Shown piece by piece: positions 1-64,000 of a stretch of DNA of 64,000 bases. Origin of the DNA: Shimia isoporae (GTDB lineage: Bacteria > Pseudomonadota > Alphaproteobacteria > Rhodobacterales > Rhodobacteraceae); assembly GCF_004346865.1 (NCBI RefSeq), contig NZ_SMGR01000003.1, positions 372,001-436,000 on the forward strand, in the 5' to 3' direction. Under the pieces are notes generated by a model. The model was given only the letters and a program-made list of their open reading frames with translations. It ran no database searches and was not told the DNA's origin. Each line of letters starts with the position of its first letter. Positions within the stretch are counted from its first letter, which is position 1. Both the position numbers and the translations under genes were made by a program.

Positions 1-2574
1 CAATAGCTGTTCCGCGCCCATCTCACCCAGAATGGTGCGGCTGTCGATTTTCGAGGTCACCTGGAAGGAAATACGGGTAGGGAAGTTCGCTTTGATTGTA
101 CCGGTAATCACATCCACGGACGGGCGCTGCGTGGCCATGATCAAGTGGATGCCCGAGGCACGTGCCATTTGGGCAAGACGTTGAATGCAGGCCTCGATCT
201 CCTTGCCCGCAACCATCATCAGGTCGGCCATCTCGTCCACGATGACGACAATGTATGGCATTTTCTCCGGAGTCATCTCTTCGGTCTCGAAAACCGGTTC
301 ACCGGTGTCATCGTCGAAGCCTGTCTGGACCGTCCGTGAGAACGTCTCGCCTTTAGCCAACGCGTCAGCGACGCGACTGTTATAGCCATCGATGTTGCGC
401 ACGCCCATTTTCGACATCTTGCGATAGCGCTCTTCCATCTCGCCCACGACCCATTTCAGCGCGACAACTGCCTTCTTGGGATCCGTCACAACTGGCGACA
501 ACAGGTGCGGAATGCCGTCATAAACCGACAATTCCAGCATCTTCGGGTCAATCATGATCAAACGGCACTCTTCCGGTGTCAGGCGGTAAAGCAGTGACAG
601 GATCATCGTGTTGATCGCGACAGACTTACCGGAGCCGGTTGTACCCGCGATCAACAGGTGCGGCATCTTCGCGAGGTTCGCAACAACGGGATCGCCACCA
701 ATGTCCTTCCCCAGCGCCAACGGCAGCTTCATATTGCTATCGCCAAAGTCGCGGGCGCTCAGAATTTCTCGCAAAACCACTTTTTCGCGGTTCTCGTTCG
801 GCAATTCGATCCCGATCACTGACCGCCCCGGCACTGTGGACACACGCGCAGACAATGCGCTCATCGAGCGGGCGATGTCGTCGGCCAGACCAATGACCCG
901 GCTCGCTTTCAAACCAGGCGCCGGCTCAAGTTCGTACATCGTGACAACCGGACCCGGACGCACGCTGACAATCTCACCCTTCACGCCATAGTCGTCCAGA
1001 ACGGTTTCCAACATGCGTGCATTTTCTTCCAGCGCTTCGTCACTCAGATGGTGACGAGAGATCGTCATTGGATTTTCCAACAGGTTGAGTGGCGGAAGCT
1101 CGTATTCGATGTGGTTTTCTTCGAACGCAAGCGAAGGTTGTGCTTCCGCTTTTGCCCGTGCTGAAGGTTGGACCGGCTTGATCTGACGCGGCTGCACGAC
1201 CTTCTTAGGCTCAGGCACTGGAATAGGTTGCGGCGCCACATGCTGAACCGGCTGCGGCGCAATCTCCGGCGCAGTCGGTTCCTGCGCATCCCAATGATCG
1301 TCCTCGGCAAAAATCTCATCAGCCACCGGCACCGTTGGCACAGGTGCTGCCGGTGATGCCATCGGCGCCGACAACGGCGGCTCGACACGCACTCCCGCCC
1401 CACCTGTCAGCGGCGGTTCCATCGGATGTGCGGCTTGCGGCACTGCCCGTGGTTGTCCCTGAGCCGCGCCGTCGAGAACCAGCGGATCCGGACCACGGCC
1501 ACGCCCCTTGGTCAGTGGTTTGTCGAAATGAAGATCCGGGTGAAGTTCAGGATTCAGATCGGGCGGAGAAACCGCCTCGCCGCGGCGCGCCCGATTGCGC
1601 ATCACATCAGCAATCTTGGATTTGATGCGATCCTCGCCACCCGGAGCGTCTTCTATTTCTTGGGAAAAGATATTCTCGACCAACTCAGGTTCAGGCATCG
1701 GTGCTGCGGCCGGCTCTGAACGCTTGATAAGCGCCGGCATGCGCAAACGCGGTTTGGAAAACGGCGCGACTTCTTCAATAGTCGGCTCTACATCTTCCTC
1801 AATAACAGGATCATTCCAGCCCTCTTCCGCAGATTGCGCAGCGCGTGCTTCTTCAGCATCGCGGCGTTCCTGACGACGTGCCTGCACGTTTTTTGCAGCC
1901 ATTGTCGCCCCTGCGACGGCGCCACTGGCCCCTCGGCCCAAAAGGATCATCAACTTGTCATAGGCGAGCACCAGACCAACCGCGATCCGGTGAGCAAACC
2001 CTTGAAGTTCCCCACGGGTGAAGCCCAGCGTGAAAAGGGCCATCGCAACAAATGCCACACCTGTCACCAGAGACAGAACTTTCACCCCTGCCTGCGCTCC
2101 AATCGGCAAAACGGTCAAAAGAAACCCGGTAACCGTATCGCCAAATAGGCCGCCCAGACCGAAATCGTGTGTCCAGCTTTCGCCTGGCGCCATTGTGGAG
2201 CCATAAATCGCGCCAAGCGCGAGCATAATCGGCGCGAAAATTATTCGGCTCTGAAGCCGTTCTTCACCGATATGAAAGGCCATGCGCAGCCCCCATACGG
2301 TCAAAACAGCGGCAACGCCCCAGCTGGCAAAACCGATAATGACAAACAATCCGGCAGCAATAGAGGCGCCGATCCAACCCATCCAGTTCTGGACGGGCGC
2401 GTCAGTCACAGACAGGAAACTGGGGTCCGTCGGTGTATATGACGCGATCATCGCAGCGGCCATCAAGCCAAGCGCGATCAGCACAAAACCGATCAGTTCC
2501 TTGCCTCGTTTCTCCACTGCTGCCTGCGTTGCACTGTCCAAAAGTGGGCCTCGTCCACGCGCCTGATATGCCAT
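1..2574 (-). CDS. ftsK: DNA translocase FtsK (C-terminus cut by window edge)
   Basis: Septum-anchored, ATP-driven DNA pump that clears chromosome termini during division. 858 codons are present and the frame stays open at base 1, so the end of the motor and the gamma DNA-reading domain lie outside. The N-terminal 175 residues hold about four membrane segments. A Pro/Glu-rich linker follows (roughly residues 200-500). The RecA-like motor then shows Walker A GTTGSGKS (about residues 643-650) and a Walker B-like LIMIDPK about 30 residues later. The ATG at 2574 is preceded by GAGGA. The last visible residues, GAEQLL, match the conserved end region of the FtsK motor. Identification is firm; only completeness is unknown. 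Confidence 0.96.
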
Positions 2575-2593
2575 CTCGTTACCGTCCTCGTTC

Positions 2594-3778
2594 TTATCCG
2601 TAAATGCAGGCGCGCAGCTTCGTCAGCGCCTCCCGCACTTCGTCTTTTGGGGCCACCAGAGCGACCCGAATAAATCCCTTGCCTGGGTTATACCCTTCGG
2701 CATCTCTGCTCAGATACGCGCCAGGCAAAACCCGCACGCCGGTCTCCGTCCAAAGTTTGACTGCAGCCCTTTCGCCATCTTCCACTGGCAGCCACAGAAA
2801 GAACCCTGCTTGTGGGCTGGTGTATCCGGGCACATCCCCGAGGATGTCGTCCGCAATATCGAATTTTTCCGCGTATAGACGACGATTTTCCTCTACGTGG
2901 GTTTCGTCCGCCCAGACCTTCTCCGCCGCACGCTGCAAAGGCAGTGGCAAGGGCGCACCGGAGTAATTCCGCAACTGCCGAATCCGACGAATGCTCTCCG
3001 GCCCACCTGCCACAAAACCGGAGCGCAATCCGGCGAGGTTGGAACGCTTGGACAGAGAATGGAAAATCAACACGCGCTCAGGATCTGCCCCCATCTCATT
3101 GGCAACCTGCAACGCTCCCGGCGGCGGTGTTTTTCGGTAAATCTCGGAATAACACTCGTCCGCAAATACCTTGAAATCGTGTTTTTCGGCCAAGGCAATC
3201 AGATCACGCCAATACGTTTCGCTGGCCACAGCGCCTTGGGGGTTGGCCGGAGAACACACGTAAGCAATCGCAACGCGATCAAGAATCTCCGGCTCCAATG
3301 CAGCGAAATCCGGCAGGTGCCCGCTTGCCTCGGTTGCAGGCACAAACCGTGCTTCTGCTCCTACCGACGCGGCGGCCACCGAATAGACCTGATAAAAGGG
3401 GTTTGGTGTCAGGATGATCGGTTGCTTGCCGTTCTTGGTCTCCGGACAAAGCGCCATCGCCGCGTTGTAGAGGCCTTCGCGCGTCCCGTTCAACGCCATC
3501 ACCTGTTCCGGGGGCACCGCAATGCCATAGCGCCGTTCAATCCACGCCGAAATCGCCTGAAGAAGCTCCGGAGTGCCTTCGTTTGTGGGGTACTTGATGA
3601 ACTCGGCGGCATTCTCAGCAATGACCTCCGCGACCCAATCAGGAAAGGCATGTTTGGGTTCGCCAATGGTCATATGCATCACAGGCCCACCTGGTTTCAG
3701 GTGATCCAACAGCGCACGCAGGCGCGGAAACGCATAAGCCGGTAGGTTCGAAAACCGCTCGGGGAACATCATATTCAA
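2594..3778 (-). CDS. Class I/II PLP-dependent aminotransferase
   Basis: 394-residue fold-type I aminotransferase, upstream of ftsK on the same strand with a 19-base gap, so probably co-transcribed. Visible motifs are the substrate/PLP asparagine in SPANPQG (N180), the PLP-ring aspartate in FADECYSE (D207) and the Schiff-base lysine in [15 protein letters not shown] (K244). Related proteins beside ftsK in Rhodobacteraceae are often annotated as succinyldiaminopimelate aminotransferase (DapC), which would place it in lysine/peptidoglycan precursor synthesis. Substrate cannot be read from the sequence, so I leave the symbol blank. Length is normal for the family. Confidence 0.9.
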
Positions 3779-3949
3779 ACTGCCTCAGGTTCGGGATCAT
3801 TTCGCCCCGTTTGCACCCAAGTTACCCAAAGCACATGCGCCCGTCCACTAAAATGCCTATGAATCCGTCACTTGTGGCCTCCGCGCCACCGGGCATTTTA
3901 TTCAATTCGAAGGACTGCGCATTTTCTTTGGCACGACACCATCGATAGC

Positions 3950-5281
3950 TCAGGAGGCCAACACCGCTTCTGTTGCCGAAGCCAATCTGAGCAGTCGCTC
4001 TTCTGACATGGGTGCCCCGAGCATCATCAGACCACAACTTGGTACACCTGTCGGGAGAGAAACGCCCGCGCTGCCCATCAAATTCCCGATCCGCGTGTTG
4101 CGCAACGCCAGAAGGTTCTCAGTGACGTAATAGTCGTGATCGCTCATCAAGCGGCCCGCGTCCGGTGGCAAAATAGGAGATGTCGGCAAAAGAACAGCGT
4201 CAAATCCGGCGATCCGCGTGTTCCAGCGCATCCGGTGTTCTTCCAGCGCCTGCCAAGCATCAACGTAATCGGGTCCGGAGAACGAAGCCCCTGCACGGAA
4301 CCGCTCAAGTATCTGGTCGAACATCAAATCGGGCGCAGCCTCGATCTCGTCGCGCCATTCCCCATATGCCTCAGAAGTGAAAAGCGGTCCCGTCAAATCC
4401 ATCGCTCGCGCGACTTCACCCGCTTTCAGAAACTCCAACGATGCACCCGCCTCCTGCATACGGTGCAGCGCCTTTTCGAAACCTGCCATCGGGGCTTCTC
4501 GCACGCCTTCCAAAGCCACTGTTTCAAGAACCGCAAACCGCTTGCCTACCAGAGTTGCGCCATTCAAATCTGCGGGTGCGGTGCCTTCGAGTGCCGCCAA
4601 AAGTAGCGCGGCATCTTCAACTGTCCGACACAGCGGTCCGACGGTATCAAAACTCCGGCACAGCGGAACAACCCCGTCGTTGGACAAACGTCCCGACGTG
4701 GTCTTCAGCCCCACGAGATCGTTCCAAGCCGACGGGATTCTGACCGATCCGCCGGTATCCGACCCTATCCCCGCCGCAGCGAGGCCGAAGGCGACCGACG
4801 CGCCTGCGCCAGACGAAGACCCGCCAGGCACAGCCTTGGGGTCATTCACGCATGGTGGCGTTGCCGTCATCGGGTTTAGCCCCAAACCGGAGAAAGCCAA
4901 TTCACTCATGTGCGTCTTGCCGAGACACACAAGACCCGCAGCTGTTGCGTTGCGCAGCACTTCCGCATCCCGCCCCGGAACACGGTCCTTGAGCAGCAGA
5001 GATCCCGCTTCTGTTGCAACGCCGGCCGTATCAAAAAGATCTTTCCAGCTCACCGGAACCCCATCGAGCAAAGACAAGCGTTCGCCCGCTCGAGCGCGTT
5101 CAGCCGCAGCCTCTGCCTCTGCTAGGGCGCGGTCGCGTGTAACCCGCGCATAGATTCTGTCCTTATGGTCGCTGCTGTCGATGGCGCCTAAAAACGCTTG
5201 GGTCAGCGCAACCGGGTCAATAGATCCGTCTCCAATCCCGCGCCCCAAATCCGCCGCGCTCATTTCCAGCCAGTGCAACAT
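3950..5281 (-). CDS. Amidase signature family amidohydrolase
   Basis: 443 residues. Carries the amidase-signature Ser-cisSer-Lys triad: lysine in SWKDLFD (K80), the GGSSSG loop (S155-S157) and the nucleophile serine in SDTGGSVR (S179). The family hydrolyses C-N amide bonds; members include GatA and aryl/alkyl amidases. No gatB or gatC lies nearby, so a catabolic amidase is more likely than tRNA amidotransferase. Divergent from the UbiH-type gene at 5366, with 84 bases between the two starts. An ATG six codons downstream (5263) is an alternative start. Confidence 0.88.
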   Translation of the reverse strand: MLHWLEMSAADLGRGIGDGSIDPVALTQAFLGAIDSSDHKDRIYARVTRDRALAEAEAAAERARAGERLSLLDGVPVSWKDLFDTAGVATEAGSLLLKDRVPGRDAEVLRNATAAGLVCLGKTHMSELAFSGLGLNPMTATPPCVNDPKAVPGGSSSGAGASVAFGLAAAGIGSDTGGSVRIPSAWNDLVGLKTTSGRLSNDGVVPLCRSFDTVGPLCRTVEDAALLLAALEGTAPADLNGATLVGKRFAVLETVALEGVREAPMAGFEKALHRMQEAGASLEFLKAGEVARAMDLTGPLFTSEAYGEWRDEIEAAPDLMFDQILERFRAGASFSGPDYVDAWQALEEHRMRWNTRIAGFDAVLLPTSPILPPDAGRLMSDHDYYVTENLLALRNTRIGNLMGSAGVSLPTGVPSCGLMMLGAPMSEERLLRLASATEAVLAS

Positions 5282-5365
5282 CTCTCGTCCCCACAGTTCC
5301 GCTCAGGCGACGGTAGCGGCGCAATCGCACATGGACAATCCCGAACCGTCCCCCATATTGGCCCC

Positions 5366-6580
5366 ATGAGCTTTGACACCGATATCCTCATCGCCGGAGG
5401 CGGTCTTAACGGACCCGCCCTTGCCCTCGCCCTGTCCCGCGCGGGCTTCACCGTGACTGTGGTCGACGCGCGCCCGGCCACGACGCGGGCGAGCGACAAT
5501 TTTGATGGCCGAGGCTACGCGCTGGCCCTGGCGTCCAAGAGGCTTCTGGACAAAATTGGCATCTGGGATGGGGTCGCGGCCAACGCTCAACCGATGCTGG
5601 ATATCAAAGTGTCCGATGGCCGAGCGGGTGAAGGCCCCTCACCATTCTTTCTGCATTTTGATCACACCGAGCTTGAAGAAGGCCCCATGGGCTACATGCT
5701 CGAAGACCGCTTTCTTTACCGGGCCTTCCTTGCTGCAATGGAGGCCGACGAGGCGATCACTTTGGTGCCCGAAACCGGTGTCACGGACCAATCCGTCGAT
5801 GCGACAGGCGTAACAGCGACACTGTCTGACGGCACAACCCGACGCGCACGTCTATTGGTTGGCTGCGATGGTCGCCAGTCCGGTGTGGCCCAGCGCGCAG
5901 GAATAAGGCGTACTGGCTGGGGCTACGGTCAAACCGCACTGGTCTGCGCAATTGCGCATGAGAAGCCCCACGATGGCGTGGCGCACCAGTTTTTCATGCC
6001 CCCCGGCCCGCTTGCGATCCTGCCATTGCCCGGCAACATGTCATCAATCGTCTGGTCTGAAACCGAGGAAAACGCAAAGCGGATAAACGCGCTCGGCGAC
6101 GAGGACTATCTCGCAGTTCTCCGTCCCCGTTTCGGCGACTTCCTCGGCGAAATATCTCTGGCCGGGGCGCGTTTCACTTACCCGCTTGGCCTTACCGTGG
6201 CGAACGATTTCGTGGCTGACCGCGTGGCGCTGGTTGGTGACGCTGCGCACGGCATGCATCCGATTGCCGGACAGGGGCTCAACGCTGGCCTGCGCGACGT
6301 GGCCGCGCTCACCCAAATTCTCACCGAAGCCAAATCTCGCGGCGAGGATATTTCCGCCATTCAGGTTCTTGAGCGCTATCAGGAGTGGCGCCGCTTTGAC
6401 ACACAAGCCCTCGTTGCCGCCACAGATCTCACCAACAAACTGTTTTCCAACGACAATCCGCTACTCCGCGCCGGCCGCGACATTGGCATGGGGCTGATCG
6501 GCCGCGTTCCCGCCCTACGCCGTACTTTTATGCGGGAGGCCGCAGGGCTCACAGGCGAACTGCCTGACCTCATGCGATAA
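5366..6580 (+). CDS. UbiH/UbiF/COQ6-family FAD-dependent hydroxylase
   Basis: 404-residue flavin monooxygenase of the ubiquinone-ring hydroxylase family. N-terminal dinucleotide fold GGGLNG (residues 11-16); second FAD motif LVGDAAHGMHP near residues 290-300, followed by GQGLNAGLRD, typical of UbiH/UbiF/VisC. It probably hydroxylates a polyprenyl-benzoquinol intermediate at the membrane. The reading frame is open upstream to 5198, but homology and the FAD fold begin at the ATG at 5366. Which ring position (UbiH, UbiF or UbiI role) it serves cannot be decided here. Confidence 0.88.
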   Translation: MSFDTDILIAGGGLNGPALALALSRAGFTVTVVDARPATTRASDNFDGRGYALALASKRLLDKIGIWDGVAANAQPMLDIKVSDGRAGEGPSPFFLHFDHTELEEGPMGYMLEDRFLYRAFLAAMEADEAITLVPETGVTDQSVDATGVTATLSDGTTRRARLLVGCDGRQSGVAQRAGIRRTGWGYGQTALVCAIAHEKPHDGVAHQFFMPPGPLAILPLPGNMSSIVWSETEENAKRINALGDEDYLAVLRPRFGDFLGEISLAGARFTYPLGLTVANDFVADRVALVGDAAHGMHPIAGQGLNAGLRDVAALTQILTEAKSRGEDISAIQVLERYQEWRRFDTQALVAATDLTNKLFSNDNPLLRAGRDIGMGLIGRVPALRRTFMREAAGLTGELPDLMR

Positions 6581-6649
6581 CGCGTAGTTTTCCGGCAACG
6601 CGCGTTTTCAACTTTGATTGGGTTGTTTGCTCAGACGAGCGCCCGAGTC

Positions 6650-6841
6650 CTAGTCCAGAGTACGCGCCTCATCCACAAGCATAACCGGAATACCGTTCCG
6701 GATCGGAAACGCCAATCCAGCACCGCGAGACACAAGTTCCTGTCTCTCTGCGTCGTATTCAAGCGTAGCCCGCGTTTCGGGGCACACCAGCGCTTCCAGC
6801 ATCCGCCGGTCAAACCCTGGCTCAGACGTTTTCTCAGTCAT
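6650..6841 (-). CDS. Trm112-like small zinc-ribbon protein
   Basis: 63 residues. Matches the bacterial Trm112p-like (UPF0434/YcaR) family: an early LEALVCPET segment, a basic middle, and the characteristic [16 protein letters not shown] ending. Only one cysteine of the eukaryotic zinc site remains, as is usual in bacterial members. Its ATG overlaps the stop of the LON-like gene by four bases (ATGA), so it is the last gene of a three-gene operon with the CnoX-like and LON-like genes. Proposed family role is partner or activator of methyltransferases; function in this group is not settled. Confidence 0.85.
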
Positions 6842-7482
6842 TGTATCAAGTCCTCTCCGCCGCCACCGCGCATCGCGAATTCCAACAGCGTGACCAAAGT
6901 TTCCCGCCGTGTTCTCAGGCTCGGTGCCTCAAGCAAGGCCTGCTTGTCTTCAGCCCCGAAGTCCAGCAGCATCGACAGCGAATTGATCAGCAGCTCGTCG
7001 TCGGCATCCTTGAGCGTTTCCCAGTCCGTCTGCAACTCCAACTGCTCGAAATACCGCTTCAAAAGTGACAAAAATGCAGGCCGCTGAAATGCTTCGTCGT
7101 GTTCGGTTGATCCCAGATCACGATCAAACCCGACCCAGTCGACGTTGCATCGCCGATATGGCGTGAACCCGTCCACCTCGGCCTGAATGCGAAACCGCGA
7201 CACTCCTGTCAGCGTGATCAGGTAACGGTTGTCTTCTGTTTCGGTAAACTGGGTAATCCTGCCAGCACAGCCGATCGTCTGAAGTCCCGGGCCTTCCCTG
7301 CCAGGCACTTCATTTGGCTGCACCATACCGATCATGCGCTCCGGCGTTTTGAGCACGTCATCCAACATCGCAAGATATCGAGGTTCAAAAATGTGCAGAG
7401 GAAGACGCGACCGCGGCAACAAAAGCGCCCCCGGAAGAGGGAATACCGCGATCGTGTCAGGAAGATCAGCCGCCTTGATCAT
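6838..7482 (-). CDS. LON peptidase substrate-binding domain protein
   Basis: 214 residues consisting essentially of the N-terminal (substrate-recognition) domain of Lon protease, without ATPase or protease parts. The start [19 protein letters not shown] and the following FEPRYLAML are hallmark LON-N motifs. Such stand-alone proteins are common in Alphaproteobacteria and their role is unknown. It lies 27 bases downstream of a thioredoxin/TPR chaperone gene and overlaps the Trm112-like gene, suggesting a shared role in protein quality control (inference). Confidence 0.88.
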
Positions 7483-7509
7483 ACGTGCAGCCTACTCCGG
7501 TTTTGTCGA

Positions 7510-8445
7510 TCAGGCAAAGATCAACGAACTCAACTTACGGCGACCGTTCAGAACCACGGGATCATTGGCTGGCAGAGCATCAAAAATAGTGAAAAGCTGC
7601 GTCTTCGCCGCACCATCGTTCCACTCGCGATCCCGTCGGAACAACTCGAGCAGTTCGTCGACCGCCGCCTCAACCTCTCCAGCGCCATGCAGCGCCTGCG
7701 CCAGATCAAGCCGCGCCTGGTGATTGCCCGCATCTGCCGCAACTGCCGCCCGCAATTCCGCAACCGGTCCCGCGTTTTCAGCCTGCCGCGCCAAAGCCAA
7801 CTGAGCGTGTGCCGCTTCTACTTCAGGCGCATCTGCAAAGGCTGCAGGCGCTCCATTCAGAACAGCCTCTGCCTGATCCAGAGCTCCCAGAGCAATGTTG
7901 GCGCGTGCCAGCCCTGCAAATGCAGCAACACTCTCGGTGTCCTGCTCAAGAATGGCGGCAAAGGTTTCCGCCGCGTCTTGGGCTGCTCCGGCTTCTAGCA
8001 TCTCCTCAGCCGCGGCGAGGGCGTCCGCAAGACCGCCATCTGGCACCTCACCACCTCCCGCTTCGACAACTTTGGCAACAAATGCATCAATCTCGCTCTG
8101 CGGCAGTGCGCCTTGGAAACCATCGATCGGCTGACCTTGGAAAAATGCATAAACCGTAGGGATCGACTGCACGCGCATCTGACCGGCAATAGCCTGATTT
8201 TCATCAACGTTGATCTTCGCCATCTTCACCGCGCCGCCAGCCGCGGTAACCGCCGCCTCAAGCGCCGGACCAAGCGTTTTGCACGGTCCGCACCACGGCG
8301 CCCAGAAATCCACGATCACCGGCACAGTCATAGACGCGTCCACCACGTCGGCCATGAAAGTTGCCTCAGAGACGTCTTTGATCAGATCGCCATTGGCCGG
8401 CGCTGCGGCACCGTTGCCTTGTCCAAGTTCAAGCATTGGAGTCAT
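7510..8445 (-). CDS. Thioredoxin-TPR protein, CnoX/YbbN-like co-chaperone
   Basis: 311 residues. An N-terminal thioredoxin domain (about residues 20-130) has an intact redox motif FWAPWCGPCK, so it should be redox-active, unlike E. coli YbbN/CnoX, which has lost this motif. The remaining ~170 residues are alanine-rich helical repeats of TPR type (AEAVLNGAP, AQLALARQAE). The family is known as chaperedoxin, protecting substrates from oxidation and passing them to GroEL/DnaK. First gene of the operon with the LON-like and Trm112-like proteins. Confidence 0.88.
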   Translation of the reverse strand: MTPMLELGQGNGAAAPANGDLIKDVSEATFMADVVDASMTVPVIVDFWAPWCGPCKTLGPALEAAVTAAGGAVKMAKINVDENQAIAGQMRVQSIPTVYAFFQGQPIDGFQGALPQSEIDAFVAKVVEAGGGEVPDGGLADALAAAEEMLEAGAAQDAAETFAAILEQDTESVAAFAGLARANIALGALDQAEAVLNGAPAAFADAPEVEAAHAQLALARQAENAGPVAELRAAVAADAGNHQARLDLAQALHGAGEVEAAVDELLELFRRDREWNDGAAKTQLFTIFDALPANDPVVLNGRRKLSSLIFA

Positions 8446-8539
8446 CCTTTATATGCGTTGGCCTCTATATGAGCCTCCGCGCCGGAAAATCAAAGGTCAA
8501 AGGTGAGGCAATCTGGCAACCGATGCCAGTCAAACCCCA

Positions 8540-9001
8540 TTAGAAGTGGTCAAACGGTAGACCAAAGGGTTCGCCATTGAAGGTATGCGTACAGCACGGG
8601 CATGTCGGCCGCATATCTGCGCTTCTGAGATCCGGGTCGACTTTGCACAACAGACCGTCCTCCGTCACAAAGAGACCGCTGTGGTAACTGGACTCTCCGG
8701 TCCTTACTACACCCTTTCGATCGACCTCGCTGCGCGCGACCAGCCACCAAATCGCCTCGTCGTTGGGCAGTCGCGAAACAGCCTCGGAATAAACCCCATC
8801 CCAAGGCTGACCCACTTTTGACAGCAAAAATTTGTACAGCGGTGTGAAATCCAGGCCATGCCGCAACCCCTGTCGCATCCCCCTCCGCTTTTTGTCTTCA
8901 TGCTTTTTGCGCTCGGCAATCCGCAAACATCCGTGCCGAACACCGTGGGTACGGGTGTTCACTTTGCGATAAAGTGGGGATTTGCGACCGCGCGCGGCCA
9001 T
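8540..9001 (-). CDS. Conserved-looking hypothetical protein with C-terminal CPCC knuckle
   Basis: 153 residues, family not recognised. The N-terminus is very basic (MAARGRKSPLYRK onward). The centre has a WWLVARSEVDRKG stretch. Near the C-terminus, CPCCTHTFNG could bind metal with other Cys/His residues (for example LCKVDPD). Its ATG shares one base with the stop codon of xth (TAATG), so it is translationally coupled to exonuclease III. That coupling and the plausible zinc knuckle argue that the frame is real; a nucleic-acid role is only a guess. Confidence 0.65.
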   Translation of the reverse strand: MAARGRKSPLYRKVNTRTHGVRHGCLRIAERKKHEDKKRRGMRQGLRHGLDFTPLYKFLLSKVGQPWDGVYSEAVSRLPNDEAIWWLVARSEVDRKGVVRTGESSYHSGLFVTEDGLLCKVDPDLRSADMRPTCPCCTHTFNGEPFGLPFDHF

Positions 9002-9789
9002 TACAGATCAAACGTTGCGAATACCGGCGCATGATCGCTCGGTTTTTCCCAACCGCGCGCATCCCGCAGAACGCGGCTGCCATGTGCAGCGGCCGAAATG
9101 TCTCCCGTTGCCCAGACGTGATCCAGCCGCCGTCCCTTGTCTGCCGCGTCCCAATCGCGCGCACGGTAGCTCCACCAACTGTACAGTTTGCCATCCGGAA
9201 TATCCTGACGAGTGACATCCACCCACCCACCGGCGTCCTGCGTCTCCGCCAAGTGTTCCACCTCGATCGGCGTGTGACTCACAATCTTCAGAAGCTTCTT
9301 GTGGTCCCAGACATCGTCTTCGCGGGGCGCAATGTTCAAATCGCCCACCAACACCGATTTCTGCGGCGTCTCTTTGTGGAACCAATCGCGCATGCCAGTT
9401 AGGTAATCGAGCTTCTGTCCGAACTTCTCGTTCTTTTCCCGATCTGGAACATCCCCGCCGGCCGGCACATAAAAGTTGTGGATGGTGACCCCGTTTTCCA
9501 GCTTGCCCGCTATATGCCGCGCATGCCCCAGATCAGCGAAATCCTCGCTGCCTGCTTCTTCCATCGGTATCTTCGACAAGATCGCGACGCCGTTGTAACC
9601 CTTCTGTCCCCGCGCCACCATATGCGTATAGCCAAGCGCCGCAAAACCCTCCAAAGGGATCTTTTCAACGGGGCTTTTACACTCCTGAAGGCACAACACG
9701 TCCGGCGCTTCCTCCTCCATCAGCTTCAGCACAATCGGCTCCCGCAGCCGCACCGAATTGATGTTCCAGGTAGCAAGAGTAAAGGACAT
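9001..9789 (-). CDS. xth: Exodeoxyribonuclease III (AP endonuclease)
   Basis: 262-residue endonuclease/exonuclease/phosphatase-fold enzyme cutting at abasic sites in base-excision repair. Visible catalytic features are WNINS (N9/N11) and the metal-binding glutamate in CLQECK (E36). Further along come YNGVAILSK, VGDLNIAPREDDVWD and the terminal SDHAPVFATF with its general-base histidine. Length equals the normal ExoIII size. Its stop codon overlaps the start of the downstream hypothetical gene. The upstream non-coding region carries the two small RNA candidates on the same strand. Confidence 0.93.
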   Translation of the reverse strand: MSFTLATWNINSVRLREPIVLKLMEEEAPDVLCLQECKSPVEKIPLEGFAALGYTHMVARGQKGYNGVAILSKIPMEEAGSEDFADLGHARHIAGKLENGVTIHNFYVPAGGDVPDREKNEKFGQKLDYLTGMRDWFHKETPQKSVLVGDLNIAPREDDVWDHKKLLKIVSHTPIEVEHLAETQDAGGWVDVTRQDIPDGKLYSWWSYRARDWDAADKGRRLDHVWATGDISAAAHGSRVLRDARGWEKPSDHAPVFATFDL

Positions 9790-9881
9790 GGCAGGGTCTC
9801 CGGATCAAAACTGTCGGCGCACCCTACCCCCGTGATTGCAACGTTGCCAACGCCATTTCCTGCGCATTCCAACGGCCCGAC

Positions 9882-9960
9882 AAAAAAAGGGCCCGAGCCG
9901 AAACCCGGGCCAGTCCAACAGGGAGGTATATGCCTTAACCCGGACATATGCGGGATCTCT
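9882..9960 (-). ncRNA. Candidate trans-acting small RNA, copy 1
   Basis: Read on the minus strand: a short hairpin (CCCG..CGGG around a CATATG core, plus 9939-9954), a linker of about 27 bases with ACCTCCC (plus 9921-9927), then a GC stem (plus 9890-9895 with 9906-9911) followed by seven Ts (9882-9888), a good intrinsic terminator. The same arrangement is repeated at 10034-10115, with a 17-base identical core. The exposed CCTCCC could pair with Shine-Dalgarno sequences. No open frame fits. The 5' end is estimated; I find no convincing promoter immediately upstream, so processing from a longer transcript is possible. Confidence 0.6.
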
Positions 9961-10033
9961 TCCTTGCCCACCTTAAAGATGCGGCGCAGATGTTTCTTTG
10001 ATCGAGGTCAAGAAACTGTTTCCCCTGCCCAAC

Positions 10034-10115
10034 AAAAAAAAGGACCCGAGCCAAAGCCCGGGTCAGTCCAACAGGGAGGTCATGTCATAACCCGGACATG
10101 GCGGGAGTTCTCATG
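10034..10115 (-). ncRNA. Candidate trans-acting small RNA, copy 2
   Basis: Paralogue of the element at 9882-9960 in the same direction and 74 bases away. Minus-strand order: hairpin CCCGCCATGTCCGGG, linker with ATGACATG and ACCTCCC (plus 10074-10080), then terminator stem GACCCG/CGGGTC (plus 10043-10048 and 10059-10064) with eight Ts (10034-10041). Where the stems differ from copy 1, pairing is kept: the G-C closing pair of copy 1 is an A-T pair here, a compensatory change that supports a structured RNA. An AT-rich CTACCTATAT lies just upstream and may be the -10 region. The anti-SD core recalls cuckoo/CcsR-type alphaproteobacterial small RNAs, without proof of homology. Confidence 0.62.
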
Positions 10116-10204
10116 ACTCTGATATAGGTAGAGTGTTGCTGAATTCCTTCCTCATCGCCGCCAATTCTTGAGAATTTGAGACAATTTGGCGGAATTCTGC
10201 CGTT

Positions 10205-10891
10205 TCACGCTACCAATCTGTACCCACCGCTTTCTGTCACAAGCAGGCGGGCGTTGCTGGGATCGGGCTCGATCTTCTGACGCAGGCGATAAATGTGGGT
10301 TTCCAGCGTGTGCGTCGTCACACCCGCGTTATAGCCCCAAACTTCATGCAGCAGAACATCTCGAGCGACCACGCCATCCGTCGAGCGGTAGAGATACTTG
10401 AGAATGTTGGTCTCTTTCTCTGTCAGACGGATTTTGCGTTCATCCTCGGTAATCAGCATCTTCATCGCAGGTTTGAACGTGTATGGGCCAAGCACGAATA
10501 CTGCGTCTTCGGACTGTTCGTGTTGCCGCAGCTGGGCGCGGATCCGCGCCAGAAGCACCGGAAACTTGAACGGTTTTGTCACATAATCATTCGCGCCGCT
10601 GTCCAAACCCAGAATGGTGTCCGCGTCACTGTCGTGTCCAGTAAGCATCAGGATCGGGCTCTTCACGCCCTGCTTTCGCATCAGGCGGCACAACTCGCGC
10701 CCGTCCGTGTCCGGCAAACCAACGTCCAGAATAATAATATCGTAAAGACCTTCCTTGACGCGGCTCATGGCCTCGGCCCCATTGCCAGCCTCGAACACGT
10801 CAAAATCCTCGGTCATCACAAGTTGCTCGGAGAGCGCCTCGCGCAGGTCTTCGTCGTCGTCGACCAGCAGGATTTTCTTCAACTGTGCCAT
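10205..10891 (-). CDS. OmpR/PhoB-family response regulator, CenR-like
   Basis: 228 residues: a receiver domain with the acidic pocket VDDDED, phosphoacceptor aspartate in IILDVGLPDTDG (D56) and conserved lysine in VTKPFKFP (K106). A C-terminal winged helix follows (about 130-228) with LTEKETNILKYL, RDVLLHEVWGYNAGVTTHTLETHIYRLRQKIEP and the terminal GGYRL. The overall sequence strongly recalls the essential alphaproteobacterial regulator CenR, which controls cell-envelope genes, but no CenK-type kinase is adjacent, so I give no symbol. Divergent from ribA with 171 bases between starts. Confidence 0.9.
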   Translation of the reverse strand: MAQLKKILLVDDDEDLREALSEQLVMTEDFDVFEAGNGAEAMSRVKEGLYDIIILDVGLPDTDGRELCRLMRKQGVKSPILMLTGHDSDADTILGLDSGANDYVTKPFKFPVLLARIRAQLRQHEQSEDAVFVLGPYTFKPAMKMLITEDERKIRLTEKETNILKYLYRSTDGVVARDVLLHEVWGYNAGVTTHTLETHIYRLRQKIEPDPSNARLLVTESGGYRLVA

Positions 10892-11062
10892 CCGTGTCCT
10901 CCACGTATCACTAGGTGTTAACTTCTGTTCACGACATGGATACGTAAGAAACCCCCAACAAGATTTACTGCAATCCCCTCACGCCCTCGTGTTTCTGCAG
11001 CGTCAAATGTTTCATATTGCTGCAAAGGGGGCTACAGGTATGGCTCCAACCGCGAGGGGACC

Positions 11063-12154
11063 ATGAGTTTTTCGCCCGACATCATAGAACGTATTGCCCG
11101 CGCCCGCGCCGATTTGCGCATGGGGGTCCCGATCGTCATGACCGGCGGCGGCAAGGCTGTTCTGATTATGTCAGCCGAAACCCTGGATCGCGACCGCCTT
11201 GCGGACTTGCGCAACTTGGGAGGAGTTCCGCACCTGGTCGTCACCGGCCGACGCGCCGAAACACTTAAGGCCCGCGCCTATGACGGCGACATTGCACGTG
11301 TGCGCCTGCCTGCCGACGCCGACCTAAAATGGCTGCGCAGTATTGCCGATCCCGCTGACGACCTGATGAGCCCGATGAAAGGTCCTCTGGCAACAGAACG
11401 TGAGGGGAATGCGGACTTGCATCGTGCCGCAATAAAGCTGGTGAAATCTGCTCAGCTGTTGCCCGCCGCCCTTGCCCTCACACTGGAAAACGCCGCAACC
11501 TTCGCTCTGGATCACGGATTAACAGTTATTCCGGCCGATCTGGCCGCGCCGCATCTGACTTCGACCAGCCCCCTGCATCCGGTGGTTCACGCGCGCTTGC
11601 CGATCCGCGCAGCCGACGCTGGGCGCCTGCACATTTTCCGCCCCGAAGACGGTGGAGAAGAACACTATGCAATCGAAATAGGACGCCCTCCTCGCGACAA
11701 ACCGGTTTTGGCACGCCTGCATTCAGCCTGTTTCACAGGCGACGTTCTTGGCTCTCTGAAATGCGACTGCGGTCCACAACTCAATGCCGCTTTGATGCAA
11801 ATGGGCACCGAGGGCGAAGGCGTTTTGCTTTATCTCAATCAAGAAGGCCGCGGCATCGGCCTCGCCAACAAAATGCGCGCCTACTCGCTTCAGGATCAGG
11901 GATTTGACACGGTAGAAGCCAATCATCGCCTTGGTTTTGAAGATGACGAACGCGACTTCCGCATCGGAGCCAAGATACTAAAAGAAATGGGTTTTTCTTC
12001 GGTACGTCTTTTGACAAACAACCCGCGCAAGATCGAGATGATGGAAGCCACAGGCATATCCGTTGCCGAACGTGTGGCGCTCAAAGTTGGCGAAAACGCT
12101 TATAACAGCGCCTACCTCGCGACCAAGGCCAGCAAATCGGGCCACATGCTGTGA
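11063..12154 (+). CDS. ribA: GTP cyclohydrolase II with degenerate RibB-like N-terminal half
   Basis: 363 residues. The C-terminal ~195 residues are GTP cyclohydrolase II, the first step of riboflavin synthesis (GTP to diaminohydroxyribosylaminopyrimidine phosphate). The zinc ligands C223, C234 and C236 sit in CFTG..KCDCG, followed by LYLNQEGRGIGL and LLTNNPRKI. The N-terminal ~170 residues look like a RibB (dihydroxybutanone-phosphate synthase) domain by position and length. However, the acidic DxEDRENEGD signature expected after residue 22 is replaced by TGGGKAVLIMSAETL, so that half is probably inactive. Overlaps the L,D-transpeptidase gene by four bases. Confidence 0.9.
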   Translation: MSFSPDIIERIARARADLRMGVPIVMTGGGKAVLIMSAETLDRDRLADLRNLGGVPHLVVTGRRAETLKARAYDGDIARVRLPADADLKWLRSIADPADDLMSPMKGPLATEREGNADLHRAAIKLVKSAQLLPAALALTLENAATFALDHGLTVIPADLAAPHLTSTSPLHPVVHARLPIRAADAGRLHIFRPEDGGEEHYAIEIGRPPRDKPVLARLHSACFTGDVLGSLKCDCGPQLNAALMQMGTEGEGVLLYLNQEGRGIGLANKMRAYSLQDQGFDTVEANHRLGFEDDERDFRIGAKILKEMGFSSVRLLTNNPRKIEMMEATGISVAERVALKVGENAYNSAYLATKASKSGHML

Positions 12155-12645
12155 CCCCGTTTGACCTCGTTCTGACCAATCGGGGTGTGCGGTTTATGGG
12201 GCGTTATTTCCCCTGTTCCGTTGGCAAGGGCGGCATCCGAAGCGACAAGCGGGAAGGCGACGGCGCAACTCCGCGCGGGCTCCATTCTATCACGGGGCTC
12301 CTTTATCGGGCGGATCGCATGTCACAGCCTGCGCCTTGGGCTCAACCGATTGGCAAGGACGATCTCTGGTCTGATGCCAGCGGCGACGCTCAATATAATC
12401 AACAGGTCCATGCGCCCTACGCGCACAGCCATGAGAAACTTCGGCGCGCCGATCCTCTGTACGATTTGGTTCTGCTGACCGACTGGAACTGGCCTCGCGC
12501 AGAGGTTGGGAAGGGTTCCGCCATATTTCTACACACGTGGCGTCGACGTGGATTTCCAACAGAAGGCTGTATCGCCTTCCGCCGGGACCACATGCATTTC
12601 ATCGCGCGAAATGCGGTGCCTGGTACGCGCGTTATCGTGCCATGA
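12151..12645 (+). CDS. L,D-transpeptidase (YkuD) domain protein
   Basis: 164 residues, starting at GTG inside the ribA stop (GTGA overlap). Shows the YkuD catalytic signature: SAIFLHTW (H128), then FPTEGCIAF with the nucleophile cysteine C140. The family makes 3-3 peptidoglycan cross-links or attaches lipoproteins to the wall. No signal peptide or membrane segment is visible, which is odd for a wall enzyme but common for this short, cytosolic-looking subgroup with an ErfK/YbiS-like core. Translationally coupled to ribA, without obvious functional link. Confidence 0.85.
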   Translation: MTPFDLVLTNRGVRFMGRYFPCSVGKGGIRSDKREGDGATPRGLHSITGLLYRADRMSQPAPWAQPIGKDDLWSDASGDAQYNQQVHAPYAHSHEKLRRADPLYDLVLLTDWNWPRAEVGKGSAIFLHTWRRRGFPTEGCIAFRRDHMHFIARNAVPGTRVIVP

Positions 12646-12651
12646 CCCCGG

Positions 12652-13044
12652 TCACTCAGGGTAGTCGCGGCGCGCCTTGGCATTTCCGCTCATTCGATTG
12701 CCAGCACGTGCGGTCACCTTCCATTCGTACGTATTGACACCATTGACCGGACAGGGCCCACGGTAGTTGAAGGTGCCCGCCGGAATGCGACCGTCCGCGG
12801 GCACCGGCAAACGCTTGCTGGCACCGCGATTGGCGGCCGGTACATTCAGGTTCTTGAAATAGAATTGCACAGTCGTCGTGCCAGCGGGAATATCCGTCAA
12901 TATGAACTCGGGGTTGGGCACCGATTTGGGGTTGCCATTGTTGCAGGCAGGGATGTTGCCCCATCCGTCAAACCGCAGGGAAAACTCTGCCGAAGCTGCA
13001 CCTGCGCTCAAGCAAAGCGACAAAAGCAAAATAGGAAAACGCAT
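12652..13044 (-). CDS. Secreted hypothetical protein, possibly PEBP/YbhB-like
   Basis: 130 residues from the ATG at 13044, which has CAGGAG at good distance; an upstream in-frame start would add eight residues before the signal peptide. MRFPILLLSLCLSAGAASA is a clear Sec signal peptide. The mature part has an FILTDIPAGTT segment and YRGPCPVNGVNTYEW, reminiscent of phosphatidylethanolamine-binding proteins (which have GPCPP..HxY), but it is shorter than those. Two cysteines may form a disulfide. Convergent with the L,D-transpeptidase gene, six bases apart. Function unknown. Confidence 0.75.
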   Translation of the reverse strand: MRFPILLLSLCLSAGAASAEFSLRFDGWGNIPACNNGNPKSVPNPEFILTDIPAGTTTVQFYFKNLNVPAANRGASKRLPVPADGRIPAGTFNYRGPCPVNGVNTYEWKVTARAGNRMSGNAKARRDYPE

Positions 13045-13107
13045 CGTGAAACTCCTGAACCAAATCATTTGGACTCACTGTTGCACGGCCTTGTGGTTCA
13101 GGCACAA

Positions 13108-13764
13108 TCACGTTTGCGTCGGGCGCTCTCCGAAAATTGCCGAACCCACCCGAACGTGCGTCGCGCCCAACGCCACCGCCCGCTCAAAGTCGCCGCTCAT
13201 GCCCATACTCAGCCCGCTAAGCCCGTTCCGCGCTGCCAGTTTCGCAAGCAATGCAAAATGCAATGATGGTTCTTCTTCGATCGGCGGGATGCACATTAAG
13301 CCCACGATTGGCAGATCCATGTCCCGACACTCGGTCACAAATCTGTCCACATCATCCAACAGGACCCCTGCTTTTTGCGGTTCCTCGCCGGTGTTTACCT
13401 GTATGAACAGATCAGGACATCCACCTGTCTCCTGCGCCAGTCGTGCCACGGTGTTTGCTAGTTTTGGTCGGTCCAGAGAATGGATCACGTCAAAAAGCCC
13501 TATTGCCTGACGCGCTTTGTTTGTTTGCAACGGCCCAAGCAGATGCACAGCCACATCACCAAATTGCTCTTTGAAACCCGGCCATTTTCCAGCCGCTTCC
13601 TGCACCTGGTTCTCGCCAAACACCCGATGTCCCGCTTCAAGCACTTCAGCAACGCGGGCGTCAGGCTGGCGTTTGGACACCGCAATCAACTGGGTTTCTC
13701 CCACCGTGCGTCCGGCAAGTTCCTCAGCTTTGTGGATTCGGGCGGTGATTTCGCTCAGCGACAA
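13108..13764 (-). CDS. YggS family pyridoxal phosphate homeostasis protein
   Basis: 218 residues from a TTG start at 13764 that is preceded by GGAGG five bases away. The frame stays open further upstream across a transcription terminator and into the porin, which cannot be coding. Alanine-racemase-like barrel with the PLP lysine in LIAVSKRQP (K31), GENQVQEA, HLLGPLQTNKARQA, FIQVNTGEEPQKAG and the phosphate-binding SMGMSGDFERAVALGATHVRVGSAIFG. The family (PLPBP) carries PLP and balances B6 vitamers and amino-acid pools. Lies just downstream of the porin array, separated by the terminator. Confidence 0.9.
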   Translation of the reverse strand: MSLSEITARIHKAEELAGRTVGETQLIAVSKRQPDARVAEVLEAGHRVFGENQVQEAAGKWPGFKEQFGDVAVHLLGPLQTNKARQAIGLFDVIHSLDRPKLANTVARLAQETGGCPDLFIQVNTGEEPQKAGVLLDDVDRFVTECRDMDLPIVGLMCIPPIEEEPSLHFALLAKLAARNGLSGLSMGMSGDFERAVALGATHVRVGSAIFGERPTQT

Positions 13765-13819
13765 GGCGGCCTCCAACGTCGGGTTGATCGTGTCGGCGCA
13801 AAGAACACCAAACCACCAC

Positions 13820-13853
13820 AAAAGAAAAGGGGCAGCGCCGTTGCGCCGCCCCT
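13820..13853 (-). terminator. Intrinsic terminator after porin 1
   Basis: On the minus strand, a stem GGGGC-GCGC/GCGC-GCCCC (13829-13853, one mismatch) is followed by a T-rich tract (complement of 13820-13828). It ends the porin transcript and lies inside the false upstream extension of the YggS frame. Confidence 0.8.
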
Positions 13854-13876
13854 CGTTGCTCAAACGACAGGGTCGC

Positions 13877-14767
13877 TTAGAACTTGAACCGAACACCAAG
13901 GTCAGCCTGGTTTTCGCCGTTTTCGTCAGAGACAACACCACCAACAAGACGTGCGCCGCCAAGGCCATGATTGAAGCCTACGCCCCAGAGGGTTTCGGTC
14001 GCGGAGTCATCTTCCGCAACAAAGGCGGTAAGCATAGTATCGGACCCAACTTGTGCTGTTCCGCTCAGACGCCACTTGGAGGTGCCGTCGTTGTCCGCGT
14101 AACCCGCGCCAATGCCGTAGTTCCCGAAGGTCGCTCCCGCGGTGACAATGACCTTGTCGTCGATCGCCACTTCGCCGGATTGCACGCCGCCAGAGACAAA
14201 CCAGTTGGATTGCTCGTAAGCCGCAAACAACGCTGTGCGGCCGCTGACCGGACTATGAGACAAATGTGTCGAGAAACCGTTGGCCGAGTATTTCACTTCG
14301 GCACCGTTCGCACCGCCACCGGCAGAGCTGAACGAGTCCCAGTTGTCATCGGTACGCGCTGTCTTACCAACCGCGTTCAAATCGCCCAGAGCGGTCAGAC
14401 CAACTTCACCGTCATAAAGGCCGGGCATTTCCTCGATGGCACCTTCGATGTTGCCAACTGCAAATTCGACGCCATTCGCCCGCAGACCAACACGAGGCGC
14501 GGACACACCGGAAGAAGACGTTGCGCCGTTGCCTTCGTTTTCGCCACGAATACGAACGCGGGCAAAGAACTCGATGCCGGAGTCGGTTTCAGTTGCGGCG
14601 TCGATGTTCAGGGTGAAACGGTTGTGAATACCCAGCTTGTCATCAGAGCCCGTCAGCGACGAGTCATAGATGGCACCGAAGCGGGCGGAGCCGGAGAAGG
14701 TGATATCCGCAGCCGCAGCACCAGCGGTGAGGATCAGCGCGGAAGACGCGAGGAGAACGTTTTTCAT
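13877..14767 (-). CDS. Outer-membrane porin, paralogue 1 of three
   Basis: 296 residues from the ATG at 14767 (AGGAAG upstream). Signal peptide MKNVLLASSALILTAGAAAA is followed by a beta-barrel beginning DITFSGSARFG and ending with phenylalanine in ADLGVRFKF, the BAM recognition signal. The HNRFTLNIDAATETDSGIEFFARVRI strand block and the constriction-loop region SAPRVGL match the Rhodobacter-type general porin family. Paralogue of the two upstream genes but the most diverged (an acidic DSSLTGSDDKLG loop replaces the TPTAADELA of the others). Terminator directly downstream. Confidence 0.9.
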   Translation of the reverse strand: MKNVLLASSALILTAGAAAADITFSGSARFGAIYDSSLTGSDDKLGIHNRFTLNIDAATETDSGIEFFARVRIRGENEGNGATSSSGVSAPRVGLRANGVEFAVGNIEGAIEEMPGLYDGEVGLTALGDLNAVGKTARTDDNWDSFSSAGGGANGAEVKYSANGFSTHLSHSPVSGRTALFAAYEQSNWFVSGGVQSGEVAIDDKVIVTAGATFGNYGIGAGYADNDGTSKWRLSGTAQVGSDTMLTAFVAEDDSATETLWGVGFNHGLGGARLVGGVVSDENGENQADLGVRFKF

Positions 14768-15076
14768 GACACTTCCTATGAAGGTTTGGATGGGAGGAGC
14801 GCCCCGTTTTCGGGATCTCATCTCCCCCTTGATCCTTCACAGCTTCGTGTTCAACGGCGAAAATCACACGTCGGCTGAGTGAGTGTTTTGATCGGCGGAA
14901 TGTTGAACAAGAGGTTAGCGAGAAGTTGCCCAATCCTCGAAAATTGGATGTAAATTCAGAGATTTCCGGACATTTTTAGAAACAATTTGAGCTTTATTGA
15001 TCGGATCGACCGACACCCGAGTGGCGGCGGTTCTCAGCCTCAGGCGCGATTCCCAATCCTCATTTGCGCTCGCAAC
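14768..15076. other. Non-coding region upstream of porin 1
   Basis: About 310 bases between the porin 2 terminator and the porin 1 start. It becomes AT-rich at 14935-15000, where a minus-strand promoter for porin 1 should lie, leaving a 5' leader of up to about 150 bases. I cannot point to a convincing -35/-10 pair. No coding frame is supportable. Confidence 0.5.
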
Positions 15077-15102
15077 AAAAAAGGCAGGGCCAACGCCCTG
15101 CC
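15077..15102 (-). terminator. Intrinsic terminator after porin 2
   Basis: Perfect 8-bp stem GGCAGGGC/GCCCTGCC (15083-15090 with 15095-15102), four-base loop, and six Ts on the minus strand (complement of 15077-15082). Confidence 0.88.
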
Positions 15103-15127
15103 TTCAATTCTCGTGCTATCCGTCGGA

Positions 15128-16015
15128 TCAGAAGGAGAAGCGAACACCCAGATCAGCTTGGTTTTCGCCATCCTGGTCGCCTACGACACCACCGGCAAGA
15201 ACCGCACCGCCGAGGGAGTGGGTGAAGCCCAGGCCCCAAAGGGTATCAGTTGCGCTTTCGTCATCCGCAACAAACGCGGTTACACGGGTTCCGGAACCAA
15301 CAGCTGCGGAACCGTTCACGCGGAACTTGGCTACACCGTCGTTGTCACCGTAGGACGCGCCAACACCAAAGTTACCGAAAGAACCGCCTGCCGTCAGAAC
15401 CCATTTGTCGTCGGTGTTGAGACCGGCGTCCTGATAGGCTGCCGCCACAGTCCAGTCGCCAAAGTTGTAAGACGCGTTCACCGCTGTGCGATCCGTAACC
15501 GGGCTGTAGGACAAGTGCGCACCGAATGCTCCGGTCGAAAAGAGCACTTCAGCACCGTTTACGCCGCCGCCAGCAGAGCTGAAGCTGTCCCAGTTGCCGC
15601 CATTCTGATCGGTGATCGCAACAACGTTGAGGTCACCAAGTCCGGTCAGGCCAACCGCGCCATCATACAGACCGGGGGTCTCTTCCAAGGCACCTGTGAT
15701 GTTGCCGACTGCAACGGTCACACCGTTGATGGACATGCCGACGCGTGGCGCGGAAACGCCGGAAGCTGAGGTCGTACCTGTACCGGTGTTGCCACCACGA
15801 ACTCGTACACGGGCAAAGAACTCGATACCGGAGTCAGTTTCGGTAACGCCGTCGATGTTCAATGTAAAACGGTTGTGGATGGCCAGTTCATCAGCCGCAG
15901 TCGGGGTAGAGTCATACATCACACCGAAACGGGCAGAACCGGAGAAGTTGATTTCCGCAGCGGCCACACCAGCGGAAAGAAGAAGCGCCGAGGAGGCGAG
16001 GAGAACGTTTTTCAT
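15128..16015 (-). CDS. Outer-membrane porin, paralogue 2 of three
   Basis: 295 residues from the ATG at 16015 with AGGAAG upstream; the open frame extends 49 codons further but the signal peptide MKNVLLASSALLLSAGVAAA fixes the start. Mature barrel starts EINFSGSARFG, carries STPTAADELAIHNRFTLNID, SAPRVGMSINGV and TDTLWGLGFTHSLGGAVLAGG, and ends VRFSF. Nearly the same architecture as porin 3, differing mainly in exposed loops (for example AITDQNGGNWDS versus NTLNDGYWGWDS). General diffusion pore for small solutes in the outer membrane. Has its own promoter candidate and terminator. Confidence 0.92.
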   Translation of the reverse strand: MKNVLLASSALLLSAGVAAAEINFSGSARFGVMYDSTPTAADELAIHNRFTLNIDGVTETDSGIEFFARVRVRGGNTGTGTTSASGVSAPRVGMSINGVTVAVGNITGALEETPGLYDGAVGLTGLGDLNVVAITDQNGGNWDSFSSAGGGVNGAEVLFSTGAFGAHLSYSPVTDRTAVNASYNFGDWTVAAAYQDAGLNTDDKWVLTAGGSFGNFGVGASYGDNDGVAKFRVNGSAAVGSGTRVTAFVADDESATDTLWGLGFTHSLGGAVLAGGVVGDQDGENQADLGVRFSF

Positions 16016-16326
16016 AACACTTCCTATGAGTTGGTTAGCGCGCTGTGAGACCCTTGTTTCCGGGTGCGCGCGAGCCCTCTTTTGCAGCGATTTTTTTTGC
16101 CTACAAGGCGCTTTCCGCTCTTGAAATTTCAGCAGCCTGACCGTCGGCGATTTTTTGATCAAACCATAAGCGGAAAGCCGCCAAATGTCGGGGTTTAGCT
16201 TTAAAAATCATAATGTTATGTGAAGATTTTCTAAGCAATTTGTTGCTTATTTTTGACAGCGTGGTGGCTGTCGCGCTGAGTGTCCACCCCGTGGATCTTC
16301 TGGGAATCAAGTTCGAAAACTAGCGC
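16016..16326. other. Non-coding region upstream of porin 2
   Basis: 311 bases between the porin 3 terminator and the porin 2 start. It contains the promoter candidate at 16210-16238 and a leader of roughly 185 bases before the ATG. The leader has no supportable frame and is long enough for post-transcriptional control, which is common for porins. Confidence 0.55.
16210..16238 (-). promoter_or_regulatory. Sigma-70-like promoter candidate for porin 2
   Basis: Minus strand: TTGCTT (-35, plus 16233-16238), exactly 17 bases, then CATTAT (-10, plus 16210-16215), inside the only strongly AT-rich patch of this region. Each hexamer differs from consensus at two positions. Predicted from sequence only. 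Confidence 0.45.
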
Positions 16327-16360
16327 AAAAGAAAAGAGGCGGAACCGAAGTTCCGCCTCT
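16327..16360 (-). terminator. Intrinsic terminator after porin 3
   Basis: Perfect 11-bp stem AGAGGCGGAAC/GTTCCGCCTCT (16335-16345 with 16350-16360), four-base loop, then a T-rich tract on the minus strand (complement of 16327-16334). Confidence 0.88.
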
Positions 16361-16386
16361 CTCTATTAGGTGTCTCTTCTTCCGAA

Positions 16387-17283
16387 TTAGAAGGAGAAAC
16401 GAACACCCAGGTCGGCTTGGTTTTCGCCACCTTCGTCGCCAACTACACCGCCGGCCAGAACTGCGCCGCCGAGGGAGTGGGTGAAGCCCAGACCCCAGGT
16501 GGTGTCGTATTTGATTGCGCCGTCTTCGTCTGCAACGAATGCGGTTACAGTGGTGCCGGAACCGAAGGATGCGGAACCGTTGATGCGCCATTTCTGGGTG
16601 GTCGGGTTGTCAGCGTATGCTGCGCCAACACCGAAGTTACCGAAGGAACCACCAGCGGTCAGCAACCATGTGTCACCCGCGCCGGAGTCGTCCTGGTAAC
16701 CAGCAGCAACAGTCCAGTCGCCGAAGTTGTAGGACAGGTTCAGTGCGGTACGGTCGGTGCCGGTACCGGACCAAGACAGGTGACCACCGAAGCCAGCGTT
16801 CGAGTAGATCACTTCAACACCGTTGGCGCCGCCACCTGCGGAGGAGAACGAGTCCCAACCCCAATAGCCGTCGTTCAGAGTGTTGGTCGGCAGGTTTTTC
16901 CAGCCAAGACCGGTGAGGCCAACTGCGCCGTCATACAGACCAGGTGTGCTTTCCAGCGCGCCCAGGATGTTGCCGGTTGCCAGGGTGAAGCCTGCTACGG
17001 ACAGACCAACGCGAGGCGCGGAAACGCCAGAAGCGGAGGTTGTGCCGGTGCCGGTGTTGCCGCCACGAACACGTACACGAGCGAAGAACTCGATGCCGGT
17101 GTCGGTTTCAACAGAACCGTCGATGTTCAGTGTGAAACGGTTGTGGATGGCCAGTTCGTCAGCTGCGGTCGGGGTGGAGTCATAGATCACACCAAAACGT
17201 GCAGAACCACCAAAGTTGATTTCTGCTGCAGCCATGCCCGCGGTCGCGATCAGCGCGGTGGTTGCAAAGAGAACTTTTTTCAT
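16387..17283 (-). CDS. Outer-membrane porin, paralogue 3 of three
   Basis: 298 residues from the ATG at 17283 with GAGGGA upstream. Signal peptide MKKVLFATTALIATAGMAAA, mature start EINFGGSARFG, end VRFSF. Shares the STPTAADELAIHNRFTLNIDG block and GTGTTSASGVSAPRVGLS with porin 2. Codon choice looks more uniform than in its neighbours (repeated cgg/gaa/gcc preferences), as expected for a highly expressed gene. First of the array in transcription order; the 292-base gap to the divergent DUF3576 gene (17284-17575) must hold both promoters, including an AT-rich CTATATAAC at 17461-17470. Confidence 0.92.
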   Translation of the reverse strand: MKKVLFATTALIATAGMAAAEINFGGSARFGVIYDSTPTAADELAIHNRFTLNIDGSVETDTGIEFFARVRVRGGNTGTGTTSASGVSAPRVGLSVAGFTLATGNILGALESTPGLYDGAVGLTGLGWKNLPTNTLNDGYWGWDSFSSAGGGANGVEVIYSNAGFGGHLSWSGTGTDRTALNLSYNFGDWTVAAGYQDDSGAGDTWLLTAGGSFGNFGVGAAYADNPTTQKWRINGSASFGSGTTVTAFVADEDGAIKYDTTWGLGFTHSLGGAVLAGGVVGDEGGENQADLGVRFSF

Positions 17284-17575
17284 AGTTTTTCCCTCGGTTT
17301 TCCAATTCATGCGCCCAACTCAGAGAATCCCAAGCTGGGTATGGCGACACGTTTCGCTCTTTTGGGGGTCTCATTGCAAGGAAACCGGAAGCTGCCGATC
17401 CAATGCGCCACAAAATGGTGCAGACATGTCACACTCGATTTTCGCACCCTCTTCCGCCTCTCTATATAACAGGAGTCCATTGGCCTGCGCCTATGTAACC
17501 GGAACCGACTATTCATCTTGCCCAACGCGGTCTGCTTGGCTAGGACAGTATCGGAACGTTTCTAAAGGCTGTACC

Positions 17576-18094
17576 ATGGACCTATTCCGCCGCACGGCAA
17601 CGATTATTCTCCTGAGCACACTGGCTCTGACCACGGCATGCGGCAACCAGACCGCAGCCCCCACGAGCACCGCAGTAGGATCAGGATCCGGCGATAGGGA
17701 TGTCACTGGTAACCCGCTCGACGGCTACAACGCATCTGACAGCAACAAGACAGAGTCTATCTGGACGCTATTCGGCCCGGACAACAGCGATGTCCAACTC
17801 AGCGTGAACAAATATCTCTGGGCGGCTTCGCTTGAGGTTCTCGGCTTCCTGCCGATCCAGACCGTGGATCCGTTTTCGGGCGTAATTTCCACCGGCTACG
17901 GTACGCCGCCGGGCGGCGGCCGCAGCTACCGTGCCACGGTCTACATCCGCGATGCGGCGCTGGACGCGCGTTCACTGAACGTGGCCATGCAAACCCGAGG
18001 CGGTCGAGCCGTTTCCGAAGGTACCGTGCGCGCCGTAGAAGACGCGATCCTGACACGCGCTCGCCAAATCCGCATCGAAGACAGCCGGTTCTGA
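17576..18094 (+). CDS. DUF3576 family lipoprotein
   Basis: 172 residues from the ATG at 17576. N-terminal MDLFRRTATIILLSTLALTTAC with the lipobox LTTAC (C22) marks an outer- or inner-membrane lipoprotein. The rest matches DUF3576 as known from Alphaproteobacteria: ESIWTLFGPDNSDVQLSVNKYLW, EVLGFLPIQTVDPFSGVI, TGYGTPPGG. In Rhodobacteraceae it usually sits next to leuS-lptE-holA, suggesting an envelope role. Here a glycosyltransferase gene separates it from leuS. A strong terminator follows. Confidence 0.87.
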   Translation: MDLFRRTATIILLSTLALTTACGNQTAAPTSTAVGSGSGDRDVTGNPLDGYNASDSNKTESIWTLFGPDNSDVQLSVNKYLWAASLEVLGFLPIQTVDPFSGVISTGYGTPPGGGRSYRATVYIRDAALDARSLNVAMQTRGGRAVSEGTVRAVEDAILTRARQIRIEDSRF

Positions 18095-18120
18095 ACCCGC
18101 CAAAAGATCAAAGACGCCAA

Positions 18121-18150
18121 AGGCCGCTCTCGTGAGCGGCCTTTTTCTTT
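18121..18150 (+). terminator. Intrinsic terminator after the DUF3576 gene
   Basis: Nine-base-pair stem AGGCCGCTC/GAGCGGCCT (18121-18129 with 18134-18142), TCGT loop, followed by TTTCTTT. It lies between convergent genes and mainly serves the plus strand. Confidence 0.88.
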
Positions 18151-18166
18151 CTGGTATTTCAGAAAC

Positions 18167-19426
18167 TCAAACCTTGATCGGCCCCGGTGTCTTGGCAAAA
18201 AGCTCGTCGATCCACGCAAGCTGTCGCGGCAGGCACCGGCTTTCGAGATCATAGCCCTCAATAGCCAAAGCCCGCGCTGACGCGCCCATCTGGTCCCGCA
18301 AAGCCGCATCATCAAGCACACGACTGATCTGTGCGACCATCCGCTCCCCATCAAAGAAAGGAAACAAAAGACCTGTTTCTTCGTCGGTGATCACTTCTTG
18401 TAGTGGAGCGGTGTCACTGGCGACAATCGGAGCACCAATCGACATTGCCTCGATCAGCGACCAACTGAGCACAAAAGGATATGTCAGATACACATGCGCC
18501 CGTGTGATCTGCAGCATCGACAGGAAATTGCCGTATGGCACCTTGCCAAGGAAGTGAACACGCTCCCAGTCCGGCGTCGGAATACGGCCGCGCACCTCGT
18601 CGATAAAAATCTGTTTCCACGTCTGACCCTTCGGTGGAGCAGCCCCATAGCTCACCTCGTCGCCCCCAACGATCAGAACCTGCGCATTGGGTCGCTCTTT
18701 GAGCAGCCTTGGCAAGGCGCGCATGAAAACGTGATAGCCGCGATACGGCTCAAGATTTCGGTTCACAAATGTGACCACCTCGTCATCTCGGCTAAGAACC
18801 CGTCCATCGGGCAGTTCGAATGTCGCTTCCGGATTGGGCTTCACCACATTGGTGTCGATGCCGTCATGTATGACAGAAATTATGTCCTGCCATTCTTCCG
18901 GATATGTCGCGGCCTGAAACTGCGTCGGGCTGATCCCCATATCCGCGACATCTCGGTGCATCGTGTTGTTCAAATTCTTGAGCCTTAACCGGATCGCATC
19001 CGTTTCTTTTTCGGCTTTCGGGAACTCGGGATCGAAACCGACATCGGTGTCTCGGTTGGTGTAATAGAGCTCACAATAAAGCCCGATCCGCGCCGTCGGC
19101 CACAGATCGCGCAGGAACATCGGTTCACCCCAACCGGGATGCGCGACAATCACATCCGGCGTAAAGCCTCCGTCACGCAGCTTGCGCGCGGCTGCAAAAC
19201 AACTCTCCGCCCGCAGCAATTTGGTCTCGAAATCCACCAGCCAGGGGTGCAACCCCTTCGATGGTGCCCGCTTGAGCTCATAAGGCACGAGCCGCACGCC
19301 CTTCCACGTGCCGGGTTCTTTGACCCGCAACGTCAGGGAAACGACCTCGTGACCTCTTTCCACCAAAGCCGGTGCAAGATGCTTGAACTGGCCTGGAAAG
19401 TTCTGGTGGATAAAAAGGATTTTCAT
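18167..19426 (-). CDS. Glycosyltransferase family 4 (group 1)
   Basis: 419 residues from the ATG at 19426. GT-B fold: N-terminal MKILFIHQNFPGQFKHLAPAL with GHEVVSLTLR, VIVAHPGWGEPMFL in the middle, and the C-terminal nucleotide-sugar half with FVNRNLEPYRGYHVFMRALP, VLIVGGDEVSYG, and the family EX7E motif around VLSWSLIEAMSIGAPIVASDTAPLQEVI. Transfers a sugar to an unknown acceptor in the cytoplasm, probably for surface polysaccharide. Divergent from leuS (191 bases between starts). It interrupts the usual DUF3576-leuS order. Confidence 0.9.
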   Translation of the reverse strand: MKILFIHQNFPGQFKHLAPALVERGHEVVSLTLRVKEPGTWKGVRLVPYELKRAPSKGLHPWLVDFETKLLRAESCFAAARKLRDGGFTPDVIVAHPGWGEPMFLRDLWPTARIGLYCELYYTNRDTDVGFDPEFPKAEKETDAIRLRLKNLNNTMHRDVADMGISPTQFQAATYPEEWQDIISVIHDGIDTNVVKPNPEATFELPDGRVLSRDDEVVTFVNRNLEPYRGYHVFMRALPRLLKERPNAQVLIVGGDEVSYGAAPPKGQTWKQIFIDEVRGRIPTPDWERVHFLGKVPYGNFLSMLQITRAHVYLTYPFVLSWSLIEAMSIGAPIVASDTAPLQEVITDEETGLLFPFFDGERMVAQISRVLDDAALRDQMGASARALAIEGYDLESRCLPRQLAWIDELFAKTPGPIKV

Positions 19427-19617
19427 ACTGCCTGCCCGCGAAATCACGCTGTTTTGTCAATGTATATCGCAGATTCTGGCACCCGTAAGCCCGCAACCGG
19501 TGCATTTTCATGGCTCGGCACTGGACCATAAGGCAAAGCAAGCCTATCAGATTGCCGGAACGAACGTCGCGCATCCGGCGCGGCCACCGCAGAATCGCAG
19601 ATACAAGGGCACGCCAA

Positions 19618-22185
19618 ATGTCGCGCTACACACCCGCAGAGATAGAAGCCCGCTGGCAAGACGCCTGGGCCAAGAACGAGACCTTCAAGGCCGTTCGGGA
19701 CGAGTCCAAGCCGAAATACTATGTGCTGGAGATGTTTCCCTACCCGTCGGGCAAACTGCACATGGGCCACGTGCGAAACTACACCATGGGGGATGTGATC
19801 GCGCGCTACAAAATCTCCACCGGGCACAACGTACTGCATCCGATGGGCTTTGATGCGTTTGGCATGCCGGCTGAAAACGCGGCGATGGCATCTGGCGGCC
19901 ACCCCAAAGACTGGACATACGCCAACATCGACACAATGGTCGAACAGATGAAGCCGCTTGGCCTCTCGCTGGACTGGTCGCGCATGTTTGCGACCTGCGA
20001 CACCGACTACTACGGCCAGCAACAATCGCTTTTCCTCGATTTCCTTGAAAAGGGCCTCGTTTACCGCAAAAACGCCGTTGTGAACTGGGATCCGGTCGAC
20101 ATGACCGTTCTGGCCAACGAACAGGTCGAAAACGGCCGCGGCTGGCGTTCCGGCGCACTGGTGGAACGACGCGAACTCACCCAATGGTTCTTCAAGATCT
20201 CGGATTACTCCGACGAATTGCTGACCGCGCTCGACGGTCTGGACAACTGGCCCGCCAAAGTCCGCCTGATGCAGGAAAACTGGATCGGCAAATCGCGCGG
20301 TCTCGAATTCTCGTTTGAACGCACGGACGCAGGCGATCCTATCACCGTCTACACCACCCGCCCGGATACCCTCATGGGCGCGTCTTTTGTGGGCATTTCG
20401 CCGGATCATCCAATTGCCAAAGAGCTTGAGGCGCAGAATCCGGATGTCGCCGCCTTTGTTGCGGAATGCCGCAAAGGTGGCACCACCGAGGAAGCCATCG
20501 AAACCGCGGAAAAACTGGGCTACGACACCGGAATCCGCGTGAAACACCCGCTGAACCCCGACTGGGAACTGCCGGTCTGGATCGCCAACTTCATCCTGAT
20601 GGACTACGGCACCGGAGCGATCTTCGCCTGCCCGGCCCATGACCAGCGCGACCTCGACTTCTGCCGCAAATACGATCTTCCAGTCATCGATACTTTCTTT
20701 GCACTTGGAGATGAAACACCAGTCGACGCCACCGCGTTTGTTCCGGGCAAGGAAGAAAAGGTAAAGTGGGTCAACCACTTCGCAGGTCTGGACGAGGCAA
20801 CTGGCCAGGAAGCCATCGATACCACCATCGACTTCGCCGAAAAAGCCGGTTGGGGCAAAGGCGTCACCAACTTCCGCCTGCGTGACTGGGGTCTCTCCCG
20901 CCAGCGCTACTGGGGTTGCCCGATCCCTGTTGTGCATTGCGAAAGCTGTGGAGTCGTGCCGGAAAAGAAAGAAAACCTGCCGATCGAACTTCCCTATGAC
21001 GAAGCTGGCAAGCCAATCGACTTCTCCGTACCCGGCAACCCGCTAGACCGCCACCCGACGTGGCGCGACTGCTCTTGTCCAAACTGCGGTGCTCCGGCGA
21101 AACGTGAAACCGACACGATGGACACCTTTGTGGACAGTTCGTGGTATTTCGCCCGCTTCACCGCGCCAAAGGCCGACACGCCCACCGTGGCCGAGGATGC
21201 CGCCTACTGGATGAACGTCGACCAATACATCGGTGGCATCGAGCACGCGATCCTGCACCTGCTTTATTCGCGCTTCTTTGCCCGCGCGATGCACATCTGC
21301 GGCCATCTGCCCGAAAGTGCCAAGGAGCCGTTTGACGCGCTCTTCACCCAAGGCATGGTGACCCACGCGATCTACAAGCGGGAAAACCAAAGCGGTCGCC
21401 CGACATACTACTATCCCGAACAGGTTGAACTGCGCGATGGCAAGGCGTTGCTCAAGGAAGATGGTACCGAAGTCGACATCGTACCCTCTGCCAAAATGTC
21501 CAAGTCCAAGAACAACGTGGTGGACCCCGTCGACATCATCACCAGCTTCGGCGCTGACACGGCCCGCTGGTTTGTGTTGTCAGACAGCCCGCCCGAGCGG
21601 GATGTGGAGTGGACTGCCTCCGGAGCAGAAGCAGCCTACAAGCACCTTACCCGCGTCTGGAACCTTTGCGACAAGATTGGCGAGATGGACGACGGCGCCC
21701 AAGGTCAGGGCGACGAAGAACTGCTGCGTGAAATGCACAAGGCAATCCGCGATGTAACGCTGGGTGTGGAAAGCTTCGGTTTCAACGCCTCGATTGCAAA
21801 GCTCTATGCTTTCACAAACACCATTGCGAAATCCAAGGCTGGCAAAGCTGCAAAACGCGAAGCCATCATGACGTTGGCCCAGCTCATGGCCCCGATGACA
21901 CCGCACCTCGCGGAAGACATCTGGTCCCATCAGGGCGGCGAAGGCCTGATCATCAACGCGCCTTGGCCAGTTGCCGATGACGCCATGCTGGTCGAAGCAA
22001 ATGTCACCATGCCAATTCAGGTAAACGGCAAGCGTCGCGGCGAAATCACCGTCGCCAAAGACATGCCAAAGGAAGAGGTTGAAAAACTGGTTCTGGCGCA
22101 CGAAGCTGTCACCAGCCGGCTGGAAGGGGCCCAGCCCAAGAAACTCATTGTTGTCCCCGGCCGGATCGTGAATGTCGTCATCTAA
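19618..22185 (+). CDS. leuS: Leucyl-tRNA synthetase
   Basis: 855-residue class I aminoacyl-tRNA synthetase. Signature HIGH-type motif HMGH (residues 48-51) in [18 protein letters not shown] and KMSKS (626-630). The CP1 editing domain between them contains [20 protein letters not shown], the leucine-specific editing threonine-rich segment. Zinc-type cysteines CESCGVV and CPNCGAP are present. The C-terminal anticodon-binding part ends with the [11 protein letters not shown] domain. The frame is open upstream to 19510, but homology starts at the ATG at 19618. Followed by lptE and holA. Confidence 0.97.
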
Positions 22186-22282
22186 ATCGTTTCCCGTTAG
22201 CACTGAGATCATGCATCGGTTTTCTGCGTCAAAGCCTGTGGCCGTTGACGACGACAACCGATCCCGTTCAAACGGAAAAACG

Positions 22283-22777
22283 ATGAACCGCCGGGGCTTT
22301 CTCCTGCTCGCCGCAGCCGGCGCACCCGCGCTGGCAGGCTGCGGATTTGAACCCGTTTACGGGACATCGGGAGCCGCAGACGGTCTGTTGGGGCAGGTGG
22401 TCATGGATGCGCCCGCCAACAACAACGCGAGCTACTTGCTGGTTCGCGAATTGGAAGACCGCCTCGGGCGGACGTCCACCGGTGCCTACGGCCTGTCGCA
22501 CTCGATAAAAACACGACGCAGAGCCGTAGGTAAGACCGTTGCACAGGTCACCTCGCGGTTCGACATCTTTGCGGAAGTCACCTACGCGCTGCGCGATTCC
22601 CAAACGAAAAAAGTTCTCACATCCGGTAAAGCCAGCAGCTTTGTGGGCTATTCCGCAAGCGGTTCGACCGTTTCTGAACTGGCTGCCGAGGAAGACGCCT
22701 ACGAACGCCTGATGATTGTCATCGCCGACCGGATCGTCGCCGACCTTCAGGCCTACGCGACCAAAAACCCTCTATGA
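22283..22777 (+). CDS. lptE: LPS-assembly lipoprotein LptE
   Basis: 164 residues. Lipoprotein signal MNRRGFLLLAAAGAPALAGC with C20 as the lipidated residue, then GFEPVYG, the short conserved LptE entry motif. LptE plugs the LptD barrel that inserts lipopolysaccharide in the outer membrane. An in-frame ATG at 22172 would bury the signal peptide 37 residues inside, so 22283 is chosen. Synteny leuS-lptE-holA is standard in Alphaproteobacteria and supports the call more than the weakly conserved sequence. Overlaps holA by four bases (ATGA). Confidence 0.88.
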   Translation: MNRRGFLLLAAAGAPALAGCGFEPVYGTSGAADGLLGQVVMDAPANNNASYLLVRELEDRLGRTSTGAYGLSHSIKTRRRAVGKTVAQVTSRFDIFAEVTYALRDSQTKKVLTSGKASSFVGYSASGSTVSELAAEEDAYERLMIVIADRIVADLQAYATKNPL

Positions 22778-23799
22778 AACTATCTGCGCGCGACGCCAAC
22801 CGCTACTTCGGCAAGCCCGACCCGGACAAGACCGGCATTCTGATCTACGGGCCGGACGCCATGCGCGTCGCCCTCAAAAGACAGGAACTAGTCGCAGCCC
22901 TGATCGGACCTCAGGGTGAAGAGGAGATGCGCCTGACACGCATCCCCGGCGCCGAACTGCGCAAGGACAAGGCACGACTTCTGGACGCGACCAAAGAAAT
23001 CAGCTTCTTTCCCGGCCCGCGCGTCGCCTTTGTCGAGGATGCCAACGACAACGCCGCACCTGCCATTCTCGCCGCCCTCGAAGACTGGGCACCGGGTGAC
23101 GCACAGATCGTCGTCACCGCCGGCCAACTCAAAGCCAGCTCAAAGATCCGCAAGGCTTTCGAGGGTCACGCGAACGCATACGCCGTGGGAATTTACAACG
23201 ATCCCCCAAGTCGTGAGGAGATTGAAGGCGAACTCAACGCCGCAGGCCTGAGAAATGTGGATCATGAGGCGATGACGGATCTCTTCAACCTGTCGCGCGA
23301 ACTCGATCCTGGCGACTTCCGCCAAACCGTTGAAAAACTGGCGCTCTACAAACTCAACGACGACCTGCCGGTCACCTCCGACGACGTCGCAGCTTGTGCG
23401 CCGGTGTCTACCGAAGCCGCGTTGGATGACGTGCTGAACATCGTTGCCGAAGGACGCGCGCAGGAACTCGGGCCTGTGCTTCGCAAGCTGGAAGCGCAAG
23501 GCACCAATCCGGTTGCGCTTCTGATCGCCGCCACGCGACATTTCCGTGCGCTTTACACAGCTGCCTCTGATCCCGGAGGTGCCGCGCAGGGCATCGCGCG
23601 CATGCGCCCGCCGATTTTCGGGCCTCGACGCGACCGCATGTTGCGACAGGCATCTGGTTGGGGTGCCCCCAAGCTGGAACAGGCCCTCACCGGCCTGACC
23701 GACACCGATCTCCAACTTCGGTCTGCAGGCCAACGCGCCCCTGACATGGCGCTGGTTGAACGCCTGTTCCTGCGCCTATCGATGCTGGCGCGGCGTTGA
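22774..23799 (+). CDS. holA: DNA polymerase III subunit delta
   Basis: 341 residues. Clamp-loader delta subunit: N-terminal ILIYGPDAMRVALKRQEL replaces the nucleotide-binding loop of true AAA+ proteins. Then come FFPGPRVAFVEDAND, a TAGQLKASSKIRKAFEG sensor-like stretch and the helical collar with LDDVLNIVAEGRAQELGPVLRKLEAQG and LLIAATRHFRAL. Opens the beta sliding clamp during loading. Translationally coupled to lptE. Confidence 0.92.
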   Translation: MKLSARDANRYFGKPDPDKTGILIYGPDAMRVALKRQELVAALIGPQGEEEMRLTRIPGAELRKDKARLLDATKEISFFPGPRVAFVEDANDNAAPAILAALEDWAPGDAQIVVTAGQLKASSKIRKAFEGHANAYAVGIYNDPPSREEIEGELNAAGLRNVDHEAMTDLFNLSRELDPGDFRQTVEKLALYKLNDDLPVTSDDVAACAPVSTEAALDDVLNIVAEGRAQELGPVLRKLEAQGTNPVALLIAATRHFRALYTAASDPGGAAQGIARMRPPIFGPRRDRMLRQASGWGAPKLEQALTGLTDTDLQLRSAGQRAPDMALVERLFLRLSMLARR

Positions 23800-23940
23800 T
23801 CACCTGCTGCGGCTCCAGCCCACAAGTTCCGATACGCTCTTGAAATTGCTCCACACTACGGGTTTTCTGCGCAGGACCGCACGACTGAGCAGCCTGTTCG
23901 CCAACAATCGGGCGCGACGCCGCAACCCAAGGAAACCGTC

Positions 23941-24255
23941 ATGAAATCACTCCCTCTTGCTCTCACAGCACTGCTTATAAGCCCGTTTCCCGCCCTTGCA
24001 GGCAGCCTTTCCGAAAATCATCCGGACGCCCTCGTGTGTTCCATGGAAAGTACGGACGGCTCCGGCACAACGCAGGCGTTTCTTTTTCTTTCCGGAATCA
24101 GAGACGACGGCAGCAGCCTGTACCTGTCACTTGGATCCGCCGCGCTGAGCATCTTGTTCGACGAAGAAGGCAACCCGGCGGGACCAAACGCGAACCTATG
24201 CAATGGCATGAGCCTGCCAGAGTTGACCGATGCGGGAATGACAAGGGACTTCTAA
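23941..24255 (+). CDS. Small secreted hypothetical protein
   Basis: 104 residues with a Sec signal peptide MKSLPLALTALLISPFPALA. Mature part about 84 residues, two cysteines (VCSMES, NLCNGMS) that could form a disulfide, and an acidic character. No family recognised. It lies between holA and a glutathione transferase gene on the same strand with gaps of 141 and 66 bases; the ATG is preceded by AAGGAAA. Likely periplasmic. Confidence 0.7.
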   Translation: MKSLPLALTALLISPFPALAGSLSENHPDALVCSMESTDGSGTTQAFLFLSGIRDDGSSLYLSLGSAALSILFDEEGNPAGPNANLCNGMSLPELTDAGMTRDF

Positions 24256-24321
24256 AGAACCTGAAGGGTACTGCGCCCGTCTTTGTTATCGCACCCACCA
24301 GCCTCAAGAAGGGGAACCGAC

Positions 24322-24915
24322 ATGTACGAAGTTATTGGCAGTGCCACCAGCCGGGCATTCCGCGTCATGTGGCTGCTCGAAGAACTCGGCCAGCCCTATG
24401 AGCACGCCCCGGAAAATCCGCACAGCGACCGCGTGAAAGAGTTGAACCCGTCGGGCAAGATTCCGGTGCTCATGGACGGCGACACGCTCTTGACCGACAG
24501 CACGGCGATCCTGACCTATCTCGCGGACAAACACGGCGCATTGACCTATCCTGCCGGTACCGTCGAACGCGCAAAACAAGACGGCTTTACCCAAATGATC
24601 CTCGACGAGATCGAAGGTCTCCTTTGGACCGCCAGTCGCCACACTTTTATCCTCCCCAAAGACAAGCGTGTTCCAGAGCTCAAAGACACGCTGATCTGGG
24701 AATTCGAGCGGAATATCCGGAACGTCATGAGCCGTGCCAACGGCCCCTATTTGATGGGTGAGATGTTCACGGTTCCTGATATCATCCTGACACAATGTGC
24801 CACATGGGCCAAAGTTGCAGGTTTCCCGACGGACAATGAAGCGGTGGTCAACTACATCAAGGGCACACGCTCGCGTCCGGCCTTTCGAACGCTGTTGGAA
24901 AAGATAAAGAGATAA
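24322..24915 (+). CDS. Glutathione S-transferase family protein
   Basis: 197 residues from the ATG at 24322 (AAGGGGAA upstream). N-terminal thioredoxin-like domain with the glutathione-binding GKIPVLMDGDTLLTDSTAILTYLADKHG (cis-proline and the DS pair). A helical C-terminal domain follows, with FTVPDIILTQCATWAKVAGFP, matching the GST N-capping motif region. Conjugation or reduction using glutathione; substrate unknown. Its terminator lies in the 3' end of the convergent flavoprotein gene. Confidence 0.9.
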   Translation: MYEVIGSATSRAFRVMWLLEELGQPYEHAPENPHSDRVKELNPSGKIPVLMDGDTLLTDSTAILTYLADKHGALTYPAGTVERAKQDGFTQMILDEIEGLLWTASRHTFILPKDKRVPELKDTLIWEFERNIRNVMSRANGPYLMGEMFTVPDIILTQCATWAKVAGFPTDNEAVVNYIKGTRSRPAFRTLLEKIKR

Positions 24916-24918
24916 GGC

Positions 24919-26094
24919 TCAGGCCGACCCGCTGGGCCGGCTTTTTTCGTTCAGGTACGAAACAACCCCGTCGCCGGCCTTCTTTCCGGTCGCCAGACAC
25001 GCGGTCAGCAGATACCCACCTGTTGGCGCTTCCCAGTCGAGCATCTCGCCTGCGGCAAACACACCCGGACGGTCGCGCAGCATCAAAGCGTTGTCCAAAG
25101 CATCAAACCGCACCCCGCCCGCCGTACTGATGGCCTCGTCCAACGGCCGCGGTCCTGTGTGGACGACAGGCAAGGCTTTTATCAGCGGTGCAAGGTCCGC
25201 GGGCAGCGGCCGTGCGAATTCCATCAACAACGCCTGTTTTTCCGCCGACAGCTTCAGCGCCTTGCGAAGAAAGTTCGACAGGCTCGCCTTGCCGCGCGGT
25301 TTTGCGAGCTTTGAACGCACCTCTTCAAGCGACAGGTCCGGCAAAAGGTCCAACAATAGCGGATGTCCCTCTCGCATCGCCCGGGACACCGCGTAGATCC
25401 CCCCGCCTTCCAGACCACGCTCCGAGATTACAAACTCAGCCCGAAGCTGTTTGTCACCTGCCCGCAATACGACGGCCTTTACCGGCGTGCCGAAATGCTT
25501 CGCCATATGCGATGACCACGCCACCTCAAACCCCATGTTCGCAGGTTGGAATGGTGCCAAAGGTACATCAATCCACTCGGCCCAGGCTCCGTCAGATCCC
25601 AAACGCGCCCAGCTCGCGCCTCCACAAGCCAACACACAGGTCCTCGGTGCAACTTCCTCGACACCTGTCGGGGTATCAAATCGATAGGCACCGCCAGTCC
25701 ATCTCCACCGTGTCCGTATCTCGACCCCTTGCGCGTCCAGACGCGCCAACCACGCCCGCAATAGCGGTGAGCCCTTCATCACGGTCGGAAATACACGCCC
25801 GGACGAGCCGGTAAACATGTCCTGCCCCAGCCCCTCCGCCCACGCCACGGCCTCTTTAGGGCCAAAGCTTTCAAGCATTGGCCGCAAAGCAGGCGCGGAA
25901 TCCTCATATGCGCTCAGGAACCTCGCAAAAGGTTCATCTTTGGTCAGGTTTAAACCCGACTTACCGGCCATCAGGAACTTTCGCCCGACAGATGGTTTCG
26001 CCTCTGCCACCAATACGGACAAACCGGCAGCAGACATCACGTCCGCCGCCATCAGCCCCGCGGGACCAGCGCCTATGACAAGCGCGTCCTTCAC
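24919..26094 (-). CDS. NAD(P)/FAD-dependent oxidoreductase, TIGR03862/BaiN-like
   Basis: 391 residues from a GTG at 26094 that overlaps the MscS stop codon (GTGA). The open frame runs further into mscS, but the FAD fold DALVIGAGPAGLMAAD begins right after the GTG. Further motifs are GRKFLMAGKSGLNLT, VFPTVMKGSPLLRAWL, VLACGGASWARLGSDG and, near the end, GVFAAGEMLDWEAPTGGYLL, all typical of the HI0933/BaiN flavoprotein group (TIGR03862 branch). Catalytic role uncharacterised. Translationally coupled to the mechanosensitive channel gene. Confidence 0.88.
   Translation of the reverse strand: MKDALVIGAGPAGLMAADVMSAAGLSVLVAEAKPSVGRKFLMAGKSGLNLTKDEPFARFLSAYEDSAPALRPMLESFGPKEAVAWAEGLGQDMFTGSSGRVFPTVMKGSPLLRAWLARLDAQGVEIRTRWRWTGGAYRFDTPTGVEEVAPRTCVLACGGASWARLGSDGAWAEWIDVPLAPFQPANMGFEVAWSSHMAKHFGTPVKAVVLRAGDKQLRAEFVISERGLEGGGIYAVSRAMREGHPLLLDLLPDLSLEEVRSKLAKPRGKASLSNFLRKALKLSAEKQALLMEFARPLPADLAPLIKALPVVHTGPRPLDEAISTAGGVRFDALDNALMLRDRPGVFAAGEMLDWEAPTGGYLLTACLATGKKAGDGVVSYLNEKSRPSGSA
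24923..24947 (+). terminator. Intrinsic terminator after the GST gene
   Basis: Stem GCCGACCC/GGGCCGGC (24923-24930 with 24934-24941, one A-C mismatch), three-base loop, six Ts. It is embedded in the last codons of the convergent flavoprotein gene. Confidence 0.78.
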
Positions 26095-27404
26095 GCCTTT
26101 GGCAAGGGTGTTTTGAGTTCCACAACACGCTGCGGATAAGGAATGGTGATGCCTTCGTCCTTCAAGGCGTTCCAAATCAGGAAGAGCACATCCGACGTGA
26201 ACTTGTTGCGTCCGTCGTCGATCCCCTCGACCCAGAACTCCACCGCAAACTCGATTCCGCTATCGCCGAAACCGCGCAATTCGCAATCGGGCGGAAATGG
26301 CTCGCTCAGAACCCCCGGATGCTTGGCCACGGCCTTTTCGATGATGTCAGGCACCAAATTTATGTCAGTGTCATAGCTCACCGAAAACGGCGCTTCGTAT
26401 CGGTTGGCCGAGCCACTGTCCGAATAGTTCACCACCCGTGTGGTAATGAAGTCCTCGTTCGGCACCACAATCCAGCGCCCATCATATGTCTCAAGGATCG
26501 TCGCACGCGCGGTCATCTTGATGATCGTCCCCGCCTCGCCGCCGTCCAGTTCAACATAGTCACCAACCGTCGCCTGCCCCTCAAGAAGAAGAATTACGCC
26601 CGAGATGAAGTTGCTGGCGATCTTTTGCAGGCCAAAGCCGAGGCCGACACCGATCACACCGGTCAGCACCGCCAGCGATGTGAGCGAAATGCCCATGATG
26701 TTCATCACGAGCAGGAAGGCGACGCCAAAAATCCCAATCTCGATCGTCTTGGCGATCAGTTCACGCATCGCGGGACGCATATCGTCCTGCGCCTTGATGA
26801 ACTGGCTGGACTGGTCATTCGACCACCGACCGAGCCAGAAAATCGCTCCCGCGACCAACACAAACCGGATCGCAAAAAGCACCGAGAATGACAGATTGCC
26901 AAGCGGTACGACTGTGGCATCCAGATAAGCCATCACCTCGTCCAGAATGCCCAACGCATACAGGCCTGCAACCGGCACAAGGATATACTTGCCCAGGACC
27001 TTCATCACCGGATCGGCGATGATCTCCCGCACCAGAATACGCACAGCAAGGAAAAGGAACACACGCTTGCCGAAAGCAATAACAGCACCGGACCCGAACA
27101 TGGCCCGCGTTGCCGTTTCTCCAACACCGATAAACACATAGGCCAACAACGGCAGCAACAGCGGTAAAAACAACGCCACAAAGCGGCGGGCGCGCGCAAC
27201 ATATGTCTCCGCCTCGGCAGGCGGCGTCAGCAATTTGTCAAGCAACGGGCGAAGCTTCTTGGCTGCATAGACCGCCGCAACATAGGCCACCACCAACAGC
27301 GCGAATTGTGACCATGCAGCCGGCGACAACAGCCACCCCTGCGCGACTTCCCAGAACTCCGCCAATTTCTCCAGCGTCTTGTCGACGATCACTGAACCTT
27401 CCAT
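26091..27404 (-). CDS. MscS-family mechanosensitive ion channel
   Basis: 437 residues from the ATG at 27404 (GAGGCGCGG upstream); the frame is open to 27551 but lacks homology there. Several N-terminal membrane helices (about residues 25-220) precede the MscS pore helix and ring: VLTGVIGVGLGFGLQKIASNFISGVILLLEGQATVGDYVEL. The beta domain follows, with IVVPNEDFITTRVVNYS, and the alpha/beta C-terminal vestibule. Gated by membrane tension on osmotic downshift. Larger than E. coli MscS (286 aa) because of extra helices. Divergent from the HNH gene. Confidence 0.9.
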   Translation of the reverse strand: MEGSVIVDKTLEKLAEFWEVAQGWLLSPAAWSQFALLVVAYVAAVYAAKKLRPLLDKLLTPPAEAETYVARARRFVALFLPLLLPLLAYVFIGVGETATRAMFGSGAVIAFGKRVFLFLAVRILVREIIADPVMKVLGKYILVPVAGLYALGILDEVMAYLDATVVPLGNLSFSVLFAIRFVLVAGAIFWLGRWSNDQSSQFIKAQDDMRPAMRELIAKTIEIGIFGVAFLLVMNIMGISLTSLAVLTGVIGVGLGFGLQKIASNFISGVILLLEGQATVGDYVELDGGEAGTIIKMTARATILETYDGRWIVVPNEDFITTRVVNYSDSGSANRYEAPFSVSYDTDINLVPDIIEKAVAKHPGVLSEPFPPDCELRGFGDSGIEFAVEFWVEGIDDGRNKFTSDVLFLIWNALKDEGITIPYPQRVVELKTPLPKA

Positions 27405-27486
27405 CCGCGCCTCGCGTAACCTACCCTGACAATCCTCTTGCCTGCTTGGGCGGGCCAAAACAATGGGGAACAGAGGGGAAAGCACG

Positions 27487-27792
27487 ATGGGGAACGTCAC
27501 TGATGCACCGACCTGCCCGCTTTGCGAGCGCCCTATTCCGGCACATGCCAAACAGAGCCTGCATCACCTCGTGCCAAAACTGCGTGGTGGCAAAGGCGGC
27601 GAAACGGTGTTGCTGCATCAGATCTGTCACAACGAAATACACGCAAGCCTGACCGAAACCGAACTGGCGCGAGACTTCTCGACAATCCCTGCTCTGCGTG
27701 CCCATCCGAGGCTCGCAAAATTCATAGCGTGGGTGGCCAAACGCCCACCCGACTTTCACTCGAAAACTCCTGGCGCTCGCCGCAAACGCTGA
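27487..27792 (+). CDS. Small HNH endonuclease-type protein
   Basis: 101 residues from the ATG at 27487. An N-terminal zinc-type pair CPLC (10-13), the HNH histidines in SLHHLVPK (H26/H27), and the second half ICHNEIHA (C47, N49, H52) make a complete beta-beta-alpha metal fold. The C-terminal third is basic. Stand-alone HNH proteins of this size are frequent in Alphaproteobacteria without a known substrate; no restriction or phage genes are nearby. Convergent with the enoyl-CoA hydratase gene, and the gap between them contains the 44-bp repeat element. Confidence 0.85.
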   Translation: MGNVTDAPTCPLCERPIPAHAKQSLHHLVPKLRGGKGGETVLLHQICHNEIHASLTETELARDFSTIPALRAHPRLAKFIAWVAKRPPDFHSKTPGARRKR

Positions 27793-27835
27793 AGGTTGCA
27801 ACGCACGTCGCGTTTACGATCCGCGAAAACCGAAT

Positions 27836-27879
27836 TGGCACCGACGTAATACCGACGTTTTGCAGACGCTTTGCAGACA
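27836..27879 (-). repeat. 44-bp element of four 11-bp units, copy A
   Basis: On the minus strand the units are TGTCTGCAAAG; CGTCTGCAAAA; CGTCGGTATTA; CGTCGGTGCCA. The YGTC cores recur at exactly 11 bases (plus positions of GAC: 27843, 27854, 27865, 27876). A related element lies at 63744-63787 on the plus strand, sharing an 18-base identical core. Both are between convergent genes. Confidence 0.75.
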
Positions 27880-27921
27880 CTCGATTCGCGCCCAAAACGC
27901 CAAGGATTAAAGAGCGAGGGA

Positions 27922-27951
27922 AAATCGGGCGGCCTATGCTGCCTGCCGCCC
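27922..27951 (-). terminator. Possible terminator after the enoyl-CoA hydratase gene
   Basis: Seven-base-pair stem GGGCGGC/GCCGCCC (27927-27933 with 27945-27951), 11-base loop, followed on the minus strand by GATTTTCCC; the T tract is short. Confidence 0.5.
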
Positions 27952-27962
27952 GCTCGGTACAT

Positions 27963-28580
27963 TCATGACCCGTTGCACAACGTTTTGATGCCGGTCGCGA
28001 TCTCCGGCTTGGCGGCCAATGTGTCCGCTGCAATCAATCGTGCCTCGTCCAGCAACTGATCACGCGCAATCAAACGGTCCACCAATCCGAAGGCAAGCGC
28101 TTCATCTGCAGGAATTTTCTGTCCGCCCATCAAGATCAGCTTGGTCCGCGCGGGGCCAATCAATGCGGCCATGCGCGCCGGATCGGACGGTTGCGGCAAA
28201 AAGCCAAGCTTCATCACAGGATAAAAGAACTTTGCGTCCGGCACCGAAATACGAATGTCACACGCCAGCGCCATTCCCATTGCCCCGCCCGCCAAAGTCC
28301 CGTTTAGCGCCGCAATGCTCAGCCCCGGCAGCGCCGCTACAGCACCTGACAACCGCTCCCAGACATCGCTGGTCGCAAGCCCCGCGCGCGCCTCTTCAAG
28401 ATCAGCGCCAGCCGAGAAAACCTTTCCAGTTCCTGTGATTACAAGGCCCCGTGCCTCCCGAGCCGCCTCGGCAATGTCTGCCAACTCGCTCAACATCGCA
28501 TAGGTTAGGGAGTTGGCCTTGTCGGGGCGGTTGATCGTGACAATCCAGAGCCCCGACGGTTCTTTGATCAGGTCGATCAT
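27963..28580 (-). CDS. Enoyl-CoA hydratase/isomerase family protein
   Basis: 205 residues of crotonase fold, shorter than the usual ~260 because the C-terminal trimerisation helices are reduced. Contains the CoA-binding and oxyanion segments: ITGTGKVFSAGADLEEARAG and ALNGTLAGGAMGMALACDIRI (oxyanion-hole glycines). An acidic residue in the VMKLGFLPQPSD region may be catalytic, but the typical Glu of hydratases is not obvious, so isomerase or other crotonase chemistry is possible. Overlaps the SDR gene by four bases (ATGA), forming a two-gene unit. Confidence 0.85.
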   Translation of the reverse strand: MIDLIKEPSGLWIVTINRPDKANSLTYAMLSELADIAEAAREARGLVITGTGKVFSAGADLEEARAGLATSDVWERLSGAVAALPGLSIAALNGTLAGGAMGMALACDIRISVPDAKFFYPVMKLGFLPQPSDPARMAALIGPARTKLILMGGQKIPADEALAFGLVDRLIARDQLLDEARLIAADTLAAKPEIATGIKTLCNGS

Positions 28581-29329
28581 ATAAGGCCGACCTTGCGGCG
28601 AATGTCTTCATCTCTCAGCGAGATTTCATCCCCCAGCCAATCATCAGCCGCGCTGGAGCACATCCAAAGCAGGCACTTCGCAGGCCATTCCGGCGGGATG
28701 TGATCCGTCCATTCCAGCTTGGACACAGGATTGATCCCGCTGGCTTTGATTTCCCTCTGCATTTGGGTCGCCACCGTGCCTGGGCTCAAACCGATGGCAC
28801 GAATGCCTTTTTCGCCAGCTTCTTTATGAACACAGCGCGTCAGCATGTTCACCGCGGCCTTGGACGCGCAATAATGGCTCCAGGCCTCCACCGGCCCATG
28901 AGCTGCACCTGAACTGATGGTGAGGATTGAGCCGCCGCCCGCCTGTTCCATCATCGGCATGACCGCACGCATCCCGTGATACACGCCTTTCAGATTGATA
29001 TCGATCACCTGTCCCCAATCGCTGGGATCCGACTGATCCAGATGAGAGATTGGCTCCACAACCCCTGCGTTATTGATGAGCACATCAACTCCGCCAAACT
29101 TGTCAACCGCCGCGGCAACTGCGGCTTCAACCTGCGCGTAGTCAGCAACATCGCAAGCCACCGCTAGCGCCGTATCACCGATTTCTTCGGCAATCGCATC
29201 AATCGCTGATCCGCTCCGCGCGGTCAGAACCACGTTGGCCCCCGCTGCCGCGAACGCGCGCGCCGCGCTTTCCCCAATTCCCCGGCTCGCGCCAGTGATC
29301 ATGACAGTTTTTCCAGAAACATCAGACAT
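28577..29329 (-). CDS. Short-chain dehydrogenase/reductase
   Basis: 250 residues, classical SDR. Cofactor motif TGASRGIG (12-19), NNAG (87-90 region), catalytic serine in TISSG (S139/S140), and YxxxK with Y153 and K157 in HYCASKAAV. It probably reduces or oxidises a 3-oxo/3-hydroxyacyl or similar alcohol with NADP(H), since an arginine follows the glycine motif (TARSG). Coupled with the downstream crotonase gene, suggesting a fatty-acid or acyl-CoA side pathway. Confidence 0.9.
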   Translation of the reverse strand: MSDVSGKTVMITGASRGIGESAARAFAAAGANVVLTARSGSAIDAIAEEIGDTALAVACDVADYAQVEAAVAAAVDKFGGVDVLINNAGVVEPISHLDQSDPSDWGQVIDINLKGVYHGMRAVMPMMEQAGGGSILTISSGAAHGPVEAWSHYCASKAAVNMLTRCVHKEAGEKGIRAIGLSPGTVATQMQREIKASGINPVSKLEWTDHIPPEWPAKCLLWMCSSAADDWLGDEISLRDEDIRRKVGLI

Positions 29330-29457
29330 ATCGCTCTCCCGCCTTGCCGTTTGCCCTGTGCTACTGCGCCAGGCGCGATTGGTCCAGTCTTTCGACTTGA
29401 CGACACGCCGCCTTAGACGGACTCTGTCGCGGACCTGTTCCAGTAAGGATTATTCAG

Positions 29458-30960
29458 ATGCGCATTTATCTCACTTCACGACTACTCGCTGGCTCGACAG
29501 CCATTGCCCTCTGCAGCGGGCCCGTCTTCGCCGACATCACGGCTCAAGATGCCTGGTCCAATTGGCGCGCGTATATGGAAGAATTCGGCTACGAAATTCA
29601 GGCCACGGAAGAAGCGGGAGCCGGATCTCTAGCGATCAAGGATCTGGTCGCCACAATGGACATGCCCGAGGAGAGCGGGCAGGCACAGGTCAACATGTCG
29701 GAGATGGTTTTCACCGAAAACGGTGAAGGAGCTGTCTCGATCACGATTGCAGACAGCGTCCCTTTCAGCTTCAGCATGGACGACGGCGATGAGCAGGTCA
29801 CTGCCAACATCATGATGACCCACGCGGGCCTCAGCACGATTGCCTCGGGCAACCCGGATGAGATCACATACGCCTATGGCGCTGAAAACGTGACGATGGC
29901 ACTGCAGGACCTGGTCGTTAATGGCGAGACCATTTCCGATTTCAGCGGTGAAATCGCCGTAAATGGTATCGACGGAACTACCCAATTCTCGCTGGGCGAG
30001 ACAATGACTTCCAAAGACAGCATGAGCGCCGAGCAACTCTCCGTGATGATCAAAGGCGTCGACCCTGACACCGGCGACAACGTGGACTTCGCGATGACCT
30101 TGGCTGGCCTGAATGGCACAAGTGAAGGCACAATGCCGCTCGGCAGCTTCACCAGCAACCCCAGCGCCATGTTCGCGGACAGTCTCGACCTGGTCGCAGA
30201 TTTCACGATGCAAGCAGCGCAAATCTCCGCGGCCTTCGAAGACGAAGAAGGCCCAGGTCAGCTCAATCTTACAACCGGTCCCGGGGCCGTTGACGTTGAG
30301 ATGACGGATGAACTCATGTCCTATGGCGGCAAAATAACCGACGTCGCAGCCTCAGTGGCTGCGCCGGACATTCCCCTTCCGATCGATGTAACTTTCGGCG
30401 AACTCGGATATGATTTTGCTGTTCCGCTAAAGGCATCAGAGGAAGCACAGGACTTCAACCTTGGTCTTAACTTTACGGATATCGGATTGTCTGAGTTTAT
30501 CTGGAACTTGTTCGATCCGGGCGCGATCCTACCGAGGGATGCGGCAACTCTGGTTCTCGGCCTTTCTGGCAAGGCAACCGTTTTCCAAGACCTTGTGACA
30601 CTTGACGAAAACATGTCCGAAGCGCCTGGCGAGTTGAACGCGTTGTCTTTGGACGAGCTGCAACTCAGCGCAGCAGGCGCAGATGTCTCCGGAACAGGAA
30701 GTTTCACTTTCGACAACACCGATCTGGTGTCGTTTGACGGGCTGCCACGTCCCGAAGGTGCCATCGATGTCAAGCTCAAAGGGATCAACGGCCTGATCGA
30801 CAAATTGATCCAAATGGGCTTGCTGCCCGAGGAGCAGGCTATGCCCGCGCGTATGATGCTCGGCATGTTCTCGGTTCCGGTTGGAGAAGACGAGCTGACG
30901 TCCCGCATCGAAATAAACGAGGCCGGACATGTCTTGGCCAACGGACAGCGCCTAAAATAA
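29458..30960 (+). CDS. DUF2125 family exported protein
   Basis: 500 residues with signal peptide MRIYLTSRLLAGSTAIALCSGPVFA. The body is a long run of amphipathic beta strands, rich in Thr/Asp/Glu, as in the DUF2125 family of Alphaproteobacteria, with ITAQDAWSNWRAYMEEFGYEIQATEEAG at the start and SRIEINEAGHVLANGQRLK at the end. Probably periplasmic or outer-membrane-facing; function unknown. The fold resembles lipid-channel/AsmA-type envelope proteins only loosely. Single gene with a strong terminator 22 bases after its stop. Confidence 0.85.
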   Translation: MRIYLTSRLLAGSTAIALCSGPVFADITAQDAWSNWRAYMEEFGYEIQATEEAGAGSLAIKDLVATMDMPEESGQAQVNMSEMVFTENGEGAVSITIADSVPFSFSMDDGDEQVTANIMMTHAGLSTIASGNPDEITYAYGAENVTMALQDLVVNGETISDFSGEIAVNGIDGTTQFSLGETMTSKDSMSAEQLSVMIKGVDPDTGDNVDFAMTLAGLNGTSEGTMPLGSFTSNPSAMFADSLDLVADFTMQAAQISAAFEDEEGPGQLNLTTGPGAVDVEMTDELMSYGGKITDVAASVAAPDIPLPIDVTFGELGYDFAVPLKASEEAQDFNLGLNFTDIGLSEFIWNLFDPGAILPRDAATLVLGLSGKATVFQDLVTLDENMSEAPGELNALSLDELQLSAAGADVSGTGSFTFDNTDLVSFDGLPRPEGAIDVKLKGINGLIDKLIQMGLLPEEQAMPARMMLGMFSVPVGEDELTSRIEINEAGHVLANGQRLK

Positions 30961-30982
30961 TCTTCGATTGAAACAACGATCC

Positions 30983-31011
30983 GGAGGCCGCCATGAGCGG
31001 CCTCCTTTTTT
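30983..31011 (+). terminator. Intrinsic terminator after the DUF2125 gene
   Basis: Perfect nine-base-pair stem GGAGGCCGC/GCGGCCTCC (30983-30991 with 30997-31005), five-base loop, six Ts. Confidence 0.92.
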
Positions 31012-31075
31012 GCTGGCGCCTTGCACCGGACCTTCCAGCGGTCTAACTCAGTTGAAACACCGAAACGAGGACACA

Positions 31076-32422
31076 ATGGCCCAAACTCCCGAAGCCCTGA
31101 CCAACCAGCTTTTGGACGCCGCAAAAGTCGCGGGAGCAGAAGCATGCGACGCTGTTGTGGTCGTAGGCACATCGTTGTCCATCGAGGTGCGCGAAGGCAC
31201 ATTGGAACAGGCTGAGCGCGCCGAGGGACTGGACCTAGGACTCCGTGTCCTTGTCGGAAAACGACAGGCCAACGTTTCGATCTCGGACGCTCGACCCGAC
31301 GCCATTCGGGAAATGGCTGAACGCGCCGTGGCCATGGCGAAGGAAGCTCCCGAAGATCCGTATGTGGGCTTGGCCGACCCGGGCCAGTTGGCGGCGGAAA
31401 GGGATGCAGGTTGCCTGGAGCTTTCGGACCCTTCCGCGGAACCTGACCCCTCGATGTTGCAGTCGGACGCACTTGCAACCGAAGCTGCGGCAAAGGCCGT
31501 TAATGGGGTCACCCAAGTGCAATCCGCCACGGCAGGTTATTCAGCCAACGATGTCTGGATAGCCGCCAGCAACGGCTTTTCCGGCGGATACCGACGCACC
31601 AGCCGTGGCACCTATTGTACTGCAATCGCAGGCAGTGGCGACGGTATGGAGCGCGACTATGACGGTGACAGCCGCATCTTTGCGTCTGACATGCGCGACC
31701 CCGCCGACATTGGTCAATCTGCCGGCGAACGGGCCGTGGGCCGCCTGCACGCGCGCCAACCAAAAACCGGTGCATTTCCTGTTCTGTTTGACGAACGAAT
31801 TTCCAGTTCGCTTCTCGGCCACCTTTTGGCCGCCGCGAACGGCGCGACAGTTGCAAGGGGATCAGGTTGGCTACGCGAAAAACTCGGGGAACAGGTTTTG
31901 CCGACCACGCTTTCTGTAATCGAAGATCCACACCGTCCGCGTGTCACCGGCTCTCGCATGTTCGATGCAGAGGGTCTGCCGACCCAACGCCGGGCAATCG
32001 TGGAAAACGGCGTTTTGACAGGTTGGACATTGGATCTCGCAAACGCGCGCAAGCTTGGCCTGAGCAGCACGGCGAACGCTGCACGCGGCGTATCAGGGCC
32101 ACCCTCTCCCTCCAATTGGAACGTCGCCTTGACGCAGGGAGAAAAGTCTCGAGACGCTTTGATCAAGGAAATGGGCACAGGCCTTTTGGTTACGAGCCTG
32201 ATTGGCTCAACCATCAATCCTAACACCGGTGACTACTCCCGTGGTGCGGCTGGCTTTTGGGTGGAAAACGGAGAACTGACGCACGCAATCAACGAATGTA
32301 CGATTGCTGGCAATCTGCACGATATGATGCGAACTCTTGTACCCGCCAACGACGCGCGCCAGCACCTGTCGCGACCGGTTCCATCGCTGCTGGTCGAAGG
32401 ACTCACACTTGCCGGATCCTGA
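31076..32422 (+). CDS. pmbA: TldD/PmbA (TldE) family metalloprotease-related protein
   Basis: 448 residues from the ATG at 31076 (ACGAGGA upstream). Matches PmbA/TldE: N-terminal LEQAERAEGLDLGLRVLVGKRQANVS, AMAKEAPEDPYVGLAD, and the C-terminal domain with GTGLLVTSLIGSTINPNTGDYSRGAAGFWVENGELTHAI. The HEXXH-type zinc site belongs to TldD; TldE subunits such as this lack it, and I see none here. With TldD it degrades or matures peptides (microcin B17, CcdA in E. coli). No tldD is in the window. Confidence 0.92.
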   Translation: MAQTPEALTNQLLDAAKVAGAEACDAVVVVGTSLSIEVREGTLEQAERAEGLDLGLRVLVGKRQANVSISDARPDAIREMAERAVAMAKEAPEDPYVGLADPGQLAAERDAGCLELSDPSAEPDPSMLQSDALATEAAAKAVNGVTQVQSATAGYSANDVWIAASNGFSGGYRRTSRGTYCTAIAGSGDGMERDYDGDSRIFASDMRDPADIGQSAGERAVGRLHARQPKTGAFPVLFDERISSSLLGHLLAAANGATVARGSGWLREKLGEQVLPTTLSVIEDPHRPRVTGSRMFDAEGLPTQRRAIVENGVLTGWTLDLANARKLGLSSTANAARGVSGPPSPSNWNVALTQGEKSRDALIKEMGTGLLVTSLIGSTINPNTGDYSRGAAGFWVENGELTHAINECTIAGNLHDMMRTLVPANDARQHLSRPVPSLLVEGLTLAGS

Positions 32423-33197
32423 TCTGAAGCTTCTGCTCGACGCCGCGGAGGAAGCCGGGCGCATCGCAACCCGCTACACCGGCTCCGAAGCAGAAACCTG
32501 GCACAAGCCAGACGGTGCAGGCCCCGTGACGGAGGCGGACCTCGCCGTCAACGATATGCTGGAAGCCACCTTGCGAGCAGCGCGTCCGGACTATGGTTGG
32601 CTCAGCGAGGAAAGCCACGATGGACCTGAGCGCCTCGAGGCAGCGCGTTGCTTTATTATCGACCCCATTGACGGTACCCGCAGCTTCATCGATGGCTCCA
32701 ACACGTGGGCGCACTCGCTCGCAATTGCAGAACATGGCAAAGTCACTGCCGCGGTGGTCTTCCTACCTTTGCGCGACCGAATGTACGCTGCGGCGCATGG
32801 GGCCGGCGCTACCCTGAACGGCACTCCGATCGCAGCTTCCCAACGAGCCGAAATTTGGGACGCCAACGTCTTGGCGGCACGACCCGTCATGCATTCGGAT
32901 CTCTGGCGCGCAAAAGCTCCAGGGTTCAAACTTGGCTACCGCCCCTCGTTGGCATACCGCCTCGCTCTTGTGGCTCAAGGCCGATTTGACGCAATGCTCA
33001 CTCTTCGCCCGACATGGGAATGGGATATTGCCGCGGGTGATTTGATTTTGCGCGAAGCTGGCGCGGCAGTTTCTGATCGAATGGCCGAGCCGCTCACTTT
33101 CAACAAAGCCGACCCGCGACTAAATGGCGTTGTAGCCGGAGGCAGCGCGTTGCATCGGCAAATCTGCGATGCGCTCGCTCCTGTTAACTCACTTTAA
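32409..33197 (+). CDS. Inositol monophosphatase family phosphatase (CysQ-like)
   Basis: 262 residues from a TTG at 32409, which has AAGGA seven bases upstream and overlaps the pmbA stop by 14 bases; the longer frame has no homology. Metal-binding motifs include the first glutamate in WLSEES and IIDPIDGTRSFIDG, and the second aspartate lies in TWEWDIAAGDLILREAGA. The family hydrolyses sugar phosphates or 3'-phosphoadenosine 5'-phosphate; alphaproteobacterial members next to pmbA are often called CysQ. Substrate is not decidable here. Confidence 0.85.
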   Translation: MPDPDLKLLLDAAEEAGRIATRYTGSEAETWHKPDGAGPVTEADLAVNDMLEATLRAARPDYGWLSEESHDGPERLEAARCFIIDPIDGTRSFIDGSNTWAHSLAIAEHGKVTAAVVFLPLRDRMYAAAHGAGATLNGTPIAASQRAEIWDANVLAARPVMHSDLWRAKAPGFKLGYRPSLAYRLALVAQGRFDAMLTLRPTWEWDIAAGDLILREAGAAVSDRMAEPLTFNKADPRLNGVVAGGSALHRQICDALAPVNSL

Positions 33198-33298
33198 CCA
33201 CTTGCCCCGATAGTTGAAACTGCATCAGGTCAGGCCTTGAGGCCCGTCGCCATCGCCTTTAGTTTGCGCGCAACGCAGCATCTCAAAGGAGATTGACG

Positions 33299-33541
33299 AT
33301 GGCGCAACGCCTGCACCTTGTATTCGGCGGCGAATTGATCGACCCGACAAAGACCGCTTTCAAAGACGTGGACGACATCCACGTTGTCGGTATTTTCCCC
33401 GACTACCAGTCGGCCTATGATGCGTGGAAAGCAGAAGCGCAGCGCACGGTAGACAACGCACACATGCGCTACTTCATAGCGCATCTTCATCGCCTGCGCG
33501 ACGAAGAGCTCGCCGCCTCCTCCACCGAAGAACTCGGCTAA
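33299..33541 (+). CDS. DUF4170 small protein
   Basis: 80 residues from the ATG at 33299, with AAAGGAG upstream. Sequence AQRLHLVFGGELIDPTKTAF and VVGIFPDYQSAYDAWKAEAQRTVDNAHMRYFIAHLHRL fit DUF4170, a small alphaproteobacterial family. It is regularly found directly before the Kdo transferase gene, as here (eight bases away), so a role in lipopolysaccharide core synthesis or its regulation is plausible but unproven. Confidence 0.88.
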   Translation: MAQRLHLVFGGELIDPTKTAFKDVDDIHVVGIFPDYQSAYDAWKAEAQRTVDNAHMRYFIAHLHRLRDEELAASSTEELG

Positions 33542-33549
33542 GGCCACCC

Positions 33550-34770
33550 ATGCCGCGCTCGCTCGGACTGGCAGCATATCTGGCCTTTGCACGCCGCCAG
33601 CCGCGCAAGCCGGTACCATTGGCGGCCGAACGACCCAAAGGCGAGCTGATCTGGCTACACTGTTCCGACCCCTCCCGCGCCCGAAGCCTTGCTCAACTTG
33701 GCCTTCGTCTGGCGAATCTGCGGGACGAGACCCAAAAGGTTCTGATCACCACTGCGTCCGGCACCCCGCCAGCCCAGAACCTTCCGGACGGGGCAATTTG
33801 GCAGGAGTGCCCAACTGAAAACCCCGACGACATCGAGGCTTTCCTCCACCATTGGCGACCGGACATGCTTATCTGGCTTGGCAAGCTACTGCGCCCGGCC
33901 CTGACAGTTGCAAGTTCCAAGCGCATGCCTTGCATGTTGGTGGAACCCAATGCACCAACTCTGGAAAACAAACGCTGGCGCGTAGGCCCTGAACCAATTC
34001 GGGCAACCTTGGCGCATTTCAACGTAATTCTGGCCGACACCAAGGCCATTGTCGCACGCTTCCGCTCGATGTTGCCCGAGGACGTCGAGGTCCACCCGGG
34101 AGGCCTCCTGACCGAAGAACCCCCTGCGTTGGTACACGTGGAAAGCGACCTTGAGGAGCTTCGTGATGCTTTGAAGGGACGCCCTGTTTGGTTGGCCGCA
34201 CGCGTGCATCCAGACGAGCTTCCGGCTATTCTCGCTGCGTTCCGTTCGGCGCTTCGGCTGTCACATCGGTTGCTGCTTGTCATCGTCCCGGATAGGGCCG
34301 ACCACGCAACGGCCATCAGGGATCAGGTGCATGCACAGGATTGGCGCGTAGCGAATTGGGACGACGGGGCATTTCCCGAGGAAGATACCCAAATTCTCCT
34401 AACGGAGAGTCCTGGTGAATTGGGGCTGTGGTACCGGATCGCGCCGGTTAGCTTTGTTGGGTCTTCGCTGATTTCCGGCCACGGCGGTCGCGATCCATTG
34501 GAACCTGCTGCGCTCGGGTCTGCCGTTCTCTATGGGCCGTCCGTACGTAACCATCTGGACAGTTACACGCGGCTGGCCAACGCAGGAGCCGCGCGCATCG
34601 TCCGTGATGCCGACAGCCTCGCCACTGCGCTCATCCAGCTGGCAGCGCCCGACCAACTGGCAGCCATGGCCCACGCCGGTTGGCAGGTCATTTCCGAAAC
34701 GGCCGAAGTGACCGACGCCATCGTCGCGCACGCTCAACGGCTTCTGGACGGTGACGAGGTCGTAGGATGA
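33550..34770 (+). CDS. waaA: 3-deoxy-D-manno-octulosonic acid transferase
   Basis: 406 residues from the ATG at 33550. GT-B (GT30) enzyme adding Kdo to lipid A. It is shorter and more divergent than E. coli WaaA (425 aa), with the N-terminal membrane anchor reduced to [13 protein letters not shown]. Recognisable parts: an acceptor-side [47 protein letters not shown], and the nucleotide-binding end with [29 protein letters not shown]. Overlaps lpxK by four bases; DUF4170-waaA-lpxK form one operon. Confidence 0.88.
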
Positions 34771-35771
34771 AACCCCCTGTATTCTGGAACAATGCGCCAG
34801 ACGCCCCCGGTTGGAAATCCACGCTGCTGGCTCCGCTTGGCAGTCTCTACGCCTCGGCCACACGACGTCGCATTGCCAAATCGGGCAGTGCCTACCACTC
34901 GCCAGTACCCGTGATCTGCATCGGCAACCTGAACGCCGGTGGCACAGGCAAAACACCAACCGCCATCGCTCTTGTTCAACACCTACAGGCGAGAGGGTTT
35001 TCACCGCATGTCGTGTCCCGCGGATACGGCGGAAGCCTCCACGGCCCGGTAGAAGTACATGAACGCACCCACACCGCTGACCAAACCGGCGACGAACCCC
35101 TCCTGCTTGCCGCCTTCGCCCCGACCTGGGTGTCAAAAGACCGCGCAAAGGGTGTCAAAGCCGCGACCGAGGCAGGAGCCAAGGTAATTTTACTTGATGA
35201 CGGATTTCAAAATCCGTCCGTATACAAGGCCGCATCTATCGTCGTGGTAGATGCAAAACGCGGTTTCGGGAACGGGCGATGCATCCCTGCCGGACCACTG
35301 CGAGAACCCGTTGGTGAAGGGCTAAAGCGCGCAGATGTCGTACTTTCAATCGGCGATGCTCCAGCGCAAAAAGCTTTCTCCGAAACATGGGGGCATGCGA
35401 TTTCGCTACCTCACGTTCAGGGCGAGTTAGTGCCATTACCGACAGGCATGGACTGGACGCAAACACCCTTCTTGGCCTTTGCCGGCATTGGTCATCCGGA
35501 GAAATTCTTTGCTACATTGCGAAGCCTCGGTGCCACCATCCTTCATGCCGAAGCTCTGGACGACCACCAACCGCTTTCCCCGCAACTCCTCACCCGTCTT
35601 TCGATGGACGCCCAACGCCTTGGCGCTCAGCTGGTGACCACCGAAAAAGACGCCGTTCGTTTGCCACAAGACATGCGCCGTGAAGTTTTGACAGTCCCCG
35701 TGAGACTTAACATTTCGGATTGGTCAGAAGTGGATACGATGCTGGATCGGGTGTTGCCCGAGCAACCGTGA
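34767..35771 (+). CDS. lpxK: Tetraacyldisaccharide 4'-kinase
   Basis: 334 residues. Phosphorylates the lipid A disaccharide at the inner membrane. The Walker [12 protein letters not shown] (residues 53-63) and the lipid-side VVSRGYGG and [12 protein letters not shown] (with the DDGFQ catalytic motif) are clear, as are [11 protein letters not shown] and [10 protein letters not shown] near the end. Starts inside the waaA stop (ATGA). Its last codons are part of a transcription terminator. Confidence 0.94.
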
Positions 35772-35792
35772 GTCACTCGGGCAACTGTTTTT
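35753..35792 (+). terminator. Intrinsic terminator overlapping the lpxK stop
   Basis: Ten-base-pair stem GTTGCCCGAG/CTCGGGCAAC (35753-35762 with 35776-35785), then TGTTTTTATT. The left arm codes for the last residues of LpxK and the stop codon (35769-35771) is in the loop. The right arm reaches to within a few bases of the convergent dsbA-like stop. Confidence 0.85.
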
Positions 35793-36462
35793 ATTCGCCC
35801 AGTTTGGCGTCAAGAATTTCCCGCAGAGCGTCATAGCTCATGTTGGAATGTTTCTCTCCGTCAATGATCAGCGTTGGCGTCGCGCTCACGTTGTCCGCAG
35901 CAGCGTTTTCCTGAAACCACCCGACCAAGGCCTTGGCTTTATCTTCATCCTGCAAGCAGGCCTGCAGCGTGTCGTCATCAAGGCCTGCCAGTCGGCCGGT
36001 CTTGCGCAAAGAACCGGCAATTGCAGTCGGATCACCTGCGCGCGTCCATTCTGACTGCGTCTCCATCAGGATATCTGTAATCCCGAAAAATTTCTCGGGC
36101 CCACCGCAGCGAGCCACCATGCTGGCCCAAAGACCGAAGCGGTCAAAATACACGTCACGGAAGATGAACTTCACTTTGCCGTTATCCACGTAGTCCGCCT
36201 TCAAAGGCTTCAAAACCTGTGTGTGGAACGTCGCGCAGTGCGGGCACGTGAAAGAGGCATATTCGACGATCGTGATCGGCGCATCGTCTGCGCCCATCAT
36301 CATTTCAACAATGCCAGAAGTCTCCACATCCGCGCCGTCCGAAGACACTGGCTCAATGTTGGTAACGCCCGCTACCGGGGCCGACTGTTGTGTATTCATC
36401 CAATATGCGCCGCCGGCAATTGCTAGCACGGCCACCGCCACTATGGGAAGGAGTCGTTTCAT
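35791..36462 (-). CDS. DsbA family periplasmic thiol-disulfide protein
   Basis: 223 residues. N-terminal signal/anchor MKRLLPIVAVAVLAIAGGAYW, then a thioredoxin fold with insertion: active site FTCPHCATFH (C73, C76) and cis-proline loop SATPTLIIDG. The second-domain segment VYFDRFGLWASMVARCGG, with an extra cysteine, and a CLQDEDKAKALV cysteine suggest an additional disulfide. CPHC is the DsbA-type oxidising motif. Abuts the DUF721 gene with no spacing (stop and start adjoining), so the two are co-transcribed. Confidence 0.9.
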   Translation of the reverse strand: MKRLLPIVAVAVLAIAGGAYWMNTQQSAPVAGVTNIEPVSSDGADVETSGIVEMMMGADDAPITIVEYASFTCPHCATFHTQVLKPLKADYVDNGKVKFIFRDVYFDRFGLWASMVARCGGPEKFFGITDILMETQSEWTRAGDPTAIAGSLRKTGRLAGLDDDTLQACLQDEDKAKALVGWFQENAAADNVSATPTLIIDGEKHSNMSYDALREILDAKLGE

Positions 36463-36978
36463 TTAGAAACCTTTCTTCGAGTTTTTGTTCTTGTCGATAA
36501 CATTCTCGGCCAAACGCGCCAGCGCCTGCCGCAAATCCGCATCCCTCACTGGCGCTGCAACTTCCGCTGCTTCTCGCACCACATCCGGGTCTTTGAGGGC
36601 ATCTGTGGATTCCTTTTTCGGAGCAAATTGGGCCTGGCCTTCGGCAAACCCTGACGCGGCAGTCTGCGTAATACGCAAATGCGCAATAGCGTTGTAACCA
36701 TAGGCCGCGTTCACCTTGCCCCGTAGTTTTTCTTTTTGCATCTCTAGCATCGGCGCTTGGGCACCGGTGGTAAGCACCGTGAGTGTGGCCCCGAAACCTG
36801 ATCGCCCGTACTTCACATCAACGGGACGACACACGCTGGCCATATCTTGCCCTACAATTTCAGACCAATGCGTCAGCACGCGCGTAACCGCAAAACCACG
36901 GCTTTCGCCCGCGCTGCGGATACGGTCCCGCAACAGGGTCGAAGTGCGTTTGAAGCCTTTCGTGGTGGCGCGTCGCAT
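36463..36978 (-). CDS. DUF721 / DciA-like protein
   Basis: 171 residues. The first ~110 residues fit DUF721: VLTHWSEIVGQDMASVCRPVDVKYG, LTVLTTGAQAPMLEMQKEKLRGKVNAAYGYNAIAHLRI. DciA proteins load the replicative helicase DnaB in bacteria lacking DnaC. The C-terminal ~60 residues are charged and less conserved. Divergent from mutY (87 bases), the normal Rhodobacteraceae arrangement DsbA-DUF721-mutY. Confidence 0.85.
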   Translation of the reverse strand: MRRATTKGFKRTSTLLRDRIRSAGESRGFAVTRVLTHWSEIVGQDMASVCRPVDVKYGRSGFGATLTVLTTGAQAPMLEMQKEKLRGKVNAAYGYNAIAHLRITQTAASGFAEGQAQFAPKKESTDALKDPDVVREAAEVAAPVRDADLRQALARLAENVIDKNKNSKKGF

Positions 36979-37065
36979 GGTCGGCCTTGCATCCTTGGGT
37001 CGGGCGCTATCTTAGTAGCCCCGCGCCAGTGTGCCAGCGAAACCGACCAATTGAGAGGATAAAAG

Positions 37066-38118
37066 TTGCGTGACCAGCCAAACAGCGTCGATTTGCTGGA
37101 ATGGTATGACCACCATGCCCGAGTAATGCCATGGCGCGTCGGTCCGGCCGAACGTGCCGCAGGGATCGCTCCAGATCCTTACAGGGTATGGCTATCAGAA
37201 ATAATGCTCCAACAAACAACGGTAGCCGCCGTCAAAGACTACTTCTTACGCTTTACTACAAGATGGCCGACGGTCAGCGCACTGGCAGATGCGGAAGATG
37301 CGGACGTCATGGCAGAATGGGCAGGGCTTGGCTACTACGCGCGGGCCAGAAACCTGCTCAAATGCGCCCGGGTTGTTGCCAACGAAATGCAGGGAAAGTT
37401 TCCTGCAAACTATGAGGATCTTCTCAAGCTACCCGGTATTGGCCCTTATACTGCTGGGGCTGTATCCGCCATTGCGTTTGACCGTCCTTCTACCGTCGTT
37501 GACGGAAATGTAGAGCGGGTCATGGCCCGCCTCTTTGATGTACATACGCCTCTCCCGGCCGCAAAGCCGGAGTTAACCGATTTTGCGACGCGCCTCACGC
37601 CAACGGACCGCCCAGGCGATTATGCCCAAGCAGTTATGGACCTCGGCGCCACAATTTGCTCCCCCCGTAATCCCGCGTGCGGAATTTGCCCTTGGCGGGA
37701 GCCGTGCAAGGCCCGCGACTCTGGCACCGCGGCCGATTTGCCAAAGAAAACTCCAAAGAAACCAAAACCTGTCAGGCACGGGGTTGTCTATGTTGCAAAG
37801 CGCGTTGACGGCGCATTTCTTCTGGAGCGCCGACCCGACTCAGGCCTTCTTGGCGGAATGCTGGGCTGGCCCGGTTCTCCTTGGCAGGAAGGTGAAATAC
37901 CTCCGCATTCCCGGCCAATTCGTGCGGAATGGAAAACACTATCCGGCGAGGCGCGCCATACTTTCACTCATTTCCATTTGCGCTTGACCATCAAGACCGC
38001 GTTGGTGCCAATGGATCGCAGTCCCGACACCGGGTTCTTTGTCGAAAAGACCGCGTTCAGTCCTTCAGACCTTCCAACAGCAATGCGCAAAGCATTTGAC
38101 TTGTATTCCAAATCATAG
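37066..38118 (+). CDS. mutY: A/G-specific adenine glycosylase
   Basis: 350 residues from a TTG start with GAGAGGAT upstream. Removes adenine mispaired with 8-oxoguanine. Catalytic glutamate in WLSEIMLQQTTV, helix-hairpin-helix LPGIGPYTAGAVSAIAF, catalytic aspartate in YAQAVMDLGATIC, and the 4Fe-4S cluster C-x6-C-x2-C-x5-C in CSPRNPACGICPWREPC. The C-terminal Nudix-like domain that recognises oxoG is present (GVVYVAKRVDGAFLLERRP, LLGGMLGWPGSPW). Alone on its strand before alkB. Confidence 0.95.
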   Translation: MRDQPNSVDLLEWYDHHARVMPWRVGPAERAAGIAPDPYRVWLSEIMLQQTTVAAVKDYFLRFTTRWPTVSALADAEDADVMAEWAGLGYYARARNLLKCARVVANEMQGKFPANYEDLLKLPGIGPYTAGAVSAIAFDRPSTVVDGNVERVMARLFDVHTPLPAAKPELTDFATRLTPTDRPGDYAQAVMDLGATICSPRNPACGICPWREPCKARDSGTAADLPKKTPKKPKPVRHGVVYVAKRVDGAFLLERRPDSGLLGGMLGWPGSPWQEGEIPPHSRPIRAEWKTLSGEARHTFTHFHLRLTIKTALVPMDRSPDTGFFVEKTAFSPSDLPTAMRKAFDLYSKS

Positions 38119-38177
38119 AGCCGTTGCGAGGACATCGGGAACGGCTCATACTCCGGACAAATTCGATGGAGTCGCCC

Positions 38178-39311
38178 ATGATCCCTGCCAAAGACGTCGC
38201 AAAGCTCACTAGCGCGTTGCCTTTCTGGTTGTCGCTGATGCTCATTCCGCTGATCTGGATTACCGCAGGTCTCGGCGGCTGGTGGGTACTGCTCGTACCC
38301 GTGACGACTTGGTACCTTTTTGCAGGTCTGGATGCCGCGCTCGGTCTCAATCTCGAGAATGCCGATTTGGATACAACAGACGAGCAGCTGCATTGGTACA
38401 GCCTGATTACAAAGGTTTGGCCGTTCGCTCAGTTTCTTACACTTTTCGGGCTGATATGGTTTGCCACTCACACCGATCACCTCAGTGTCGGCGCGACGAT
38501 TGGCCTGTTCTTCGGCATGGGAGTGATCTCAGGCACGATCGGGATCAACTACTCTCACGAATTGATGCACCAGAAAAACAAGACCGAGCGTTGGATGGGC
38601 GACATCCTTCTGGCAATGGTCCTTTATAGCCATTTTCGCTCTGAACATCTGCTGGTGCACCACCGCTACGTCGGCACCCCGCGCGACCCGGTGACCGCGC
38701 GATACAACGAAGGATTTCACCGCTTTTTCCCGCGTGTCCTGATCGGATGCTTCAAGAGTGCTTTCCGGGCAGAGAAGGAGATGCTGGAACGCAAAAACCT
38801 TCCTTGGACAGACCTGTCTAACCCGTTCTTTCGCTATTGGGCACTCCAAGGCGGAATGCTGCTTTTTGCGCTCATCGTTGGCGGCTGGATCGGCTTCCTA
38901 CTGTTCATATGGCAAGCGTATATCGCAATTTGGCAACTGGAGTTGGTCAACTACGTGGAACACTACGGGCTAACCCGCAAACATCTGGGGGAAGGAAAAT
39001 ACGAGCATGTGAAGCCCCATCACAGCTGGAATGCCGCTCACAAAGCGTCCAACTGGCTTCTGATAAACCTGCAGAGACATTCGGACCACCATTACAAGCC
39101 TGACCGCCGTTTCCCGCTTTTGCAAAATTACACAGATGCTGACGCACCGCAGTTGCCGTTTGGCTATCCTGTGATGACCATCGCAGCGATGATCCCGCCG
39201 CTTTGGAAAAAGGTCATGAACCCCCGCGTTCGTAAATGGCGAGGCATGTATTATCCGGAAATCACCAATTGGCATGCCTACAACAAGGCCAAGAACCCAT
39301 TGCCGCGCTAG
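38178..39311 (+). CDS. alkB: Alkane 1-monooxygenase (AlkB-type membrane di-iron hydroxylase)
   Basis: 377 residues from the ATG at 38178, which has GGAG six bases upstream; ATG 38166 is an alternative. Integral membrane non-haem di-iron enzyme oxidising terminal methyl groups of alkanes or fatty chains. The histidine clusters are complete: SHELMH (near residues 126-131), SEHLLVHHRYVGTP (156-166) and QRHSDHHY toward the C-terminus, with NYVEHYGL between. Four to six membrane helices. No rubredoxin gene is nearby. Convergent with a cyclase gene; the two stop codons overlap in CTAG. Confidence 0.92.
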   Translation: MIPAKDVAKLTSALPFWLSLMLIPLIWITAGLGGWWVLLVPVTTWYLFAGLDAALGLNLENADLDTTDEQLHWYSLITKVWPFAQFLTLFGLIWFATHTDHLSVGATIGLFFGMGVISGTIGINYSHELMHQKNKTERWMGDILLAMVLYSHFRSEHLLVHHRYVGTPRDPVTARYNEGFHRFFPRVLIGCFKSAFRAEKEMLERKNLPWTDLSNPFFRYWALQGGMLLFALIVGGWIGFLLFIWQAYIAIWQLELVNYVEHYGLTRKHLGEGKYEHVKPHHSWNAAHKASNWLLINLQRHSDHHYKPDRRFPLLQNYTDADAPQLPFGYPVMTIAAMIPPLWKKVMNPRVRKWRGMYYPEITNWHAYNKAKNPLPR

Positions 39312-40720
39312 GTGTCGCTGGAAAGACCGTGTTCAAGAGGTCGTTCAAAGGCCCAAACCGTCAATTTTTCCGCCACACCCCGAATGTCCTGATCGGTAAA
39401 CTTCTGCAAACCGTCCAGGCATTCGTCTCCACCTTCGCGGATAACTTCGGCGCGCATCCCGTCGCTGATGACCAATCGCGCATTCAGCCCTCGCGTCATG
39501 CTTTCCAACCGTGAAGCAACATTGACTGTGTTGCCTACGACCGCGAACTCGAGGCGGTTTGCACCAATATCGGCAAGAACTGCAGGTCCATAATGGGCGC
39601 CAAAGCCGACACGCAAAGGCGGCTGCCCGTCTGCAATGCGTGCATTGTTCCATTCGTCCACATCGGCCATCATCTGGCGTACGCATCGCAACGCGTTTTG
39701 CGCATCGTGGTCGGACGGGCTCGGCGTGCCAAACGTCGCCATCAGTCCGTCGCCAAGGTATTTGTCCAGCGTACCGCTGTGGGCAAAAACCGCGTTTTCC
39801 ATAAGGCCATGAAAATCCCGAAGAGTACCAATCACTTCTTCCGGTTCTCGCTCGGCTGCGAACTCCGTGAAGCCCACGATGTCCACAAACAGCACCGCAA
39901 TGTTGTGATTTCTAATTTGCTTAAGCGGTTCGTCGTTCTGGCTTAACTCCTCGACGACGTTGGGTGAAAAATACCGTGATAGGTTGGTTCGCTCTCGCTC
40001 CAGAGCCGCGTTGGAATGCAGCAAGCGATTAAAGCGGCGCATGGACAGCCCCATCGTTACCGCAACGAGCAGAAAGACCATCGCCTCTTGGACGCGCAAT
40101 TGAATGTTGAATGCGTTCGGATCGACATGAGACACCAATTGCGGAAAGTCCTTCAACGCCTCTGCGATGCCCTCGGTCACACCGGGCGTCGGTTCCGTCA
40201 ACCACATCGTAAGGCCAAGCGCGATCATCCACATACTGACGGTCCAAGTGCCAATCGCAATCACCGTGCGCCAGCTGTAGGCCAGGGTGCCGACCGCGAG
40301 GATCACAAAGAAATAGATGAAATTATCAAACTGATAGACCGACGCTGGTGGCCAGTCGCGCGTATCCAGCGGGTTTGGACCGAGCATCCCAAAGACCATG
40401 ATGAACAGATCAAGGAAGATCAGAAATAGCTCAGTTCGAGAGCGTCCCACCCGTCCGGCGCGGCGAATGAAATATCCGTTCACACAAATCAGAACGAGGA
40501 TGAACTCATGATACAGCACCGCCGGCATGGGCGCGACAAACAACAAGAACACGCCGACAATGGCCATCGCTATCCAGCGTGCCTTTACAGCAAGCTCAAG
40601 GCCTTCGCTCTTGTGGCGTTCCAAAATCGCCTCGGTATAGCGATCCTCGCGCGCTTCTGAATCCTCGAACTGATCAAGGAAATTGCCCGGCTCTTGATGT
40701 GGCGCGTTCTGCTCAGCCAT
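39308..40720 (-). CDS. Membrane adenylate/guanylate cyclase
   Basis: 470 residues from the ATG at 40720 (GAGGAG upstream). N-terminal cytoplasmic stretch, then about six membrane helices (residues 50-235, e.g. WIAMAIVGVFLLFVAPMPAVL), a coiled linker NAALERERTNLSRYFSPNVVEEL, and a class III cyclase domain (~275-450). Metal aspartates lie in VLFVDIVGFTEFA and KYLGDGLMATFG; the end motif VVGNTVNVASRLE carries the transition-state asparagine and arginine. Likely makes cAMP in response to a membrane signal. The stop codon TAG is read from the same CTAG as the alkB stop. Confidence 0.92.
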   Translation of the reverse strand: MAEQNAPHQEPGNFLDQFEDSEAREDRYTEAILERHKSEGLELAVKARWIAMAIVGVFLLFVAPMPAVLYHEFILVLICVNGYFIRRAGRVGRSRTELFLIFLDLFIMVFGMLGPNPLDTRDWPPASVYQFDNFIYFFVILAVGTLAYSWRTVIAIGTWTVSMWMIALGLTMWLTEPTPGVTEGIAEALKDFPQLVSHVDPNAFNIQLRVQEAMVFLLVAVTMGLSMRRFNRLLHSNAALERERTNLSRYFSPNVVEELSQNDEPLKQIRNHNIAVLFVDIVGFTEFAAEREPEEVIGTLRDFHGLMENAVFAHSGTLDKYLGDGLMATFGTPSPSDHDAQNALRCVRQMMADVDEWNNARIADGQPPLRVGFGAHYGPAVLADIGANRLEFAVVGNTVNVASRLESMTRGLNARLVISDGMRAEVIREGGDECLDGLQKFTDQDIRGVAEKLTVWAFERPLEHGLSSDT

Positions 40721-40788
40721 GTCTCGGCTCCTCACCTCTGTGATGCACAGATGGGGTCTTGTTCTACCTACCACACCCCCTTGCTCGC

Positions 40789-40815
40789 AAAAAACCCCGC
40801 CGGTGAACGGCGGGG
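40789..40815 (-). terminator. Intrinsic terminator after ccrM
   Basis: Perfect eight-base-pair stem CCCCGCCG/CGGCGGGG (40795-40802 with 40808-40815), five-base loop, six Ts on the minus strand. Confidence 0.9.
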
Positions 40816-40824
40816 CAAGTCATA

Positions 40825-40854
40825 GCGCTGATCCGCACAAATGCCGGATCGCGC
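40825..40854 (-). other. Strong hairpin between ccrM and its terminator
   Basis: Stem GCGC-GATCCG/CGGATC-GCGC (one bulged T) with a nine-base loop at 40825-40854. Together with an eight- to ten-base linker and the terminator it forms a two-hairpin 3' UTR that resembles the small RNA candidates at 9.9-10.1 kb in layout, though not in the anti-SD core. Confidence 0.5.
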
Positions 40855-40874
40855 TGGCGGTATCACTTGAGTGA

Positions 40875-42083
<1,209 letters not shown>

Positions 42084-42096
42084 AACGACTTACATT

Positions 42097-42714
42097 TTAC
42101 TCTTGATACAAGATATTGTGCACGGGCTTGAACGAACGTCTATGATGTGGGGTTACACCAAGATTTCGGAGTGCCTCTTTGTGGCTTTTTGAAGGATATC
42201 CTGCATTGGTCTCCCAGCCATAGCCCGGAAACTGTTGCGCTAAATCCATCATGATCTCGTCGCGTACAGTTTTTGCCACTATCGAAGCAGCTGAGATCGA
42301 CACCGAACGAGCATCGCCTTTGACCACCGCCTCTGACGTAATCGTCAACCCTTTGGGAATAAGATTCCCGTCAATCAGCAAATAGTCTGGCGCCGGATCC
42401 AATGCGGCCACGGCGCGCTCCATCGCAATGTGGCTGGCACGCAGAATGTTATGCTCGTCAATTTCCGCGACCGACGCGTGCGCCACAGAGACCTGAGCCA
42501 CCGACCTTATTTCCGTGGCCATCTCAGTGCGCTTTTTTGCAGACAGCTTCTTGGAGTCGTTCAGTCCAGCTGGAATGTTCTGCGGATTCAGGATCACAGC
42601 CGCAGCAGTCACGGGTCCGGCAAGCGGTCCGCGCCCCACCTCGTCAACACCTGCAACAAGTGTGGCGCCTTTGGAAAAGGCCGTTCGTTCGAGTGAAAAA
42701 TCTGGAGAGCTCAT
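42097..42714 (-). CDS. rnhB: Ribonuclease HII
   Basis: 205 residues. Cleaves RNA in RNA-DNA hybrids, including single ribonucleotides. Metal-binding acidic residues in VAGVDEVGRGPLAGPV (Asp-Glu) and YLLIDGN, with the KGDARSVSISAASIVAKTVRDEIM core and the C-terminal GYPSKSHKEALRNLGVTPHHRRSF motif that contains the 2'-OH-sensing tyrosine. Size is typical. Same strand as ccrM, 106 bases upstream. Confidence 0.94.
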   Translation of the reverse strand: MSSPDFSLERTAFSKGATLVAGVDEVGRGPLAGPVTAAAVILNPQNIPAGLNDSKKLSAKKRTEMATEIRSVAQVSVAHASVAEIDEHNILRASHIAMERAVAALDPAPDYLLIDGNLIPKGLTITSEAVVKGDARSVSISAASIVAKTVRDEIMMDLAQQFPGYGWETNAGYPSKSHKEALRNLGVTPHHRRSFKPVHNILYQE

Positions 42715-42752
42715 ACAGTTTCACAAGCACGCATCCGAAGCGTGCGCAATAG

Positions 42753-42785
42753 AAAAAGCCGGAGTACCACCGTCAGCACTCCGGC
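42753..42785 (-). terminator. Intrinsic terminator after the 42822-43268 gene
   Basis: Stem GCCGGAGT/ACTCCGGC (42758-42765 with 42778-42785), 12-base loop, five Ts on the minus strand. Confidence 0.85.
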
Positions 42786-42821
42786 CCCTTGTGCCGATCT
42801 ACGTCGGCTTTGCTCGACGGT

Positions 42822-43268
42822 TTACCGCCAGCTTACCGGATACCCGCGGCGCTGGAGACAGCCAGTCTTGTATCCGGAGATCCGTGCTCCGTGTTGGTTG
42901 ATGCCATTGAACCTGCAAGCTTGCGGCAACCGAGCCTTGTTAACCCGCGCCTGGTTCAGGCAACCCTCTCCGTATGCTTGAACAATTCGTCCATTCCGAA
43001 GCGTGAAGTCGCGGGAACAGCGGCGCGGCAAAAAAACCCGGCTGGGAGGCACGTTGCGACGAACATTTTTCGAGCGAGGCTGTGTCACGTTTCCCGGATC
43101 GCGATCATTGTCGCTGGCGACTGCATTTCCGATGATCACCAGAGCCGTAGCTCCAAAAAGAAGTTTGGCAAGATCGTCATTGCTCAGAGCGCGCGCTGGC
43201 ATCGCTGAAATTCCGGTAACAGCCATTGCCAGCCCGAGGATTGTTCCGATGAAGTGCTTGGAGGTCAT
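42822..43268 (-). CDS. Exported hypothetical protein with conserved cysteines
   Basis: 148 residues. Signal peptide MTSKHFIGTILGLAMAVTGISAMPARA, then LSNDDLAKLLFGATALVIIGNAVAS, a possible second hydrophobic helix, and a basic C-terminal half with three cysteines spaced at PRRCSR, GEGCLNQ, PQACRFN plus TGCLQR. Repeated motif-like pieces R-x-C may form two disulfides. Similar small Roseobacter proteins exist as hypotheticals; I do not recognise a named family. Own terminator; its promoter should lie in the 176-base divergent gap before 43445. Confidence 0.78.
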   Translation of the reverse strand: MTSKHFIGTILGLAMAVTGISAMPARALSNDDLAKLLFGATALVIIGNAVASDNDRDPGNVTQPRSKNVRRNVPPSRVFLPRRCSRDFTLRNGRIVQAYGEGCLNQARVNKARLPQACRFNGINQHGARISGYKTGCLQRRGYPVSWR

Positions 43269-43444
43269 TTTGTGTCCTTCCTGTCATGTATGTGCTCGAT
43301 AGGTGGCGCTTTGTGCGCCGGTGACGAGCCAACATTCGCCGGGCTTTCAAAAATCGCTCAATATCAGTGGCTTGTTATGTGATAACCGAGTGAAACGCGC
43401 TTGCGGTTATTGAATAACAGGCAATTTCGGCGCACTTTCACCTC

Positions 43445-43747
43445 ATGTCTTATTCGCTTTCTCAAATCACGCGCATTGCGGTTGTCGGCCTCGCAATTTC
43501 AATCGCCAGTCCGGCTGCGGCCGCAGAGTGTTACGCAGACTACAAGGCCAAAAAGGACAACCCCTTGCGTCTGCACTACGGTGTAATCGCACTGAATTCC
43601 GGCTGCGATAAAGCGTCCGCCAGAACCGAGATCAAAGCGCGTATCGCCAAAGATGGCTGGAAGTTGCTAAATGTACTCTCTGTTTTTGACAAAACCCAAC
43701 TCTCGGGAAAGGAAGCCAGTGCAGGGCAATTTTACCTCCGCTTCTGA
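43445..43747 (+). CDS. Small secreted hypothetical protein
   Basis: 100 residues. Signal peptide ending in ASPAAAA, then ECYADYKAKKDNPLRLHYGVIAL, a cysteine-containing mature domain of ~75 residues (two cysteines) and a terminal aromatic QFYLRF. No clear Shine-Dalgarno precedes the ATG at 43445, so start is uncertain. Its last 29 bases overlap the GTG start of the membrane winged-helix gene, so the two are coupled. Function unknown; possible periplasmic sensor partner of that protein (inference). Confidence 0.72.
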   Translation: MSYSLSQITRIAVVGLAISIASPAAAAECYADYKAKKDNPLRLHYGVIALNSGCDKASARTEIKARIAKDGWKLLNVLSVFDKTQLSGKEASAGQFYLRF

Positions 43748-44423
43748 ATCGCGGCGCAACAGTGGCCGGATCGTGGGCATCGGTATCGGCGCAATCGTGG
43801 TCATTTTGCTGATCGCCACGGTTTTGCTGATCGCGACGTTGCCAGACGCCAACGCCTTCAACGCACGTGTTGAGCAGTTGTTTCTGGAAAACGATTCACT
43901 CACTGGTCAGGCAGAAATCAGACTTCTGGAAATCCTTGCGCAATCCGGAACTGCCTTCGCCGACACATTGGCAAGCTACAGATTGGTGATCCTTGTTCTT
44001 CTGGTATTTGCCGCCGCTATGCTTGTTGCAGCCTTAGTGTTTCTGGTTGCGCTGGTCATGATGAACCGGCGGATGGCACAGATTGAACGCGCAGGGATTC
44101 AGGTGAACTCCCTGATCGTGAGCCGCGACGAAAAAACGGTCTATCTCAACAATATGGGATTTAAACTCACCGATGCGGCCATGGAAACATTGTCGGTCCT
44201 TGCAGAAGCCCGGTTGGATGATGATGTGATTTCCGGAATAGAGATAGAGGCCATGATTTCCGGCAAACCTGCTGCCGACTGTGAAGAAGCCGCGGGAGCG
44301 ACGCGGATCAAACGCCTTCGCGACAGTCTGGGAAACCAGATGGTAAGCGAGCTGCTGGTGAAAAACATTGCCCGAAAAGGCTACATGCTTGCCATCGACA
44401 AGGATGTAATTCGGGTTCTATGA
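43719..44423 (+). CDS. Membrane-anchored protein with OmpR-type winged-helix-like C-terminus
   Basis: 234 residues from a GTG at 43719 with GGAAAGGAAG upstream; an earlier in-frame ATG at 43671 lacks a ribosome site. Two membrane segments: residues ~17-43 (RIVGIGIGAIVVILLIATVLL) and ~88-115 (RLVILVLLVFAAAMLVAALVF), placing both termini in the cytoplasm. Residues ~135-234 show the OmpR/PhoB winged-helix pattern: strands around VYLNNMGFKLTDAAMETL, a recognition-helix-like ATRIKRLRDSLGNQMVSELLV and a terminal wing GYML. It could be a ToxR/CadC-like regulator with inverted topology. Not a named family as far as I can tell. Confidence 0.7.
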   Translation: MQGNFTSASESRRNSGRIVGIGIGAIVVILLIATVLLIATLPDANAFNARVEQLFLENDSLTGQAEIRLLEILAQSGTAFADTLASYRLVILVLLVFAAAMLVAALVFLVALVMMNRRMAQIERAGIQVNSLIVSRDEKTVYLNNMGFKLTDAAMETLSVLAEARLDDDVISGIEIEAMISGKPAADCEEAAGATRIKRLRDSLGNQMVSELLVKNIARKGYMLAIDKDVIRVL

Positions 44424-44529
44424 TCCAATTTTGAGCCACGGCGTTTCACCGGTCTTACAGCCGGTCGGGCTTGGATTCCATCGACGCAGACCTCACATAA
44501 CGCACCAAGAGATAAGGGAGGGTCGCCCA

Positions 44530-46089
44530 ATGGAAGGGTCCCGTTTCAATACGGCGTCAGGCTACGGCATTGACATCGAACCCATAGACGGACGCGTACG
44601 AATTCTTCGCAACGGTACTGTGCTGGCGGATAGCACTCGGGCAAAAGTCATGTACGAAACACGCCTCAAGCCCCAGATATACCTCCCGATTGAAGATGTT
44701 CTGGTGGCTCTTTCAGACCAAACAGCTCTAAAAACCTTCTGCCCCTTCAAGGGCACCGCGCGATATCGAAATTTGCTTCTCAGCGATGAAACGGTCGAGA
44801 ACGGCATTTGGTCGTATGATGATGCGCTACCGGAAAGCCGCGGCATAAACGGCTACATCGGTTTCATGGCCGACAGCTATACTGACATCGATCTCGGTGG
44901 AGTCACTCTCGATCCGGGTGGCGACGGAAATATTAGCGGGCCGCTCGTTGATTGGCTGATGCGTGGTGCGGCATTTGAGAACACTCCTGAAGACTTCCTA
45001 CGTGCCCTAGCTGGGAAAATGCTCGAAAGCGGAATCGCCATCTCACGCATGTCCGCAATGATCTGGTCATTGCATCCTCTGATCGCTGGGAAAAACTACA
45101 TCTGGAAGCGTGGTGTCGAGGACATCACGACCTTCGCCCCTTCGTATGAGCTATACGACCATCCCAGCTTCAAGAATTCCCCGCTGAGCCACGTGTCCAA
45201 AGGACTGGGAGGCGTAAGACAAAAACTGGACGTTGCGGAAGAGCACATGCAATTCCCCATCATGAAGGACCTCAAGGAAGAAGGAGCTACAGATTATGTC
45301 GCCATGCCACTCTTTTTTTCGAACGGCCAAGTCAATGTGCTGACGCTGACAAGCGATCACCCTGACGGGTTCACAACCGCGAACCTCGGGCTAACATTCG
45401 AAGTCTCCAGCGTCATTAGCCGTTTTTTCGAAGTCTTCACCCAAAAGGAAAATGCGCAGTCATTGCTGGAAACCTATGTCGGAAGACGCTCCGGCGCGCG
45501 CGTTTTAGGCGGGGAAATCCGACGTGGCGATGGCGATGAAATCGATGCCGCAATCATGTTCTGCGACCTGAGAGGGTCAACTCGGCTGGAGGAAAAACTT
45601 GGTCGGGATGATTACATCGATTTGTTGAACGGGTTCTTCGAAACAGCTTCCGGTGTGGTGCATGAAAACGGCGGCGAAGTTTTGAAGTTCATTGGAGACG
45701 CGGTGCTCGCAGTGTTTCCCGATGGGGAGAAAGGGATCGAGGGCTGCACAAACGCCATAGCAGCCAGCAAGGGAATAGTTGCCGAATTGGACAGACAAGC
45801 GGCCGAAGGCACAAAGCGTATCGAGTGTTCCATTGGCGTGAGCCACGGAACAGTAACTTATGGAAATGTCGGTTCACAGGAGCGACTAGACTTCACCGTA
45901 ATCGGGCAGCCAGCGAACGTTGCGGCACGCCTCGGGGATTACGGAAAAAAGGTCGGACACCGCATCGTCGTTTCCCAAGATCTGGCAGATCAGTGCAACG
46001 ATTGTATTCCGCTTGGGCCAGTGTCGCTTCACAACGTATCCCAGCCCGTCGAAAGCTACGCTGTCAGCGCCGGAGTACCAAAAGCCTGA
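44530..46089 (+). CDS. DUF427-class III adenylate cyclase fusion
   Basis: 519 residues from the ATG at 44530 (GGGAGGG upstream). Residues ~21-105 are a DUF427 domain (GRVRILRNGTVLADSTRA, YLPIEDV, CPFKGTARY). Residues ~140-320 form a regulatory region (GIAISRMSAMIWSLHP, DYVAMPLFFSNGQ) of the type found in soluble alphaproteobacterial cyclases. Residues ~340-515 are the class III catalytic domain: FCDLRGSTRL with the first metal aspartate, KFIGDAVLAVFP with the second, and VIGQPANVAARL with the transition-state asparagine and arginine. Soluble, predicted cAMP producer. 107 bases after the winged-helix gene. Confidence 0.88.
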   Translation: MEGSRFNTASGYGIDIEPIDGRVRILRNGTVLADSTRAKVMYETRLKPQIYLPIEDVLVALSDQTALKTFCPFKGTARYRNLLLSDETVENGIWSYDDALPESRGINGYIGFMADSYTDIDLGGVTLDPGGDGNISGPLVDWLMRGAAFENTPEDFLRALAGKMLESGIAISRMSAMIWSLHPLIAGKNYIWKRGVEDITTFAPSYELYDHPSFKNSPLSHVSKGLGGVRQKLDVAEEHMQFPIMKDLKEEGATDYVAMPLFFSNGQVNVLTLTSDHPDGFTTANLGLTFEVSSVISRFFEVFTQKENAQSLLETYVGRRSGARVLGGEIRRGDGDEIDAAIMFCDLRGSTRLEEKLGRDDYIDLLNGFFETASGVVHENGGEVLKFIGDAVLAVFPDGEKGIEGCTNAIAASKGIVAELDRQAAEGTKRIECSIGVSHGTVTYGNVGSQERLDFTVIGQPANVAARLGDYGKKVGHRIVVSQDLADQCNDCIPLGPVSLHNVSQPVESYAVSAGVPKA

Positions 46090-46119
46090 TCCATGAGCTT
46101 AAACTGCTCCCTAACCGCT

Positions 46120-46139
46120 TGAACAGCCTGAGATGTTCA
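46120..46139. promoter_or_regulatory. Inverted repeat upstream of the LacI-type gene
   Basis: TGAACA (46120-46125) and TGTTCA (46134-46139), eight-base spacer, 37 bases before the regulator start. Could be an autoregulatory operator. It does not resemble the classical central-CG LacI operator, and there is no T tract for a terminator. Confidence 0.35.
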
Positions 46140-46176
46140 CGCTAGCATCACAGGCAGATCAGCGGGAAAATAATCA

Positions 46177-47193
46177 ATGACACAAAACAACCGTTCCTTG
46201 ACCCTTCGCGATGTATCCGAAGCCTCGGGCGTGTCGGAAATGACCGTAAGCCGCGTGCTGCGCAATCGCGGTGATGTTTCCGCAACGACGCGAGAAAAAG
46301 TCCTCACCGCAGCTAAGGAACTTGGATACGTCCCCAACAAGATCGCAGGCGCTTTGGCAAGCCAACGGGTCAACCTGGTTGCCGTCATCATCCCGTCTCT
46401 TTCCAACATGGTCTTCCCGGAAGTTCTTGCTGGTGTAAGCCAGGTTCTTGAAGACACCGAACTCCAACCTGTGGTCGGTGTCACAGACTACCTGCCTGAA
46501 AAAGAAGAGAAAGTTCTTTACGAAATGCTATCCTGGCGTCCTTCAGGTGTGATCATCGCAGGGCTCGAGCACACAGAAGCAGCACGTGCTATGTTGAACG
46601 CAAGCGGCATTCCCGTTGTCGAGATCATGGACGCCGACGGAGAGGCAGTAGACTCGATGGTGGGCATCTCGCACAGACGCGCCGGGCGCGTGATGGCCGC
46701 ATCAATCCTCGAAGCTGGCTATAAGAAAATAGCCTTCCTTGGCACCAAAATGCCTTTGGACCATCGCGCACGCAAGCGGTTCGAAGGTTTCACCGAAACT
46801 CTAGCCAAGTCTGGTGTAGAGGTCGCAGAACGTGAGTTTTACTCCGGTGGATCCGCGCTCGCCAAAGGTCGCGAAATGACAAAAGCCGTTCTGGAACGCA
46901 GCCCGGACATTGATTTCATCTACTACTCTAACGACATGATCGGCGCGGGAGGGCTCCTTTACCTTTTGGAGAAAGGGATCGACGTACCTGGCCAAATCGG
47001 TCTGGCCGGCTTTAACGGCGTTGAGTTGTTACAGGGTTTGCCACGTCAATTGGCAACGATGGATGCGTGCCGGCGGGAGATCGGAGTGAAAGCTGCCGAA
47101 ATCATCGCTGCCCGGGTCAACAACGAGGAAACTGACAAAGCAGTCACACTGACTCCAAAGATCAGCTTTGGCGATACCCTGCTTCGAAAGTGA
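46177..47193 (+). CDS. LacI family transcriptional regulator (GntR/gluconate-like branch)
   Basis: 338 residues. N-terminal helix-turn-helix LTLRDVSEASGVSEMTVSRVLRNRGDVSATTREKVL with the hinge helix YVPNKIAGALASQRVN, then a periplasmic-binding-protein-like effector domain with VAVIIPSLSNMVFPEVLAG, RPSGVIIAGLEHTEAARAML, GISHRRAGRVMAASILEAGYKKIAFLG and DFIYYSNDMIGAGGLLYL. The pattern is closest to gluconate repressor GntR relatives. No sugar catabolic genes are adjacent; the neighbouring downstream operon converges on it. Confidence 0.92.
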   Translation: MTQNNRSLTLRDVSEASGVSEMTVSRVLRNRGDVSATTREKVLTAAKELGYVPNKIAGALASQRVNLVAVIIPSLSNMVFPEVLAGVSQVLEDTELQPVVGVTDYLPEKEEKVLYEMLSWRPSGVIIAGLEHTEAARAMLNASGIPVVEIMDADGEAVDSMVGISHRRAGRVMAASILEAGYKKIAFLGTKMPLDHRARKRFEGFTETLAKSGVEVAEREFYSGGSALAKGREMTKAVLERSPDIDFIYYSNDMIGAGGLLYLLEKGIDVPGQIGLAGFNGVELLQGLPRQLATMDACRREIGVKAAEIIAARVNNEETDKAVTLTPKISFGDTLLRK

Positions 47194-48117
47194 TCAGTTT
47201 TTGAACTTGGCGATGCGCGCGTCCGCCGCACGCAAAGCTTTTCTGAACACGGGTGCGCCACGTCGAGCCAGCACAGCTTCACAGTAGCGTTTGATTAACT
47301 TGGGCCGATCTGCCTTTTCCAACGCCGCAAGCATTTCCTTCTGAAACCGTCCGATCTCTCTGCGGCGACGCAATAGGGTATAGAACTCTGCTTGCGTCAT
47401 TGTCCCTGCCACACAACCTTCGATCACCGGTTTGAGGACACCCATCAACAGCCATAGTGACGCAATTCGGTGCCCCATAAACCGGCAACGATACTTCGTG
47501 ACGTTTTCTCCCCGAAATAGCGCGGCGTGCATCGCATCCAAGGGCGCACGCGGATCATAAAAAACATGTACAGCTTCTGCAGATTGAACCATCTCGGGCC
47601 CGTATGCATACCGGCTATGGAAGTTGCGGCGCCACGCTTTTCGGTACCTTGTTTCCCAGCTGGCAATCTCTCGATCAAGCGTGGCTTGAGGCGAAATACA
47701 AATCACCGTAGCTCCAGGCGCCGCAGCCGAAAACACTGAAGCCGCATAAGCACCCATCGAAGCACCATAAAAAATCACTTTGTCAAACCGCGAAAAAAAA
47801 CCCTCTTCTCTCAGGCGATCAAAGAAATCGTGCACGGCGTCATCTCGGTACCAAGTCCAGTCATGCGCCATCAATCCCAGCATTGACCAGCCTCGGGAAG
47901 TGACAAAATCATACCCCCAGGGCATGCGATCTTCACCGCGTTCGTACACGTGATCTAGGTTCTCGAAGGTTACGATCAAAGTTTTGCCGCGTTCCACAAA
48001 CAGGGCCGTATGCTCATCGCCTAGCGCTTCGTAAAAACCTTGAGCTGCGCCAACCTTTTCGAGATTCGCCCGCCATTCGTGCTGCGTAGGTTCTGCCGTT
48101 GCGACCTCCACCATCAC
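47194..48117 (-). CDS. Alpha/beta-hydrolase-fold protein of the glycan operon
   Basis: 307 residues. The strand-turn-helix VIFYGASMGAYAASVFSAAAPGATVICISP contains a nucleophile elbow G-x-S-x-G (GASMG, S120), typical of alpha/beta-hydrolases; the C-terminal ~100 residues are helical and basic. Related Rhodobacteraceae proteins sit next to sulfotransferase and glycosyltransferase genes. Starts inside the sulfotransferase stop (ATGA overlap) and is the last gene of the five-gene unit. Could deacylate, acylate or transfer on a surface glycan; substrate unknown. Confidence 0.75.
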   Translation of the reverse strand: MMVEVATAEPTQHEWRANLEKVGAAQGFYEALGDEHTALFVERGKTLIVTFENLDHVYERGEDRMPWGYDFVTSRGWSMLGLMAHDWTWYRDDAVHDFFDRLREEGFFSRFDKVIFYGASMGAYAASVFSAAAPGATVICISPQATLDREIASWETRYRKAWRRNFHSRYAYGPEMVQSAEAVHVFYDPRAPLDAMHAALFRGENVTKYRCRFMGHRIASLWLLMGVLKPVIEGCVAGTMTQAEFYTLLRRRREIGRFQKEMLAALEKADRPKLIKRYCEAVLARRGAPVFRKALRAADARIAKFKN

Positions 48118-48875
48118 GCAGCCCGCGCGAGCCGTTGGCGCACGTCCTCATACATTTCGAAGTCCTCGCCAAAAGCGGTTTCAATATTCCGCCTGTCTTT
48201 AGACGTCATCGCTTCGATCATTTCCGCACTGGCTGATTTATGACCAAGGGATTTCCGGGTGTCCTGAAGTTCAGGCGTGTCCACACCAAAGATCGTCTTG
48301 ACCACGTGGCTCATTGCGCCGTTCAAGTCGGCCATATCGCCTACGAAATCGTAATTGATGAAATCATAGGACACCTCCTTGCGCTGGCTGCGCCAGTGAC
48401 GATCAATGTCCCTCGCCGCTTCGTCATGAGCCATAATGTCCAGAAACTCGGATAGTGAAATCTCGTCATCTACCGGCCGTTTCAGATGACGCATCAACTT
48501 GGCCTTTTGCTTCTCCCCTTTCACAATCTTGTCGGAAAAGGACGACACTGTTCTGGCGACAGGTTCACGCACTATGGTGAAACGAAATACTTGCCGATCA
48601 GCCAAAGCTTCCATCACCCGCTCCATTGTCAGCCCGCGAGGTCCCGTCAGCAAAAGCGACTTGGGCGGCGTATGTACGCTGGTCATATCGATGGTCTCGC
48701 CACCGTCGCCGCGCAACTTGATCAGATGATCCATGAGCGTTGCGAGCACTGTGGTACAGGCCGCTTTATGGTTTTTCATATACAGAAAAGGCGTTCCAAA
48801 CACCGGCACGTTCACCAATTGCAAGAAATGTTTGGTGTGCAGATAGTTGTCGAGAATTCGAGGACGATGATCCAT
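48114..48875 (-). CDS. Sulfotransferase family 2-type protein
   Basis: 253 residues. The 5'-phosphosulfate-binding region appears as YMKNHKAACTTVLATLM (residues 33-49). The 3'-phosphate motif is FTIVREPVARTVSSFSD (99-115), with the arginine and serine expected for PAPS binding. These match carbohydrate sulfotransferases of the Sulfotransfer_2 family. The acceptor is presumably a polysaccharide made by the neighbouring glycosyltransferases. No phosphoadenylyl-sulfate synthesis genes are in the window. Three bases after the GT32-like gene. Confidence 0.83.
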   Translation of the reverse strand: MDHRPRILDNYLHTKHFLQLVNVPVFGTPFLYMKNHKAACTTVLATLMDHLIKLRGDGGETIDMTSVHTPPKSLLLTGPRGLTMERVMEALADRQVFRFTIVREPVARTVSSFSDKIVKGEKQKAKLMRHLKRPVDDEISLSEFLDIMAHDEAARDIDRHWRSQRKEVSYDFINYDFVGDMADLNGAMSHVVKTIFGVDTPELQDTRKSLGHKSASAEMIEAMTSKDRRNIETAFGEDFEMYEDVRQRLARAA

Positions 48876-48878
48876 CGC

Positions 48879-49886
48879 TTATCCCTCTTGGAATAGGCTT
48901 GGCGCTGCCGCGATCAACTTGGCTCGGCAATCCTTGATGAACTGTTTGTCTACGAGAAAATCGCGGGAGATCTTCTCGACGGAGGCTTCGCCCTTTAGAG
49001 ATTCAATTGCGATCTTGGCACGGAATTCCGGATCATTCACGGGTGCTTTGTGCGTGATTTTCTTGGCGGGGATCGGTGCCGCATCAGGATCAATGTCATG
49101 CTTCTTCATAACTACGTCCATGAACGAACCACGGCGTGGGCGATTGTTCTCGGCCTCTTGCAGACGCGGCTTCATACGGCGCGCCCAAAAGTGCACAGCC
49201 TTGGTGTCTTCCGTCAGCCAATCCTTTTCAATGTCAAACTTGCTTTGGAACATCTTGTTCCTGTCTTTAAAGGAAACAGGGTAGAAAGCCTCTACTGGTT
49301 CAGCATATTTGATTTCGCCGGACTCTTTCAGAAACCATGTTACTGCGGCCGGCCCTGTGAAGCCCCAGTTCTGGGCAGTCATATGCACGGGTTTTCCCGC
49401 ATCCTTTTCAGCCTGAAGCTCTTTTTGTTGCCAGGGTTTCAACCAAGGGCCAATCGCATACTCGTCCTCAAAGAACTCCAGCATACCTTTCAAGGCGCGG
49501 GAGGTTTTTGGCAGACCAAGAACCGCATTGCACACCAGTCCGTCTTTCTCCCAGCCAAAAACTGTTTTGCGGGTGAAGTTGAACGGACGGTAGCAATAAA
49601 TGTCTGCGTCGACCCAGATCTTGTCAGTCTTGGCAAGCATATTCAGCCGCCATAGGTCCGCGTGGATCGCAGGACTGCCGGTTCGCACGTGGCGGTGCAT
49701 GGGCTCACCCGGAAAAATCTCGGCGGCATCTGCTGCGTGAACACCTTCGGGAATATTCGGGATTTCCTCGTAGCTATAAAGCGTGGTGTGATGTCCCATA
49801 TCGGCAAAAGACTTCAGGCACAACTGCTCCAACCATGACAGTCGTCCGCCGATCCACAACGATGCAATTTCAGGAAGCCCGGCCAT
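48879..49886 (-). CDS. GT32-like glycosyltransferase with C-terminal transposase-type HTH
   Basis: 335 residues. The N-terminal two thirds fit the capsular/GT32-like transferase pattern: IASLWIGGRLSWLEQLCLKSF, YSYEEIPNIPEGV, and the DXD motif in KIWVDADIYC (D93-D95), which binds metal and nucleotide sugar. Residues ~285-332 (nt about 48885-49028) look like the IS3/HTH_Tnp_1 domain: EFRAKIAIESLKGEASVE, a helix-turn-helix, then the CRAKLIAAAPSLF ending that in transposases reads WKKQLLEGAxxLF. The frame is uninterrupted through both parts. Between the parts lies a basic/proline linker (PIPAKKITHKAP). Confidence 0.8.
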   Translation of the reverse strand: MAGLPEIASLWIGGRLSWLEQLCLKSFADMGHHTTLYSYEEIPNIPEGVHAADAAEIFPGEPMHRHVRTGSPAIHADLWRLNMLAKTDKIWVDADIYCYRPFNFTRKTVFGWEKDGLVCNAVLGLPKTSRALKGMLEFFEDEYAIGPWLKPWQQKELQAEKDAGKPVHMTAQNWGFTGPAAVTWFLKESGEIKYAEPVEAFYPVSFKDRNKMFQSKFDIEKDWLTEDTKAVHFWARRMKPRLQEAENNRPRRGSFMDVVMKKHDIDPDAAPIPAKKITHKAPVNDPEFRAKIAIESLKGEASVEKISRDFLVDKQFIKDCRAKLIAAAPSLFQEG

Positions 49887-49972
49887 CTTGCCTCACCTTT
49901 GTTCTTTATTTGAGAACAGTTTAGCCCAACATCAGGCCATTGTCTCCGAATTTCAAATCTAACGCCGCGCGG

Positions 49973-52231
49973 TTAATGCGCCGTTTCTTGCTTCTCCACC
50001 GTAAAGAAAAAATCTTCCGGGAGATCTTCGCGTTCCCAAACCCAATCCGGGATCACTTCCGGCCCGGCGAGGAACACATTTGCACCGAAATAAGGATGCA
50101 TTCGGGCCAAACGCTCCTGACGCGCACTCGTCAGATCATCATAGAACTGGGCATAGTTTGAAGTTTGCTTAAGCGCGTCGATTTTTGCGCGATGTTTATC
50201 CACGGAAAATGCGTGTGCCTCCGCAATCTCGGGATCAGCCAGCAATCGGTTCATCTCAGCCTGCATTGCAGGGATCATTCGCTGAATCGATGTGTCTTCG
50301 TCGACGTTGTTGTTCATGCGGAACCAATACGCCATGCCTTGATCGCGATCGACATGGTTCACACGCCCGCGATCTCTCTTCACTAGGAAGCTCTCCGCAG
50401 ATCGCACAGCATAATGGTTGAGTTGCACTAGGTCGTACCCGATCGTCGAAGTTGTTGATCGCCACGCATTGCGATACATGTCGCGCGGCAGCGGGTTCCC
50501 TGACCCATTGACCCAATTGATGTGGGACCAGAGTTGGGGGTTGAGTCCCTTTGGTCGGTGTACGCCGAGCTTCTTGAACAAACCAATATTGCGATAAAGG
50601 GTTTTGAAACCCCAAGCTTGGTGTGGTTTGCGGGTTTGCTCCAATGCACAGCGAGTGAATTGTGCCGTGAGCGGTTCGTCCACGTATTCATGTACGTCTG
50701 AATTTCCAAACAAACGCCACGTGCAGGAAATCAAGTTCGCGTTCGGCACAGCCTCGAATAAGGCTTTTAAAGTACCATCGCCCGTTTTGATGTTGATGAA
50801 CTCATCCACGTCCATCGAAATCACCCAATCGGCGTCCTTGATGATGGGTTCTTTTTCACCAGCTTGAAGAGCCGCATGCTGCGGCTTGAGACCTGTGCCT
50901 TTGAAAGGGTTGTCACGATGCTGCACGATGCCCTTTTCCTGCAGCAGATCCAGGAAACTGTCGGTCCCGTCGTTGCAATCGTTTGTGTAAACAATGAACC
51001 GGCTTACGCCGATCGCACGGTGATAGGCCAACCACTCTAGAATGAAAGGGCCTTCATTTTTCATGCAGGTGATGATCGCAACTTCATTGTTATCAAGATT
51101 AACCTCTGGTGCATCCAGCTCTGGCATGCGCAGAGGCTTATGTTCAAACACCTTTCGCGACATCTTCAACAGTTCGGTATCTTCAATAAGCGATGTTTTC
51201 GGCACAATCTGAGATACGGTGTCTGCCGGGTGGCGCAGCCCCATGAAGCGGAAAAATTTGACCCACTCATCATTCGCAGGACGCGTTCCAACCACTCGGA
51301 TCAGCCGCCAGACGGCATCTGGCTTGGCTTTGGCAGGCGCCACACACCACCGACGACGAGCCTGGGTGGCGTCAAACTGCACACAGATATGGTCACCAAA
51401 GCTGACCTCATCATCGTTTCGCACGCGCCAAGGGTAACAGTGCAGCCCAACCAGATTGATTGACCCCGTTGTCGATTTCTCCGCCTTGTCAAACACTGTC
51501 TTGCCTTTGACACCCTTGCCTTTTTCATCGCTTAAAACATCCGAGATATCCAAGAGCGCCACAGCACGCGCTTTCGCCAGGAACCAGTAGCGCATCAATT
51601 CAAATAACTGCAGCTCTCCAAGCGGCGAAGACCACGGCTCTGGATCCGGAATATCCATCCGGTCCTTGCCTGGCGCATCAGGTGCATTGAACGGGTGCTG
51701 TTCAGGCGGCAAGTCATTCTGGCCAAGGGGCACATCGGCCCGCAAAACGACAACAGTCTTGAGTCCTCTGATAGAGCCCACCCCTGCTTCGACAGCATCA
51801 ACGTACCCTTCGTCATCGCCAGGCTTGGCGCGGTCGATTATCAATGCCGCTTGCAGGTCTTGGCTTCTGGCATGCACCTCAAGCCAAGTTAGCGTACTTT
51901 CGGCGCTCTCTCCGTTGCGAACCGCCAAAAAGCAATTGAGTCCCTCAAACAGATCCAGCTCGGTTTTTGTTAGAGGCAAGTCTTGGCTCTGACCGTCAAT
52001 TGCCAACCCTGGCACTGTTTCAAAGTCTTCCAAATGGGCGATAGCGCCGTTGCCTACGCTGCGCATCACCGAGAGTTTGCAGCCATCGACCTGCGCAAAG
52101 CGGTCAGTTTCCACTCCAGTTTTGAAAAAGGCCATGGCTTGGCCCGGTGCCGTATCGAGACACGCCAAAAGCGTAGCTTGCCCTACTGCAGAATGCGAAA
52201 TCTGGCGTCTGAAAAACGCGGGTTTGCTCAT
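49973..52231 (-). CDS. Large glycosyltransferase (Glyco_tranf_2_4-type C-terminal domain)
   Basis: 752 residues from the ATG at 52231; a TTG at 52285 would extend into the upstream gene. The C-terminal ~340 residues are a GT2-like transferase: VAIITCMKNEGPFILEWLAYHRAIGV, FIVYTNDCNDGTDS, and ADWVISMDVDEFINIK with the DXD. HYAVRSAESFLVKRDRGR follows, as in the paralogue downstream of it in this listing. The N-terminal ~370 residues have no recognised domain (segments such as LVGLHCYPWRVRNDDEVSFGD), possibly a carbohydrate- or partner-binding region. Codon use and AT content look less biased than in the housekeeping part. Confidence 0.82.
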   Translation of the reverse strand: MSKPAFFRRQISHSAVGQATLLACLDTAPGQAMAFFKTGVETDRFAQVDGCKLSVMRSVGNGAIAHLEDFETVPGLAIDGQSQDLPLTKTELDLFEGLNCFLAVRNGESAESTLTWLEVHARSQDLQAALIIDRAKPGDDEGYVDAVEAGVGSIRGLKTVVVLRADVPLGQNDLPPEQHPFNAPDAPGKDRMDIPDPEPWSSPLGELQLFELMRYWFLAKARAVALLDISDVLSDEKGKGVKGKTVFDKAEKSTTGSINLVGLHCYPWRVRNDDEVSFGDHICVQFDATQARRRWCVAPAKAKPDAVWRLIRVVGTRPANDEWVKFFRFMGLRHPADTVSQIVPKTSLIEDTELLKMSRKVFEHKPLRMPELDAPEVNLDNNEVAIITCMKNEGPFILEWLAYHRAIGVSRFIVYTNDCNDGTDSFLDLLQEKGIVQHRDNPFKGTGLKPQHAALQAGEKEPIIKDADWVISMDVDEFINIKTGDGTLKALFEAVPNANLISCTWRLFGNSDVHEYVDEPLTAQFTRCALEQTRKPHQAWGFKTLYRNIGLFKKLGVHRPKGLNPQLWSHINWVNGSGNPLPRDMYRNAWRSTTSTIGYDLVQLNHYAVRSAESFLVKRDRGRVNHVDRDQGMAYWFRMNNNVDEDTSIQRMIPAMQAEMNRLLADPEIAEAHAFSVDKHRAKIDALKQTSNYAQFYDDLTSARQERLARMHPYFGANVFLAGPEVIPDWVWEREDLPEDFFFTVEKQETAH

Positions 52232-52262
52232 TTTTTCGACCTGCTCGGCCCCTTCAGAGGCC

Positions 52263-53354
52263 TTATGAATTTTCTTTGTTGGCAACTTGATACCATCGAA
52301 CCAACATTTTCTGCAATTGAGGGCTCGGAACTTCGGAACTTCCTGCGCAGAGAACTTGTGACATAAGCTCTTGATTTTCGGGCTGTTTGATCAACTCCTC
52401 AAACCGTGCACGGTGCCACTTCAGTGCCTTAACATGGAGCTCCTCCACATCAGGTAAACGCATCAATTCTTCAGTTGCCGCTTTTGTCGCAGCGGACATG
52501 TTTGAAATACTACAGTCCTCAATCGTGTTGAAGTTTCGCTCTACCCAATACGCCAGATCGACTTTTTTGGTGGCTCGATTGGGCAATCCACGGTCGCGTT
52601 TCACAATAAAGCCGGCAGCGGAGCGAATGGCATAGTGATTGAGTTCGACCAAGTCACGGGCGACGCCCAGTTGCCACAACGACAGTCGCTGTGGGTGATC
52701 TGCAAGAAACGGATGCATAGCCTCGCCTGATCCGTTGAAGATCTTTGGCAGACGCGCCTTATCGCGTGGTTTTTGTTTTGGTCGGTGGACGCCAAACTGG
52801 TTGAACGGCCCCTTCGCACGAAACAGCATCTTAAATAGGCTCGCCGCGATCGGATACTGCGCGTCCGCGGGGATCGCCCGAGTGAACTGCTCCGTTACCG
52901 GAAGAGCATCGATACCTGACACACCGTTGTTCCCGAACAAGCGCCACGGTAAAACGATGGCATCCGCGTCCTTTGGCAACCTTTCGATCAAGTCCGGAAT
53001 TGTATGGCCTTTTGCGTGGATATTGATGAACTCATCAACATCACTCACCAAAATCCAGTCTGCTTCTTTTCTTAAAGGGTGTTTCCACGCTGCGCGAAGG
53101 GCTTGCCACTGTATGGATTTGGCTTTTTCCGGAACATGCGGAACGTGGGTCACGACCCCTTCGGCGGCCAACGCGTTAAGAAGTTCGTGGGTGCCGTCGT
53201 CGCAGTCGTTTGAATAGATCAAAAAATCCGAAACACCTGCTGCTTTGTGATGGGCAATCCATTCAAGCAGATAAGGTCCCTCATTGCGAACCGATGTGAC
53301 GCTGAGAATGCGCAAATACTCTGCCCTCTTGGTGTTTTTTTCGAACGATACCAC
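52263..53354 (-). CDS. Glycosyltransferase family 2-type protein
   Basis: 363 residues from a GTG at 53354, or 348 from a TTG at 53309 that has a better AGAGGG site. Glyco_tranf_2_4 pattern: ILSVTSVRNEGPYLLEWIAHHKAAGV, FLIYSNDCDDGTHELL, and the DXD in ILVSDVDEFINI (D105, D107). Later come LPWRLFGNNGV and LNHYAIRSAAGFIVKRDRG, the same motifs as in the C-terminal half of the 752-residue neighbour, so the two are paralogues. First gene of the minus-strand glycan operon. Confidence 0.87.
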   Translation of the reverse strand: MVSFEKNTKRAEYLRILSVTSVRNEGPYLLEWIAHHKAAGVSDFLIYSNDCDDGTHELLNALAAEGVVTHVPHVPEKAKSIQWQALRAAWKHPLRKEADWILVSDVDEFINIHAKGHTIPDLIERLPKDADAIVLPWRLFGNNGVSGIDALPVTEQFTRAIPADAQYPIAASLFKMLFRAKGPFNQFGVHRPKQKPRDKARLPKIFNGSGEAMHPFLADHPQRLSLWQLGVARDLVELNHYAIRSAAGFIVKRDRGLPNRATKKVDLAYWVERNFNTIEDCSISNMSAATKAATEELMRLPDVEELHVKALKWHRARFEELIKQPENQELMSQVLCAGSSEVPSPQLQKMLVRWYQVANKENS

Positions 53355-53384
53355 AGGGATATCGCACCCGTCACCCTTGCAGCA

Positions 53385-53774
53385 TCATGGCGCCGAAGCC
53401 CAAACCTCTACTTCAACCACGAATTCAGGACGGGTGAAGCCGGACACAATTACAAGGGTCGAACTCGGCAAAGTGTCGCGTTTGGCAAGAAAGGTATCGC
53501 GCGCCGCCATGTAGCCGGCCATGTGAACTCGCTCCGTCACATAAGCTGACACGTGAACCACGTCATCGGAGTTCATATCGGCTTCAGCCAGAATATGCCT
53601 TATGTTCGCAAAACAAATCTCTGCTTGGGCTTCTGCCCCCTCTGGAATTGATCCGTCTGCAGCCAGTCCAAGCTGACCGGATGTGCGAACCAAACGATGG
53701 CCCACGGGAACTTCTACGCCATGTGAGTAGCGCGCGAAGGGGGCGGCAATGCTGTCAGGATTGAGCGGTTTCAC
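53385..53774 (-). CDS. RidA family enamine/imine deaminase
   Basis: 129 residues from a GTG at 53774 with AAGGAG seven bases upstream. RidA-fold: FARYSHGVEVPVGHRLVRTSGQLGL, AQAEICFANIRHILAEADM, HVSAYVTERVHMAGYMAARDTFL and the trimer-forming C-terminal STLVIVSGFTRPEFVVEVEVWA. The catalytic arginine that RidA needs near the end appears in FTRPEF. Hydrolyses reactive enamines/imines to ketones and ammonia. Divergent from the creatininase-like gene; probably part of the same nitrogen-compound pathway. Confidence 0.88.
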   Translation of the reverse strand: MKPLNPDSIAAPFARYSHGVEVPVGHRLVRTSGQLGLAADGSIPEGAEAQAEICFANIRHILAEADMNSDDVVHVSAYVTERVHMAGYMAARDTFLAKRDTLPSSTLVIVSGFTRPEFVVEVEVWASAP

Positions 53775-53939
53775 GGCTATTCTCCTTGGAGTTTACGCAA
53801 CACCTTGCACCTGTCCTGCAGCTTTGCAATGATAATGGCAACTCTGGCACAGCTGTAGGGCCACGTCATTCACCTCGGTGAACGCGCGTGGCTTTTGTCG
53901 TTTTGGCCTCTTGCGTTCCCCAAACCGCGAGGAGCCGAA

Positions 53940-54719
53940 ATGCAGGGATATTGGGCCGATCTGAAGGCGCCCGACTTTGGCAACCTTCCTGAAGATACAG
54001 TCGCCGTTCTCCCATTGGGCGCAACGGAGCAACATGGACCTCACCTGCCGGTCTCGGTCGACAGTGACCTTGTAGCGGCCGTTTTGGATCGAAGCTTGCC
54101 GCTTTGGAGCAAAGACACCAACGCGCTGATCCTCCCGGCACTACAGATCACCAAAAGCAATGAGCATGCCAAGCACCCTGGCACATTGAGCGTTTCTGCC
54201 CGCACCCTACTCGCAACGCTTGACGATATTGGCGCGAGCGTTGCGCGTGCTGGCGTGAATAGGTTGTGCATGCTCAACGGCCACGGCGGAAACACCGCCG
54301 TTCTGGAAATTGCTTGTCGCGAGTTGCGCATCACTCATGGCTTGATTACCGCGCACGGAAGCTGGTTCGGGTTCGCCCAGTGGAACGGCATTATGGACTC
54401 AGGTGATCTTAGCCATGACCAGCACGGAGGCGACAGCGAAACCAGTCCAATGCTGGCTGCGAAACCTCATCTGGTCGACATGGCACAGGCTCGGAACTTC
54501 CGTTCCAAAAGTCGAGATTGGCAGGAAAACGGGTCGTGGATCGGACTCACTGGACAAGCCATGAGACCGGGCTGGGTCATCGACGACCTCAATGATTTCG
54601 GCGCCTGTGGCGATGCCGCGGCCGCGACCACTGCCAAGGGCCACGCGCTTCTTGATTCTGCAGCGCAAGGTTTTGCCAGCTTCCTGCGTGACTTCTCGAA
54701 GTTTGATCCGGCGGCGTAG
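53940..54719 (+). CDS. Creatininase family amidohydrolase
   Basis: 259 residues from the ATG at 53940 with GAGGAG upstream. Metal ligands E30 and H32 in LPLGATEQHGPHLPV and D41, then CMLNGHGGNTAVLEIACREL with the family NGHGGN motif and DSGDLSHDQHGGDSETSPML with the E ligand. The family includes creatininase and the F420/riboflavin formamide hydrolase ArfB, so it opens cyclic amides or cleaves formamides. First gene of a plus-strand operon with the next four genes. Confidence 0.88.
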   Translation: MQGYWADLKAPDFGNLPEDTVAVLPLGATEQHGPHLPVSVDSDLVAAVLDRSLPLWSKDTNALILPALQITKSNEHAKHPGTLSVSARTLLATLDDIGASVARAGVNRLCMLNGHGGNTAVLEIACRELRITHGLITAHGSWFGFAQWNGIMDSGDLSHDQHGGDSETSPMLAAKPHLVDMAQARNFRSKSRDWQENGSWIGLTGQAMRPGWVIDDLNDFGACGDAAAATTAKGHALLDSAAQGFASFLRDFSKFDPAA

Positions 54720-54722
54720 GTC

Positions 54723-55940
54723 ATGAAAGCCATGGCCACTCAACTCGTTCCTGATGTCGCAATTCCGTGCTCGCTTGCCGAAGGACTGCGCGGTTTTGTA
54801 GGTGAATGCCACAGCGACTGCCTTGTCGGTACGCTCTTGCTGAAGGGTGATCGGATCGGCGGCCTAATACGCGGCGACTCTACATCTGCGACCAAGCTGT
54901 TGTTTCCGGCTCCGGTCGAGTCCCACGCCCATTTGGACAAGTGTCACACAATTGACCGCATGCAATTCACCGGAGGCGATCTATCTGCAGCGCTAGAGGC
55001 TCAGCGCGCCGATAAAGATAACTGGACGGAAGAAGATCTGCGCACCCGCGCAACACGCGGCCTGACTGAAGCTTCTTCGGCGGGATGCAAGGCCATCCGT
55101 TCGCACGTTGACTGGGGGCAAGAATCTTCCGCTCCGCTGGCATGGTCAGTTTTTCTTGAGATGGCCCAAGACACCAAACTGCATCTACAGCTTGCCGCGC
55201 TTACTGGAATTGACCAACTCGCCGATCCTGCCTTTGCGTCGAAGGTCTCAAAACAGATCCCCTCCGGCCACGCCCTCGGCAGTTTTGTGCTGAACCACAC
55301 AAGAACGCGCGAAGGCATATTGAACGCCTTCAAAACGGCTGCGGATAGGGGCCTCGCCCTCGACTTCCACGTTGACGAAACAACTGATCCGTCAAGCAAT
55401 GGGCTGGAAATCATTGCCGACATTGCGTTGGAAACCGGTCACAAAGGTCCAATTCTTTGTGGTCACGCCGTCAGTCTCGCCTCTCAACCCGACGAGGTCA
55501 GAAAACGTATCATCGACAAACTCGCTCGAGCTGGCATTTTCATCGTCTCGCTCCCAACGACGAACCTATACCTCCAAGGGCGCGCCGGATCTGTTCCGGC
55601 GGCGCGCGGCATAACTCCGATAAATGAACTGCGAGACATGGGCGTCCAAGTGGTGATCGGAACAGACAACGTGCGCGACGCGTTTTGTCCCGTCGGACGC
55701 CACGATCCCGTGCGCGCTTTAGAACTCGCCGTCCTGGCCAGTCACTTGGATCCACCGCTTGACCTCTGGCTTCCGGCAATCACGACGACCGCAGGCGACG
55801 CCATCGGCCTGTCCTCACCGTCACTCCAAGACGCCCCACTTTCCGAATTCCGGATCGCAGATGCGAGCGATCTTTCAATCCTTGTCAGCGGCGCAGCGCA
55901 CAGGCCCGCAACCACGCTTCTAAAGGAGCTGACACGATGA
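54723..55940 (+). CDS. Cytosine deaminase-like amidohydrolase
   Basis: 405 residues. TIM-barrel metal-dependent hydrolase: metal site HAHLDK (H68, H70), catalytic SHVDWG, HVDET with the third histidine, CGHAVSL, and the aspartate in VIGTDNVRD. The order matches the cytosine deaminase/CodA branch. Deaminates or dehalogenates an N-heterocycle; substrate unknown. Three bases after the creatininase-like gene and overlapping the FAD oxidase gene by four bases (ATGA). Confidence 0.87.
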   Translation: MKAMATQLVPDVAIPCSLAEGLRGFVGECHSDCLVGTLLLKGDRIGGLIRGDSTSATKLLFPAPVESHAHLDKCHTIDRMQFTGGDLSAALEAQRADKDNWTEEDLRTRATRGLTEASSAGCKAIRSHVDWGQESSAPLAWSVFLEMAQDTKLHLQLAALTGIDQLADPAFASKVSKQIPSGHALGSFVLNHTRTREGILNAFKTAADRGLALDFHVDETTDPSSNGLEIIADIALETGHKGPILCGHAVSLASQPDEVRKRIIDKLARAGIFIVSLPTTNLYLQGRAGSVPAARGITPINELRDMGVQVVIGTDNVRDAFCPVGRHDPVRALELAVLASHLDPPLDLWLPAITTTAGDAIGLSSPSLQDAPLSEFRIADASDLSILVSGAAHRPATTLLKELTR

Positions 55941-57358
55941 ACACATCCTTATCCGGCAAGACTGTTATCGATTGGGAGGCTTTCGCCTGCGCCCTTGATC
56001 CAGTGGAAACCATTTCAGAAACCTCGACGGTAAAACGCCGTTCCCGCGACTTCTTCTGGTATTCACCGATTTTGAATGCACAACTGAAGCGCAGTTTTGG
56101 TGATTTGGTGGCGTTGCCCCAATCTATTGATGAAATCGCGCAGTGTTTGCGCGTGGCGCATGCTTTTGACGCGCCGATTACTATTCGCGGTGGCGGAACC
56201 GGAAACTATGGCCAGGCCGTTCCGATGGACGGCGGACTCATTTTGGACATGACGGCGTTTAGCGACATTCTCGACATCGGAGATGGCTTTGTTACCGTTC
56301 AGGCTGGCGCCAACATCAAGGAAGTGAACGAGGCCTTGAACGCCAAAGGATGGGAGCTTGCGATTTTCCCTTCCACTCAGGACATAGCGACAATCGGTGG
56401 TTTTGTAGGCGGTGGAAGCTCTGGCATAGGCTCTGTCGCAAACGGCATGTTGCGTGACCCCGGAAATATCCTGTCCTTGCGTGCCATGTCTGTCACTGCT
56501 GCTCCCGAGGAACACCTTTTCGAAGGAGATGCCATCAACCACATGCACCATGCTTGGGGTCTCAATGGCGTGATCACAGAGGTGACGTTACGCACTGTGC
56601 CACACCGTGACTGGATCGGCTGTATGGCGACTTTCGACAGTTATGAGGAGTGCTTTTCGGCAGGTTATGCTCTCGCACAAAGTGCTGAAGTTGGCCGCAA
56701 ACTTGTTTCGACGGTGGATGCGCGCATCTGTGCTTACTTTCCAAAACTGGAGGGGCACATTCGCCCGGAGAAACACCTGATGGTCTCCTTGGTGCCGCGC
56801 GAAGATCTTGATGCATACCGGTCGTTGGTTGCCATGCAATCAGGATCGGTCGACCTCGCGATGAGCGAAGCAGAGCTCGCGGCCGCCAAACTGCCCCATG
56901 TGTTTGAATTCTCCTATAACCACACCACACTTCAAGTGCTCAAGGCCGACCGGTCTGCCACTTACCTTCAAGTCGGAGTGCCCACGCCGCCAGACCCTGC
57001 CAAAGTCGCGGCGCTCGCTCCAAAACTGGGCGATGACGTTTGGATGCACCACGAATTCGCGCTTCTCAACAAAGAGATTGTGTCTTTTGATCTTCCGATA
57101 ATCTGGTTCACCGACGAACCCCGCTTGCGGGAAATTGAAGCGATCTACGAGAAGGATGGTTTCGCGGTCTACGATGCCCACATCTGTATGGTCGAAGGCG
57201 GAGGCCTAAAGAACGCCGATTACCGTCATCTCGCTTGGAAAAAGCGGATGGATCCAAAGGGGCTATTGAACTCTGCCAAATCGCGCGAGTGGAAAAACGT
57301 CGCACACTTGAGTCCAGAGCAGATCGAAGAACTCATTCCGGAGGATGCCGATGTCTAA
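55937..57358 (+). CDS. FAD-binding (PCMH-type) oxidoreductase
   Basis: 473 residues. FAD-binding domain of the vanillyl-alcohol-oxidase type (~50-220): ITIRGGGTGNYGQAVPMDGGLILDM and IATIGGFVGGGSSGIGSVANGMLRD, with the pyrophosphate loop. The substrate domain at the C-terminal half is divergent. Such enzymes oxidise hydroxy acids or amine/alcohol side chains with FAD. Coupled to the deaminase upstream and overlapping the TauD gene by eight bases, so probably acts in the same pathway. Confidence 0.85.
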   Translation: MNTSLSGKTVIDWEAFACALDPVETISETSTVKRRSRDFFWYSPILNAQLKRSFGDLVALPQSIDEIAQCLRVAHAFDAPITIRGGGTGNYGQAVPMDGGLILDMTAFSDILDIGDGFVTVQAGANIKEVNEALNAKGWELAIFPSTQDIATIGGFVGGGSSGIGSVANGMLRDPGNILSLRAMSVTAAPEEHLFEGDAINHMHHAWGLNGVITEVTLRTVPHRDWIGCMATFDSYEECFSAGYALAQSAEVGRKLVSTVDARICAYFPKLEGHIRPEKHLMVSLVPREDLDAYRSLVAMQSGSVDLAMSEAELAAAKLPHVFEFSYNHTTLQVLKADRSATYLQVGVPTPPDPAKVAALAPKLGDDVWMHHEFALLNKEIVSFDLPIIWFTDEPRLREIEAIYEKDGFAVYDAHICMVEGGGLKNADYRHLAWKKRMDPKGLLNSAKSREWKNVAHLSPEQIEELIPEDADV

Positions 57359-58235
57359 CTTCGACACATCACCGCTTTCACCCGAGTTCGGCGTTGAGAT
57401 TCACGACCTCCAGCTTGCCGACGTGAAAGCCAATTCACTGTACCCCGAGATACGCGCACTCTTCGAGGAGCACTCTGCGTTGCTGTTTCGCGGTCAGTCC
57501 CTGAGTGACGAACAACATATGGCTTTGGCACGTCTGTTCGGGAGAATCGAAGATCGCAATGCCGACGAACGAAAACCCGACGAAGCCTTCCAGGTGCCCG
57601 AAGTGTCGAATATTCGACAGGACGGGTCGGTAACGGACCAGATGGACCTGCACACGCTCAACCTACAATCTAACATGCTCTGGCACTCAGACAGCACCTT
57701 CATGCCCGTACCGGCGCTGACCAACATTCTTGTGGGTCGCGTTGTGACGTCCAGTGGCGGCGCCACCGAACTTGCCTCTACGCGAGCAGCTTGGCGCGAG
57801 ATGCCTGAGAAACTCGCAGAGAAGATCCGCGGCCGGGCTATCTGGCACCACTATGCCACCTCCCGCGCGAAGATTTCAGAGACACTCGCAAAGCTACCCA
57901 TGTTCCACAAATGGCCAGCACAAAAATGGAAAGCGGTCTTGACGAATCCGCTTAACCACACGGAAAGTTTATATATTGCCTCGCACGCTTACGCCGTGGA
58001 AGGCTATACTAAGGAGGAAAGCCAGACGCTGCTGGAAGAGCTGACTGCGTTTTGCACGCAGGATCGCTTCACCTACAGCCACCGCTGGCAAGAGGGGGAC
58101 GTTCTGATCTGGGACCAACGCGCCGTTATGCACAGGGGAACGCCCTGGCCGTGGCATGAACCTCGAAAACTGACCAGCCTCTGCGTCTCCATAGGCCCCG
58201 AAGACGGGCTGAATGAGATGCGACCCAAGGAATAA
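57351..58235 (+). CDS. TauD/TfdA family 2-oxoglutarate-dependent dioxygenase
   Basis: 294 residues from the ATG at 57351 (GGAGG six bases upstream; ATG 57345 also in frame). Fe(II) ligands H112 and D114 in MLWHSDSTFMP and the distal histidine in AVMHRGTPWPW; the 2-oxoglutarate arginine lies in HEPRKLTSLCVS. Overlaps the FAD oxidase gene by eight bases. Hydroxylates or dealkylates a small organic acid, sulfonate or phenoxy compound; the cluster context suggests a nitrogen-containing substrate. Confidence 0.9.
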   Translation: MSNFDTSPLSPEFGVEIHDLQLADVKANSLYPEIRALFEEHSALLFRGQSLSDEQHMALARLFGRIEDRNADERKPDEAFQVPEVSNIRQDGSVTDQMDLHTLNLQSNMLWHSDSTFMPVPALTNILVGRVVTSSGGATELASTRAAWREMPEKLAEKIRGRAIWHHYATSRAKISETLAKLPMFHKWPAQKWKAVLTNPLNHTESLYIASHAYAVEGYTKEESQTLLEELTAFCTQDRFTYSHRWQEGDVLIWDQRAVMHRGTPWPWHEPRKLTSLCVSIGPEDGLNEMRPKE

Positions 58236-58322
58236 CAAACCGGCGGGTTACCACTGCTCGCCAAAACAAGCGCAGCAACGTCTGCATCCCGGGAGTACCC
58301 GACTACAACAGAGAGGAAGCAA

Positions 58323-59984
58323 ATGACCTTTAAGACACGTACTGGCAAGCCGATGCCAAAGGTTATCGTCGACCAGGCCCACAAGGTGGGCGAGGACGAA
58401 GTGAACCGCCGCGAATTCCTCGCGCTTGCAAGCGCCTTTGGCGCGACCGCAGCCACCGCTTATGGCATGCTGGGCATGGCGGCACCCGCCTATGCGGACG
58501 GGCACGCCAAAGACGGAGGCACCGTGCGCATCCAAATGGAAGTGCGCGCCCTCAAAGACCCGCGCACCTATGACTGGTCGCAGATCGCCAACTTCTCGCG
58601 CGGCTGGCTTGAGTATCTCGTAGACTATGGCCGCGATGGGACCTTTGGTCCTGGGCTTCTGGAAAGCTGGGAGATTTCCGAAGATGCGAAGACCTATACT
58701 CTTAACGTCCGTAAGGGTGTGAAGTGGAACAATGGCGACGACTTCACCGCAGAGGACGTTGCGCGCAACATCGCCGGTTGGTGTGAAAAAGAAGTTGAAG
58801 GCAACTCGATGGCCGGACGTTTCGCGACGCTTATCGACGAAGCCACTGGCAAGGCGGTCGACGGCGGCATCGAAGTGGTCGACAGCCATACCGTAAAGCT
58901 GAACCTGCCGAAGCCGGACATCTCGCTGATTCCGGGAATGGCCGACTATCCAGCCGCAATCGTGCACAGCTCGCACAACCCGGACGACATGCTGTCCAAC
59001 CCTGTTGGTACAGGTCCATACCTGCCTGAAAGCCTCGAGGTCGGTGTCAAAGCTGTTCTCAAGCGCAACGACGGGCACACATGGTGGAACGCCGGTAACG
59101 GCGCTTGGATGGAGTCCATCGAGTACATCGACTACGGCACCGATCCTGCGGCATGGGTTGCCGCTGCGGAGTCTGAGGAAGTCGACATGCTCTATTCCGT
59201 GGACGGCGAGTTCATCGACCTCGTGTCGTCGCTTGATGGCTGGGTAGAAAACGAGATTGTGACCGCAGCGACCATCGTCATCCGCCCGAACCAACTGGCA
59301 GAAGTCGACGGAAAACAGCCATATGCAGACCCCAAAGTCCGCAAAGCAATCGCGATGGCGGTAGACAACAACGTTCTGCTGGAACTCGGATACGACGGCC
59401 GAGGCCAGGTCGCAGAAAACCACCACGTTGGTCCGATGCATCCGGAATACGCACCTCTGCCCGCTCTCAAGCATGATCCGGCTGGCGCAAAGGCGCTTCT
59501 GGACGAAGCAGGCATGGGCGATTTCGAGATGGAAATCATCTCGATTGACGATGCATGGCGCAAGAATACAACCGACGCTGTCGCGGCTCAGCTGCGCGAC
59601 GCTGGTTTCAACGTCAAGCGGACCATCCTGCCAGGTTCCACCTTCTGGAATGACTGGGCGAAGTATCCATTTAGCTCCACCAACTGGAACCACCGCCCCC
59701 TCGGCGTTCAGATTTGGGCGCTTGCCTATCGTTCCGGCGAAGCTTGGAACGAGTTCGGATACTCTAACCCCGAGTTCGACGCGAACCTTGAGATGGCGCT
59801 GGCAACAGCCGACATCGAGAAACGTCGCGAGCTGATGGCAAAAGGTGAGGCGATGCTCCAAGAAGACGCTGTCACCATTCAGCCTTACTGGCGTTCGCTC
59901 TACAACCACACGGTTGAAGGCCTCGAAGGTGGTGCTCACCACATCTCGTTCGAGATCCACCCAGCCAAGCTGCACTGGACCTGA
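58323..59984 (+). CDS. Tat-exported ABC transporter substrate-binding protein (SBP_bac_5)
   Basis: 553 residues with GAGAGGAAG before the ATG. Twin-arginine signal VNRREFLALASAFGATAATA (RR at 29-30) after an unusually long basic N-region. Oligopeptide/nickel-type binding protein: LLESWEISEDAKTYTLNVRKGVKWNNGDDFTAEDVA, VVDSHTVKLNLPKPD, NPVGTGPYLPES, DPKVRKAIAMAVDN and the C-terminal AKGEAMLQEDAVTIQPYW. Binds the compound fed to the operon enzymes, probably as the cytoplasmic folded/Tat-dependent form. No permease or ATPase genes follow. Confidence 0.9.
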   Translation: MTFKTRTGKPMPKVIVDQAHKVGEDEVNRREFLALASAFGATAATAYGMLGMAAPAYADGHAKDGGTVRIQMEVRALKDPRTYDWSQIANFSRGWLEYLVDYGRDGTFGPGLLESWEISEDAKTYTLNVRKGVKWNNGDDFTAEDVARNIAGWCEKEVEGNSMAGRFATLIDEATGKAVDGGIEVVDSHTVKLNLPKPDISLIPGMADYPAAIVHSSHNPDDMLSNPVGTGPYLPESLEVGVKAVLKRNDGHTWWNAGNGAWMESIEYIDYGTDPAAWVAAAESEEVDMLYSVDGEFIDLVSSLDGWVENEIVTAATIVIRPNQLAEVDGKQPYADPKVRKAIAMAVDNNVLLELGYDGRGQVAENHHVGPMHPEYAPLPALKHDPAGAKALLDEAGMGDFEMEIISIDDAWRKNTTDAVAAQLRDAGFNVKRTILPGSTFWNDWAKYPFSSTNWNHRPLGVQIWALAYRSGEAWNEFGYSNPEFDANLEMALATADIEKRRELMAKGEAMLQEDAVTIQPYWRSLYNHTVEGLEGGAHHISFEIHPAKLHWT

Positions 59985-60004
59985 TCCGGTCAGCGCACGG
60001 AACT

Positions 60005-60031
60005 CGGGCCGCCTTCGGGCGGCCCGTTTTT
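60005..60031 (+). terminator. Intrinsic terminator closing the catabolic operon
   Basis: Perfect nine-base-pair stem CGGGCCGCC/GGCGGCCCG (60005-60013 with 60018-60026), stable TTCG tetraloop, five Ts. It ends the operon right after the binding-protein gene, confirming that no permease genes follow in the transcript. Confidence 0.93.
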
Positions 60032-60047
60032 ATGATGGGGAACCACA

Positions 60048-60530
60048 ATGGACATGCTGCTCTTTGCGCAAACAGTCTCGCTCCTGTTGCCAACGCTCTG
60101 GCTGACGACTGGCGTGCGGGACAATATACTTTATCCGCCGGTCAACGAAGTGTTCACCGCACAGGTTCTCACAATGGAGCGGATGAAAGAAGATTATCCT
60201 GAGGAATATGCCCGGGTTGCGCACAGAGCCATCCATAACCGAGCATGGCAGAAGGGACTGTTCCGCTTGATCGTCGCCGCCGAGGTAACAACCGTAGTGG
60301 TCATGTGGGTCGGCGTTATTCTTCTTGCTTTGGCTACCCTTGGTATCGCTCTGCCTTCAATGGCACGCGGGGCCGCATTGATGGGCGCTCTTATGTTTAC
60401 CGGCGTCTGGGCAATGTTCACCGTGGTTGGCAATCATTTCAGCTATTGGTTCTGCCACGAAGGCGCACAGAACACGCATTTTCAACTGCTGCTCTGGGGC
60501 CTCGGCAATATGATCTTGCTGAACCTTTGA
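60048..60530 (+). CDS. DUF2165-like small integral membrane protein
   Basis: 160 residues with about four hydrophobic segments: LFAQTVSLLLPTLWLTTG, LIVAAEVTTVVVMWVGVILLALATLGI, GAALMGALMFTGVWAMFTVVG and LLLWGLGNMILLNL. The NILYPPVNEVFTAQVLTM and GNHFSYWFCHEG segments fit DUF2165 proteins, usually described as predicted small integral membrane proteins. Function unknown. It follows the operon terminator by 16 bases, so it needs its own promoter. Convergent with znuA. Confidence 0.78.
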   Translation: MDMLLFAQTVSLLLPTLWLTTGVRDNILYPPVNEVFTAQVLTMERMKEDYPEEYARVAHRAIHNRAWQKGLFRLIVAAEVTTVVVMWVGVILLALATLGIALPSMARGAALMGALMFTGVWAMFTVVGNHFSYWFCHEGAQNTHFQLLLWGLGNMILLNL

Positions 60531-60546
60531 CGGTTCCGCAAATCCC

Positions 60547-61617
60547 TTAGTGATCGTGGTCCAGACAAGCCGCGAAGTTATCCGCTAGATTGCTCAGAAC
60601 CGCATAATACAGACCCGGCCCAATTTCCTGGGTGGCGCCATGAGGATCAACCTCAGCCGTCTTGATATCCAAGCCTTCGGAAACAGAGGCGACAATCTCG
60701 TCAGGGAATTGCGGTTCGCTGAAGACACACTCGATTTTGTTGTCACTTAGAGTAGTCCGCACTTCGCGGAGCCGCGCAGCGGAGGCCGACGAAGCATCTC
60801 CAACCCGGATAGCGCCGGCAGCCTTAAGGTCAAACCGTTTTTCAAAATACTGGTAGGCATCGTGGAAAACGACAAAGCGGCTGGCGTGGACCGGTTCCAA
60901 TTTCGCCGCTATGTCCGCTTCGAGCACATCAAGTTCCGCCTGCGCACTCTTTGCGTTCTCCGCATATGTCGCGGCATTGTCAGGGTCGATTTCAGAAAGT
61001 TCGGCGGCAATCAAACCTAGCCAAACACGGGCGTTTTCAGGGTCCAACCAAGCATGGCTGTCGGTGCCGGAATGATCGTGATGATCATGGTCATCATGCC
61101 CAGCGTGATCTTCGTCACCATGTTCTTCATGTTCATCGTGACCGGCATGTTCTTCATCACCGTGATCATCGTGATCATCATGACCGGCATGCTCCTCGTC
61201 ACCGTGATCGTCGTGTTCAGCATGATCGTCATGGCCATGATCATCGTCGGATGCGACCTCAAAGTCGTCCGAAGAACGATAGTCGTGAGCCACGGTGCCT
61301 TCTTGGTTCAATAGCGCCATGTGGTGCGCATCACCGGCCAGAGACTCGATTGTTTTTTCAAGCTGAGGGGTCAGTTTTGGCCCAATCCAGACGACCAGAT
61401 CCGCGTCTTGCAGGGAACGGGCTTCGGACGGACGCAGTGCATAGCCGTGCGGTGAGACACCCGGCTTGATCAGTAAATCAGGGGTTCCGACACCTTCCAT
61501 GACCTTTGAAACAAGGCTATGGACCGGCGCGATGTCTGTCGTTACACGGGGCGCTTCGGCTTGTGCAGCGATGCCGGCACCCAGAAGGGCAACGAAGCTT
61601 GCGGGGAGAATTCTCAT
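60547..61617 (-). CDS. znuA: Zinc ABC transporter substrate-binding protein
   Basis: 356 residues. Signal peptide MRILPASFVALLGAGIAAQA. Zinc ligands from family position: H33 in PVHSLVSKV, H57 in SPHGYALRP, the helical-segment histidine in FVVFHDAYQYFEKRF, and the C-terminal IECVFSEPQFP and EVDPHGA. Between H57 and SHAWLDPEN (H188) lies a His/Asp/Glu-rich loop (residues ~124-183) with ~25 histidines, which in ZnuA proteins captures periplasmic zinc. Part of this loop is a 14-residue tandem repeat. Divergent from zur-znuCB and presumably shares the Zur box. Confidence 0.94.
   Translation of the reverse strand: MRILPASFVALLGAGIAAQAEAPRVTTDIAPVHSLVSKVMEGVGTPDLLIKPGVSPHGYALRPSEARSLQDADLVVWIGPKLTPQLEKTIESLAGDAHHMALLNQEGTVAHDYRSSDDFEVASDDDHGHDDHAEHDDHGDEEHAGHDDHDDHGDEEHAGHDEHEEHGDEDHAGHDDHDHHDHSGTDSHAWLDPENARVWLGLIAAELSEIDPDNAATYAENAKSAQAELDVLEADIAAKLEPVHASRFVVFHDAYQYFEKRFDLKAAGAIRVGDASSASAARLREVRTTLSDNKIECVFSEPQFPDEIVASVSEGLDIKTAEVDPHGATQEIGPGLYYAVLSNLADNFAACLDHDH
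61084..61209 (-). repeat. 42-bp coding tandem repeat in the ZnuA histidine loop
   Basis: Three copies of a 14-residue unit close to DHGDEEHAGHDDHD (residues about 137-178), varying at D/E positions. Expansion or contraction of this repeat would change the number of zinc-binding histidines. On the opposite strand it creates a spurious hydrophobic frame. Confidence 0.75.
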
Positions 61618-61665
61618 CAGGGCACCTTTGTATTAATGTGACGCGATGACTGGCACTAATGAAAA

Positions 61666-61680
61666 TGTTATATTATATCA
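61666..61680. promoter_or_regulatory. Zur box candidate between znuA and zur
   Basis: Fifteen-base imperfect palindrome TGTTATATTATATCA, centred in the 87-base divergent gap. It resembles the alphaproteobacterial Zur consensus with GTTATANNATAAC-like arms. It lies 25 bases before the zur start and 49 bases before the znuA start, able to repress both directions. Confidence 0.75.
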
Positions 61681-61704
61681 AGTCGAAATCTGTCGGAGGT
61701 CCAA

Positions 61705-62178
61705 ATGGATAGTATCGGGTTTGCACAACACGATCACGCTGCCTGTGTAGGCAGCGGCATGCAGGCTGCCGAAGAGGTCTGCGCAGCCAAAGGCTTGCGG
61801 CTGACCAAAGGACGACGGCGCGTGCTGGAAATTCTATTGCAGGAACACCGCGCGATGGGGGCCTATGACATTCTTGGCCTTCTCAGCGAAGAGGGCTTTG
61901 CCGCGCAGCCTCCTGTGGTCTATCGCGCATTGGATTTCCTGACTGAAAATGGCTTTGTGCACAAAATCGAAAAGCTCAACGCATACGTAGCCTGTACTCA
62001 CCCTCAGGATGATCACGCCCCGGTTTTCCTGATTTGTCGGGACTGCGAGACGGTTGCCGAAACAGGCATGTCCATGCGCGCTAGCCTTGGCGCAGTTGCC
62101 AAGGAAATGGGTTTCAAGATCGAAAGCACAGTGGTCGAGGCCGAAGGCCTGTGCCCCTCGTGTCAGCCCGCAACATGA
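61705..62178 (+). CDS. zur: Fur-family zinc uptake regulator Zur
   Basis: 157 residues. Winged helix with LTKGRRRVLEILLQEHRAMGAYDIL and the recognition part PPVVYRALDFLTENGFVHKIE, then the dimerisation domain. The structural zinc cysteines are CRDC and CPSC. Zur, rather than Fur or Irr, is indicated by the znuC and znuB genes in the same operon and by the box upstream. An N-terminal His-rich piece (AQHDHAAC) precedes the usual start of homology. GGAGG precedes the ATG. Overlaps znuC by four bases. Confidence 0.93.
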   Translation: MDSIGFAQHDHAACVGSGMQAAEEVCAAKGLRLTKGRRRVLEILLQEHRAMGAYDILGLLSEEGFAAQPPVVYRALDFLTENGFVHKIEKLNAYVACTHPQDDHAPVFLICRDCETVAETGMSMRASLGAVAKEMGFKIESTVVEAEGLCPSCQPAT

Positions 62179-62930
62179 GGTTGGTCACCATAAAAGACAT
62201 GTCGGTGAAGCTGGGCGCGCATCAGGCTTTGTCTCATGTGGACCTGACCATCGACAAAGGCGAGATTGTCACGATTGTCGGGCCGAACGGCTCGGGCAAG
62301 TCGACCCTGTTGCGCAGCGTGATCGGCGCGATCCGGCCGGACAGCGGGACAGTGCTGAAAGCGGCGGACATGAAAATTGGGTATGTCCCTCAGAGCCTCT
62401 CAATTGATCCCACTCTCCCTTTGACCGCAGGCCGGTTTCTGAGCCTGCCAAATCGGCGTACCAAGATCGCCGCTCTAGCGGCACTTACGCAAGCCGGCGT
62501 CGAAGACATCGCCGATCGGCCAATGTCTGGCCTGAGCGGTGGTCAATTCCAGCGTGTTTTGCTGGCAAGGGCCCTCATGGACGAACCTGATCTCCTTATT
62601 CTGGACGAGCCCACGACAGGTCTCGACCAGCCAGGATCAGCCGATTTCTACACCCAGATCGAGCGGGTACGCCGCGATACAGGCGCTGCAATACTCATGG
62701 TAAGCCACGAGTTGCATGTGGTCATGAGCGCGTCCGATCGCGTGGTCTGTCTCAACGGGCACGTCTGCTGCCACGGTGCACCCGAAGTGGTGGCCTCTGC
62801 TCCGGAATATCGCGCTTTGTTTGGCACAGGCACGCACGGTGCGTTGGCGCTGTACCGCCACGAACATGATCACCATCACCACGATGGGGACGCCTGCGAC
62901 CACGACCATCAGCATCACGAAAGCCACTGA
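62175..62930 (+). CDS. znuC: Zinc ABC transporter ATP-binding protein with His-rich tail
   Basis: 251 residues from the ATG overlapping the zur stop (ATGA). ABC ATPase: Walker A GPNGSGKS, Q-loop YVPQSL, signature LSGGQ, Walker B LLILDEP, switch histidine MVSHEL. The last ~25 residues are extremely His/Asp-rich (RHEHDHHHHDGDACDHDH plus QHHESH), a tail absent from most ZnuC proteins that could bind zinc on the cytoplasmic side. Energises zinc uptake with ZnuA and ZnuB. Confidence 0.95.
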   Translation: MRLVTIKDMSVKLGAHQALSHVDLTIDKGEIVTIVGPNGSGKSTLLRSVIGAIRPDSGTVLKAADMKIGYVPQSLSIDPTLPLTAGRFLSLPNRRTKIAALAALTQAGVEDIADRPMSGLSGGQFQRVLLARALMDEPDLLILDEPTTGLDQPGSADFYTQIERVRRDTGAAILMVSHELHVVMSASDRVVCLNGHVCCHGAPEVVASAPEYRALFGTGTHGALALYRHEHDHHHHDGDACDHDHQHHESH

Positions 62931-62931
62931 T

Positions 62932-63726
62932 ATGTTTGATGATTTTCTGGTGCGCGCGATTTTCGCAGGTATCGGCGTCGCTCTTGCAGCGGCACCGTTG
63001 GGATGCTTCGTCGTCTGGCGTCGCATGGCCTACTTCGGTGATGCAACCGCACACGCCGCAATCCTTGGCGTGGCTTTCTCGCTGGCCTTTGGGCTATCGA
63101 TTTTCATCGGCACGCTCACGGTTGCTCTGGCTATGGCGCTCACCGTCACAACGCTTGCCGGTCGGGGATATGCGATGGACACATTGCTTGGTGTGCTGGC
63201 GCATAGTGCGTTAGCCTTTGGCCTGGTTGCAGTGTCGCTTCAGCAAGGAATTCGCATTGACCCGATGTCGTACCTGTTCGGGGACATCCTCGCCGTGTCA
63301 AAGAGCGACCTTGTCGTAATCTGGCTGGGAGCAATCGGTGTGGTTGCCTTGATGATCTGGCGATGGCAGGGCCTTTTGACGTCTACGCTCAATCCGGATC
63401 TTGCCTATGCCAGCGGCATTGATCCCAAACGCGAGCAACTTGTCCTGACGATCGGACTTGCCGTGGTTGTGGCTGTGGCAATCAAGGTCGTTGGCGCCTT
63501 ACTTATTGGGGCTTTGATTGTGATCCCGGCGGCGGCGACGCGGGCGGTGACACGATCGCCGGAAGCAATGGCAGCCAGTGCGGCACTGGTTGGTGCGGCG
63601 TCGGCCTGCGGAGGCTTGTGGCTCAGCTACACAATGGACACACCCGCGGGCCCATCCATCGTTTGCGTGGCAGCCATGTTCTTCGCCGCAACCAATCTTG
63701 TGGCGAGAATCGGGTTAACACGCTGA
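62932..63726 (+). CDS. znuB: Zinc ABC transporter permease
   Basis: 264 residues from the ATG at 62932, one base after the znuC stop. ABC-3 family permease with eight or so helices, starting FDDFLVRAIFAGIGVALAAAPLGCFVVWRRMAYFGDATAHAAILGVA, where FGDATAH is the family's metal-channel histidine motif, and the coupling region KVVGALLIGALIVIPAAATRAVTRSPEAM. Forms the membrane channel of ZnuABC. Last gene of zur-znuC-znuB. Convergent with the serine hydrolase; no stem-T terminator is visible in the 100-base gap, which instead holds the 44-bp repeat. Confidence 0.94.
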   Translation: MFDDFLVRAIFAGIGVALAAAPLGCFVVWRRMAYFGDATAHAAILGVAFSLAFGLSIFIGTLTVALAMALTVTTLAGRGYAMDTLLGVLAHSALAFGLVAVSLQQGIRIDPMSYLFGDILAVSKSDLVVIWLGAIGVVALMIWRWQGLLTSTLNPDLAYASGIDPKREQLVLTIGLAVVVAVAIKVVGALLIGALIVIPAAATRAVTRSPEAMAASAALVGAASACGGLWLSYTMDTPAGPSIVCVAAMFFAATNLVARIGLTR

Positions 63727-63743
63727 AATCCGGCCGAATTCCC

Positions 63744-63787
63744 TGTCAGTAAAACATCTGCAAAACGTCGGTATCGCATCGGTGTTC
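63744..63787 (+). repeat. 44-bp element of four 11-bp units, copy B
   Basis: Plus-strand units: TGTCAGTAAAA; CATCTGCAAAA; CGTCGGTATCG; CATCGGTGTTC, with the Y-R/G-TC cores at 63744, 63755, 63766 and 63777. By eye 34 of 44 positions equal copy A (27836-27879, minus strand), including an uninterrupted 18-base stretch (63757-63774). It lies between convergent znuB and the serine hydrolase gene. Confidence 0.75.
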
Positions 63788-63826
63788 CTTTGCGCGATTC
63801 CGGCACTTAAGACAGCGTGCGTTGCA

Positions 63827-64000
63827 TCAACCGGTCAATGCAGCGTGCACAACTGCTTTGATTTGTGGTCGGGTTGGGTAAAAGCTCGAAGGCGCCAATT
63901 GGGTGAAAAACACCACCGACATATTTTCCACGGGATCGACCCAGAAAAATGTCGAAGCCATTCCGCCCCAACTGAAGTCACCGACGTTGCCAGCCACTCG
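63827..64000 (-). CDS. Serine hydrolase (beta-lactamase/esterase family), C-terminal fragment
   Basis: Only the last 57 codons are in the window; the rest lies beyond base 64000. The translation has GDFSWGGMASTFFWVDP and MSVVFFTQL near its end, the typical C-terminal strand pair of class C beta-lactamase-like serine hydrolases (EstB/penicillin-binding-like). The catalytic SxxK and YxN motifs are outside. Stop codon TGA at 63827-63829. Confidence 0.75.
   Translation of the reverse strand, partial: RVAGNVGDFSWGGMASTFFWVDPVENMSVVFFTQLAPSSFYPTRPQIKAVVHAALTG

Follow-up and report, generated by a model that had tools for sequence, protein, structure and literature searches.

REP elements occur as many small intergenic copies of genome-specific sequence, and DNA uptake sequences form dialects of lineage-specific, intergenic words. 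The element described here lies in a 64,000-nucleotide stretch of the Shimia isoporae genome (the window, meaning the whole stretch analysed). Like REP/RAYT systems it has many small intergenic copies, but it consists of direct repeats rather than a palindrome and has a strong replication polarity; it differs from uptake sequences in its length, modular array, polarity and low density.

KOPS and AIMS (architecture-imparting sequences) are 8-bp words (PMC2680272, PMC5993296). Our element resembles them in being polar along both arms and chromosome-wide, but is instead a 44-bp array of four modules, found about 20 times per Mb, mostly intergenic and spelled in lineage-specific words, whereas the FtsK gamma domain stays near-identical across words. 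Sites of the ArcA/PhoB/OmpR type likewise contain several direct repeats 11 bp apart, centre to centre (PMC3798270); here the repeats nearly always number four, are replication-polar and independent of gene direction, and few lie in divergent promoter gaps. The CtrA site of Dinoroseobacter shibae is TTAAC-N5-GTTAAC (PMC7232146). The likeness to it consists of GTTAA/TTAAC words in the flanks of a minority of copies: a full site (TTAAC-N5-GTTAAC or TTAA-N7-TTAA) is absent from the core, where inspection found no TTAA at all, and no regular full-site match was seen in the flanks. Literature searches, which covered few subscription papers, returned no paper apparently describing this element.

Two window copies and their counterparts in the genome

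The first-pass annotation had described two arrays of four units at exact 11-bp spacing, on opposite strands, in gaps between convergent genes (Table 1). The sequences and gene calls agree with this description, and a recount on both sequences again gives 34 of 44 identical positions, including the shared 18-mer TCTGCAAAACGTCGGTAT. The annotation had judged such an identity improbable by chance; allowing up to three mismatches, two occurrences of the 18-mer lie in the window, against 0.03 expected. Element 1 has a PWM score of 66.7, the second highest among the genome's copies. At gathering scores, Rfam gave no match at either window site.

Table 1. Positions of the two elements, their flanks and adjacent genes within the window
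Feature	Position	Strand	Remarks
HNH-like gene, left of element 1	27463..27792	plus	Pfam HNH 20.4 bits, cut-off 21.4
Element 1	27836..27879	minus	four 11-bp modules
Element 1, unit 1	27869-27879	minus-strand reading	
Element 1, unit 2	27858-27868	minus-strand reading	
Element 1, unit 3	27847-27857	minus-strand reading	
Element 1, unit 4	27836-27846	minus-strand reading	
Element 1 upstream flank	27880..27919	minus	region of phased A/T tracts across copies (population-level signal, assigned to this flank from the whole copy set)
Enoyl-CoA hydratase gene, right of element 1	27963..28580	minus	gene call + Pfam
znuB-type ABC-3 permease, left of element 2	62923..63726	plus	gene call + Pfam
Element 2 upstream flank	63704..63743	plus	GAATC 63707-63711, GTTAAC 63714-63719 (offset -30)
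Element 2	63744..63787	plus	four 11-bp modules; opposes local replication polarity
Beta-lactamase-family (serine hydrolase) gene 3' end, right of element 2	63827..64000	minus	fragment, below Pfam cut-off

A genome restricted to these two copies was the case that would have counted against the element, and it is contradicted by the data. Genome-wide, the 18-mer has 122 matches compared with 19 for the reversed pattern, and a degenerate 40-mer has 75 compared with 1 for its reversed control. Whole-genome searching, as the annotation had proposed, recovered 87 copies in all. Nearly every one consists of four 11-bp modules with the consensus YGTCKGYAWNR, arranged as direct rather than inverted repeats (by inspection of the 87 copies, without a folding program). 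An additional unit 0 or unit 5, counted when four or more of the five skeleton bases match, occurs in 1 of 87 copies each. A fifth module is a feature of a few arrays, 1 of 87 here and also that at L313.

Upstream of the modules, two sets of copies carry A/T tracts in phase with the helix, three of them at about -7, -17 and -28 and, in named genomes, a fourth at -37. Across copies from named genomes, GAATC is enriched at -39/-38 and GTTAAC at -30. Among 102 such copies, a GTTAA/TTAAC word is present upstream (20-bp window) in 38, downstream (14-bp window) in 39 and on both sides in 25, with no consistent longer repeat by eye; 15 copies have GTTAAC precisely at -30, and 15 have it precisely at +62. 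In S. isoporae the GTTAA/TTAAC word is present upstream in only 12 of 87 copies and downstream in 7 of 87. In the element 2 flank, the GAATC and GTTAAC words both lie within the end of znuB.

Orientation, spacing and retention

The annotation had also suggested plotting strand against origin and terminus. Copies follow the replication strand, not local genes: with the leading strand inferred from GC skew and from parS on contig C4, 66 of 77 copies are oriented with their replication arm, and 79 of 87 with the local GC3 skew, while 45 of 87 agree with local gene direction. That the two window copies face opposite ways is untypical: element 2 is among the 11 of 77 that point against their arm. 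Similar polarity is seen elsewhere: in genome G169 it holds at 63 of 76 places in clear-skew segments and at 9 of 9 within 15 kb of a sampled stretch, and in G282 at 11 of 13 places within 15 kb.

Copies also avoid each other, and their spacing is more even than chance. On five contigs a single pair lies less than 8 kb apart, compared with 12.6 such pairs expected; on contig C2 and in G282 the evenness is not significant. The copies are mostly intergenic and rare in divergent gaps. The emphasis that the annotation placed on convergent gaps is borne out in part: by gap classes from a crude gene caller, 26 of 87 copies are in convergent gaps, but 47 are in co-directional gaps, 7 in divergent gaps, 6 inside open reading frames and 1 at an edge. 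Copies in co-directional gaps can still sit upstream of a gene.

Module cores stay at shared loci while most flanks are lost. At 16 such loci, 275 of 304 core positions are identical, compared with 255 of 640 and 223 of 640 positions in the flanks, and side and strand coincide in 23 of 26 neighbour pairs. Core identity at shared loci (90.5%) nevertheless does not exceed the 92.1% measured for unrelated copies, so copies may be continually re-created. Immediately downstream of the enoyl-CoA hydratase gene, five congeners have an element oriented the same way, among 24 congeners matched at this locus, some of whose loci stop short of the gap. The 3' end of znuB in Shimia aestuarii (L161) likewise has a copy, oriented like element 2.

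Distribution in Rhodobacterales and other words in some genomes

Pattern searching located the element in 23 of 292 Rhodobacterales genomes. The search in related bacteria that the annotation had called for was extended with a profile, which matched 44 of the 292, run without a reversed control and with about 3 of 292 genomes expected by chance at E 0.01. At least three matches were present in 31 of these genomes, and one or two in the other 13. Two genomes, G040 and G070, have 2 pattern matches but at least 20 profile matches each (82 in G040). They are rich in drifted copies, hence the count of 15 element-rich genomes among the 27 tested for readers. Part of the patchiness is thus drift of the word, and a horizontally acquired system, an idea that arose from the 23 of 292 distribution, was dropped for this reason. 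Other families of the class gave 0 of 187 genomes in a search that sees only the GTCGGTA-type word.

Some genomes without the GTCGGTA-type word show the four-by-11 layout again, with a different 4-bp module core (T-N4-A). Among six genomes outside the 44, another word in the same layout was clear in two, tentative in two and not seen in two. The words of G025 and G039 are clearly different from GTCGGTA, and G035 perhaps has a third. In 200 kb each of G073 and G115, no array was detected by a de novo test that misses words with little internal repeat. For these other words no polarity could be demonstrated. In G025, 7 of 11 arrays agreed. Read on either strand, the nine G039 arrays agreed in 9 of 18 readings, and polarity is undecidable because GTAC is palindromic; in G035, where the core GTGCAC is also palindromic, 0 of 3 arrays gave a polarity.

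A putative docking site and its rivals

These observations suggest a putative unrecognised system for organising chromosomes. We give roughly even chances to the reading that the element is a polar, chromosome-wide docking site, with lineage-specific words, for a putative protein that makes four head-to-tail contacts. Such a sequence-specific protein would touch the DNA once per helical turn, on a single face, and the upstream phased A/T tracts could allow some 30-40 bp of DNA to curve or wrap onto it. The array is asymmetric and follows the order from origin to terminus, so a complex bound to it might give direction to a process that moves or is organised along the chromosome, such as segregation, condensation or fork-associated traffic. 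Since the 4-bp core differs between genomes, reader specificity presumably changes with it. The annotation's proposal of a multimeric binder with a chromosome-scale role fits the nearly constant four modules, the replication polarity, the over-regular spacing and the retained cores, with the protein itself predicted.

Somewhat more tentatively, at a little under even chances, we extend this reading to Rhodobacterales as an unrecognised directional signal: an array of four modules over four helical turns, placed roughly every 20-100 kb and running with replication, in which the layout is fixed and the 4-bp word drifts with its putative reader. Were this so, bacteria belonging to a large order would be labelling their chromosomes with a signal that is long, directional and evenly spaced, and chromosome direction besides KOPS would become a testable question in marine laboratory strains. 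As words vary by lineage around a constant layout, the protein to seek would be a conserved DNA-binding protein whose recognition helix changes in step. To our knowledge, none of MatP, ParB, Noc and SlmA explains the signal as its reader.

KOPS-type sites read by FtsK would account for an orientation that follows the G-rich strand, presumably the leading one. This is highly improbable: the site spans 44 bp instead of 8 bp, and the gamma domain hardly varies among 27 genomes, which between them use at least two other clear words (G025, G039), with a possible third in G035. By this indirect test, which found a single, near-identical gamma domain in each of the 27 genomes whether their words differed or none was detected, FtsK is not supported as the reader. 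Two further candidates were set aside, namely a REP/RAYT transposase (Y1_Tnp in 3 of 27 genomes and 1 of 15 element-rich ones) and KfrA (KfrA_N in 2 of 27, G107 and G039, and 0 of 15), and none of the three proteins checked emerged as the reader. A lineage-specific word for DNA uptake or exchange, of the DUS dialect kind and serving competence or gene transfer agents, would be many-copied, intergenic and different between genomes as the element is; the 44-bp length, the division into four modules, a density of only some 20 copies per Mb, replication polarity and even spacing make it very unlikely. Ordinary OmpR/PhoB-type regulator sites, acting on transcription or insulating gene ends through tandem 11-bp direct repeats, come closer in geometry, since ArcA sites have two to five direct repeats 11 bp apart centre to centre (PMC3798270), and 47 of 87 copies are in co-directional gaps. 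We nonetheless consider them improbable, because orientation is independent of gene direction (45 of 87), divergent gaps are depleted (7 compared with 26 convergent), repeat number is near-constant and the arrays are replication-polar.

The docking-site reading also has to be weighed against a dispersed repeat that persists where it is harmless, which the annotation had offered as its other explanation and which fits less well than an array read by a multimeric DNA-binding protein. In its fuller form, a non-autonomous REP- or MITE-like mobile repeat, some 44 bp long or reaching up to about 115 bp when its GTTAAC flanks are counted, would insert at forks with a strand bias and survive where it does no harm. 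Copies are indeed mostly intergenic and scarce in divergent gaps, single-strand insertion could yield the replication-strand bias, and in roughly one in three copies from named genomes the similarity reaches GTTAAC words in the flanks. We regard this origin as unlikely, although less so than the preceding ones. Copies avoid each other and have a near-constant four modules, a Y1 transposase is present in 1 of 15 element-rich genomes tested, and there is no convincing target-site duplication around the core, with no strong flank duplication among 87 and 109 copies in the core-proximal flanks, a comparison that covered the sequence inside the outer boundaries near -45 and +80. With a typed 51-base query of low sensitivity, one plasmid match covers 55% of the query (none reaches 80%) and no phage match exceeds 45%; in viral contigs an exact 39-mer has 0 matches, and the degenerate pattern has a single match, on a contig whose genes look like host genes by eye. 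Nor does any neighbour gene family recur widely: clustering of neighbour genes gave one cluster over 20 loci, which we took for putative ABC ATPases, and all other clusters span at most 6 loci.

A repeated four-module element

The first-pass annotation had described two arrays of four units at 11-bp spacing, and both are present in the window (see table). Both gaps holding them are convergent, and the copies are identical at 34/44 positions (counted by hand), with a common 18-mer whose sharing was rightly held unlikely by chance (2 matches in the window vs 0.03 expected). A search of the whole S. isoporae genome (4.23 Mb, 9 contigs) extended the family far beyond two copies: the 18-mer with up to three mismatches gave 122 matches vs 19 for the reversed pattern, and a degenerate 40-mer gave 75 vs 1. 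A position weight matrix run over 90 fetched stretches (threshold 18 bits) resolved 87 distinct copies, of which the weakest scored 27 and all others at least 38; the reversed-sequence control, counted at a lower cut-off of 14 bits, gave 53 windows.

Features of the window, in window positions
Feature	Position	Strand	Remark
Element 1	27836-27879	-	orientation agrees with its arm
Element 2	63744-63787	+	orientation opposes its arm
SorX small RNA gene (Rfam RF02784)	9885-9956	-	well above gathering score
SorX small RNA gene (Rfam RF02784), tandem second copy	10038-10107	-	well above gathering score

Modules share the skeleton Y-G-T-C-K-G-Y-A-W-N-R, with unit 1 mostly GTCTGC and unit 4 mostly GTCGGT. 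Inside each module the sixth base is coupled to the A/T tail in one of two states, C with AAA or T with ATT. Among the 84 copies scoring above 40, exactly one of the middle modules 2 and 3 is in the C-state in 61 (43.6 expected, P about 1e-4). These modules prefer opposite states, as though an array called for two modules in each state. Four modules are the rule: a flanking module with at least 4/5 skeleton bases occurs at position 0 in 1/87 copies and at position 5 likewise in 1/87. Five-module arrays occur in other genomes, for example in stretch L313 of G208.

A/T-rich tracts recur upstream at about -7, -17 and -28 from the four-module core across the 87 copies (Fourier power 12 at an 11.1 bp period, with 500 shuffles never exceeding 1.5). 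Across 109 copies from named genomes, taken from titled database records, the tracts stand at about -7, -17, -28 and -37 (power 23 at 9.7 bp, at most 1.1 in shuffles). Named genomes also show fixed-offset enrichment of GAATC at -39/-38 and of GTTAAC at -30 and +62, the latter two offsets each in 15/102 copies. The word GTTAA/TTAAC (background 2%) is found in the upstream window of 38/102 named copies, the downstream window of 39/102 and both in 25/102; the S. isoporae counts are 12/87, 7/87 and 4/87. Since GTTAAC and GAATC words are enriched at fixed flank offsets, the whole complex could in some genomes cover about 110 bp.

Orientation, spacing and placement

On contig C1 of S. isoporae, 32/34 copies before 1.45 Mb lie on the plus strand and 14/17 after it on the minus strand. 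GC skew on C1 turns over at about 1.4 Mb; parS is located on C4. Across the genome, orientation is concordant with local GC3 skew in 79/87 copies, with chromosome arm (origin-to-terminus half) in 66/77, leaving out ten copies on C4-C7 without arm assignment, and with summed local gene direction in 45/87. A second genome, G169, was analyzed through 100 of its 115 places, those among the matches listed: 63/76 in clear-skew segments agree (the other 24 fall in segments that are mixed or were not sampled), and agreement among listed places is 9/9 at up to 15 kb from a sampled stretch and 45/57 at up to 60 kb. The corresponding figures in G282 are 11/13 and 20/27. At about 1.3-1.5 Mb on C2 of G169, GC skew is reversed and several elements are reversed too, perhaps through an inversion carrying both together.

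The 51 copies on C1 are regularly spaced (CV 0.69 vs 0.97 random, P = 0.004), with no pair closer than 8 kb vs 7.9 expected; over five contigs there is 1 such pair vs 12.6 expected. Spacing is also regular on C3 and for the 100 listed places of G169 (CV 0.77, P = 0.004; 11 close pairs vs 19.9 expected), and is not significantly regular on C2 or in G282.

The suggested test of enrichment in convergent gaps was positive in one respect, as convergent gaps are favored over divergent ones (26 and 7 copies, against 38 convergent, 48 divergent and 167 co-directional among the remaining gaps of the same stretches; P = 0.0009), but most copies (47) lie in co-directional gaps, with 6 inside called ORFs and 1 at an edge. 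These counts are approximate: they come from a crude caller, an earlier version of which gave 28 convergent, 7 divergent, 48 co-directional, 3 inside and 1 edge, and which misses the short HNH gene, so that element 1 is filed as co-directional though convergent.

Distribution, retention and other words

A pattern search placed the element in 23/292 Rhodobacterales genomes. At least 114 named stretches match, and the titles of the 80 listed name what we take to be Rhodobacterales genera, or Rhodobacteraceae, Rhodobacterales or Alphaproteobacteria MAGs. A profile from 66 copies matched in 44/292 genomes and 20/112 genera, with about 3/292 genomes expected by chance. Counting the best 20 matches per genome, 31 positive genomes have at least three and 13 have one or two; all eight sampled members of the window's genus have at least 20 each, two with a drifted word. 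Related arrays in three genomes (G105, G132, G218) terminate in CGTATGGCA. Among 187 genomes belonging to other families, none gave a match in a search limited to words of the GTCGGTA type. The viral collection yielded a single copy (viral contig IMGVR_UViG_3300037791_000022; stretch L302, 7479-7507), near the end of the fetched stretch; because that stretch encodes host genes by eye, the contig probably represents a provirus with misplaced boundaries or else host DNA.

At the enoyl-CoA hydratase gap, a same-orientation copy is present in 5 of 24 matched congeners (some of their loci stop short of the gap), and the flanks of these copies largely differ. Between the 114 named stretches and S. 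isoporae, 26 pairs of immediate-neighbor genes are orthologs with an identity of ≥45% (9 in a shifted rank control), and the element keeps side and strand in 23. Within 16 copy pairs with an orthologous neighbor (a weak copy is among them, and one named copy enters two pairs), 275/304 skeleton and 203/336 variable positions are identical; the ungapped 40-bp flanks match at 255/640 and 223/640, one similar flank being kept in a few pairs. Unrelated copies are 92% identical at the skeleton and 55% at variable positions. Because the skeleton is kept at shared loci and the flanks mostly are not, sites appear to persist where their surroundings have mostly turned over, though copies there may instead be continually renewed.

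Other words in the same layout were sought as identical 4-mers at i, i+11 and i+22 in six genomes outside the 44, with 400 or 200 kb sampled from each. G025 has 39 triples at 11 bp, where nine other spacings give 4-13, and holds ten arrays built of ATGCACAWNCC-like modules (reversed sequence 0); a matrix scan found 11, with GTTAA at +57 in 5. G039 has 20 triples vs 1-6 and about nine arrays of GTACAGA-like modules. Arrays in G014 (12 triples vs 2-12; two arrays of ATGCACA, flanked by GTTAAC or TTAA words) and G035 (12 vs 3-14; three arrays of GGTGCAC, with 6 windows in the reversed control) are no more than suggestive, and the same search gave no array in G073 or G115. G025, G014 and G039, whose arrays were placed by stretch (L353-L372, L373-L382 and L403-L412), have no profile match to the GTCGGTA word. 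Outside ORFs lie 20/23 other-word arrays (crude caller; two weakest of 11 in G025 left out). In one register the words read, by inspection, T-N4-A per 11 bp, N4 being CGGT/CTGC, GCAC or ACAG. From layout, density and flank word, we infer that the different words may form one system; no clear polarity emerged for the other words (7/11 arrays in G025).

Candidate roles and readers

In its several head-to-tail contacts in a row, one per turn, the element resembles the sites of winged-helix regulators such as ArcA, which comprise two to five repeats with a predominant spacing of 11 bp (PMC3798270). Both placement among genes and replication polarity nevertheless argue against ordinary gene regulation. 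FtsK is the known reader of polar sites. A single near-identical FtsK gamma domain per genome is found in 27 genomes, and since these include G025 and G039, which carry other words, and G035, which may carry one, FtsK is an unlikely reader. The S. isoporae gamma domain lies at C3:371605-371787 on the minus strand, shortly before C3:372001, where the window begins. With gene regulation argued against and FtsK unlikely, we propose a candidate protein that would dock directionally on the chromosome via the element.

In searches of open-access literature, we found no publication that appears to describe the element. To none of the known families considered could the element be matched in every defining feature, and it may be of a new kind; once its reader is identified, it may prove to be a variant of polar chromosome-organizing motifs.

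Follow-up and report, generated by a model that had tools for sequence, protein, structure and literature searches.

The window analyzed here, a 64,000-nucleotide stretch of the Shimia isoporae genome, contains two 44-bp sequences that resemble each other on opposite strands, raising the question of whether they are a coincidence, a dispersed repeat, or sites read by a protein. The initial annotation described them accurately: the two 44-mers are identical at 34 of 44 positions, share one 18-mer exactly, and each consist of four units at 11-bp spacing (see table). It judged an 18-base identity unlikely by chance, but the 18-mer alone is not decisive, because tandemly repeated genes in the window yield further shared 18-mers. 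The pair is nonetheless the longest inverted match among those listed for the window (50 nt, 78%). A sequence profile, R2, made from 59 copies (14 from S. isoporae, with neither window copy included), matches only these two sequences in the window at E values up to 5, and therefore no copy visible to R2 was missed at the outset. Both gaps are convergent, as first annotated, one between HNH and enoyl-CoA hydratase genes and the other between znuB and serine hydrolase genes. Both window copies run in the direction of an upstream gene.

Table. Arrays, flanking words, and neighboring genes in the window
Feature	Position	Strand	Remarks
HNH-type gene	27463-27792	plus	stop 43 bp from copy 1; HNH E 5.8e-4, slightly short of curated cut-off
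GTGCGTTGCA	27797-27806	minus	shared word downstream of copy 1; possible tail box
Array copy 1	27836-27879	minus	four-unit, 44 bp; R2 E 3.9e-15
Copy 1 units	27869-27879, 27858-27868, 27847-27857, 27836-27846	minus	11 bp each
TTAAT box	27906-27910	minus	~30 bp ahead of copy 1; read from sequence
Enoyl-CoA hydratase gene	27963-28580	minus	stop 83 bp ahead of copy 1
znuB-type ABC transporter gene	62776-63726	plus	ABC-3 match; stop 17 bp ahead of copy 2
GAATC	63707-63711	plus	directly ahead of TTAAC box of copy 2
TTAAC box	63715-63719	plus	~29 bp ahead of copy 2, within final znuB codons
Array copy 2	63744-63787	plus	four-unit, 44 bp; R2 E 1.4e-8
Copy 2 units	63744-63754, 63755-63765, 63766-63776, 63777-63787	plus	11 bp each
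TTAA box	63807-63810	plus	20 bp past copy 2
GCGTGCGTTGCA	63815-63826	plus	shared word downstream of copy 2; possible tail box
Beta-lactamase-family serine hydrolase gene, 3′ part	63827-64000, continues beyond window	minus	faces copy 2; PF00144, read from L144

Genome-wide, the element proved to be dispersed and present in many copies, as the initial annotation had anticipated, rather than a lone pair or a common word. The S. isoporae genome (4.23 Mb) is placed in the same GTDB genus as Shimia sp. SK013. After merging, a sequence profile recovered 99 copies in it at E < 0.05, including 70 strong ones, at a density of about one array per 45 kb, and R2 gave 100 matches at E ≤ 1e-4. E values are rough for R2 and also for a second profile, R1, which was made from 31 S. 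isoporae copies and therefore favors copies of this species. The core GTCTGCAAAACGTCGGT occurs exactly 24 times and, with up to three mismatches, 165 times versus 94 for a reversed-pattern control; these counts, the genome-wide profile copies, and the R2 matches in the window rule out chance or a common word. Exactly four 11-bp units are present in 61 of the 70 strong copies, and four is also the number in most relatives. The units stand head to tail with the core GTC[TG]G[CT]A, and AT-rich and GC-rich steps alternate along the arrays with an 11-bp period. A multimerizing protein had been proposed from the fixed 11-bp spacing on one DNA face, and a unit number nearly constant at four fits such a protein.

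The orientation of the arrays tracks replication rather than flanking genes. With replication direction proxied by GC skew, 62 of 70 strong S. isoporae copies lie on the leading strand. Where skew exceeds 0.05 the figure is 56 of 57, the copy at C1:1160472 pointing in the wrong direction despite clear skew; where skew is weak, 6 of 13 strong copies agree. Of the 844 genes called across 94 stretches, 435 (51.5%) are on the leading strand, and isolated unit words outside arrays have little strand bias, the biased object being the 44-bp array. Agreement with the leading strand was also found in congeners (46/50) and among the top copies of five other genera, in genomes G320 (17/19), G181 (11/11), G307 (28/30), G332 (26/30), and G366 (22/30). 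Together with the strong S. isoporae copies the pooled figure is 212/240, which excludes ten loci of other genera (10/10 agreeing; four from G307 and G332). Within the window, copy 1 has the strand expected from the minus-skewed local GC skew; at copy 2 local skew is ~0, and its strand is contrary to the majority of copies on its contig. Copies on contig C1 do not become more frequent toward the skew switch (7, 3, 4, 5, 2, 4, 4, 1, 4, 3, 4, and 3 per 200-kb bin), and the bin with the switch holds one copy (E ≤ 1e-3). Copies are spaced more evenly than at random in G307 and, for S. isoporae, among the 56 copies on C1; the evenness is not significant for the 40 strongest S. isoporae C1 copies (0.15) or in G366 (0.098).

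Most copies sit directly downstream of stop codons. The proposed link to convergent gaps stands as an enrichment (31 of the 85 intergenic copies whose two neighbors were both called, versus 11% of background intergenic bases) but not as a rule: 49 of these 85 copies are in co-directional gaps and 5 in divergent ones, and the 29 copies classified in genome G332 include 9 in convergent and 8 in divergent gaps. In the co-directional gaps, 19 copies read with the genes and 30 against them (p 0.15); termination insulation, also suggested initially, is therefore not supported as the main function. Neighboring genes are ordinary and share no theme, as judged by eye at nine gaps and by Pfam for six proteins. 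Genes were called with a home-made caller, earlier forms of which missed znuC (until the permitted overlap was widened) and the first of which also missed the HNH gene.

The arrays keep their places while their letters are rewritten. In four congeners, 45 of 50 copies occupy the same gap as an S. isoporae copy, with equal orientation in 45 of 45, and their flanks are eroded; the gap and orientation of copy 2, for example, recur in congener G014 (locus L200). Array similarity is 0.70 within one gap versus 0.67 between different gaps, a comparison covering 42 of the 45 same-gap pairs, hand-picked, with L173, L174, and L205 excluded. Because same-gap arrays are barely more alike, the form of the site, not its letters, is what is conserved. 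Presence within the genus is all or nothing: 22 of 25 congener genomes carry 26 to 100 copies (~75 to 100 per genome in well-populated species) and three (G004, G008, and G012) carry 0 or 1, as would be expected if a reader protein were lost together with its sites. These three genomes provide a natural comparison in the search for the reader.

The reading we favor, to which we give an even chance, is that the arrays are a dispersed, functional, protein-binding chromosome landmark giving direction to an origin-to-terminus machine; places and polarity are shown, whereas we infer the protein and that it acts as a tetramer, as well as the machine and the benefit. With four 11-bp modules, four domains that read DNA would sit on the same helix face, and the putative reader would most simply be one tetramer or one four-domain protein. 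The ~100 sites, chiefly in gaps after stop codons, follow the leading strand in the origin-to-terminus direction, and the bound protein could signal direction to the replisome, an SMC complex, or a DNA translocase, or block such a machine one way, with the result that chromosome arms would be handled with correct polarity. Weighing against this reading are the poor agreement where skew is weak, the exception at C1:1160472, the strand of window copy 2, the lower agreement in G366, the evenness tests short of significance, the patchy occurrence in the family, the few positions that genera have in common, and the mobile-looking copies of G366. A bolder version, which we regard as unlikely, likens the arrays to an oriented insulator in a bacterium: a dedicated tetrameric or four-domain protein on ~100 polar sites would let origin-to-terminus traffic, be it a translocase, the fork, or loop extrusion by SMC, through one way only, giving the chromosome a compass that can be read, with protein and sites gained or lost as one system in the genus. 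If the landmark reading is confirmed, the arrays would represent a previously unseen type of polar code in chromosomes, on which one-way barriers to forks or SMC complexes could be studied. Few sequence systems that tell a bacterial cell its chromosome direction are known, and the array system suggests an undescribed way to mark it: among the papers listed by searches of an open-access library, none describes the 44-bp element in its title or abstract opening, and words made of its letters had no match there.

Tandem 11-bp repeats have parallels elsewhere. ParR/parC plasmid centromeres are also arrays of 11-bp direct repeats, but they form a single plasmid locus beside its own genes, as opposed to ~100 chromosomal sites. 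Among the operators of the MerR-type, B12-based photoreceptors CarH and CarA, that of Bacillus megaterium CarH has four tandem 11-bp direct repeats bound by a tetramer on one DNA face (PMC9304148, PMC8156234), a precedent for four such repeats bound by a tetramer (PMC9304148). CarH operators comprise four or three repeats, which read nnnnTnnACAn and lie at promoters, whereas the arrays number ~100 per genome, mostly follow stop codons, and are oriented by replication. Identity with a CarH operator was rejected on the repeat letters, the motif occurring zero times in 58 and once in 12 S. isoporae arrays (n = 70) and zero times in 141 and once in 9 others (n = 150).

A rival explanation, possible although we doubt it, is a small mobile or mosaic repeat, REP/BIME-like or IS200/IS605-moved, that has no host function, inserts into the single-stranded lagging-strand template, whence its replication polarity, and survives at harmless sites. 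Strand bias is known for IS200/IS605-type insertion (PMC6006769); here it is seen as orientation of copies, not as insertion. A mobile repeat would suit the patchy occurrence in the family (R2 matches in 34 of 394 genomes), the species-specific flavors of the array, the placement behind stop codons, the near-identical mosaic or composite copies in G366, which look mobile, the clean absence of the array at one gap in G004, G008, and G012, and the few positions shared between genera. Against it stand the retention of gap and orientation in congeners despite eroded flanks, a unit number kept at four, and arrays without hairpins: five stretches, covering arrays and two long forms, folded as DNA no more stably than their shuffled versions (z −0.67 to 2.08), and the subterminal hairpins of IS200/IS605-type elements were not found in arrays or the two long forms. 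REP/BIME elements, including the CGTC-tagged REPs of Alphaproteobacteria, are likewise short dispersed intergenic repeats, often in convergent or co-directional gaps, with a tag resembling the unit start; however, they are palindromes with 8- to 9-bp stems, usually paired (PMC3733652), whereas the array is a hairpin-free, replication-oriented direct repeat of four, and membership was rejected when the folds revealed no such palindrome. Spread by plasmids and an origin from phage were rejected as well: two queries (151 and 241 bases) had no match in a plasmid collection, and one exact pattern was not present in viral contigs.

A strong polar gyrase (topoisomerase) site is improbable. Phased AT/GC steps would wrap the DNA, and copies would lie downstream of genes and in front of forks, where positive supercoils accumulate. 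The 11-bp alternation, the placement in convergent gaps and behind stop codons, and the ~130-bp long form of the element, close to the gyrase wrap length, are consistent with this, but the GTC[TG]G[CT]A letters are much more specific than a bendability pattern requires, and three congeners lack the sites although gyrase is, to our knowledge, universal.

We find quite improbable a KOPS/AIMS/Chi-type guide sequence that FtsK or an enzyme of the RecBCD/AddAB type would read directly. Leading-strand polarity makes the arrays, like KOPS/AIMS, chromosomal sequences oriented by replication. KOPS/AIMS are described as leading-strand-biased octamers in thousands of copies rising toward the terminus (PMC5993296), whereas ~100 arrays of four modules show no such increase on C1. 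For KOPS/AIMS/Chi, a 44-bp array is too long and a frequency of one per ~45 kb too low, and a KOPS-like word, GGGNAGGG, exists separately with a bias of 69:12; membership was rejected on the barely biased unit words and the flat abundance.

Least credible is a transcript-end signal (a Rho loading site or 3′-UTR element with YC every 11 nt), first suspected because the window copies follow the upstream gene and the units have that YC period, and compatible with copies after stop codons, some immediately behind apparent intrinsic terminators (by eye), but rejected as a Rho/3′-UTR signal on the 30 of 49 co-directional copies reading against their genes and opposed by orientation that tracks skew and by the lack of Rfam matches at arrays. 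A structured RNA was likewise rejected, with seven loci lacking an Rfam match and the five DNA folds ordinary. The sole Rfam matches of the window are two SorX copies, away from the arrays.

Short words flank both window copies (see table). The TTAAT/TTAAC-type box is enriched in the −30s in relatives and rare in the S. isoporae genome, where GTTGC/GCGCG tail boxes are weak. The znuB-type gene probably has its real start later than 62776.

The element is a replication-oriented, family-level site of four head-to-tail 11-bp units, with a putative reader. The initial annotation had noted two related 44-mers in convergent gaps of the window; these are indeed identical at 34/44 positions with a common 18-mer, both convergent gaps were confirmed, and a profile built from 59 copies of several genera without either window copy (R2) matches just these two there. 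The window spans C3:372001-436000 of the 4,229,391-bp Shimia isoporae genome (nine contigs). The whole-genome pattern search proposed by the initial annotation showed many copies of the core there: 24 exact matches to the 17-base core and 165 matches when ≤3 mismatches are allowed, versus 94 for a reversed control. A sequence-only profile built from 31 copies of this genome (R1) gave 115 matches at E ≤ 1, of which 101 fall below E 0.05 and merge into 99 elements, 70 being strong (E ≤ 1e-4); R2 gave 100 matches at E ≤ 1e-4. By mechanical scan, 61 of the 70 strong copies have four units; the others have three (5 copies), five (3), or six (1). The common unit order is [TCG]GTCTGCAAAA, CGTC[TG]G[CT]AAAA, CGTCGGTATT[AG], CGTCGGTG, with unit types swapped in some copies.

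Array orientation follows GC skew, measured over the 8 kb around each array and used here as a proxy for replication direction. The G-rich (leading) strand holds 62/70 strong copies (56/57 where skew exceeds 0.05) and 88 of all 99 (78/80 where skew exceeds 0.05). On contig C1, the strand switch of copies at E < 0.05 coincides with the skew switch near 1.48 Mb (plus:minus, 31:3 on the left and 4:18 on the right). Genes lie on the G-rich strand in 435/844 cases (51.5%), and they do not set array orientation, since copies in co-directional gaps read with the genes in 19 cases and against them in 30 (p 0.15). Outside arrays, unit words show little strand bias (16:22, 32:36, 16:12, 20:19; CGTCGGTA, 14:6). 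Eight strong copies disagree with skew, seven of them at skew ≤0.05, a class in which agreement (6/13) is no better than chance. Window copy 2 is surrounded by skew near zero and lies on the plus strand; its contig has 12 copies on the minus strand and 2 on the plus strand (E < 0.05). One strong copy on C1 opposes clear local skew, and its gap also has a same-orientation copy in two congeners (G013 and G014), making it a conserved wrong-way site. Agreement extends to 46/50 congener copies (top matches) and to five other genera: 17/19 in G320, 11/11 in G181, 28/30 in G307 (best 30 of 78 copies), 26/30 in G332 (best 30 of 46), and 22/30 in G366 (best 30 of 75). Within the fetched S. isoporae stretches (L067-L166), the KOPS-like word GGGNAGGG is biased 69:12 and is a likely KOPS of this genome; the most leading-biased heptamer there is GGGCAGG (151:23).

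Placement is also biased; the initial annotation had proposed testing enrichment in convergent gaps. The 99 copies comprise 31 in convergent, 49 in co-directional, and 5 in divergent gaps, 13 that overlap a called gene, and 1 lacking a called neighbor on one side, whereas the intergenic background of the fetched stretches, counted in bases, is convergent for 11%, co-directional for 56%, and divergent for 33% (convergent enrichment and divergent depletion, p near 1e-9). A stop codon lies within 100 bp in 44/49 copies of co-directional gaps. The bias is weaker in G332 (9 convergent, 12 co-directional, 8 divergent; 29 classified). On the single contig of G307 (78 copies), spacing is more even than random (CV, 0.66 versus 0.98; fraction, 0.0004); the corresponding fractions are 0.15 (40 copies), 0.033 (44), and 0.004 (56) on C1 and 0.098 in G366. 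Even spacing is suggestive but is not a general trait.

We compared regions covering all 99 S. isoporae copies with 50 congener copies (top matches of G007, G013, G014, and G017). Forty-five share a gap with an S. isoporae copy, in identical orientation in 45/45, and 5 do not; the 45 map to 36 distinct places, and 3 of the 45 copies represent one in-gene array. G014 alone has 26/28 copies in shared gaps. Across 42 same-gap pairs, mean array identity is 0.70 versus 0.67 for arrays of different gaps, so place and site form are held while letters drift; flank identity averages 0.66 and 0.62 versus 0.56. Species and genera each have their own array flavor. Few places are common across genera (G320, 2/19; G181, 1/11; ten other loci, 0); one gap on contig C2 has a copy in S. 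isoporae, G320, and G181. At locus L119, the in-gene array has 0.91 identity to its counterparts at that place in G007, G017, and G014.

A family scan with R2 (E ≤ 1e-5) matched 34/394 genomes (33/393 genera), and a class scan matched 3/190, all three within the family; both used strict filters that may miss divergent flavors. Within the genus, 22/25 genomes have 26 to 100 R2 matches, G004 has one, and G008 and G012 have none. At one aligned orthologous gap, the array is absent from all three; in G008, the homologous stretch has 1,518 bases instead of 1,562, a shortfall of 44. The Shimia sp. SK013 locus is identical to that of G007, of the same genus, over 3,040 bases.

Information per column is 1.4 to 1.5 bits in the array and 0.2 to 0.4 in the flanks, and spacers carry little. 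Fixed-distance boxes occur in G332, G320, G366, and some congeners: GAATC (∼−40), TTAA[CT] (∼−30), and an A-tract (∼−10) upstream, and TTAA (∼+20) and GCGCG (∼+30) downstream. TTAA[CT] matches in the −30s number 21 in G332 (30 loci), 13 in G320 (19), and 18 in congeners (50) and are rare in S. isoporae (6; 70 loci) and G307 (2; 30 loci). G332 loci L287-L316 form a separate genus flavor: the fourth unit mostly ends CGTCGGACCC, and GTTAAC boxes flank the array on either side. G366 loci L333-L357, on both contigs, are mosaic intergenic repeats of CGAATC..GGTTAACGCCTTATTTT, array, and GTTAAC..GCGCGCGGTGG modules.

Of the rival explanations, the strongest is that the array is a mobile repeat whose insertion is biased by strand. 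Many G366 copies are almost identical to one another and carry the GTTAAC..GCGCGCGGTGG module on either side of the array; they resemble mosaic repeats and favor mobility in that genome. Conserved places next to eroded flanks speak against a mere relic. Gene conversion, or repeated insertion at one place, may also account for same-place arrays. The 11-bp spacing of the modules and the constancy of their number at four suggest four DNA-reading domains of a putative reader, and polarity together with conserved places suggests that the site is read by something traveling from origin to terminus; we infer both the reader protein and the moving machine. The initial annotation's observation stands, and its interpretation (a multimerizing DNA-binding protein or a harmless dispersed repeat) is supported in part. 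The array may work like the operator of Bacillus megaterium CarH, which binds as a tetramer to four tandem 11-bp direct repeats (PMC9304148, PMC8156234); we do not class it as a CarH operator because the CarH repeat letters are absent. AIMS have to become more frequent towards the terminus (PMC5993296), whereas array copies do not. CGTC-tagged REPs are palindromic (PMC3733652); the array, in contrast, folds no better than shuffles. Among the open-access papers searched, judged by title and the start of the abstract, none describes the array.

Coordinates of arrays and other features (window positions unless a contig or locus is named)
Feature	Position	Strand	Context
Array, window copy 1	27836-27879	minus	convergent gap
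Array, window copy 2	63744-63787	plus	convergent gap
Wrong-way array	C1:1160472 (L093)		
Array shared across genera	C2:352722		Vut_1 transporter gene / RF-1-domain gene
Four-unit in-gene array	L119:4001-4035 (C1:2337253)		antisense within 372-codon gene
SorX small RNA family, tandem copy	9885-9956	minus	between response-regulator and Exo_endo_phos genes
SorX small RNA family, tandem copy	10038-10107	minus	between response-regulator and Exo_endo_phos genes
Porin_4 genes, three in tandem	13877-17310	minus	

Elsewhere in the window, the two SorX copies, separated by 153 bp, have 91% similarity over 46 nt, and the Porin_4 genes have a repeat period of about 1.25 kb.
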